A DNA stretch of 33,774 nucleotides from Planctomycetaceae bacterium (GCA_031277105.1 JAISLW010000267.1:1-33774); one strand, 5' to 3'; positions 1 to 33,774 are shown, numbered from the stretch's first letter. Program-made: numbers and translations. Notes: a model not told the origin generated them from the letters alone.

Positions 1-90
1 TTGAAATTCAGCGATTTAAAAGCGTCAAAGCCTGCCGTCCGAAAGCTAGGCAGGCGAAGGTAAACGCAAACTCAAGTACGAATAGTTTAA
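1..90 (-). repeat. A element, cut by window start
   Basis: Copy of the roughly 100-bp A repeat missing its first terminal bases because the window starts inside it. It shows the diagnostic hairpin core GCCTGCC...GGCAGGC and the end CTCAAGTACGAATAGTTTA. It directly abuts a B element that has lost its left end, so A probably inserted into or replaced part of B. Confidence 0.85.
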
Positions 91-304
91 AACAATTATT
101 AAATTTTAATAATTCATAACGTATAAAGTAAACGTCTTTTAGGCATTGTGAAGTAATAAAATTTATTGGTATCATAAACCCTATTGCTGCCCAAAAAATA
201 AACACAGCGGCGAAACGCCGCCTACCTGGACAAATGAATTTTTAGAGATACCCAACAGTTTAACAATTAGTATTTTTGTAAAAAATGAATTTTTAGAGAC
301 GCCC
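91..304 (+). repeat. B element remnants downstream of metG
   Basis: Positions 91-253 are the right two thirds of a B element, ending in the typical arm (GAATTTTTAGAGATACCC). A second, separate B right end lies at about 271-304 (GAATTTTTAGAGACGCCC), so two B copies are stacked here. The stretch from 305 to 387 holds only a short imperfect tandem array next to the metG stop. No gene is visible in 1-387. Confidence 0.75.
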
Positions 305-335
305 TGTTGCGTCTCTAAAAGACGTGATGCGATAT

Positions 336-396
336 ACGATCAATTACAATCAATACGGCGAATGCGATCAATACGGGGCGAGTACGATCAATGTAA
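336..396 (+). repeat. short imperfect tandem repeat at the 3' end of metG
   Basis: A unit of about 18-20 bp based on GATCAAT(T)ACGG/GCGA recurs about three times and runs into the last codons of metG. It is too short and imperfect to assign a role. Confidence 0.45.
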
Positions 397-2415
397 TCTC
401 ATTCCTGGTTTTGCGCCGTTGTCTGGAGATATTAGAAATATTTCATCGCCTCCGGCGCCGGCGGCTACAACCATTCCCTCGCTTAACCCGAATTTCATTT
501 GTCGCGGTTGCAGATTCGCAACACAAATAACTAACCTCCCAACTAACTCTTCCGGTTTATAAACTGATTTTATTCCCGCAAAAACTTGACGGCTCTCATC
601 TCCGCCAAACGATAGACGCAACCTCAATAACTTCCTTGCGCCCTCTACTTCACTCGCCTCTAATACCCTCGCAACCCTCAAATCAACTTTCGTAAAATCA
701 TCTATCGAAATTTTGTCCGGTAATAACGGTTCCGCAACCAACACGTCGCCCGAATCATTAAACTTGTCCTTATTTTCTACCGTTTCCGGTTGTTTGCTCT
801 CTTCAATAATTCGTTCTATCGCCGCCCGCTCGACTCGCTTTATCAAATGCTTATATTGACTAACAGCAACACCCACAACCGGCTTGCCCGCATCATCCCA
901 ACTGGAGATTTTTGAGTTGAGCAACCCTTCCACTTCACTTTGCAAATTTGGCAAAACCGGTAAAAGATAAATTGCCATTTGCCTAAATAAATTCAAACCA
1001 ATCGTACAAATATCTTGCAATTCGCCAGCGCGGTTTTTGTCCGAAGCTAACAACCACGGCGCCGCATTCTCAATAAACTTGTTCGCCCTGTCGCCGCACT
1101 CCATCACCAGACGTATCGCCTTGCCGTAATCGCAATTCTCATACGCTTCCGCTATTTCGCCGCCGATGCGAGCGGCGTTTTCAAAAAGCCCGCCGTCGTC
1201 AGGATAAGTTGCCGATAAACCTGTTTTTTGCACAAACTTCGCCGTCCTCGACGCAATATTAACAAGATTTCCAACTAGATCAGAATTTACGCGACTCTCC
1301 AATTCGCTAAAATTTAAGTCTAAATCATCAACACGTCCAGACGTTTTCGTCGCATAAAAATATCGCAGATAAGACGGATTAAGATACTTCAAAAACGTCG
1401 CCGCCAAAATAAACGTACCGCGCCGCTTCGCCATCTTTTCGCCATTGACCGTCAAAAAACCATGAACATGAACCCGCTTCGGCAACGTTAATCCCGCTAC
1501 CTTCAACATCGTCGGCCAAAAAAGCGTATGAAAATAAGTTATATCCTTTCCGATAAAATGATGCACTTCCGTTTCTTTATTGCGCCAAATTTTATCAAAA
1601 TCGCGCCCCGATAATTTACACCATTGCATCGTCGACGCCACATAACCCGACGGCGCATCAAACCAAACATACCAATAATCATTAGACGACTCCGGTATCT
1701 CAAACCCGAAATACGGCGCCGGTCGCGATACGTCCCACGACCGTAATTCATCATTCAAAAATTGCCCCGTGAGATAATTTGCTATCTCCGGTTGCAACGC
1801 TCCCGAATGCACCCATTCGTCTAGGAATTTATGCTCCTTTTCTATGTTTACGAAAAAATGTTTCGCCCGCCGCAACACCGGCTTCGTCCCCGTAATCGTA
1901 CTAACCGCATCAGTTAAATCAGTCGGCTCATAATGAGCGCCGCATTCGCAATTATCGCCAAATTGATCCTTCTTGCCGCACACCGGACACGTCCCCTTGA
2001 CAAAACGATCCGCTAAAAACGTTTCGGCTTCCGTATCGTAAAGTTGCTCAATCTCACGTTCCTCAATCAAACCGTTCTTTTTGAAAGCGCCCCATATCTC
2101 CGTGCAAATCTGACGGTTCTCTTCACTATGAGTCGTGCCATAATAATCAAACTCTATCCCAAAACCATTAAAATCACGTAAATGCGCATCATGCATCTCA
2201 GCAATTATTTCTTCCTCCGTCCGCCCCTCCGCACGCGCCCGCAACATCATCGTCGTACCATGCGTATCATCGCCGCAAATAAACGTTACATCGTTACCAA
2301 TCAAACGTTGAAAACGCACCCACACATCCGTCTGAATATACTCCACCAAATGACCTATATGAATATGACCATTCGCATAAGGTAATCCACTCGTAACCAA
2401 TATCCTACGAACCAT
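388..2415 (-). CDS. metG: methionyl-tRNA synthetase with C-terminal tRNA-binding domain
   Basis: Cytoplasmic class I aminoacyl-tRNA synthetase that charges tRNA-Met. The 675 residues match the long bacterial form. The HIGH motif is at residues 19-22 (GHIHIGH) and the KMSKS-type loop is KMAKR at 327-331. A zinc knuckle lies at C143-x2-C146 ... C156-x-C158; the second pair is one residue closer than the CxxC of the E. coli enzyme. From about residue 569 to the end there is a Trbp111/EMAP-II-like OB-fold that binds tRNA and supports dimerisation. The ATG is set by a GGAG ribosome site at 2423-2426, 7 bases upstream. The gene stands alone, with B elements on both sides. The identification is very secure. 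Confidence 0.98.
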   Translation of the reverse strand: MVRRILVTSGLPYANGHIHIGHLVEYIQTDVWVRFQRLIGNDVTFICGDDTHGTTMMLRARAEGRTEEEIIAEMHDAHLRDFNGFGIEFDYYGTTHSEENRQICTEIWGAFKKNGLIEEREIEQLYDTEAETFLADRFVKGTCPVCGKKDQFGDNCECGAHYEPTDLTDAVSTITGTKPVLRRAKHFFVNIEKEHKFLDEWVHSGALQPEIANYLTGQFLNDELRSWDVSRPAPYFGFEIPESSNDYWYVWFDAPSGYVASTMQWCKLSGRDFDKIWRNKETEVHHFIGKDITYFHTLFWPTMLKVAGLTLPKRVHVHGFLTVNGEKMAKRRGTFILAATFLKYLNPSYLRYFYATKTSGRVDDLDLNFSELESRVNSDLVGNLVNIASRTAKFVQKTGLSATYPDDGGLFENAARIGGEIAEAYENCDYGKAIRLVMECGDRANKFIENAAPWLLASDKNRAGELQDICTIGLNLFRQMAIYLLPVLPNLQSEVEGLLNSKISSWDDAGKPVVGVAVSQYKHLIKRVERAAIERIIEESKQPETVENKDKFNDSGDVLVAEPLLPDKISIDDFTKVDLRVARVLEASEVEGARKLLRLRLSFGGDESRQVFAGIKSVYKPEELVGRLVICVANLQPRQMKFGLSEGMVVAAGAGGDEIFLISPDNGAKPGMRLH

Positions 2416-2446
2416 CTTTTAACTCCAAATATTCTTGATTATTCTT

Positions 2447-2681
2447 GGGCGTCTCTAAAAATTCATTTGTTCAGGTAGGCGGCTAAAAAAATTAAACACC
2501 GTGCCGAAACGCCGCATTACGGTTTATACCATCAATAAATTTTAATATTATACACATCTAAAATAAACATATTTTAGGCTTTATGAATTATTAAAGTTTA
2601 ATAATTGTTTTTCACGTACTGCGATGTTTCGGCAAAACATCGCCTACCTTTTTGCAAAAAATTGAATTTTTAGAGATACCC
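2447..2681 (+). repeat. B element, 235 bp
   Basis: Complete B copy starting with GGGCGTCTCTAAAAATTCAT and ending with the inverted form (...TTTTTAGAGATACCC). It lies about 30 bp upstream of the metG start and would therefore contribute to or displace its promoter. No clear target duplication can be seen. Confidence 0.85.
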
Positions 2682-2691
2682 TATTGTTTTT

Positions 2692-3080
2692 GTTTATTAA
2701 ATTACGTCTTGGCAATTTTTGAGGGACAGGTGGGACAATTTTTTATAACAAAAAACTGTTCTCTAAATTTCTAAAAAACTACTCACTACTCACTACCAAC
2801 TACTCACTATCCCTTAAAAGCTATCGCTTAAATTTCTGTGAACGGTTACAAAGTTTTTAAATTTTCAATTTAATTTCCGTGAACTGTTACAAAAATTCAT
2901 TGTTCGTTTAATTGATTTATTTGACCAGCACAATAATATTTCGTCAATAGGGGTAAACGCTAAAATCATGTAACCGTTCACGGAAATTTAGGCAAAAAAT
3001 TTTAGAGGATAATGTGTAAAGCGTATCGGGACAATTTTCGTTACAATAAATATTTGCTCCGCTAGGGACAAAATATTGGT
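2692..3080 (+). repeat. D element pieces
   Basis: The gap between metG and the 191-residue gene contains a D copy whose left terminus is lost (2692-2849; GTGAACGGTTAC end at 2838-2849), a second isolated D end at 2872-2890 (GTGAACTGTTAC) and a D left arm from 2970 (GTAACCGTTCACGG) leading into the variant interior 'TATCGGGACAATTTTCGTTA' seen also at about 4100 and 9280. Pyrimidine-rich CACTAC/CCCTA runs typify the D interior. No gene is seen in 2416-3190. Confidence 0.7.
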
Positions 3081-3102
3081 AGAAAAAAATGATACGAATT
3101 TT

Positions 3103-3186
3103 TAAACTGTTCGTACTTTAATTTGCGATTTATCTTCGCCTTGCCTAGTTATTGGGCGGCGGATTTTGAGGCAAGTTTAGACTTGA
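3103..3186 (+). repeat. degenerate A element
   Basis: A diverged A copy recognisable by the start AAACTGTTCGTACTT, the GCCTTGCCTAG...GGGCGGCGG core and the end TAGACTTGA. It sits just 3' of the 3191-3766 gene. Confidence 0.55.
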
Positions 3187-3190
3187 CATT

Positions 3191-3766
3191 TTAAAACGGA
3201 TGTTGTGGTAAACTGCGATGGTAACATGGAATTTGTTTAGGCGGCAACGGTTCGCCGTAATAATCCGACCATTGCTCCCTGTCATCATCCGACGCATAAT
3301 ATTTTAACCAAATTTCTGAATCGCCATAAGAACAGTCCCAATGAATATAATTACTCCGATGCCGCAAATTTTTCTCGCGCGACGGAAGAATTTCACGATA
3401 AATCAATACATACAACTCCCTGTCCGAAAGATGATCAGAAAAATCAAGAACTATATTTTTCTCAAATAACTTGCTTATCAAATCAAAAAGAATCAACGAT
3501 AACTTCTCATCAGTCAACGATTCCGGCGACGGCAATCGTAACTCCGGATCAAACCAACGATATATCGGCTCAACCGGCGCAACCTCCCAGTCAAGCATAC
3601 TCGCCAAAAAATCATTCTCAAAACGAATCGGAAAACTACGCCAAAATATACGACTCACCGATTCGTCAAAATAAGGCTCAATCTCCGCACGCAATTCAGC
3701 ATTGCGTATCAATTCGTCAACATCCGCTTCCGAAGAGCCATTATAATTAAATTGCTGCTCATACAT
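3191..3766 (-). CDS. conserved protein of unknown function (planctomycete-type)
   Basis: A 191-residue acidic soluble protein without signal peptide or membrane segment. The start is taken at the ATG at 3764-3766, because GAGG at 3776-3779 is correctly spaced for it; a longer reading from an upstream TTG would overlap that ribosome site. Recognisable stretches are ELRAEIEPYFDESVSRIFW (about 24-42 in this numbering), FLASMLDWE, WFDPELRLPSPESL, a DHLSDRELYVLIYREILPS block and YYASDDDREQW. I recall this pattern from planctomycete hypothetical proteins but know no function. It carries no catalytic motif I can name. It stands alone between mobile repeats. Confidence 0.8.
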   Translation of the reverse strand: MYEQQFNYNGSSEADVDELIRNAELRAEIEPYFDESVSRIFWRSFPIRFENDFLASMLDWEVAPVEPIYRWFDPELRLPSPESLTDEKLSLILFDLISKLFEKNIVLDFSDHLSDRELYVLIYREILPSREKNLRHRSNYIHWDCSYGDSEIWLKYYASDDDREQWSDYYGEPLPPKQIPCYHRSLPQHPF

Positions 3767-3781
3767 AAAATTTTTCCTCAA

Positions 3782-4289
3782 CTTTCACCTTTGGATAGAC
3801 TCAAAGAATCTGTAGCAAAAATAAAATTGGCAGTTACGACAAACAACCGCCGCAAACGTTACGCAAAATTGTTACAGGAATTTACAAATAGTTCAATAAT
3901 TAAACGTATTTTTCTGAGAAAAAAAAGTTTTTGCAAACGCCTAATCGATACAATCGATAAATTTCTACCCAAATCAGACCCAAATTAAACGCGGTAACTA
4001 TACATCTTGAACAAAATCAAATACAATCTTGCCCTGCAATCGCATCCGATAAGCGGACAATAAACAGAATAATTTAAGTAAAAAATTTTAGGGAATAGTG
4101 TGTAGGATGTATCGGGACAATTTTCGTTACAATAAATATTTGTCCCGCTAGGGACGCAATGTTTGTAGAAAAAATGATACGATTTTTTAGCGTTCCGTTA
4201 AAGATGCAATAACGGTTAATGTTGTATTTACATGTTGTCCTTAGCGGGACTGTTTAGGATAAATATTCAAATCAGATTAAATTAAATCA
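3782..4289 (+). other. intergenic stretch with D-like interior
   Basis: No convincing gene. Positions about 4075-4200 repeat the D variant also seen at 2990-3100 and 9240-9320 (a TTTTAGRGRATA start, then TATCGGGACAATTTTCGTTA and a short TTTGTCCCGCTAGGGAC stretch that can pair with itself), but without a D terminus. This is the upstream region of both the 3191-3766 gene and lpxD, so divergent promoters must lie here. I cannot point to them with confidence. Confidence 0.5.
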
Positions 4290-5342
4290 ATGAGAAGTCT
4301 AAAACTCGCCGAATTGGCGTTGATGGTTAATGGTGAATTTCGTGGCGACGGTGAAATTTTGATAACGGCGGTGGCGCCGGTGCAGAGCGCTTCGTCTTCG
4401 GATATAACGTTTCTTGAGCGTGCAGATCGTAAAAATTTGCTTAAGAAATGTCAAGCGGGCGCGGTGATAGTTCCGTGTGGCGTCGAACTTGAGCGTTTTG
4501 CGACTATTCAAGTTTCAAACGTGTTGGAATCGTTTAAAACGATTGTCAATTATTTTTCTCCTCCGCGTAGTGAAGGCGTGAGTGGGATTAGTGAAAGGGC
4601 GTCGATTCATGCGACGGCAAAAATCGGCGCCGGCGCCGGAATTGGGGATTTTGCGGTTGTGGAGGCGGATGTTGAGATAGGCGATAATGTTCAGATACAT
4701 TCGGGGGTTTTGATAAGGGCGGGATCGAAGATTGGCGATGATTCTATTATTTTTCCTAATGCGACTCTTTATCGGAGTACGATTGTTGGCAAGCGTGCGA
4801 TTATACATTCGGGCGCTGTGATTGGCGCTTTTGGGTTTGGTTATGATTCTTCAGGCGGCGTTCATAAACTTTCGCCGCAACTTGGCAATGTAGTGATTGG
4901 CGATGATGTTGAGATAGGTTCGTGTAGTACGATTGACAGGGCGACTTATGGTTCGACGATTATTGGCGACGGTACAAAAATTGATAATCTTGTGATGATT
5001 GCTCATAATTGTAAACTTGGCAAACACAATTTAATCTGTGCGCATACTGGTATTGCGGGGAGTACGACGACGGGCGATTATGTTACGATGGCGGGGCGTG
5101 TCGGAGTACGCGACCATGTTCACATCGGCAGCCGTGCAGTTCTAGGCGCAATGGCTGGCATAATGAACGATATTCCAGAAGACGCAAATCTAGTAGGAAT
5201 ACCTGCAACGCCGGTAGGAGAACAATTCAGAATACAAAGCGCCATCGCAAAATTACCAGAAATGAGAAAAGAACTAAAAGCCCTACAAAAAATCGTTGAA
5301 CAATTAAACAACGAAATCAAAACAATAAAAGAAAAACAATAA
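4290..5342 (+). CDS. lpxD: UDP-3-O-acylglucosamine N-acyltransferase LpxD
   Basis: Transfers the second hydroxyacyl chain from acyl-ACP to UDP-3-O-acylglucosamine in lipid A synthesis; cytoplasmic, a homotrimer in known members. The 350 residues match the family. Residues 1-100 form the uridine-binding LpxD N-terminal domain (ITFLERADRKNLL). About 105-310 is a left-handed beta helix of hexapeptide repeats (IGAGAGIGDFAVVEADVEIG and so on). The catalytic base is His239 in MIAHN, the same residue number as in the E. coli enzyme. The last 35 residues are an alpha-helical tail (coiled-coil-like). There is no clear ribosome site before the ATG. It is the only housekeeping gene on the plus strand and is not in an lpx operon. 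Confidence 0.97.
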   Translation: MRSLKLAELALMVNGEFRGDGEILITAVAPVQSASSSDITFLERADRKNLLKKCQAGAVIVPCGVELERFATIQVSNVLESFKTIVNYFSPPRSEGVSGISERASIHATAKIGAGAGIGDFAVVEADVEIGDNVQIHSGVLIRAGSKIGDDSIIFPNATLYRSTIVGKRAIIHSGAVIGAFGFGYDSSGGVHKLSPQLGNVVIGDDVEIGSCSTIDRATYGSTIIGDGTKIDNLVMIAHNCKLGKHNLICAHTGIAGSTTTGDYVTMAGRVGVRDHVHIGSRAVLGAMAGIMNDIPEDANLVGIPATPVGEQFRIQSAIAKLPEMRKELKALQKIVEQLNNEIKTIKEKQ

Positions 5343-5349
5343 CTCTTTT

Positions 5350-5525
5350 AATTCAAAATGCGAATACGGAATTAAAGATTTTGATTTCAGATTTAAAATA
5401 ATCCTTTTAATCTGTGTAATCTGTGGATCGAATTTCTTTGTCCACAGATTACACAGATTAAAAGAATTATTTTGTAATCCCGAATTTAAAAAAATTATAC
5501 AAGATTTTTTAAATTCGGAATTAGA
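5350..5525. repeat. G repeat with perfect 24-bp palindrome
   Basis: Arms at 5404-5427 and 5441-5464 are perfect inverted complements (based on CTTTTAATCTGTGTAATC) with a 13-base loop. The outer part contains GAATACGGAATTAAAGATTT. A second copy, split by a B element, is at 13953-14006 plus 14240 onward. Lying between the convergent genes lpxD and the regulator, the palindrome could act as a two-way terminator, but it lacks a GC-rich stem. Confidence 0.7.
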
Positions 5526-5605
5526 GAGGAACGAAGCCGTTGAAGAAGGATCGCAGGCGAGACCAACGGATCGCGGGCGTTTCGCCTGCGAATCTTCAGA
5601 CGATT
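5524..5605 (+). repeat. partial E module
   Basis: A shortened and rearranged form of the hairpin-rich E repeat: GAAGGATCGCAGGCG, then ATCGCGGGCGTTTCGCCTGCGA, which itself forms a hairpin. It is joined to the D interior (ACGATTTTTTGTAACAAAAA) on its right. Confidence 0.55.
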
Positions 5606-5708
5606 TTTTGTAACAAAAAACTGTTATCTTGTTTTACAAAAAAACTACTCCCTATCCCCTACTCCCTAACCCTAAAATCTTTTGCTTAAAATTTACGTGA
5701 ACGGTTAC
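5606..5708 (+). repeat. D element right half, next to a gene 3' end
   Basis: D interior with a CCCTA-rich segment (5648-5672) and the terminus ACGTGAACGGTTAC ending at 5708, 20 bp from the stop codon of the minus-strand regulator gene. On the transcribed strand it would place four G runs about 60 bases after the stop. Confidence 0.7.
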
Positions 5709-5728
5709 CAAGTACGAGCGTTATAGTT

Positions 5729-7225
5729 TTAGTTTATTTTTAGTTTTAGTAATTCCATTCGGCGGTATAATTTTGGTCTGTTTAGTCCTAGTAATTTTGC
5801 GGCTTTTGATTTGTTTCCTTTTGCTAATTTTATTGCTCTCTCAATTAGTTCCTTTTCGATTTGTTGAATGAATAGTTCTAGATTTACGGGTTTATCGTCT
5901 TTTTCAGGTTTTGCTGCGGCGTCGAATGATTGTCTTAACCGTAACGGTAATTCTTGCGGCGTTATTAGCGTTGCGTTGCTGTTAGCGTGCGCTTCGGCTA
6001 TCATTTCTTCAAGTTCGTCTAAATTTCGCGGCCAATTATGTTGTACGATAATATCCATTGCTTCCGCCGTAAAACCTGCACGTTGTCTGTCAAGTTCACG
6101 ATTCTGCTCTTCCAAAAACATCTGCGCCAGCAACGGAATATCCTCGCGTCTACTCCTCAACGCAGGCAACTCAATCATAATCGTCCCCAATAAAATTGGA
6201 ATCGCTTCATGATTATTCCAATCTTTCGGATTTACTGTTGACGTTGCGATTATTCTTTGGTTATTTGGCGTTGAATTGACAAAATCAATTAACGTTCCCA
6301 ACAAAGAATCCGGCAGTTTGTCCGCATCCTTCAACAATAACGTATGCCGTCTGGCGCTCTGCTCTTGCAAAAATCTATTACGAAAAGCATACACCGTCGA
6401 CGTAATTAACTCTTCGCTAAAAACCGAACATTCTATCGGCACAATAGCGCCCGGATGCTCTGCGTCTTGGTTTCCGTAATGTATCGCCGTCGCCAGATGT
6501 TCTTTGCCCGTCCCCGCTTCGCCGACAATCAAAACAGTCGCAGAAGAATCTACCGCCAAACGCGCCTGACGCCGGATTTTTTGCATCAATTGCGAACCGC
6601 CTATCATACGCTCCCATCGAAAACGACCCGCTTGACGACGCAAAAAAACCGCCAACGTCTGATGTATCTCAGCCGCAAGTTGACGTTGCAACTCCGGCGG
6701 TTGAACGTTCTTAATCTCCGCCGCCGTCGCCTCCGCCGAATCAACTAACACAATCACACCCGACGGCTCAAGAGGTATAAATTCCGCTATCCGCCGACTA
6801 ATCACGTTGATCCTATCTATCGCAAGAGTAGCATAAAATTTCTGCGACTCGATCCTCTTGACAACGTTTTTATTGTCAATTCTGCTCTCAATTTTACTCT
6901 CAATTTTATTGTCAAATTTACTCTCAACTTTATTATCGCCGCCGGACTGATTAGCCAAATTAACAGTAGAATTACGCCGCAAAATATACTCAAATACCTC
7001 CGGCGGAGGAGCAAGCGCCGCCGCAACTATCTCATAACGTAATCGCGAAGTCGTCGCACGATAACGAAGACGTTGACCAATCAAATTCTTCGCCTCGCAA
7101 CCAGTCCATTTTTCAAGCTCGCTGTTACAAAAAATCAAACAAGCCGAACTATCCAACACATAAACCGGCTGTTTAAGAGTCTGAAAAAATTTAGGTAAAT
7201 TTGACTGACGAATTTGTTTTGACAT
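5729..7225 (-). CDS. PAS / degenerate AAA+ / Fis-type HTH transcriptional regulator
   Basis: 498 residues starting at the ATG at 7223-7225 (a TTG just upstream is less likely). Residues about 10-60 look like a PAS sensor (FFQTLKQPVYVLDSSACLIF...). About 205-420 resembles the AAA+ domain of sigma-54 activators: Walker A GEAGTGKE at 235-242, an arginine-finger region LRSRREDIPLL and a NWPRNLDELEEM box. Two hallmarks are missing: there is no GAFTGA loop, and Walker B is LLLKDAD in place of an LFLDE-type motif. The last 40 residues are a Fis-type helix-turn-helix (GNKSKAAKLLGLNRPKLYRRM). It therefore probably binds DNA and senses a signal without activating sigma-54 polymerase, like TyrR-type proteins. 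The target genes are unknown. Confidence 0.88.
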   Translation of the reverse strand: MSKQIRQSNLPKFFQTLKQPVYVLDSSACLIFCNSELEKWTGCEAKNLIGQRLRYRATTSRLRYEIVAAALAPPPEVFEYILRRNSTVNLANQSGGDNKVESKFDNKIESKIESRIDNKNVVKRIESQKFYATLAIDRINVISRRIAEFIPLEPSGVIVLVDSAEATAAEIKNVQPPELQRQLAAEIHQTLAVFLRRQAGRFRWERMIGGSQLMQKIRRQARLAVDSSATVLIVGEAGTGKEHLATAIHYGNQDAEHPGAIVPIECSVFSEELITSTVYAFRNRFLQEQSARRHTLLLKDADKLPDSLLGTLIDFVNSTPNNQRIIATSTVNPKDWNNHEAIPILLGTIMIELPALRSRREDIPLLAQMFLEEQNRELDRQRAGFTAEAMDIIVQHNWPRNLDELEEMIAEAHANSNATLITPQELPLRLRQSFDAAAKPEKDDKPVNLELFIQQIEKELIERAIKLAKGNKSKAAKLLGLNRPKLYRRMELLKLKIN

Positions 7226-7318
7226 CAAATTAAATAAACACGATAAATAAATAATAAACCGTTCACGGAAATTTAAGCAAAAGATTTTAGAGGATAGCTG
7301 GATAATTTTCGTAACAAT

Positions 7319-7420
7319 ATACTGCTCGTACTTGAAATTCAGCGATTTAAAAGCGTCAAAGCCTGCCGTCCGAAAGCTAGGCAGGCGAATGTAAACGCAA
7401 ACTCAAGTACGAATAGTTTA
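7319..7420 (-). repeat. A element
   Basis: Full-length copy: TACTGCTCGTACTTGAAATT to CTCAAGTACGAATAGTTTA, with core hairpin GCCTGCC/GGCAGGC. Inserted in D. Confidence 0.9.
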
Positions 7421-7445
7421 AATCTATCACCTACACCCTATTCCA

Positions 7446-7548
7446 TATACAGATCGTACTTGAAATTCAGCGATTTAAAAACGTCAAAGCCTGCCGTCCG
7501 AAATCTAGGCAGGCGAAGGTAAACGAAAACTCAAGTGCGAACAGTTTA
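7446..7548 (-). repeat. A element
   Basis: Full-length copy, second A insertion in the same D element, 25 bp from the first. It ends CTCAAGTGCGAACAGTTTA. Confidence 0.9.
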
Positions 7549-7625
7549 AAACTCTACGCTTCTAAAATCTCGTGAACGGTTACGTTTTTTTTCGGGGTTA
7601 TGGAAATAGTGGTAGTTTTTTTTGT

Positions 7626-8957
7626 TCAAATAATTTTACCTAACGTTTCGGTCAATTCAACGATCATATCGTTTGTGTGCGTTGCGAAGACGGCGATGCG
7701 TAAAGCGCCTTGCGATCCTAGTCCGGCATAACGCGGCAGATACGAGACCAAAATACCGCGATTCGATAACTCCTTTTGTATCCGCCGCATATTCATTGCC
7801 GAGCCGAGCGTCAAAATAACTACCGGTAACGGATTATCATTGACCTCTATTCCTTTTTCGCGTAATTTTCGTTTCAATAATTCGGCGTTTGCGTGTAATT
7901 TTTTTCTCAAATCGCCTTTTGCCGCAATAGATAGCGCTTTCGCAGTTGCGGCTGCGATTGGACTGGCGGGCGCGCTGGCGCAATGATAAACTGTAGTACG
8001 GTCTTTGATACGTTGGATAAAATTTTCGCTGCCTGGAATAATGCCGCCGCTGCCGCCGATAACTTTGCCAAGCGAAAAAGCCTGATAAAGATTTGTCGTT
8101 ATTTCCGGCGAATTTATCGATAAATTATCCGGCGCTGTTCCGGTTATATTATTTGTACAAAAATTAAAATCATCTATTGAGTCTTGTACGGTTCTGTTTG
8201 CGAGCGCCGGATTAATGTTGAAATATTCCAAAACGCCGAGTCCGTTTGCACCAAGCAAACCGAAGCCGTGAGCGTCGTCGATCAACAACGACGCGCCTTC
8301 GTAGTCGCTCAATAACTCAATATAATCTTGAATAGGCGCAATCGTACCCAGTAACGAAAAAACGCCGTCGGTGATGATCAAAGGGCGCTCGTGTAGTTGT
8401 AAATTTGATTCAAGTTTATCGTGTAGATCGTTTATGTTGCGGTGTAAAAATGTTATGGGACGGCAACGCGAATTGCGAATCCGTTTGACGGCGTCGAATA
8501 ATGAATAATGCGAACCTTCGTCGATAAAAATACGGTCAAATGTTCCTTCTATTGACTCAATAAGAATTTGATTAGCAACATAACCAGACGCCGTATAAAG
8601 CGAACGGTCAACGCCAAGTAATTCGTTAAGCAAACGTTCAACTTGAAATACCGGAGGCGACGTAAAAGCCGTCCGCGTCGTAGCCGTGCCAACGCCATAA
8701 CGCAACACCGCCTCGCAAGTCGCCGCAATAACTTCAGGCGACGCTTGCAACCCCAAATAACCGTTACCCGCAAAATAAAGATAAACACGACCAGAAACAG
8801 TAATCATCGAATCCGGCGGACCGTCAAAACTCAAAATATCTTCAATTTCACTCTGAATATCATTCGTAACCGAAACTGTAGGATGCAATTCCCAAGATGA
8901 AACAGTCTCACTATTATCTAATTTAACTTGACCCGTATTAAAAAAACTCTTAAACAT
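7626..8957 (-). CDS. PLP-dependent acyl-CoA:amino acid C-acyltransferase (BioF/KBL family)
   Basis: A fold-type I alpha-oxoamine synthase of 443 residues from the ATG at 8955-8957; an upstream TTG reading adds ten hydrophobic residues and is less likely. Visible family blocks are NGYLGL, the substrate region DEGSHYSLFDAVK, ITDGVFSLLGTIAP, the cofactor-binding LLIDDAHGFGLLG and the Schiff-base lysine K298 in SLGKVIGGSGG, followed by ALRIAVFATHT near the end. Such enzymes condense an amino acid with an acyl-CoA and release CO2. Candidates are 8-amino-7-oxononanoate synthase, glycine C-acetyltransferase and serine palmitoyltransferase. About 35 extra residues (NRTVQDSIDDFNFC...) lie between the DDAHG block and the lysine. 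No bio or tdh genes are nearby, so I leave the substrate open. Confidence 0.88.
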   Translation of the reverse strand: MFKSFFNTGQVKLDNSETVSSWELHPTVSVTNDIQSEIEDILSFDGPPDSMITVSGRVYLYFAGNGYLGLQASPEVIAATCEAVLRYGVGTATTRTAFTSPPVFQVERLLNELLGVDRSLYTASGYVANQILIESIEGTFDRIFIDEGSHYSLFDAVKRIRNSRCRPITFLHRNINDLHDKLESNLQLHERPLIITDGVFSLLGTIAPIQDYIELLSDYEGASLLIDDAHGFGLLGANGLGVLEYFNINPALANRTVQDSIDDFNFCTNNITGTAPDNLSINSPEITTNLYQAFSLGKVIGGSGGIIPGSENFIQRIKDRTTVYHCASAPASPIAAATAKALSIAAKGDLRKKLHANAELLKRKLREKGIEVNDNPLPVVILTLGSAMNMRRIQKELSNRGILVSYLPRYAGLGSQGALRIAVFATHTNDMIVELTETLGKII

Positions 8958-9040
8958 AATATAAAAATAAATTACAATTAACGACAAAAAGGGGGGAATA
9001 AATTTCGGAATTGTGGGATTTGATTTTTTGTAACAAAATT

Positions 9041-9142
9041 GGGCATCTCTAAAAATTCATTTGGTCAGGTATTGCGACCCAAAAAATAAACACAGCGCTG
9101 AAACGCCGCCTATCTGCAAAAAAAGAATTTTTAGATACGCCC
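9041..9142 (+). repeat. short B element, 102 bp
   Basis: Both B termini are present (GGGCATCTCTAAAAATTCAT and ...TTTTTAGATACGCCC), but most of the interior is missing. It is an internally deleted B copy and shows that the ends define the unit. It lies about 80 bp upstream of the BioF-like gene start. Confidence 0.8.
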
Positions 9143-9218
9143 AATAATATTTTTCTGTCCCCTCACAAACTCAATGCGTAAGAGTAACAATTATCCAATT
9201 CAAACGCAAGATCAATTG

Positions 9219-9330
9219 TAACCGTTCAAGAAAATTTAAACAAAAGATTTTAGAGAATAAAGTTTAGAGCGTATCGGGACAATTTTCGTAACAATAAATA
9301 TTTGTCCCGCTAGGGTAGGGTGTTAAAAAT
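9219..9330 (+). repeat. D left arm with variant interior
   Basis: Starts TAACCGTTCAAGAAAATTTA, followed by the interior also found at 2990 and 4075 (TATCGGGACAATTTTCGTAA and the GTCCCGCTAGGG motif). The right arm is absent. Confidence 0.65.
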
Positions 9331-9643
9331 GAGTCTTCAAACGGATTTTCCCAATTTTACAATTTATTTTGATAAAATATTTATTATATTATATTGCCCA
9401 AATGGTATCGACGTAAATAAAGTGTAAAAAAGAGGTTAAATTTACTTATTTTTGTAACTATACAGTAGAATATTTATTAACCTAACCTCATTGTAACCTA
9501 ATTTTTCTTTACAAAACAACCTCAGTAGAAAATGACAACTCCTCACTTTGATCCGATGTATTGGTCAATTTTTTTGAAGGAAGAGACAACTGCACATATT
9601 AACGCTGGAAGAGTATTGCTATCCGGATTACAGTAATAATTAT
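9331..9643. other. AT-rich intergenic stretch, no supported gene
   Basis: About 310 bp without a recognisable gene or repeat. A 34-codon plus-strand reading frame at 9532-9636 (MTTPHFDPMYWSIFLKEE...) has no ribosome site and no recognised relatives; it could be a decayed fragment. Confidence 0.4.
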
Positions 9644-9746
9644 TATACTGCTCGTACTTGAGTTTGCGTTTACATTCGCCTGCCTAGATTTCGGACGGCA
9701 GGCTTTGACGCTTTTAAATCAATGAATTTCAAGTACGAACTGTATA
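9644..9746 (+). repeat. A element inside an IS630-like transposase remnant
   Basis: Full-length A copy (TATACTGCTCGTACTTGAGT to TTCAAGTACGAACTGTATA). It abuts the transposase coding fragment exactly where its reading frame stops making sense, at an ATATA target. Confidence 0.88.
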
Positions 9747-9747
9747 T

Positions 9748-9915
9748 ATTGCCCAATTCATTACAATACGCTAATAATTCCTTACTACAACAATAGCCTG
9801 CATTGTCCAAAATTACATGAATCATTTTAGCATTCGGATGACTTCTCGCCAACCTTTTTATCAACCGTTTCATCGACGCGGCGTTAATAGAATCCGTAAA
9901 ATCTACCTTGACGCT
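9748..9915 (-). pseudogene. IS630-like transposase fragment
   Basis: About 56 codons read on the minus strand as SVKVDFTDSINAASMKRLIK, a short linker, then MIHVILDNAGYCCSKELLAY and CNELGNI. The VILDNAGY block with the preceding helix is the region around the second catalytic Asp of the IS630/Tc1-mariner DDE transposases (pattern hvilDNa..H.s). The sequence is cut by element A at its 3' side and by element C at its 5' side. No further transposase coding sequence can be found beyond either, so this is a dead remnant. Elements A and C carry TA-flanked ends of the kind IS630 transposases use, so a relative of this enzyme may have moved them; that link is inferred. Confidence 0.75.
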
Positions 9916-10029
9916 ATATTATTCACAGTTTAAAATATGTTTTTTAATTTGATTTTTTGTAACGATAATTACAATTAGCGTTACAAAAAATAAAATTAAA
10001 AACCGTAATTTAAAGTGCGAAAAGTATAT
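9916..10029. repeat. small C element (palindromic)
   Basis: Two arms of about 50 bp that are inverted copies of each other: ATTATTCACAGTTTAAAATA at the left and AATTTAAAGTGCGAAAAGTA at the right, both passing through TTTGTAACG/CGTTACAAA, with a 13-base centre. The arms match the right end of the larger C element at 30461. It interrupts the transposase fragment. Confidence 0.75.
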
Positions 10030-10129
10030 CAATTAAGTTTGTTGATTATTAGCGGGTTAAAATTCATTGCTATTTTGGAATCTCTCGATTGGTACAAAAA
10101 AATATAATTTAAAAATTATCACCTGTTCC

Positions 10130-10167
10130 TTAAAACTCTGCTCGCTAAAATTTCATGAACGGTGCAA
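10130..10167 (+). repeat. D right terminus
   Basis: An isolated D end (CTCGCTAAAATTTCATGAAC, then GGT) about 19 bp from the stop codon of the minus-strand nuclease-methyltransferase gene. The rest of 10030-10129 shows nothing recognisable. Confidence 0.55.
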
Positions 10168-10186
10168 CACTTGGATGTTAGCGATA

Positions 10187-12415
10187 TTACAAGAACAAAT
10201 TTTGTTGTCCTGTTTGTTTGAGTTGCCAGCAATCGTTGCCGACGTGTTCGGCGATGTCTTCCAAAACGTTTAATATTGTCTGGCGTTCAGGGGTTATGCC
10301 GTTTTTCAAAAGTGGCATAATATGTAAAACAATATTGTCAAAATGTACGTTTTTGCGTTCTCTTTCCATGCGGCGTAAATAACTCGTCAGATAAAATCGA
10401 ATACGAAGTTGAATATCAATTTGCGAATGAAATTTTGTATCTTTCGGCAAACTGTATGTTTCGGTCTCTTTATTGTACTCAAAATGACTTCGCAACAACG
10501 GCGCAATATCCGAATACTCCTTCTTTAACAAATCAAGAAATCCTAATTCCAGTCCCTTGAGAATTAATTCGTCGTTAATTTGTTCCAATGTTGCGCCGTC
10601 GTTTTTAGCAATAATTCCTTCTATTGTTTGTATCACAATTTCGCTAATATTCATTCCAAGATTTGCTTGCATGATTGCTTTAGGACTGCGTACTTTTCGG
10701 AAATTTATAATTAGTTGTCCCGATAAAACCGTAAACGGATTTTGCGCCTTCTTAAAACTACTATGCCCGTTCTTTTGCGGAACTGCACCAACATATTCAA
10801 AACCGCAACTCTCCGCCGTGTTAATTATCAAATGCCAAAATTCGGGGTCTTTATGCGCAAAAACAAACGACAACCAACGATCAAATTTCAAAACACGATA
10901 CATCTCCCTAATACTTTGAGCAATCAACATATTGTATTCCTTTTTCGATTTTTCGTATTCGCCGCCTTCGATGGCTTCCAACGCATAATCTTTTTTTGTA
11001 ACCTTCAAATCCAGCCACGCAATCCACATCGTCGAAAGATCAAGATAAGGAATTTTCTTTCCATACGGCGGATCAGTATAAATGTAATCAATACTTTCAT
11101 TCTCTAAAAAAGACAAATCCGTTGCGCTTGCTTTGATAATTTTTGCATCGTCAATAGTTTTCTCATTAATTTTGTACATTATTTCCTTTTTGCCGTTAAA
11201 CACGCGTCTAAATTTATTCTCAAAAACGCTGATCGTTTCTCTTTCGGCAGGTTCCGGCGCAATACGATAACGATAATACATTACGAAATTAACGCCTCCG
11301 CCTCGCGGCATTTCGTGATAAGTTCGATTGATTACGCCGACTGTATTGTAGAACGCCAGTAATAAAGAACTACGGATATTTTTATTCTTTTGCTTTTGAA
11401 TAATCGACTTTAACAAGGCAAGTTGCGCCCGCTGTTTATCCGTAAATAGTTGATGTACCGTCGAAACGTCCGAACCTTTGGGCAATTGAAGATTTTGTGG
11501 ACTTTGGTAATTTTTCAGAACATTTTGAATTTCATTTTTTGTTTTTGGTTCGTGTTGCAAATATTCATTTTTAACAGTTTCAAATGCCAACGATAAATCA
11601 TCCAGTTTTACCGGCGTTGTCAACGATTGAACAATAAATATTGCCATCGGATTCAGATCAATGTTGATTGCCTTGCGGTCATTCATCAAGGCTTCAATTG
11701 CCGTTATGCCGCTACCGCCAAACGGATCAAGAACAACATCGCCAGGTTTACTGAAATTTTTGATATAGGCTTCGACAACATTCCATGTTTGCCGTGTAAA
11801 ATAAGCGTTACAACCAAAATGCCGTTTCACTAATTGTTTTTTTACAGGAATTTCTTCAAGCAATGGTCGGCTGCTATAATCAAACTGTTCGGCGGGAACA
11901 TAATGAGGATTTTCATAACGAGCCGTTTTGCCAATCTGAAAACTTGACGGTGAAAGATATTGGACTAATTTTTGCCAATATTGTTCGATTTCTTCCATGC
12001 GAAAAAATAGTACAGGTTTATCATTATCGTTTGTTCGGAAGAGCGAAAATTCAAGACCGTTGCAAAGGGCAAAATAATTGCTGCGAATTTCAGGATGAGC
12101 GGCGTAACTGTAAACTTGTTCAATATGCTCGCCGCTGTCAATTTTTTGATTCGGAGATTTAGCGTCTAAAACCCAAGCATAATTGTTTCCAATTTTGAGT
12201 AAATAATCAGGAACAAGATTTATTTTTCGTTTTTGACTGCCGATTTTCAAAAATGGATGCTGTAACGTTTTACTACGAACAATATTTTCAGGCTCATAAC
12301 CAAGTCCTTTGAGAATCGGCAAGATAATTTCTTCACGTACGCTATCTTCTTTGAAATCGTGATTACTGGCAATAGCCTTAAAATCGAGATTGCTAAATAA
12401 TTTAGAACTTATCAT
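10187..12415 (-). CDS. fused PD-(D/E)XK nuclease - adenine DNA methyltransferase (single-chain restriction-modification type)
   Basis: 742 residues. The N-terminal 130 residues resemble the HSDR_N type I restriction N-domain, with a possible nuclease site E29 ... D70 (LVPDYLL) ... D84-A-K86 (WVLDAKSP). The central part is an amino-methyltransferase: SAM motif I DPFGGSGIT at 230-238, and catalytic DPPY at 448-451 (TDPPYGKK), which suggests N6-adenine. About 200 residues lie between the two motifs and may include target recognition. The last 180 residues look helical (winged-helix-like) and are unassigned. One chain with nuclease, methylase and possible recognition parts recalls type IIG enzymes; an orphan methylase with a degenerate nuclease is also possible. 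No helicase or specificity subunit is nearby. Codon use looks slightly different from neighbours and fits horizontal transfer, but this was not measured. Confidence 0.85.
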   Translation of the reverse strand: MISSKLFSNLDFKAIASNHDFKEDSVREEIILPILKGLGYEPENIVRSKTLQHPFLKIGSQKRKINLVPDYLLKIGNNYAWVLDAKSPNQKIDSGEHIEQVYSYAAHPEIRSNYFALCNGLEFSLFRTNDNDKPVLFFRMEEIEQYWQKLVQYLSPSSFQIGKTARYENPHYVPAEQFDYSSRPLLEEIPVKKQLVKRHFGCNAYFTRQTWNVVEAYIKNFSKPGDVVLDPFGGSGITAIEALMNDRKAINIDLNPMAIFIVQSLTTPVKLDDLSLAFETVKNEYLQHEPKTKNEIQNVLKNYQSPQNLQLPKGSDVSTVHQLFTDKQRAQLALLKSIIQKQKNKNIRSSLLLAFYNTVGVINRTYHEMPRGGGVNFVMYYRYRIAPEPAERETISVFENKFRRVFNGKKEIMYKINEKTIDDAKIIKASATDLSFLENESIDYIYTDPPYGKKIPYLDLSTMWIAWLDLKVTKKDYALEAIEGGEYEKSKKEYNMLIAQSIREMYRVLKFDRWLSFVFAHKDPEFWHLIINTAESCGFEYVGAVPQKNGHSSFKKAQNPFTVLSGQLIINFRKVRSPKAIMQANLGMNISEIVIQTIEGIIAKNDGATLEQINDELILKGLELGFLDLLKKEYSDIAPLLRSHFEYNKETETYSLPKDTKFHSQIDIQLRIRFYLTSYLRRMERERKNVHFDNIVLHIMPLLKNGITPERQTILNVLEDIAEHVGNDCWQLKQTGQQNLFL

Positions 12416-12590
12416 AAATTTAACATGAACTTAACGGAAAAACAAAATCAGAAAATCGAATTAACAAAAAACTTTACAATTAGCATTCTAATTTTCGTAA
12501 TTAAAATTTAATTTCATTATTTTACGTTGTTGTAAATAAAATAACAAGCGATCTTTTAGCGTCAATATTAGCCGTCAATAGATTACGATA

Positions 12591-12693
12591 GGGCATCTCT
12601 AAAAATTCATTTGTCTGGTAGAAAGAATATATTCCCTATTCCCTACACCCTTATTCTCTAAAATCTGTCGCTTAAATTTTCGTGAACGGTTAC
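12591..12693 (+). repeat. B terminus fused to D right half
   Basis: A solo B end (GGGCATCTCTAAAAATTCAT, 12591-12610) runs straight into a D right half with CCCTA-type runs and the terminus CGTGAACGGTTAC ending at 12693. That is 9 bp from the stop codon of the alternative glmU gene. Confidence 0.7.
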
Positions 12694-12702
12694 AGAAATT
12701 TT

Positions 12703-13947
12703 TTACAGTGATAGAGGTTCGCTTGCTAGTTGTCTTTCGTGTTTTGTCATTTCGTATATGTCTTTTAATAATTGTACGTCGCATGGTCTTTGTATTACGC
12801 CTCGTCTTGCAAACATTCTTGCTTGCGTTTGGACTAGAGTTTCAATAGACGTTTCCGTAACTTGCCCAAACGATCTTGCATAATTTACAAAACTCGGCAC
12901 ATTCGTCGTAACAAATCCATACGCCATACTACACGCTCCAATCGTTTTGCCCGTAAAAATACTCGTGTTAATAGCTGTTTTCGCATAATCTCCAATAAAA
13001 CATCCGACAAATTGCATTCCCGTTTTTACCTTGCGGTTTGAATATTCCATTACAACCTCGCCGTATGTATTTTTCAAATCGCTATTGCAAGTTCCGGCGC
13101 CAAGATTTATCCAACTGCCCAAATAACTATGTCCCAAAAAACCATGATGCTGCTTGTTAGAATACGCCTCAATTATCGCCGCCTCCACTTCGCCGCCTAC
13201 TTTAGTCGTATGACAAAGCGTAACCGCATCCTTCAACGACGTCATCTCATTTATCCTAGAATTAGCGCCGACATAAACCGGTCCCCGAAAACAAGAACAA
13301 TGACCAACACTAACACCCGCCTCAAATATAATCGGTCCCGACCGCGTATCCGTCGCACAAAATTGTCCCAACGGCGACTCGCCGGCAACAAAAACGCCAT
13401 CGGCAACTTCACGATAATCGCCGCCGCTTATCCTGTCCGCTAAATTGTCATTCATTATCAATTGCTGAAAACGAACTATATCATGCGCATACTCCATCAT
13501 CGGAATATTTATGTCAAGTTGCGGTAAATTCATATCGGCTATTATGCCTGACAATTGCGATACGCCAAGATTACCCGCCGGCAACGGATTTTGACGATTA
13601 AAAACTGCACACGCTATACCGCGTTCGTCACTAACAACTCCAACTTGACCGCCCTCAATCATACGCCGCAACTTACACAACATAACAACATGAGGAACTA
13701 CACGCGCATTCAATACCAAAACCGTATCCAAACGCTCGCCTCTATCAATAGACCAAAGACCAGGATAATCAAAATTAACCTTAGACCGAAGATAAGGACG
13801 TACCAATACCTCAACCGACCCCGAAAAACGCATCGCCAAATCAATCAAACTATAAGAACCAACATTGATCGAAAACGCCGCCTTGCCTATCGTCGCAGGA
13901 AAAAGCTGCGACGCCAATATATCCTCAAAAATAATTATATGCATCAT
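12703..13947 (-). CDS. alternative bifunctional GlmU-type sugar nucleotidyltransferase/acyltransferase
   Basis: 414 residues, start ATG at 13945-13947 (an adjacent second ATG is possible). Residues 1-175 correspond to the NTP_transf_4 nucleotidyltransferase domain (MMHIIIFEDILASQLFPATI, LVLNARVVP). About 180-400 is a left-handed beta helix with HHGFLGHSYLGSWINLGAGT and CNSDLKNTYG at 267-296. The arrangement matches the alternative GlmU family known from Bacteroidetes and planctomycetes, thought to acetylate glucosamine-1-phosphate and couple it to UTP, giving UDP-GlcNAc. That product feeds peptidoglycan and the LpxD/LpxI pathway also present in this window. It stands alone, flanked by a D end 3' and a B-interrupted G repeat 5'. 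Confidence 0.88.
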   Translation of the reverse strand: MMHIIIFEDILASQLFPATIGKAAFSINVGSYSLIDLAMRFSGSVEVLVRPYLRSKVNFDYPGLWSIDRGERLDTVLVLNARVVPHVVMLCKLRRMIEGGQVGVVSDERGIACAVFNRQNPLPAGNLGVSQLSGIIADMNLPQLDINIPMMEYAHDIVRFQQLIMNDNLADRISGGDYREVADGVFVAGESPLGQFCATDTRSGPIIFEAGVSVGHCSCFRGPVYVGANSRINEMTSLKDAVTLCHTTKVGGEVEAAIIEAYSNKQHHGFLGHSYLGSWINLGAGTCNSDLKNTYGEVVMEYSNRKVKTGMQFVGCFIGDYAKTAINTSIFTGKTIGACSMAYGFVTTNVPSFVNYARSFGQVTETSIETLVQTQARMFARRGVIQRPCDVQLLKDIYEMTKHERQLASEPLSL

Positions 13948-13952
13948 TTTAA

Positions 13953-14424
13953 CTAATTCAGAATGCGAAATTCAGAATTAAAGATTTTTATTTCAAATTT
14001 AAAATAGGACGTCTCTAAAAATTCATTTGTTCAGGTAGGCGGCGTTTCGCCGAAACGCCGCATTATAGTTTATGATACCAATAAATTTTATTACTTGACA
14101 ACGCCTAAAACACGTCTGTTTTACACGTTATGAAGATTAAAATTTAATAATTGTTTTACGCGTATTACGACCGAAAAATTAAACACAGCGGCGAAACACC
14201 GCCTATCTTTTTACAAAAAATGAATTTTTAGAGATGCCCAATAATCTTTTTAATCCGCGTAATCGATGGCTCAATTTTTTTGTCCACAGACTATACAGAT
14301 TAGAAAGATTTTTTTAGGGATAAGTAGGACAGGAGGGACAAATTGGACAAATTGGAATGTTCGCAGATGTCTCGGTTAGGCGTTATTCCGAATTTCGCAT
14401 TCCGAAAGTCCGAATTAAAAAAAC
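13953..14424. repeat. G repeat interrupted by a B element
   Basis: The G copy starts AATTCAGAATGCGAAATTCA, is broken after AAAATA (14001-14006), and resumes at 14240 with AATAATCTTTTTAATCCGCG and the degenerate palindrome arm (TCCACAGACTATACAGATTA). The stretch at 14318-14360 looks like D interior (GGACAGGAGGGACAAATTGG). The outer right arm (CCGAATTTCGCATTCCGAAA) is the inverse of the left. No gene lies in this gap. Confidence 0.75.
14007..14239 (+). repeat. B element, 233 bp, with AATA target duplication
   Basis: Starts GGACGTCTCTAAAAATTCAT and ends ...TTTTTAGAGATGCCC. AATA is found on both sides (14003-14006 and 14240-14243). The uninterrupted G copy at about 5396-5410 has only one AATA, giving an empty site. 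The arms include self-complementary GGCGGCGTTTCGCCGAAACG. Confidence 0.9.
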
Positions 14425-15366
14425 TTATCCCTTAACTTCTATCTCATCGATCAATTCATTTGGAAATTCTGGGAAGGGCGATTTTTCTTTTTTGCTGTCT
14501 TCGGCATGAATAGAAACAATAACGATGTTGTGCAGATTTGCGAAATCTACAACGTCTTGCCGGTCAATGAAAATTGTTTTGTCCGCTTCAATCGCTAACG
14601 CTCTTGCGCCGGATTCATACATAGTCTTTAACGTCAACAATCCAAAAGTTGGCACGTCAAACCGCATATCTTGCTGCGGCTTCGCAACTTTTATAACCGT
14701 AAAACCCTTTGCCTGACTAAGCGACCCTGCACGTCTAATACACTCGTCCGTGCCTTCTATCGCCTCAACCGCCAATATCGCTTGATTACGAACACAAACA
14801 CTTTGACCTATATCAAGACGACCCATCTCTTTTGCTATCGCCCAACCAAAACAAATATCCTTCCACTCCGCCGCATTCGGTCCACGACGTGTCAACTTCT
14901 GACGTTTCACAAGCAATTCAGGTATAAGATCCGTACCCGGTAAAAGGTTAATATTATTTTCAGCAAACGCTTCAACTACCGCCGTTAAAAGCGTATCATC
15001 GCGCAAATCTTTCTTACGCGTTACAAACATCGGAAGAAATTTACGTATCGTATAAAAATCAGGTAATTGACGCCACACAAAATAAGGATGCAAAAGCAAC
15101 TTCTTATTAATTTTCCCCGCCATCGTACCGCACGTCAAACCGTGATTGTGAAAAAAACGAAAAGCCGTTTGCAACTTGCCAAGACCAAGCGGAGCAAAAA
15201 CATCACATATATCACGCAATACTACATCAGCATGATTCGATACGCCAAGACAATAAACCTCAACCCCGCGCTGCTTCAACGCCTCCGCAAGATACACAGG
15301 ATAACGCCCCCAACCCGCTATAAGACCAACACGACTCAAATCTCTACCAATTAATAACTCGACCAT
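14425..15366 (-). CDS. lpxI: UDP-2,3-diacylglucosamine pyrophosphatase LpxI
   Basis: Cleaves UDP-2,3-diacylglucosamine to lipid X and UMP in lipid A synthesis; the enzyme used by bacteria that lack LpxH. The 313 residues match the LpxI (DUF1009) family. N-terminal GLIAGWGRYP at 14-23 begins the first domain. The conserved C-terminal blocks EAIEGTDECIRRAG (201-214) and KVAKPQQDMRFDVPTFGL (226-243) contain the acidic metal-binding residues. The ATG at 15364-15366 has no strong ribosome site. It is separate from lpxD (9 kb away) and from alternative glmU (477 bp downstream, split by repeats), so the pathway genes are dispersed. Confidence 0.95.
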   Translation of the reverse strand: MVELLIGRDLSRVGLIAGWGRYPVYLAEALKQRGVEVYCLGVSNHADVVLRDICDVFAPLGLGKLQTAFRFFHNHGLTCGTMAGKINKKLLLHPYFVWRQLPDFYTIRKFLPMFVTRKKDLRDDTLLTAVVEAFAENNINLLPGTDLIPELLVKRQKLTRRGPNAAEWKDICFGWAIAKEMGRLDIGQSVCVRNQAILAVEAIEGTDECIRRAGSLSQAKGFTVIKVAKPQQDMRFDVPTFGLLTLKTMYESGARALAIEADKTIFIDRQDVVDFANLHNIVIVSIHAEDSKKEKSPFPEFPNELIDEIEVKG

Positions 15367-15408
15367 TTTTCAAAACAAAAATTCAAAACAAACTCACAAT
15401 GAAATTTC

Positions 15409-15428
15409 ATAACCGTTCACGAAATTTT
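15409..15428 (-). repeat. D terminus, reverse orientation
   Basis: ATAACCGTTCACGAAATTTT, 11 bp from the kinase stop codon. Unlike the other gene-end D termini, it points the opposite way. The 73-bp gap to lpxI has nothing else recognisable. Confidence 0.5.
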
Positions 15429-15439
15429 CTATTGCGACG

Positions 15440-17008
15440 TTATCTTGGCGGGTTTGTTGTCGGCGGCGCGTTTGGCGGGTAATATGCCGGCGGCGGCGCG
15501 TATGCAGGATTGGGCGGATAATTTGGATTTGGGTTTGGGGCGTAACCTGCGGGCGGATTGGGGTATGGATTTACCCCTACGGTATTATTGGGGTTTTGCG
15601 TAGCGGCTGTATTGTTCTGGAAATTTCTAACAGGTTTGTGATCAGACCGCATTACGATAAACACAAACAACGCCAGCGAAATTAACAACATAAACAAAAC
15701 CATCATCACGGCGCCGACGGTAACGACTAGCCACAAAGGTACATTTTGCGGCAATTGGAATGATTGCGGTTGATTTTGTTGTTGTTGATTTGGCATTTGT
15801 TGCATTTGCGGCGGCTGTTCTGCAATTGAATAATTTGTAGCCATCATTGTTTCGGGTCTCCATGTATTATAGACTTGACCGATAGCGGAGCTATTACTCG
15901 GTTTTATAATTTGTCCTTGCGGCGGGTTTGCAGGATCGGCAGCCAAGACGCCTGGGAAAGTTGAAGTTCCCTTTTTTTGGTGCGGTCTTTTTATCATTGC
16001 CTTGACTAATTCCTTACATGATTCAAACCTGTCGCTACGTTTTTTTGCCAATCCTTTAAGTATTGCGTCGTTCATATAATCAGGGATGCCGGAAATTCTT
16101 TTCGGGTGATCGCGTAGTACGCATTCGCGTAAAATTGCGACGTCGTTGCTTGTAAACGGCGGCGTTCCAGACAACATTTCGTATGCCGTTGCCGCGAATG
16201 CGTATTGGTCAGTTCTTGCGTCTTGGAAGCGTCCGCGCCATTGTTCGGGCGCCATGTAAGGTCGCGTGCCGACTACGCCCATTACGATAGTTTCGCTAAC
16301 TTCTACCATGCTTGCGCGTATCTCTTCGGCGAGTCCGAAATCAATTATCTGAATACCGTCTTCGCGACTAACCATTATGTTTTGCGGTTTAATATCGCGA
16401 TGGATAACTCTTTTTGAGTGTGCGTAGTCGAGTGTTTTTGCGATAGACCAAAGGATGTCCATTAGTTCGTTTGTTGGTACGCCGCCGTATTTTTCGATTT
16501 GTCGTTTTCGGTATTCGTCGAGCGTAACTCCGTTGACGTATTTCATCACGACGAATAAACCGTGTTCGGCGTCGTTTGACAGACTGTAAACAGGACAGAT
16601 ATGTTGGTGTTGTAATGAGTGTATGCGTTGGAAAGAATCGCGTACCATTTCAACGGCGCGTTTAACATTTTGTACTTCTTTGGGTACGAATTTAACGACG
16701 ACTTGGCGATTTGCGACTTGATCAAATGCTTTCCACGCTTCGCCCATGCCGCCGCGACCGAGTAAACGTTCTAATCTAAAACTACCGCCTAATATTGTAC
16801 CGGGTTTGTAAGAACCTTCGTCTTTAACGTCGCTATTATTGCTCTTAATATTACTCCCCGAACTCCCGTAATCGATTGTTGCGTTGACATTGGAAGACGA
16901 AGACGGTCTATTGTAATCGTCGCTTCCTACGTTATTATAATCTTGTTCGTGCCCCGAATGCATATTATTTGCAGGGATAATCGCCGGCATATCGTTTGAT
17001 TTACTCAT
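15440..17008 (-). CDS. membrane-anchored Ser/Thr protein kinase
   Basis: 522 residues from the ATG at 17006-17008; an upstream TTG frame adds five residues. Residues 1-65 are Ser/Asn-rich and disordered. The kinase domain is about 75-340: Gly loop LGRGGMGEAWKA, ATP-binding Lys106 (VVVKFVP), catalytic HRD 203-205 with IKPQN, DFG at 223-225 and GTRPYMAPEQ. All key residues are present, so it should be active. A Gln/Pro linker leads to one transmembrane helix at about 425-452. The tail beyond it, about 70 residues, is rich in Pro, Asn and Tyr with no folded domain and would be outside the cytoplasm. This is the PASTA-free, Hanks-type layout abundant in planctomycetes. Substrates are unknown; the neighbours (lpxI, pyrF) give no clue. 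Confidence 0.93.
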   Translation of the reverse strand: MSKSNDMPAIIPANNMHSGHEQDYNNVGSDDYNRPSSSSNVNATIDYGSSGSNIKSNNSDVKDEGSYKPGTILGGSFRLERLLGRGGMGEAWKAFDQVANRQVVVKFVPKEVQNVKRAVEMVRDSFQRIHSLQHQHICPVYSLSNDAEHGLFVVMKYVNGVTLDEYRKRQIEKYGGVPTNELMDILWSIAKTLDYAHSKRVIHRDIKPQNIMVSREDGIQIIDFGLAEEIRASMVEVSETIVMGVVGTRPYMAPEQWRGRFQDARTDQYAFAATAYEMLSGTPPFTSNDVAILRECVLRDHPKRISGIPDYMNDAILKGLAKKRSDRFESCKELVKAMIKRPHQKKGTSTFPGVLAADPANPPQGQIIKPSNSSAIGQVYNTWRPETMMATNYSIAEQPPQMQQMPNQQQQNQPQSFQLPQNVPLWLVVTVGAVMMVLFMLLISLALFVFIVMRSDHKPVRNFQNNTAATQNPNNTVGVNPYPNPPAGYAPNPNPNYPPNPAYAPPPAYYPPNAPPTTNPPR

Positions 17009-17043
17009 GATGTTTTTTGACAAAAAAATTTTTGAAACTGGGT

Positions 17044-17181
17044 TTATACGTATCGTACTTGAATTTCATCGATGTATATTATTCGTACTTAAAATTCAGT
17101 GATTTAAAAGCGTCTAAGTTTGCCTTCTGATAAATAAATAGTCAGATTGCGGTAAGCGCAGGTTTTATCGTGAACAGTTTA
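17044..17181 (-). repeat. degenerate stacked A elements
   Basis: A truncated A terminus (TATCGTACTTGAATTTCATC, 17051-17070) is followed at once by a second, diverged A copy (about 17075-17181) that has lost its hairpin core. It sits between pyrF and the kinase. Confidence 0.6.
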
Positions 17182-17201
17182 ACAATTTTGATTATTTCGT
17201 A

Positions 17202-18131
17202 CTAGGTTAATTTTCCTGCGTTAGTTTTATTTTTTAGTTGTTCGATCATATTTTTTGTTGCTTCTTCGGTTGCGGTTTCCCATTTTTGTTCTCCGTATTT
17301 TGATTTGTAGGGTTCGTTTTTGTAAGCGTAAAGTAATCCTCTTGAATTATTTATAATTGCGCCGAGTCCGTTTTTATCGAATACCGGCGCGATGTCTTCG
17401 GCGTTTGCGCCTTGGCTTCCGTAACCTGGCACGAGTAACCAAGCCGATTTTAATATTTCACGTAATTCTGACAATTCTTTTGACCAAGTTGCGCCGACGA
17501 CTGCGCCGACGTCGCCGTATTGCGTGTTATTGTCGTTATTTTTTAGTGTTGAAACCGCTAATTCTTGAACGTAGCGGGCGACGTGGTTGTAAATTGTTTT
17601 TCGGTTTGATTTCAAGTCTTGAAACATTTTGCCGCCTGGATTTGACGTTTTAACTAATATAAAAATTCCGGCGTTTTGTTCTGTTGCCGTTTTGACGAAT
17701 GGTTCAATTGAGTCGGCGCCCATGTATGGTGAAACTGTCATTGCATCGGCGCCCCATGCGGAGTTTTTGCCTAAAATCCCAGACGCATATAATTCTGCTG
17801 TTGAGCCGATGTCGCCGCGTTTGCCGTCAAAAATTGTTAATAATCCTTTTTCCGAAGCATATTTGATTACATTGTCAAGTGCAATCATTCCGTAAGAGCC
17901 GTATCGCTCAAAACATGCCGCTTGCAATTTAACTGCCGGAACAAGCGGAGCAACAACGTCGATAACGTTGCAACAAAATCGTTTCAATACCGAAGGGGCT
18001 TTCCATATATCATTCGCATCGATACCAGAACGCATAGATTCAGGTATAAATTCAAACTTCGGATCAAGTCCGACAAGTACGGGAGTACATTTTGAGCAAA
18101 CCGCTTCGGCGAGTAATTGGGAAAAAGTCAT
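17202..18131 (-). CDS. pyrF: orotidine 5'-phosphate decarboxylase
   Basis: Decarboxylates OMP to UMP, the last step of pyrimidine synthesis; cytoplasmic TIM barrel. The 309 residues and motif order fit subfamily 2 of the family (the longer 270-310-residue form). The catalytic block FDGKRGDIG is at 101-109 with D102, K104 and D107. VGLDPKFEFIP near the start binds the base and ribose, and VPGYGSQGA with NNSRGLLYAY forms the phosphate-binding C-terminal part. The start ATG at 18129-18131 agrees with homologues (MTFSQLLAEAV). No operon partner is present. Confidence 0.97.
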   Translation of the reverse strand: MTFSQLLAEAVCSKCTPVLVGLDPKFEFIPESMRSGIDANDIWKAPSVLKRFCCNVIDVVAPLVPAVKLQAACFERYGSYGMIALDNVIKYASEKGLLTIFDGKRGDIGSTAELYASGILGKNSAWGADAMTVSPYMGADSIEPFVKTATEQNAGIFILVKTSNPGGKMFQDLKSNRKTIYNHVARYVQELAVSTLKNNDNNTQYGDVGAVVGATWSKELSELREILKSAWLLVPGYGSQGANAEDIAPVFDKNGLGAIINNSRGLLYAYKNEPYKSKYGEQKWETATEEATKNMIEQLKNKTNAGKLT

Positions 18132-18597
18132 TAGCGTTATATTTTATGCAAAAATAAAATTATGAATATAAGGGGGACAAAATACGTATAATCTTGTTAG
18201 TAATCAATCATGTTAGCAATTCGTTTCTTCTGGCGTGATCTCGCATGTAGTGTAATTCCGTTATATGGGTTGTGCGTGAGTTTTATCTGCTCGTACTTGA
18301 AGTTCAATAATGTAAAGCGTAAAAACTTGCCGTTAATAGCTAGGCAGGCGAAGGTAAACGCAAATTGAAGCGAGAACAGTTTGAATATTGCTCAAATCGC
18401 AACAAGACCGCTAATTATACTACAAATAAATTAAAAAAGCACGATAAAAATATAATTACAGATAAAAATTTATTAGAAAATCGTCAATCGTTAATGTATT
18501 CTAAACAGTTCGCACGTGATTTTTCGTTTACCGCCGCCAGCTTAACTATAAGCGTCTTATTTTTTAGAAAAGTTGACTCGGGTTAGTAATTATAACT
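18132..18597. other. intergenic stretch upstream of pyrF
   Basis: Apart from the A copy at 18284-18383, nothing is recognisable. The piece 18481-18590 (including AAAGTTGACTC, also seen at about 29928) may be old repeat debris. No supported gene. Confidence 0.4.
18284..18383 (-). repeat. A element, diverged
   Basis: Ends TATCTGCTCGTACTTGAAGT and GCGAGAACAGTTTG, with a partly decayed core (CTTGCCG...TAGGCAGGCG). Confidence 0.7.
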
Positions 18598-18749
18598 GGG
18601 CATCTCTAAAAATTCATTTATCCAGGTAGGCGGCGTTTCGCCGAAACGCCGCATTAGAGTTTATAATACCAATAAATTTTATTACTTTACAACGTCTAAA
18701 ATATGTCTATTTTACACGTTACGAAGTATTAAAATTTAATAATTGTTTT
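18598..18749 (+). repeat. B element, right end lost
   Basis: Left two thirds of B (GGGCATCTCTAAAAATTCAT, then the GGCGGCGTTTCGCCGAAACG stem). It stops abruptly at 18749, where D sequence begins. Confidence 0.8.
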
Positions 18750-18910
18750 AGGGGATAGTGTAGGGGTTAGTGTTTTTAATTAAGAGTTATGAATTTAGAA
18801 AAATAATTTTTGTTATAAAAAAATTGTCCCACTTGTCCCTCCTGTCCCACTTGTCCCTCAAAAAATTGCCAGAACGTAATTGAACAAACAAATTTCCGTG
18901 AACGATTACA
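18749..18910 (+). repeat. D element, left arm lost
   Basis: D interior (AGGGGATAGTGTAGGGG, then the repeated CCCACTTGTCCCTCCTGTCC block) ending CCGTGAACGATTAC at 18897-18910. Its left arm was lost where it meets B. The next 50 bp contain a decayed E fragment (GGATCGCTGTCGTTCTGACC). Confidence 0.7.
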
Positions 18911-19047
18911 ATAGAGAATGCGAATAGAGAATTAGGAAATAAAGTTTTTGAATTTGGATCGCTGTCGTTCTGACCGTCGGCAACCGAAAATGTTGCGTTC
19001 CTGCGGACAATTTTTTTGTAACCAAAATTGTCATTGTTGCGTATAAG

Positions 19048-19878
19048 TTACGGCGTAACGATTTCAAATTCATACAGGACGTTCCAATTTTTTCCTGTAA
19101 TATAGATGCGTTTTTTTTGTCTGTCAAACGCAATTCCATTTAATACGCATTGGCGTGCGCCCCATGTTAAATTTTGCTCTTTACGGTGTTCCGGCGGCAC
19201 AAAAGGGGCAAATTCAATTCTACCGATAACCTCGCCCGTTTCAGGATTGATTCTCGCAACTTGAGTACTTTGCCATATATTTGCCCAAATTTCGCCGTTG
19301 ACGTACTCAAGCTCATTCAAATCGCGCAGATGAAAAGTTTTTTTAGTTTTTGCGTCAATATCCTTGACAAAAATTTTACGCACGGAGTTAAAAGTATTCG
19401 GGTCGATGAAATTTAATTGATCGCTTCCGTCGCTCATAATTAAATGTTTGCCGTCATACGTTAATCCCCATCCTTCGCCTTTATACTTGAATTGACCAAT
19501 CAGTGCAAACGTGTTTTTGTCATACACGAAACAATATCCTTCACGCCATGTTAATTGATAAATTTTATTACCGATAATATGAGCGCCTTCTGCAAAATAT
19601 TTATCCGGCAACTTCACTTGACGTATAATTTTACCAGTTTTAATTTCAACTTGCCGCAACGTCGATGATTTATATTCGCCCGTACTCTCGTAAAGAAAAC
19701 CGTTGTCATATACTAAACCTTGCGTAAAGGCGCCGCTATCGTGAATATATCGCCCTACTTCCTTGATCTCAAGACGCAATTTCTCATGCGTTTGAGCAAA
19801 ACTTAAACACGATAAAAATATAAACAAAAACGCTAAACAAATAAAATTTATAATTTTTTTTACGCTTACTATTATCAT
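19048..19878 (-). CDS. exported glutaminyl-peptide cyclotransferase (plant/bacterial type)
   Basis: Converts N-terminal glutamine of peptides to pyroglutamate. The family is a five-bladed beta propeller. Visible family blocks are FTQGLVYDNGFLYESTGEY, YFAEGAHIIGNKIYQLTW, EGWGLTYDGKHLIMSDGS, LNELEYVNGEIWANIWQS, and LNGIAFD with ITGKNW. The start is set at the ATG at 19876-19878, because it begins a clean signal peptide (MIIVSVKKIINFICLAFLF... SFA|Q). The longer open frame to 19971 runs into mobile element F and is not real. The mature protein of about 250 residues fits the family, exported to periplasm or outside. Confidence 0.92.
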   Translation of the reverse strand: MIIVSVKKIINFICLAFLFIFLSCLSFAQTHEKLRLEIKEVGRYIHDSGAFTQGLVYDNGFLYESTGEYKSSTLRQVEIKTGKIIRQVKLPDKYFAEGAHIIGNKIYQLTWREGYCFVYDKNTFALIGQFKYKGEGWGLTYDGKHLIMSDGSDQLNFIDPNTFNSVRKIFVKDIDAKTKKTFHLRDLNELEYVNGEIWANIWQSTQVARINPETGEVIGRIEFAPFVPPEHRKEQNLTWGARQCVLNGIAFDRQKKRIYITGKNWNVLYEFEIVTP

Positions 19879-19922
19879 AAAATTAAGAAATTTAATAAAA
19901 TAAATTGTTAAGAAATTCTTTA

Positions 19923-20110
19923 GGGAACTTCTAAAAACCACAAATTTATTTTTATTAACCACTGAGGACACAGAGGAAATTTTTAATTGGAATCAAAAAA
20001 TTATTTAATATTATAATTGACTTTTTTATCTAAAATTTTTTTAAAAATTATTCTCTGTGAACTCTGTGTTATCGGCGATTAAATAAAAAACTGGTTTTTA
20101 GAAGGTTACC
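19923..20110. repeat. F element, about 188 bp
   Basis: Inverted ends GGGAACTTCTAAAAACCA (left) and TGGTTTTTAGAAGGTTACC (right). Subterminal CCACTGAGGACACAGAG and CTCTGTGAACTCTGTG are a further inverted pair. It lies upstream of the glutaminyl cyclase and explains the false N-terminal extension of that gene. A half copy is at about 29665-29718. Confidence 0.75.
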
Positions 20111-20115
20111 TTTAT

Positions 20116-20330
20116 GGGCGTCTCTAAAAATTCATTTGTCTAGCCGCATTACGGTTTACGACATCTATAAATTTTATTACTTTATAATATCTAAAATATA
20201 TCTATTTTTGTACGTTATGAATTATTGAAATTTAATAATTATTTTATGCGTATTGCGGCCCAAAAAATAAACACAGCGGCGAAACGCCGCCTACCTTTTT
20301 ACAAAAAAATGAATTTTTAGAGATGTCTCT
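20116..20330 (+). repeat. B element, about 215 bp
   Basis: Left end GGGCGTCTCTAAAAATTCAT. The right end has drifted (GAATTTTTAGAGATGTCTCT). TTAT on both sides (20112-20115, 20331-20334) may be its target duplication; the right TTAT contains the stop codon of the next gene. Confidence 0.75.
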
Positions 20331-21890
20331 TTATGCTTTTGGCGGCGGTTCTTGTTTTTTTCCGGTGATAATTTCTGTTAAATCATCGCTGCATTTTTGT
20401 AAGGATTCGCGTATGATGGTGAAGTTTACTTTGAATTGTCCGCGTGTTGTCGTTCTTGGCGTTGTTGTCGTTCTTGGTGTTGTTCCTGTTCCTGTTGTTG
20501 TTTCTGTTTTGCCTTTGTCCAAGATGATAATTAGCTCGGCGAGCGCTTTTGTAGCCTTGCTTAATTTTTCATAATTTGGGTCTTCTGCTTTTAGTACGGC
20601 AATTACTCCGGTTGAAGTCGCACCTGAAATTTTGCTGCCGCGCATTCCGTTGATGATATAATAAAGCGTATTTGATTTAATGCGTTGCACGATAGTTATG
20701 ATTTCTTTTTGCGCTATCGGCGGCAATTGTGCAAACGGCGGCTCGACAACCGTATCGCCTGTTGCGCCGGCGCCGTCGGTTCCGCTCATTATGGGTCCGC
20801 TCATTCCGTCTCTTCCTATTCCGCTCATTTCGGGTCTTCTTCCAATAATTCCTGCTGGATTGATTTGTCCGTTTTGTCCTGCCGCCGGTAGCGCTTTGTT
20901 TATAGTCGCATCAATTTTTTCAATTTCTGAATCGCAATATTTTTTTGCTAATGCGATTAACAAATTACTTATTTGTGCGAAGTCAGCCGGTTTAACTTTA
21001 TCTACTGCCGATTGTAAATCGAGTTCGCCCATAAGACGCGCCGCTCTACAACGCATATCAAAAGATTCCAATTCCGACCTCAACGTATCCTTTACAACAG
21101 TTAGGACGCTTTGATCGAAGTTTTTCAGCGCCGCCAGTCCGTCAAACGCCCGCATCCGCAACCAATCTAATTTTTCACGCTCGTCTGCGTCTTGATCTGC
21201 TACGGGTCTGTTTGAGGTAATGATTTGGATAAAAATTGCGGGCGCTTGTTTTTTCTTAAAATCGTCATTTGCCGTTCCTGCTTGTGCGTGGCGGACGATA
21301 CCGATTAGAGCGCCGGCGCGAATATATTCCGGCGTTAATTTATTATTGTGTACGGCTATCAATTGTTTCAACGCTTCGTCGTAAAATACGGGCGGTTCGG
21401 TTGCTGTTGCGTCTTTTGTTGTTAGTTGACCGACGGCTAGAATTGCGTTGTATCTTGTCGCCGGATTAAGCGATTTATCGTTTGTCATTTTGGTCAACGT
21501 TTCAAGAGATTTAGTGAGAAAAAAAGTCCGCGCATTGCCTGTAGCGTCGCGTAAATCGCGCAATAAATCGCGCATGTAATTCTGTTGAATGAAACCCAAG
21601 TTGCCTTCAATCGTCCAACGCGCAAAATAAAATTTGTCAAAATATGCGTTCCATTCGCTGCGATTTGCCGCCGTTATTGTGCCTTGTTTCATTGCCGCCG
21701 TTATTTCGTCCTTCTTTGATGACAACGAATTATCAAACGCCCATGACTTGTAATTTTGCCCAAAAACTAAGCCCGCATCAAACAGACTTGTTATCGTAAC
21801 AAAAAACATCAGACAACAAAAACTTAAACGTAACAATAAATCAAACCTGCTTTCACGTTTATTATTCGTGAAAATTTTAAGATTATACAT
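20331..21890 (-). CDS. exported helical-repeat protein of unknown function
   Basis: 519 residues. The start is well supported by GGAG at 21898-21901 before the ATG. Residues about 18-45 form a signal peptide or anchor (LLLRLSFCCLMFFV... VFGQ). About 90-330 contains helix pairs of HEAT-like character (RYNAILAVGQL, RAGALIGIVRH, RMRAFDGLAALKN, RCRAARLMGEL). A Gly/Met-rich linker (GRDGMSGPIMSGTDG) follows, another helical part, and a Thr-rich segment (TTTGTGTTPRTTTTPRTTTR) before the last 35 residues. This suggests a periplasmic scaffold rather than an enzyme. I do not recognise the family. Confidence 0.85.
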   Translation of the reverse strand: MYNLKIFTNNKRESRFDLLLRLSFCCLMFFVTITSLFDAGLVFGQNYKSWAFDNSLSSKKDEITAAMKQGTITAANRSEWNAYFDKFYFARWTIEGNLGFIQQNYMRDLLRDLRDATGNARTFFLTKSLETLTKMTNDKSLNPATRYNAILAVGQLTTKDATATEPPVFYDEALKQLIAVHNNKLTPEYIRAGALIGIVRHAQAGTANDDFKKKQAPAIFIQIITSNRPVADQDADEREKLDWLRMRAFDGLAALKNFDQSVLTVVKDTLRSELESFDMRCRAARLMGELDLQSAVDKVKPADFAQISNLLIALAKKYCDSEIEKIDATINKALPAAGQNGQINPAGIIGRRPEMSGIGRDGMSGPIMSGTDGAGATGDTVVEPPFAQLPPIAQKEIITIVQRIKSNTLYYIINGMRGSKISGATSTGVIAVLKAEDPNYEKLSKATKALAELIIILDKGKTETTTGTGTTPRTTTTPRTTTRGQFKVNFTIIRESLQKCSDDLTEIITGKKQEPPPKA

Positions 21891-21901
21891 TTGTAATCTC
21901 C

Positions 21902-22059
21902 TTTCGTTTTCTTTTGTAAACGGTCGTTAAATTTGTTTAGCAAACTGCTAGCAACTTGTTTTGTAGGACAAAAAATCAGGCGATACGTTAAGGATAATTT
22001 TTGTTACAAAAAATCTAACCTCTATTTACTACGTCCTATTCCTACACTCTATCCTCTAA
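21902..22059 (+). other. intergenic with D interior debris
   Basis: Contains ATTTTTGTTACAAAAAATCT and CCTATTCCTACACTCTATCC typical of the D interior, but no D terminus is recognisable. Confidence 0.4.
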
Positions 22060-23262
22060 TTATCTATTTTCGATGAAATCTGCGATGCGGTCGAAAGCTG
22101 TTTTCAATACGTCGATATTTGCGGCGAATGATGCGCGGACGTATCCTTCGCAGCCGAATGCTGACCCCATGACGGTTGCGACTTGTTTTTGTTTTAGTAA
22201 TTCGAGGCAAAATTGTTCGGAGGTATCGATTTGTACGCCGCCGAATTTTTTGCCTAGATGTTTTTGGATATTGAAGAAGGCGTAAAATGCGCCTCCCATT
22301 TCGGGGCAACTTAAACCGTCTATTTCGTTTATTCTTTTGGCGACGTAATTGCGGCGTTCTGAAAACGCATTTAGCATTTCGGCAACGCAATCTTGCGGGG
22401 CGGTCAATGCTTCAAGGGCTGCGTATTGGCTTATGCTGCAAGGGTTGGAGGTTTCTTGGCTTTGTAGTTCGCCCATTTTTTTTGCGATATTTTCGGGGCT
22501 GAAAGTCCATCCGATTCTCCATCCTGTCATTGCGTAAGTTTTGCTTACGCCGTTGATGAGAATTGTTCTTTCGCGGAGAGCGTTGTTTAATGTTGGGAAG
22601 CTGACGAATTTATTATTTCCGTAAATTAGTTTGTCGTAAATTTCGTCTGCGAGTATGATCAAATTTTTCCTTAAAGCGACGTCGGCGATTGCTTCTAATT
22701 CATTTTTGTTGTACAGCATTCCGGTCGGGTTTGAGGGGTTGCAGAGGATTAGCATTTTTGAGTGTAGTGTGATTTTTTTTTCTATTTGTGCGGCTGTCAT
22801 TTTGAAGTTATTTGATTCTTCGGTTTGTATAATTACGGGCGAGCCGCCTGCTAATCGTATTAGTTCTATGTAGGAGACCCAGTATGGCGTTGGGATTAGG
22901 ACTTCGTTTCCTATTTCGATTGTTGTGAATATGGCGTTACGTATTGAGTGTTTTGCGCCGTTTGAGATTACTATTTGGTTTGTGTTGTATTCGAGTCCGT
23001 AATCTGTTTTATATTTTTCAACTATTGCTTTTTTTAATTCGGGGATACCGCTTGCGGCGGTGTATTTTGTGTGTCCGGTTTTCATTGCTTCGATAGCGGC
23101 GTTACAAATATGCGGCGGCGTTACAAAATCAGGTTCGCCGACGCTTAAATCGTAAACTGTTTTTCCGCTGCTCTTAATTTCTTTTGCTTTAGCGGACATT
23201 GCGAGTGTTGCCGAAGGCGACAAATTTTTAACAATTTTAGTTATGGGAATTTCAAATGACAT
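22060..23262 (-). CDS. aspartate aminotransferase (class I, subgroup Ib type)
   Basis: PLP enzyme that moves the amino group between aspartate and 2-oxoglutarate; some members also use prephenate. It has 400 residues from the ATG at 23260-23262 (a TTG three codons earlier is possible). Characteristic blocks are YDLSVGEPDFVTPPHI, KYTAASGIPELKKAI, ISNGAKHSIRNAI, the PLP-contacting NPSNPTG, DEIYDKLIYG, and the Schiff-base Lys241 in NGVSKTYAMTGWRIGW; the substrate-binding Arg lies in GYVRASFA near the end. The sequence is typical of thermophile/Rhizobium-like Ib enzymes. No operon partner is present. The upstream gap contains two A copies. Confidence 0.95.
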   Translation of the reverse strand: MSFEIPITKIVKNLSPSATLAMSAKAKEIKSSGKTVYDLSVGEPDFVTPPHICNAAIEAMKTGHTKYTAASGIPELKKAIVEKYKTDYGLEYNTNQIVISNGAKHSIRNAIFTTIEIGNEVLIPTPYWVSYIELIRLAGGSPVIIQTEESNNFKMTAAQIEKKITLHSKMLILCNPSNPTGMLYNKNELEAIADVALRKNLIILADEIYDKLIYGNNKFVSFPTLNNALRERTILINGVSKTYAMTGWRIGWTFSPENIAKKMGELQSQETSNPCSISQYAALEALTAPQDCVAEMLNAFSERRNYVAKRINEIDGLSCPEMGGAFYAFFNIQKHLGKKFGGVQIDTSEQFCLELLKQKQVATVMGSAFGCEGYVRASFAANIDVLKTAFDRIADFIENR

Positions 23263-23280
23263 TTTTTTCAATTTTGGGTT

Positions 23281-23384
23281 TTAAACTGTTCACACTTGAG
23301 TTTGCGTTTACCTTCGCCTGCCTTGCCTTCGGGCGGCAGGCTTTGACGCTTTTAAATCGCTGATTTTCAAGTACGAACAGTATA
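23281..23384 (+). repeat. A element
   Basis: Full-length: TTAAACTGTTCACACTTGAG to TTTCAAGTACGAACAGTATA. It lies 18 bp upstream of the aminotransferase start and so must overlap its promoter region. Confidence 0.9.
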
Positions 23385-23399
23385 GGTTTTGGTTTTTGG

Positions 23400-23490
23400 A
23401 ATTTTTGGATTTGACGATAATTATAAATTTTGTAATTTACCGGTAGAATTATTTTTTGAAAATCGCAATTTAAAATTGCGAAAAGTATAT
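23400..23490. repeat. C-related fragment
   Basis: Ends GCGAAAAGTATA like the right end of C and contains GACGATAATTATAAATTTTG, similar to the middle of the small C at 9916-10029; heavily diverged. Confidence 0.5.
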
Positions 23491-23593
23491 TAAACTGTTC
23501 GCACTTGAGTTTGCGTTTACCTTCGCCTGCCTAGCTATCGGACGGCAGGCTTTTACGCTTTTACATCGTTGAATTTCAAGTACGAGCAGTATA
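23491..23593 (+). repeat. A element
   Basis: Full-length: AAACTGTTCGCACTTGAGTT to TTCAAGTACGAGCAGTATA, inserted at the TA that ends the C fragment. Confidence 0.9.
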
Positions 23594-23597
23594 TAAA

Positions 23598-23928
23598 TTT
23601 TGTAAACGTTCACGGAAATCTTAAGCGTTAAATTTTAGAGGTTAGGGGATGGGGAGTAATTTTTTAGAAAACTAGCCGACAGTTTTTTGTTATAAAAAAA
23701 TTTGTCAGAAGGATCGCAGGCGTCTCGCCTGTATGCGGTTGTACTCAACCGCTAGTGATTGAGTTTTTTATCTCAACCGCTTTATCTGTTGCCTTGCGGC
23801 GTCTTGCAGCCGAAACGGCTGCGTTCCTTCTCTATTTTTTGTTACAAAAAAAATTGTCTCTTCTGTCTCACTTGTCCTTCAAAAATCGCCGATACGTAAT
23901 TGTTAAAAAAATACCGTGAACTGTTACT
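23598..23928 (+). repeat. D element with E module inside
   Basis: Complete D: left end GTAAACGTTCACGGAAATC, right end CCGTGAACTGTTAC at about 23915-23928. The usual interior is present on both sides of an E module at 23707-23832. Confidence 0.8.
23707..23832. repeat. E module, multi-hairpin
   Basis: Three perfect short hairpins in a row: CAGGCG-TCT-CGCCTG (about 23718-23732), GCGGTTG-TACT-CAACCGC (about 23735-23752) and GCAGCCG-AAA-CGGCTGC (23806-23822), inside ends GAAGGATCGC and GCGTTCCTTC that pair with each other. It recurs at 24101-24230 and 25619-25743. Confidence 0.8.
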
Positions 23929-24315
23929 AAATTTTCAACAAGAGCGTAATTGTACAAACCAAAAACAACACGTCAAGTTAGACAACTTAACATTAAAGAA
24001 ATTTCCAAAAGAGTATCGCAAATGTTTCGACCGCATAAAAACAAAACCGTTGTGCAAGACTGTTGCGATCCGTCTGACGATTTTTTTTACAAAAAATTGT
24101 CAGACGGATCGCAGGCGTTGCGTCTGCATACGGTTGTACTCAACCGCCGCCAATGAGCGAGGTTTAATATCGCAGCAATCTTTTTATTTGCCTTGCGGTA
24201 AATTATAGCCGAGACGGCTGCGTTTCTTCTAATATTATGGTAATCGTTCACGGAAATTTGTTTATTGGGCATCTCTAAAAATCTATCGTTTAAATTTTCG
24301 TGAGCGGTTACGCTA
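23929..24315. repeat. E module plus B and D termini upstream of the dnaA stop
   Basis: Positions 23929-24060 show nothing recognisable. 24067-24110 forms a hairpin with about 20-bp arms (GATCCGTCTGACGATTTTTT). An E copy follows at 24101-24230, then a D end (GTAATCGTTCACGGAAATTT, about 24240), a solo B terminus (GGGCATCTCTAAAAATCTAT, 24267-24286) and another D end finishing at 24311, only 4 bp from the dnaA-type gene's stop codon. Confidence 0.7.
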
Positions 24316-25512
24316 TTATTTTATGAGATTATTTTTTATTTTTTCTGCCAAAGTGATTATTTGTAAATTTATAGTAGTATCGTTTTTTTTTGTATTTTCA
24401 ATTTTTTCGATTAGATGTCTTATTGTTGACGGGTCTCTGTTTCCGTAGAATTTTGCGATTTGTTTTAATGTTAATCCTGTTTCTTTTCTCGCTAGATAGA
24501 CTGCTAGCGCTCTTGCGGTTGCTACTGTTTTATTTCGCGATTCGCCTTTGAGATCGGCGATTTTGAACGAGAAATAAGCCGCAACAGTTTTCGCAACCCT
24601 CTCAATCGACGGCTTCATAACGGCGCCGCGATTTTTGATATATTGTTTAAAATAACAAGAATCAATTTTGACGTCGTCATCCATTGCCTTACACGCCATC
24701 CCCGCAATTACGCCGTAAATAGCCGGTAACGACAACAATAATTCCGTCGCCGCAAATAACGCCGCCGATTCAGAAACCGAAATCCTAAACGCCGATAACA
24801 ACATACCAATAAAATGACGCCGTACCACAAAACCAGGCAACATAACTTGAACCGCCGTACCGCTAATTATCCGCTCTAACAACGGCTGCGGAAACTTCGG
24901 CAAAACACGCGAAGTCAAAACAACCGGAACATCGCACGCTACCAAAAAATCAAGCGTATGTTGAAACTCTTCCAAAACAACCGGCTTGCCCTCAAATTGC
25001 TCAATATCATCAACCAACAACATCGTTACATCACGAAACCGTCGCCGAAAATCTTCCGTCGCCTTCAAATCTATCGCCTCCGTAAAAAATCGCGCAAAAT
25101 CAGAAGCCTTGATCAATACGTCCTTTTGCCGCTTGACCGCGCGCTTTCGCCGCTCGTCAAATATCCCTTGAAGCAGATGCGTTTTGCCCGTCCCGCTTGA
25201 ACCGTAAAAAAGCGCCGGCAAACGATCCCGCAATAATAAACCCTTCAACAACATATCAACTACACGCTCTACCGCATAATTTTCCTCGCCAACCAAAAAA
25301 CCGTCGTCTGATACATGCAAAAGAAAATTACCGCAACCAGATAATTTAGCCAACGGCTTATTCGACGACAATAAAGATTGCTCCGGCAACCGTTTTAAAT
25401 TAGACTTCGCTTGACCGTTATTCCGACTGCCCGCAACGCCGCCAACGCCGCCAGAAAACTCATACTCCAACGGCTTACCCGAAAACGGAATTATATGAAT
25501 TGAATCGTCCAT
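24316..25512 (-). CDS. dnaA: DnaA-type replication initiator (short N-terminus)
   Basis: AAA+ ATPase with a DnaA-type C-terminal DNA-binding domain; expected to bind the origin and start replication. It has 398 residues. The N-terminal 90 residues are Gly/Ser-rich and lack a clear DnaA domain I. Walker A is YGSSGTGKTH with Lys110, Walker B is LLVDDIEQF, sensor 1 is VVLTSR. Domain IV runs about 305-375 (LKGESRNKTVATARALAVYLARK, LTLKQIAKFYGNRDPSTIRH). The DnaA signature GGRDHTTVLHA is altered here to GNRDPSTIRHL: the His after Asp is Pro. Planctomycete DnaA proteins have a similarly reduced N-terminus, so it may be the main DnaA, but a paralogue is possible. No cluster of DnaA boxes (TTATCCACA) is seen in the window. 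Confidence 0.82.
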   Translation of the reverse strand: MDDSIHIIPFSGKPLEYEFSGGVGGVAGSRNNGQAKSNLKRLPEQSLLSSNKPLAKLSGCGNFLLHVSDDGFLVGEENYAVERVVDMLLKGLLLRDRLPALFYGSSGTGKTHLLQGIFDERRKRAVKRQKDVLIKASDFARFFTEAIDLKATEDFRRRFRDVTMLLVDDIEQFEGKPVVLEEFQHTLDFLVACDVPVVLTSRVLPKFPQPLLERIISGTAVQVMLPGFVVRRHFIGMLLSAFRISVSESAALFAATELLLSLPAIYGVIAGMACKAMDDDVKIDSCYFKQYIKNRGAVMKPSIERVAKTVAAYFSFKIADLKGESRNKTVATARALAVYLARKETGLTLKQIAKFYGNRDPSTIRHLIEKIENTKKNDTTINLQIITLAEKIKNNLIK

Positions 25513-25850
25513 CGTTTAAATTTCGGATTATAATATTTTCCAATAACCAAATTTATTTTGGATATTTTTGGGGACAAATGGGACAGGAGGGACGATTTTT
25601 TGTAACAAAAAATCATTGTCCGAAGGAACGCAGGCGTTTCGTCGGCATGCGGTTGTACTCAACCGCCGTTGTGCGAGGTTATATCTCAACAGATTTTTTG
25701 TTTACCTTGCGGCAAATTGCAGCCGAGACGGTTGCGATCTTCTCAATTTTTTGTAACAAAAAACTATTTCGCTAAATTCCTAATAAAAAAACTACACCCT
25801 ACACCCTAAAACCTAGCGATTAAATCTTTCTGAACGGTTACAAATATTTT
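25513..25850. repeat. D element with E module upstream of dnaA
   Basis: From about 25572: D interior (GGGACAAATGGGACAGGAGG, then TTTTTTGTAACAAAAAATC), an E module at 25619-25743, more D interior with CCCTACACCCTAAAACC, and the D terminus CTGAACGGTTAC ending at 25841, 9 bp from the next gene's stop. 25513-25571 holds the region upstream of dnaA; no promoter is assigned. Confidence 0.75.
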
Positions 25851-26603
25851 TTAATTTATTCCTTTCCATTTTTTAATTTCATTGATAACATGTTCCATTA
25901 CGCGTATTTGATCGTTGTCAATATGCTGGAAAAATTTTTGATATTTGTTGTTGTTATTTTGTTGATTGTTGTCAATAGCGGCGGCGCCGTTTGGATTGAC
26001 GTAACAACGAAATCTGAACAATTCGCCTTGATTACCCCATTTTTCAAGACAATAATAAGTCGCCCCAAGTTGCTGCAATTCGCGGACTATCTCCGAAAAA
26101 TCACGTTGCCCGCCCGTTAAAATATTATTACGATTAACATCCGCCGCCGTTGAATTTGAACTTGATTGAGTTGCCGGATTAGTCGCCAATGCCGTCATCG
26201 GCGTAAAATTAACCAAATCAGATTCTCGCGGCGAATGATTAAGCGGCGGCATTGTTGAATATTGATTAGACGAAGAACCGTTAAGATTATTCTGGTCAAA
26301 TTTAGAATCGGCGGACAACGAATTACTCCTCAATGGATCGGCATTCAACGGAATCGACGACGTCAACCAAACCGATTCTGGTTCTTTATTATTATTGAAA
26401 TTATTTTTGCTTTGTTGTTTTGTCGATGTTATTTGTTCGGCGGATTCGGGTATCGTTAAGTTATTGCGGGGAATTTGCGCAACAGAATTAGTTTTTTTAT
26501 TATTCTGAAAAATATCCTTTGGAATCATATTCCAAAATACCGCCATTAAAGGCAAAAAAATCAATACCGAAAGCAAAACGCCGCTTCTAATTATTTGAAA
26601 CAT
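25851..26603 (-). CDS. membrane-anchored protein of unknown function
   Basis: 250 residues. Residues 1-28 form an uncleaved signal anchor (MFQIIRSGVLLSVLIFLPLM). About 30-160 is an Asn/Ser-rich, low-complexity linker. The folded part is the last 85 residues: FSEIVRELQQLGATYYCLEK, then WGNQGELFRFRCYVNPNG, an Asn/Gln stretch, and YQKFFQHIDNDQIRVMEHVI. The C-terminal pattern (LGA.YY.LE.WG..G..FRF.C ... DPi.AM..V...I..W) resembles one I recall from planctomycete proteins of unknown function. It should face the periplasm. The CDS ends 9 bp from a D terminus. Confidence 0.8.
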   Translation of the reverse strand: MFQIIRSGVLLSVLIFLPLMAVFWNMIPKDIFQNNKKTNSVAQIPRNNLTIPESAEQITSTKQQSKNNFNNNKEPESVWLTSSIPLNADPLRSNSLSADSKFDQNNLNGSSSNQYSTMPPLNHSPRESDLVNFTPMTALATNPATQSSSNSTAADVNRNNILTGGQRDFSEIVRELQQLGATYYCLEKWGNQGELFRFRCYVNPNGAAAIDNNQQNNNNKYQKFFQHIDNDQIRVMEHVINEIKKWKGIN

Positions 26604-26635
26604 TTATGAAGGATGGAGTAAATGATAGTTTTTTT

Positions 26636-26902
26636 TGTAACCGTTCACGGAAATTTGTTTATTAAATTACGTTTTGGTAATTTTTGATGGACAAGTGGGA
26701 CATGAGCGACAAGTGAGACAAATTTTTTAAACAAAAAACTGTTCTCTATCCCTTAATCCTAACCTCTATACTGCTCGTACTTGAAATTCAGCGATTTAAA
26801 AGCCTCAAAGCCTGCCGTCCGAAAGCTAGGCAGGCGAAGGTAAACGCAAACTCAAGTACGAATAGTTTAAAACCTAGCGTTTAAAATTTTCGTGAACGGT
26901 TG
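26636..26902 (+). repeat. complete D element with nested A
   Basis: Shows the full D structure best: left terminus GTAACCGTTCACGGAAATTT (26637-26656), interior with GGGACA-type repeats, A inserted at 26767-26870, right arm ending TTTTCGTGAACGGTT about 8 bp from the GH57 stop codon. It fills the whole gap between the GH57 gene and the 25851-26603 gene. Confidence 0.85.
26767..26870 (-). repeat. A element
   Basis: Full-length copy, TATACTGCTCGTACTTGAAA to CTCAAGTACGAATAGTTTAA, inside D. Confidence 0.9.
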
Positions 26903-26910
26903 TCAGTTTT

Positions 26911-29127
26911 TTATACTAATGTTTTATTTGTGTCTTCTTGTATAAGTATTTCGGCGGCGTTTTTTAGGAATTCGTGTGCTTCTTTTTCGCGTTGTGTTGC
27001 GATGTTTGCGTCGATATTTAGGGTCATTTCGGTTTCCCATATTCCTGTTTCGTCTGGAATGATTCTCCAATGCGGTTGCAAGGCGACTGATTGGTGTACT
27101 AATTCGAATCCGGCTTCTGATTGGCTTACGGTTTCTATTGGGAAAGCGTAAAAATCGGTCGGTTTATTTACACTCAACACGACGTCTATTCCAAGCCAGT
27201 CGTCATACAATCCGATTTCTTTCCAACCGCTAACGTCCAGATTTGAGCTTAAATTTCCGATTTTATTTCCGGCGTTTACGCTGTTTCCGTTGTGAAAAAA
27301 TCTATTGTCTATGCCGCCTGGCATTCCGGCAAAATTCATCTCAACCGCAAAAAGTATCCGGTAATCTTTAGGCAAATTACTAAGCCTATACGCAATCTCA
27401 ACAACGTTGCTGCCCGAACTCAACGTTATTGCTTTATCGACTCGTATCAGCGCTCCGTAAGCGTATGCTTCGCGCGAGAGCAAAACTTGCATTCGTCCTG
27501 TTTTTTTACGTATAACTGCGTCGTATTCTTCTTGTACGAAATTTCCGTGTTGTCCGACGCGCGAATGCGAAACGGCGTCTAAATCGGTATCGTAATCATA
27601 AAATAGATCGATTAAACTTTTGCGCGGATACCAGTCGTATTGTAATCTTCGCGTTAAACCTTCTTGTTTAAAAATTATTCTTTGACCTGCGTTATCACCT
27701 CCGTTGAAGTTGTGGCGTTGCGTAATTTTTTGGTGGTATGCTTCGGGGCGGCGCGTAATTGTTGCGAGTAAGTTATGGGCGATAGATTTTATGTCAAATT
27801 CATACATCATACCTCCGAGATGCGGCGCTATGAATAAATTCATTTTATCATTCGTTAATCGCACTTCGTTTTTGCCGTCAAAATTGAAATCTGCGGTTTG
27901 TGATTCGACCCATTCGCCGGAGCGGTCTGTCGCTTTATCGATTAAATTGTCGGACTTAATTAGTTCCGAGTAAACTGTATTTCGCAAGTGAGGCAAATAG
28001 ATACCGCCAAATGCGCCGTGCCAATAACCGCAATTACATTGACTCCGGTAAAGCGATTCTTTTGCCAAATCTATATCGGCGCCGTTCCATCCTTCTTCTA
28101 TTGACTTCCGCAAGCGGGCGCTAACGCTCATCATGCGGCAATACATTTCGTCGGATTCAGGATACCGGACTTTGAAATTACGCCAGAAGCCGCCGCCTAA
28201 AAATTGGCGTATTACTTGCCATCGCTCGTCGTGTTCCATGTCGTTTTGCAACTGTTCTAATTCAATTTGTTGTTCCGGTTTTAGCGACCATTCTGTCATT
28301 TCGCGGTAACTGCCGTCGTGAATATATATCTTGCCAAGCGGCGGTATAGCGTCTATTACTTCTGTAGGCGTCGTCGTAATTATCCAATCGCTGTTTTCAG
28401 AAAGAGCGTCGAAAAATTTGTAAAGCCATTTATCTTCGTAAACATGACGATACGTTTGAGGCCAACTACCAAATTTCTCGCCGTCGTCGCCATGCACAAC
28501 TACAGGAAACTGATCCTTCTCCGACGCTTCGGCAAGATAAGAAATCACGTCTTCTATTCGCCCAAACGGAATCAAATAACGAAGCCGCTCGCTGCCAGGA
28601 AAAACGTTTATCGTCTTGCCGTCGTCTTCGGTCAGATAATGCCGCGACAATGCGTTGTCTTTAATGCCGGCATATTTCAAATGGGTATCGTCAAGTATCG
28701 TATAACGCATCCCCGCATCGACAAGATCACGCACATAACTTTGCTCCCAAACGCGTTCAGGTATCCAAAGACCGGCAATTTGCGCGCCTAAACGCTTCTT
28801 CAACCAATCAGTGTACATCTCTATTTGACCAATCCGGTCGCGAGAAGGCAACATCGAAAGTATAGGCTCAAAAAACGGACCGCCAATAATCTCTACACGA
28901 CGCTCGCGAACCAACGCCGAAAGCCGATCAAGATATTCAGGATGCGATTCCACAAGCCACTCAATAAGCGAACCGCTAGTGTGTAAGGCAAGTTTAAGCT
29001 TCGGAAAACTCTCGAATAACTCAATAAACGGCAAATAACTTTCTTGATAAGTCTGCTCAATTACATGCCCAAAATTTCCAACAGGCTGGTGATTGTGAAT
29101 CGCAAAAATAAACCGAATTGGTCTCAT
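26911..29127 (-). CDS. GH57 4-alpha-glucanotransferase / alpha-amylase
   Basis: Glycoside hydrolase family 57 enzyme acting on alpha-1,4-glucans (glycogen or maltodextrins), probably in the cytoplasm because no signal peptide is present. It has 738 residues. The (beta/alpha)7 barrel starts at FIFAIHNHQPVGNFGHV. The nucleophile is E124 in GLWIPERVWE and the acid/base D214 in VHGDDGEKFGSWP; the Thermococcus litoralis enzyme has E123 and D214. A DUF1925-like helical part follows (about 300-385, YRSQCNCGYWHGAFGGIYLP), then a DUF1926-like beta-sandwich (about 420-720, MMYEFDIKSIAHNLLATITRRPEAY). This full three-part layout favours the 4-alpha-glucanotransferase, though amylase activity is also known in the group. 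It stands alone; a tandem repeat lies upstream of its start. Confidence 0.95.
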   Translation of the reverse strand: MRPIRFIFAIHNHQPVGNFGHVIEQTYQESYLPFIELFESFPKLKLALHTSGSLIEWLVESHPEYLDRLSALVRERRVEIIGGPFFEPILSMLPSRDRIGQIEMYTDWLKKRLGAQIAGLWIPERVWEQSYVRDLVDAGMRYTILDDTHLKYAGIKDNALSRHYLTEDDGKTINVFPGSERLRYLIPFGRIEDVISYLAEASEKDQFPVVVHGDDGEKFGSWPQTYRHVYEDKWLYKFFDALSENSDWIITTTPTEVIDAIPPLGKIYIHDGSYREMTEWSLKPEQQIELEQLQNDMEHDERWQVIRQFLGGGFWRNFKVRYPESDEMYCRMMSVSARLRKSIEEGWNGADIDLAKESLYRSQCNCGYWHGAFGGIYLPHLRNTVYSELIKSDNLIDKATDRSGEWVESQTADFNFDGKNEVRLTNDKMNLFIAPHLGGMMYEFDIKSIAHNLLATITRRPEAYHQKITQRHNFNGGDNAGQRIIFKQEGLTRRLQYDWYPRKSLIDLFYDYDTDLDAVSHSRVGQHGNFVQEEYDAVIRKKTGRMQVLLSREAYAYGALIRVDKAITLSSGSNVVEIAYRLSNLPKDYRILFAVEMNFAGMPGGIDNRFFHNGNSVNAGNKIGNLSSNLDVSGWKEIGLYDDWLGIDVVLSVNKPTDFYAFPIETVSQSEAGFELVHQSVALQPHWRIIPDETGIWETEMTLNIDANIATQREKEAHEFLKNAAEILIQEDTNKTLV

Positions 29128-29187
29128 GTTTTTTTTATTTTTTTGTCAAGGGGTTTTGAAAAATATTGTAGCGTTTATTTCACAGCG

Positions 29188-29248
29188 CAACTTTTATCGT
29201 ACAAATTTTATCGCGCAATTTTTATCGCGCAATTTTTTATCGCGCAAA
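29188..29248. repeat. 13-14 bp tandem repeat upstream of the GH57 gene
   Basis: Four tandem units of TTTTATCGCGCAA (first one diverged to TTTATCGTACAAA), with a partial GCGCAAC before them at about 29184. It starts 61 bp upstream of the GH57 start codon, a suitable place for operator or iteron-like binding, but could also be plain slippage DNA. Confidence 0.7.
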
Positions 29249-29968
29249 TTATCATGTTGCGCTTTATTACACAATTTATCTCACTACAACTTATCATCGA
29301 TCCGTCATGCAATGACGGCGATAATTTTACGCAATTTTTATAACTATGGAAGTTGCCAATGATAAATAACTGTTCACGAAATTCAAGGAATTAGGAATTT
29401 ATAGGAAGAGTTTTTTTGTTACAAAAAAATTATCCCTCCTGTTCAGCCAGTCCCTCAAAAATCACAAAACGTTTTTGATTTGACTCTAATTATACAGTTC
29501 GTACTTGAATTTCAGCGATTATACAGCTAGTAATTGAATTTCATCGATTTATACAATTCGTACTTGAAATTCATTGATTTAAAAGCGTCAAAGCCTGCCG
29601 TCCGAAAGCTAAAGCTAGGCAGGCGAAAGTAAACGAAAACTCAAGTGTGAACAGTTTAAAAACTTTCTCTCTGTGTTCTCTGTGGTTAATAAAAATAAAT
29701 TTATGGTTTTAGAGATTCTCAATTGAAAAAAATTTGAAAAATACTCGTTTCAACCAAAATCGTCTTTGTAAATCGGCTGAATTTGTCAATTACATCAATT
29801 TTAACGGCAAATAATTTTACAGAATTTGTCCATTTAGAAAAAATAGGTTAAAAAAAGAAAATAGAAAAGAAACACATCCGTCTCGACTGCCTGAGGTCGG
29901 AACGACCATTTTGTCTTTCACTAGAAAAAGTTGACTCTCAACCGAGTTAAATATGGAATTAAGAACTA
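29249..29968. repeat. repeat debris: D, stacked A, half F
   Basis: A D-related stretch lies at 29368-29475 (CTGTTCACGAAATTC ... ATCCCTCCTGTTCAGCCAGTCC). Stacked A ends occupy 29491-29549, with a complete A at 29550-29660 and half an F element at about 29665-29718 (CTGTGGTTAATAAAAATAAA). 29719-29968 shows nothing convincing beyond a GGTCGGAACGACC hairpin. No gene is seen. Confidence 0.6.
29491..29660 (-). repeat. A element preceded by two stacked A termini
   Basis: Three A ends in a row, each beginning at a TA: TATACAGTTCGTACTTGAAT, TATACAGCTAGTAATTGAAT and TATACAATTCGTACTTGAAA. Only the third continues into a full element. It carries a 6-bp duplication in the core (AAAGCTAAAGCTAGG). Confidence 0.85.
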
Positions 29969-30461
29969 ATATACTTTTTGCATTTTAGATTGCGGTTTTT
30001 AAAAAATACTTTCAGCTATTGAGTATCGAATTTTTGATCAATAAATTACGTTGTATTTCGTCCCTTTTTGGGGAGCGCCTAACAGCCCGCCGCAACACGG
30101 CTTTAAACTGCTTTTACTTGACTTTACGTTTACCGCCGCCTGCCTAACTATCGGACGGCAGGCTTTGACGCTTTTACATCAACAATGAATTTTAAGTACG
30201 ATACGTATATCAATAACACGCTCTGAAATAGCAATGCAAAACAAAGTTTTTTTCGTTATAAATAAAGATCATTTGATTAAATTTATAAGTAATTAGATCC
30301 GTCATTCCATTGTCATTTCAGGACGCTCGTTATTTGATAATTGAGAACCTGCCATGTTGCGGCGGTCTGTTACGCATTGTCCTTATTAGGGCGAAATATA
30401 ATCACAATTAACGTTACAAAAAATCAAATTAAAAAACGCATTTTAATGTGTAAATAGTATA
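29969..30461. repeat. large C element with nested A
   Basis: Left end TATACTTTTTGCATTTTAGA, right end ATTTTAATGTGTAAATAGTA, forming long imperfect inverted arms: the left arm also contains AACAGCCCGCCGCAACACGG, matched by ATGTTGCGGCGGTCTGTTAC on the right, and GTCCC/AGGGC pieces. A at 30103-30209 is inserted in the middle. Without it the element is about 385 bp. No ORF inside. The right end cuts into the following reading frame. Confidence 0.7.
30103..30209 (+). repeat. A element in C
   Basis: Diverged full-length A (AAACTGCTTTTACTTGACTT to TTTTAAGTACGATACGTATA). Confidence 0.8.
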
Positions 30462-30782
30462 AACGGCAGCGAAGTCGATAAGAATAACGTCGAAGTCGCA
30501 ACGCTAGGCGGTCAATGGCGCCACGCTACAAGTTTTAACTCATGGATGAAAAAAGGAAATACCGAATACGCCTACTGGACAAACTCGCACGGCAAACGCT
30601 ATAATAAGTCAACCTTCGGCGAACCTTTCGACGGATGCTGGTTTGACGGTAAATTATTAGAGGCGTTTTTGAAAACCTCCTTTAATTACGGCAAACCTTA
30701 CGTCGTTTTGCCGGAGAGCGTATGGCGCGAGAGCAAAGGAATAACGTATGATTGGGCGATACCGTTTCCTGAAGGATTTTAA
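30462..30782 (+). pseudogene. 5'-truncated gene, unknown product
   Basis: An open frame reads from the end of element C without an early start: NGSEVDKNNVEVATLGGQWR, then HATSFNSWMKKGNTEYAYWT and on to DWAIPFPEGF, 106 codons in all. The first ATG (30546) falls inside this continuous protein-like sequence, so the original start was lost at the C boundary. Aromatic- and Gly-rich, soluble-looking, with no family I recognise. The stop TAA overlaps the ATG of the next frame, typical of an operon. It may come from a phage or other mobile element, given its neighbours; this is inferred. Confidence 0.65.
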
Positions 30783-30832
30783 TGGAATATAAATTTGACG
30801 GACTAAAACCGACAAATTACAAGGAGGTTAAA

Positions 30833-31156
30833 ATGACGGAAATTATCACGAATATCGGTTTCGCAAAAGTATTAGAACTAGGCGGCATGTTTACGCTCGC
30901 TTTTATAATTTGTATAGTTTTCTACAAATTAGGATTAAAACAAATCGCCGCAAGCGACCGCAGAACAGTCCAACTAATGGACTACATAAGCAAATCCGCA
31001 GACGACCATAAATCAGTCGTAAACCGAATAGCGCAATCATTCGAAAAAGCGCTCGATAAATGGGACAGGGACGTTGTCGAAATCAAAGACGCGATAAAAG
31101 AAACATCGCAAAACACAATCAAAACACATGAAAAAAATTATCACGACGATAATTAG
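30833..31156 (+). CDS. small one-TM coiled-coil protein (holin-like layout)
   Basis: 107 residues. The start at 30833 is chosen because a strong AAGGAGG (30821-30827) precedes it by 5 bases; an in-frame ATG at 30782 has none. Residues about 15-35 form a transmembrane segment (LGGMFTLAFIICIVFYKLGL), followed by a long charged helix (RRTVQLMDYISKSADDHKSV, ALDKWDRDVVEIKDAIKETS). A short membrane helix with a charged coiled-coil tail resembles some phage holins and phage-associated membrane proteins, but no family is certain. It overlaps the next gene by 29 bases and so is probably translated together with it. Confidence 0.75.
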   Translation: MTEIITNIGFAKVLELGGMFTLAFIICIVFYKLGLKQIAASDRRTVQLMDYISKSADDHKSVVNRIAQSFEKALDKWDRDVVEIKDAIKETSQNTIKTHEKNYHDDN

Positions 31157-32327
31157 TTTCGCAATACTAATCAATTTGACAAGTATCGCGAAAGGGCAGC
31201 CCGATTGGAGCGAATTATTATTACGGCAAGCAGAAAAAGAAGCAGAAATAATCATAAATTGGGAAACAGATCTGATAAAATGCCAAAAAAGAGCGCAAGA
31301 CAATATGCGGCGGCTTTATTACAATGGAACACTTACAAAGACTTATAGAGTTGAACGGGTAATAGACGGGGATACAATTGTTATTGGGGGCGAAAACGGG
31401 CTAGAAACTGTAAGACTTTTAGGCATTGATTGTCCTGAATTAGGCAAGGATAATAAATCAAATGAACCTTACGCGGTTGCGGCAAAAGAATTAGTTGAGA
31501 AAATACTCGCATTTCGCAAAAATAAAGTTACATTGATGCTTTATAATTACCGTCAAGACAGATACGGACGCACCGTTGCTATTGTTTTTGCTGGAGGTTA
31601 CGACATACAAAAAATACTTTCAAACGAATATACAGATACAGACGTGCTAAATTTAATGTTGCTACTTAACGGAATGGCAAAATATAAACCTGGATATAAT
31701 TTTTCAAAATTCCTAAAAGATAGAATGGACGCGTTTCAATCTATCGCAATGATGAAAAGGCTAGGTATATGGAGTAATGTAACATTACAACCGACCGCAG
31801 AAAGTATTCAAGTTATGCAAAACAATACTGTCACGCATCATGAAATTCGTAATGAATACCGTAATTTATTATTAACGGCATGCCGTAAATTTGATAAAAA
31901 TATTACTTACGTAACAGACGAACAAGTCGAAGCGTATAAGGAAATAAAAAAATCAATTAACAACAATGAGCCTATTTTTAACGCCAAAATTAAAAAATTT
32001 AAAGATAAACTAATTGAGGATAATCGCAAAACAAATTTTTATTATAGATTGAGCGATCCTGACGATCTTATTCCACCAAATGATTACGTAATAAATGATA
32101 CCGAAACACAAGACAAAGATAAAGAACTATTTGATTTCTATGTTGATTATCGCAAAAACCTCAAAAACAATTTAAAGCATCCAGAAGGTTTATCCAAAAA
32201 AACACTCGAAGGAATACAAGATGAAGTAAGAGACACTGAAAAAATTATCAAAGAAATGAAAATCCGATGGCTCTATGAGGAACAAGACGAACCTAAAGCA
32301 ATTCCAATTGCGAATGGGCGTCTCTAA
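31128..32327 (+). CDS. exported SNase-type nuclease with C-terminal extension
   Basis: 399 residues. The signal peptide is MKKIITTIISFAILINLTS..AKG. The staphylococcal-nuclease fold lies at about 70-225: YRVERVIDGDTIVI (Ca-binding Asp), VRLLGIDCPELG (catalytic Arg, then Asp and Glu), PYAVAAKELVE and RQDRYGRTVAIVF (second catalytic Arg). All known SNase active-site residues are there, so it probably cuts DNA and RNA outside the cytoplasm. About 230-399 is a charged helical extension without a known domain. The last three residues (GRL) and the stop codon come from a B element terminus, so the original C-terminus may have been longer. It is the last gene of the accessory cluster. Confidence 0.88.
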   Translation: MKKIITTIISFAILINLTSIAKGQPDWSELLLRQAEKEAEIIINWETDLIKCQKRAQDNMRRLYYNGTLTKTYRVERVIDGDTIVIGGENGLETVRLLGIDCPELGKDNKSNEPYAVAAKELVEKILAFRKNKVTLMLYNYRQDRYGRTVAIVFAGGYDIQKILSNEYTDTDVLNLMLLLNGMAKYKPGYNFSKFLKDRMDAFQSIAMMKRLGIWSNVTLQPTAESIQVMQNNTVTHHEIRNEYRNLLLTACRKFDKNITYVTDEQVEAYKEIKKSINNNEPIFNAKIKKFKDKLIEDNRKTNFYYRLSDPDDLIPPNDYVINDTETQDKDKELFDFYVDYRKNLKNNLKHPEGLSKKTLEGIQDEVRDTEKIIKEMKIRWLYEEQDEPKAIPIANGRL

Positions 32328-32335
32328 AAATTATT
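32316..32335 (+). repeat. solo B terminus at the SNase stop codon
   Basis: GGGCGTCTCTAAAAATTATT. The CTC TAA inside it gives the last codon and the stop of the nuclease gene. No other B sequence follows. Confidence 0.75.
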
Positions 32336-32600
32336 ATATTTTGGTGTTGTTTTTTGGATTTTTATTTTTTGTTATAATAAATTTGTTTTTACTATTATTT
32401 GTGTTCTTTGCTGGTACTATTTAATTTTATGCTGGTATTAGAACTTTTCAATTTCCATTTAACCATTCCTAACCCTTAGGATAATTTAATCACGAAGGCA
32501 CAATTTTCTTTTTTTGACATGAAAAATCAATTTGAGAAGTTACGAGAGATTAACGATTTTCTGTTTCGTCTTAATGAAATATGATCAATTGGGATATTTT
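32336..32600. other. AT-rich stretch, no supported gene
   Basis: Nothing recognisable except a 21-codon frame at 32519-32584 (MKNQFEKLREINDFLFRLNE) without a ribosome site, possibly a gene remnant. Confidence 0.35.
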
Positions 32601-32703
32601 TAAACTATTCGTACTTGAGTTTGCGTTTACCTTCGCCTGCCTAGTTTTCGGACGGCAGGCTTTGACGCTTTTAAATCGCTGAATTTCAAGTACGAGCAGT
32701 ATA
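32601..32703 (+). repeat. A element inserted next to an older A end
   Basis: Full-length copy AAACTATTCGTACTTGAGTT to TTCAAGTACGAGCAGTATA. It is followed at 32704-32733 by the last 30 bp of an older A (CATCAATGAATTTTAAGTAC), equal to the A end at 30177-30209. Confidence 0.9.
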
Positions 32704-33236
32704 CATCAATGAATTTTAAGTACGATACGTATATCAATAACACGCTCTGAAAGAGCAATGGAAAACAAAGGGGTATCTCTAAAAATTCATTTTTTTGTAA
32801 AAAGGTAGGCGATGTTTCGCCGCTGTGTTTATTTTTTGGGTCGCAATGGAGTTTATGCTACCAATAAATTTTAATAATTTATGAAGGCTAAAATATGTTT
32901 ATTTTAGATGCGTGAAATATCAAAATTTATTGATGGCGTAAACCGTAATGCGGCCCAAAATTAAACACTGGGCGAAACGCCGCCTACCTGAACAAATGAA
33001 TTTTTAGAGACGCCCAAAGTTTTTTTTCGTTATAAATAAAGATCATTTGATTAAATTTATAATCAATTAGATCCGTCATTCCATTGTTCTTTCAGGACGC
33101 TCGTTATTTGATAATTGCGAACCTGCCATGTTGCGGCGGTCTGTTACGCATTGACCTTATTAGGGCGAAATATAATCACAATTAACGTTACAAAAAATCA
33201 AATTAAAAAACATATTTTAAAGTGTGAATAGTATAT
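32704..33236. repeat. right half of a second C element, interrupted by B
   Basis: Matches 30180-30461 closely: TATCAATAACACGCTCTGAA, then ATCCGTCATTCCATTG, GCCATGTTGCGGCGGTCTGT and the C right end AAGTGTGAATAGTATA. The left half of C is missing. B (32771-33015) sits in it where the 30240s copy has none. Confidence 0.85.
32771..33015 (+). repeat. B element, 245 bp, with AAAG target duplication
   Basis: Ends GGGTATCTCTAAAAATTCAT and ATGAATTTTTAGAGACGCCC. AAAG lies on both sides (32767-32770, 33016-33019); the empty counterpart at 30241-30250 (ACAAAGTTTT) has one AAAG. Best-preserved full-length B copy. Confidence 0.93.
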
Positions 33237-33518
33237 ACCGACGGAAATCTATTGTTTTTGATTTTGACCGGACTTGACAGGTTAGCGTCTCACACTAAAA
33301 TTTTTATTCAATTTTTATTATTTATTAAGTGTCAATGAATTGATCAAAGAAAGTTTCACGGCGTTTTTTGTAATTTTATTTTATAATTCCTTGCAATGAA
33401 TTTAGGTTGTTATTCAATGGATGGAAAGAAATATCTGAAGGCGAATACGCTAAATAATATTAACGACAAGTACACGTTTGAATTAAAAGAAGTTGATTAT
33501 GATGAATGAACAAAAATG
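33237..33518. other. AT-rich stretch with a possible small ORF
   Basis: A 37-codon frame at 33396-33509 (MNLGCYSMDGKKYLKANTLN, then NINDKYTFELKEVDYDE) has protein-like composition but no ribosome site; it may be the end of a lost gene. Nothing else is recognised. Confidence 0.35.
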
Positions 33519-33623
33519 TACACTGATCGTACTTGAAATTCAGCGATTTAAAAGCGTCAAAGCCTGCCGTCCGAAAGCTAGGCAGGCGAAGGTAAACGAA
33601 AACTCAAGTGCGAACAGTTTATA
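33519..33623 (-). repeat. A element
   Basis: Full-length copy TACACTGATCGTACTTGAAA to CTCAAGTGCGAACAGTTTA, about 50 bp upstream of the 33676 gene start. Confidence 0.9.
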
Positions 33624-33675
33624 AATGATCGCTTAAATTCAAGATGATCTTTATCGTTTTTTTGAGGAGAATTTT

Positions 33676-33774
33676 ATGAGTAAAAATTTTGTGTGGATAT
33701 TTATATTTTTTATTTTGTTTGTATTTACTTCGTCGTTTGTTTTTGGGGTGGAGCGGGGTTTGAATGTTATTGTT
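33676..33774 (+). CDS. start of an exported or membrane protein, cut by window end
   Basis: 33 codons: MSKNFVWIFIFFILFVFTSS, then FVFGVERGLNVIV. A clear ribosome site GAGGAG (33664-33669) precedes the ATG by 6 bases. The first 24 residues are a signal peptide or anchor (possible cleavage after VFG). The product cannot be named from this part. Confidence 0.75.
   Translation, partial: MSKNFVWIFIFFILFVFTSSFVFGVERGLNVIV

Follow-up and report, generated by a model that had tools for sequence, protein, structure and literature searches.

A short element without a gene, here called B, is a MITE with a consensus of 229 nt, and several hundred copies, most of them 200-250 bp long, are dispersed in the genome of a Planctomycetaceae bacterium. 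It is highly probable (about 0.9) that B, with its consensus of ~229 bp, is a non-autonomous DDE element mobilised in trans by an IS5-family transposase encoded in the same genome. The transposase would recognise the terminal GGGCRTCTCTAAAAATT of B and join the element to AT-rich AC-NNNN-GT targets cut with a 4-bp stagger, giving rise to 4-bp duplications. The interior would not be derived from the IS: it is palindromic and folds back on itself, and its arms carry REP-like stem-loops tagged with GTAG; most of the expansion is likely to be old, and copies appear to be tolerated mainly between genes.

Copies of B and their empty sites in the window

The window, that is, the whole stretch of 33,774 nucleotides that was analysed, is contig 60 of a 5.19-Mb assembly of 553 contigs. 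The 20-bp end of B, GGGCGTCTCTAAAAATTCAT, matches it 16 times with at most three mismatches, against no match in 100 shuffles. Five copies have both ends (102, 213, 233, 235 and 245 bp) and none of these holds an ORF of at least 80 aa, which bears out an earlier note, made from the sequence alone, that had described B as a MITE of 102-245 bp with no ORF. The copies, their flanks and the partial copies are as follows.

119..304, minus strand: partial B in which two right ends (234-253 and 285-304) point the same way; left limit approximate
2447..2681, plus strand: B copy of 235 bp with both ends; flanks TCTT/TATT, one mismatch in four
5349..5472, plus strand: homologue of the 14007 insertion site without B (85% identity over 126 bp)
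9041..9142, plus strand: B deletion copy of 102 bp with both ends; flanks AATT/AATA, one mismatch in four
12591..12610, plus strand: solo B end (end match)
14003..14006, no strand: AATA target duplication, left
14007..14239, plus strand: B copy of 233 bp with both ends and an AATA duplication
14240..14243, no strand: AATA target duplication, right
18598..18750, plus strand: half B copy, one end and an arm; limit approximate
20116..20328, plus strand: B copy of 213 bp; right end irregular
24267..24286, plus strand: solo degenerate B end (end match)
30180..30464, plus strand: homologue of the 32771 insertion site without B (95% identity)
32767..32770, no strand: AAAG target duplication, left
32771..33015, minus strand (taking as plus the consensus that starts with its short arm): B copy of 245 bp with both ends and an AAAG duplication
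33016..33019, no strand: AAAG target duplication, right

An exact 4-bp duplication is found around only two of the five two-ended copies, 14007-14239 and 32771-33015. The latter is bordered on both sides by AAAG, and its flanks, when joined with one AAAG removed, align with 30180-30341 over 163 bp that span the junction (95% identity); AAAG occurs once there, at 30243-30246, and this empty copy thus starts upstream of position 30241, from which the earlier note had reckoned it. The joined flanks of the copy at 14007-14239, bordered by AATA, are 85% identical over 126 bp to the homologue at 5349-5472, with AATA once, at 5397-5400, and several additional empty copies of the interrupted repeat are present elsewhere in the genome. 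The homology here far exceeds the 15 bp cited before. Both filled/empty pairs on which B had been proposed to be a transposable unit with 4-bp target duplications therefore hold, and the intact repeats placed at 5396 and 30241 are indeed homologous to the split ones.

Two further repeat families lie in the window. An unrelated one of ~100-125 bp, with identities of up to 97%, occupies 1-96, 7332-7427, 7460-7555, 26781-26876, 29564-29659 and 33533-33628, and in inverted orientation 9639-9749, 23277-23387, 23486-23596, 30099-30209 and 32596-32706. Another copy splits the IS transposase gene at the locus L032 described below (~2284-2395), so this family is probably mobile as well. A third family of 67 bp, with members 78-85% alike and a palindromic core of its own, is seen at 23686-23752, 24081-24147 and 25600-25666; at L049 (509-730) a copy of B lies within a member of this family, of which many empty copies occur in the genome sample considered next.

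Abundance, target choice and a candidate transposase

Across the genome, the 20-bp end is matched 687 + 709 times when up to three mismatches are allowed; its reversed sequence, used as a control, is matched 1 + 1 times. Flanks were read in a sample of 406 kb, made of stretches chosen among contigs with B matches, so that its densities are not those of a random sample; it holds 210 B ends and 63 close pairs, of which 61 are distinct with readable flanks. An exact 4-bp direct repeat borders 20 of these 61 copies, where mismatched pairing of flanks gives an expectation of 2.0 (P 6e-15). Direct repeats of 2, 3, 5, 7 and 8 bp are at the level of chance, and one of 6 bp is seen around a single copy (0.1 expected). 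The genome-wide 4-bp duplication foreseen by the earlier note is thus evident as a strong excess, but only about one third of the two-ended copies keep it exactly and around two thirds do not.

The duplicated bases are 89% A/T over the 20 sites and sit within a symmetrical context, AC-NNNN-GT, with C at -1 or G at +1 in 19/40 (P 7e-5) and A at -2 or T at +2 in 29/40 (P 7e-8), both above what base composition predicts; these P values are optimistic, since the pattern was noticed and tested on the same 20 sites. Such a symmetrical target would be what a dimer of a DDE transposase gives. The CTAG or YTAR rule of IS5 proper and MITEPsy1 fits just one of the 20 duplications (TTAA), the rest being AT-rich and of other kinds.

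From the ends and their pairing, B is estimated at 400-900 copies, or ~2-4% of the assembly, which is ~86% complete. Among 40 contig ends examined, 19 have a B end no more than 250 bp away, where 4.7 would be expected, and with contig breaks so concentrated the copies are probably undercounted. The share of the assembly taken up by B, together with the breaks at its copies, helps explain why the genome is so fragmented. An exact 38-nt search of the genome contigs returned no match. The mean pairwise divergence of the copies is ~20%, which suggests that most of the expansion is old.

A DDE_Tnp_1 search of the genome returned two loci. At C191 (L031), an uninterrupted gene encodes a transposase of 351 aa (P0001) that scores 242.6 bits against the NCBIfam IS5-family model NF033581 (cut-off 140; E 5e-72), with Pfam DDE_Tnp_1 and DUF772 also above their cut-offs; a search by sequence for a relative of solved structure found none. 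About 100 bp beyond its stop codon lies GGGCGTCTCTAAAAATT. This is the only full-length transposase gene, and as the contig ends before the second terminal repeat, the IS around it was not seen complete. The lost end is visible in L081, where a deletion has left 903 bp of the IS with both of its ends, and in the window at 32316. B and the IS ends in L031 and L081 agree in all of the terminal 17 bp; beyond them, no convincing match between the IS and B was found. An origin of the B interior as a deletion product of the IS was accordingly rejected, as only the ends match, though L081 shows that the IS does have a deletion derivative.

In C326 (L032), the transposase gene of another copy of the IS is itself split by a copy of B with ACTA on each side, while in L031 the gene is uninterrupted and ACTA occurs once. 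This nested insertion constitutes a third filled/empty pair, inside the gene of the candidate driver. The IS copy in L032, of 1,661 bp, is the sole two-ended full-length one in the genome and has no 4-bp duplication (ATAC/AATC). The window holds a remnant of the same IS:

32316..32602, plus strand: 5' end of the IS, with terminal repeat, leader and transposase codons 2-37 (one stop); 94.6-94.7% identical to L031 and L081

This remnant is interrupted after codon 37 by another repeat and lies 168 bp from the copy of B at 32771. The earlier statement that the driving transposase is absent from the window stands for a whole gene, but not for this fragment. Beside it, the last codons of the gene at 31128-32327, whose product is thermonuclease-like by eye, enter the IS terminal repeat at 32316, and the end of the protein has possibly been altered by the IS insertion.

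Relatives of P0001 in Clostridiales, Flavobacteriales, Spirochaetota, Nitrospinota and Cytophagales are flanked by similar ends (such as GGTCACCTCTAAAAA, GGGCACCTCTAAAAA and GGGAACCTCTAAAAA). Five of ten two-ended IS copies with readable flanks in other genomes have a 4-bp duplication: two clostridial genomes account for TTAT and TAAA, and a single Flavobacteriales MAG for TGAA, ATAA and ATAT. Further, next to such an IS in a rumen clostridium (L114) lies a MITE of 161 bp that has ends of this kind and is flanked by a TTAT duplication. The IS5-like enzyme that the earlier note had offered as a guess is well supported by these relatives, and by the finding in the same genome of an ORF-bearing IS, that of P0001, with the 17-bp ends of B.

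Closer to home, the B end occurs in 13 of the 21 genomes of the genus, with this genome by far the highest. One genus-mate (G012) has B-like pieces, a short arm and a long arm, at L054 ~1501-1545 and L063 1501-1533, and B may therefore predate the split of these species. The named genus-mates are Planctomycetaceae MAGs with isolate names that we take to be those of a termite-gut series, from which we infer a termite-gut source for this genome too; the host belongs to an uncultured planctomycete lineage, probably of that habitat.

The palindromic interior and the alternatives

The 229-nt consensus of B folds end to end as a hairpin. Stripped of the ends, the interior is still far more stable than its shuffles, with z of -11.8 and -6.0 in two copies from the window. 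Larger MITEs with the same type of end and unrelated interiors also fold, in G004 (z -9.1), G008 (-8.9), one copy in G019 (-6.5) and the clostridium (-5.1), as does a 64-bp MITE in G018 (-4.0); a second G019 copy, three MITEs of 88-100 bp and the bodies of two IS gave no excess of folding. In MAFFT-aligned copies of B the RNAalifold consensus fold collapses, as the blocks of the interior vary, or change orientation, from copy to copy. It is conceivable, if doubtful, that P0001-type transposases favour palindromic passengers, unrelated interiors having turned into long hairpins between ends of one kind in this species, several genus-mates and a rumen clostridium, and those of B having GTAG REP stem-loops incorporated as well. 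If so, the success of a MITE would be set by its foldback structure and not by its interior sequence.

A REP-form stem-loop with a GTAG tag, an 11-bp stem and a 1-nt loop is present in each arm of B, and the same form with different stems is seen outside B in genus-mates. Palindromic repeats of ~130-200 bp that start with AGGTAGGCG and have no IS5-type ends are also present in genus-mates (G005 L064, G014 L061, G015 L057 and G017 L056) and resemble GTAG REP pairs.

These stem-loops raise the idea that B is a REP element mobilised by a RAYT through HUH chemistry, its terminal repeats being incidental. The genome does have two Y1_Tnp (RAYT-type) genes (G000:C168:8187-8522 and G000:C488:15743-16084), and 14 of the 21 genus genomes have such genes. 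However, single-strand transposition by HUH enzymes gives no 4-bp duplications, and these are present at the outer ends of B. Moreover, 67 of the 72 GTAG hairpin motifs in this genome lie near a B end, almost always at one of a few fixed distances inside it, so that here stem-loops and ends travel as one unit, and the B hairpin was found at none of ten Y1_Tnp loci scanned with a strict motif, one of this genome's two included. Mobilisation by a RAYT was rejected on this last count and is very improbable. It is decidedly unlikely that a different transposase with similar ends, either lost or belonging to another IS of the genome, drives B with the IS5-family gene as a bystander. Most copies are old enough for the original driver to be gone, and further IS may be unseen in the missing part of the assembly; yet the 17-bp identity of B with the IS, and the recurrence of this end type and duplication with the P0001 group in other phyla, argue against it, and a lost driver would most likely itself have been a close relative of P0001. 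That the whole pattern reflects chance or misassembly is hardly credible. The many contigs and the clustering of their ends at B could invite such a reading, but breaks are the expected effect of a high-copy repeat, the shuffles yielded nothing, the reversed patterns gave 2 matches against 1,396, and the excess of duplications is essentially confined to 4 bp.

A role for the hairpin itself, with B selected as a regulatory or transcript-end RNA and mobility secondary, is unlikely. The end-to-end fold would suit it, and so would the placement of the copies, since in none of 61 are both flanks inside predicted ORFs in a sample that is 65% predicted coding, a method that misses insertions leaving short gene pieces, as in L032. 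Such intergenic placement is, however, also what selection against disrupted genes would leave. Half-swapped copies match or exceed natural ones in folding (-96.3 vs -91.5), so that no co-evolution of the arms is seen; compensatory double changes in the arms are in no clear excess (14 vs 9.4 expected), and G-U pairs do not outnumber A-C pairs (135 vs 161, on the tested strand), giving no signal of an RNA read from one strand. A nearest-neighbour result that had seemed to show the hairpin being preserved (mean z -3.9, 31/31) was rejected as flawed, because neighbour energy differences average about zero by symmetry and random mutations only weaken a fold. Overall, a host function of B is unsupported, and the simplest reading is that of a parasite filtered by selection against gene disruption.

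B among known mobile elements

The B family and its IS constitute a MITE and its candidate parent for which the ends, the choice of target, the parent's transposase and hundreds of insertion sites are at hand together, and the repeated appearance of palindromic interiors between ends of one type in several species poses a testable question on what transposases require of MITEs. A full-text literature search of partial coverage found no report of the family in planctomycetes.

The closest counterpart is MITEPsy1 with ISPsy2 in Pseudomonas syringae, for which transposition of the MITE has been seen in vivo (PMC3189936). Like B, MITEPsy1 is short and non-coding, its ends match an IS5-family IS of the same genome (18-nt terminal repeats), and it makes a 4-nt duplication (PMC3189936). 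It is 100 nt long, has six copies in that strain and targets CTAG or YTAA (PMC3189936), whereas B has ~229 nt, hundreds of copies, the AC-NNNN-GT context and a palindromic interior. IS of the NF033581 group share with B the GGGNNYCTCTAAAAA-type terminal repeats and AT-rich 4-bp duplications, but B lacks the transposase gene and only the terminal 17 bp are common to the two. The arms of B resemble GTAG REP dimers, in which GTAG is followed by an 11-bp stem-loop in two inverted units, and which in the GTAG-15 family of Anabaena variabilis lie within longer palindromes (PMC3733652). In B, by contrast, the two units are enclosed by DDE-type ends with 4-bp duplications, and no RAYT gene was found alongside. 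Correia elements and the MITEs of Ca. Thiomargarita nelsonii are likewise abundant bacterial MITEs with long hairpins, but they have TATA ends or 10-bp direct repeats, and no IS5 parent is named for them (PMC4853749). IS5-family MITEs with 4-bp duplications, REP dimers within palindromes and abundant hairpin MITEs are thus all known already, and B is a new and very abundant example.
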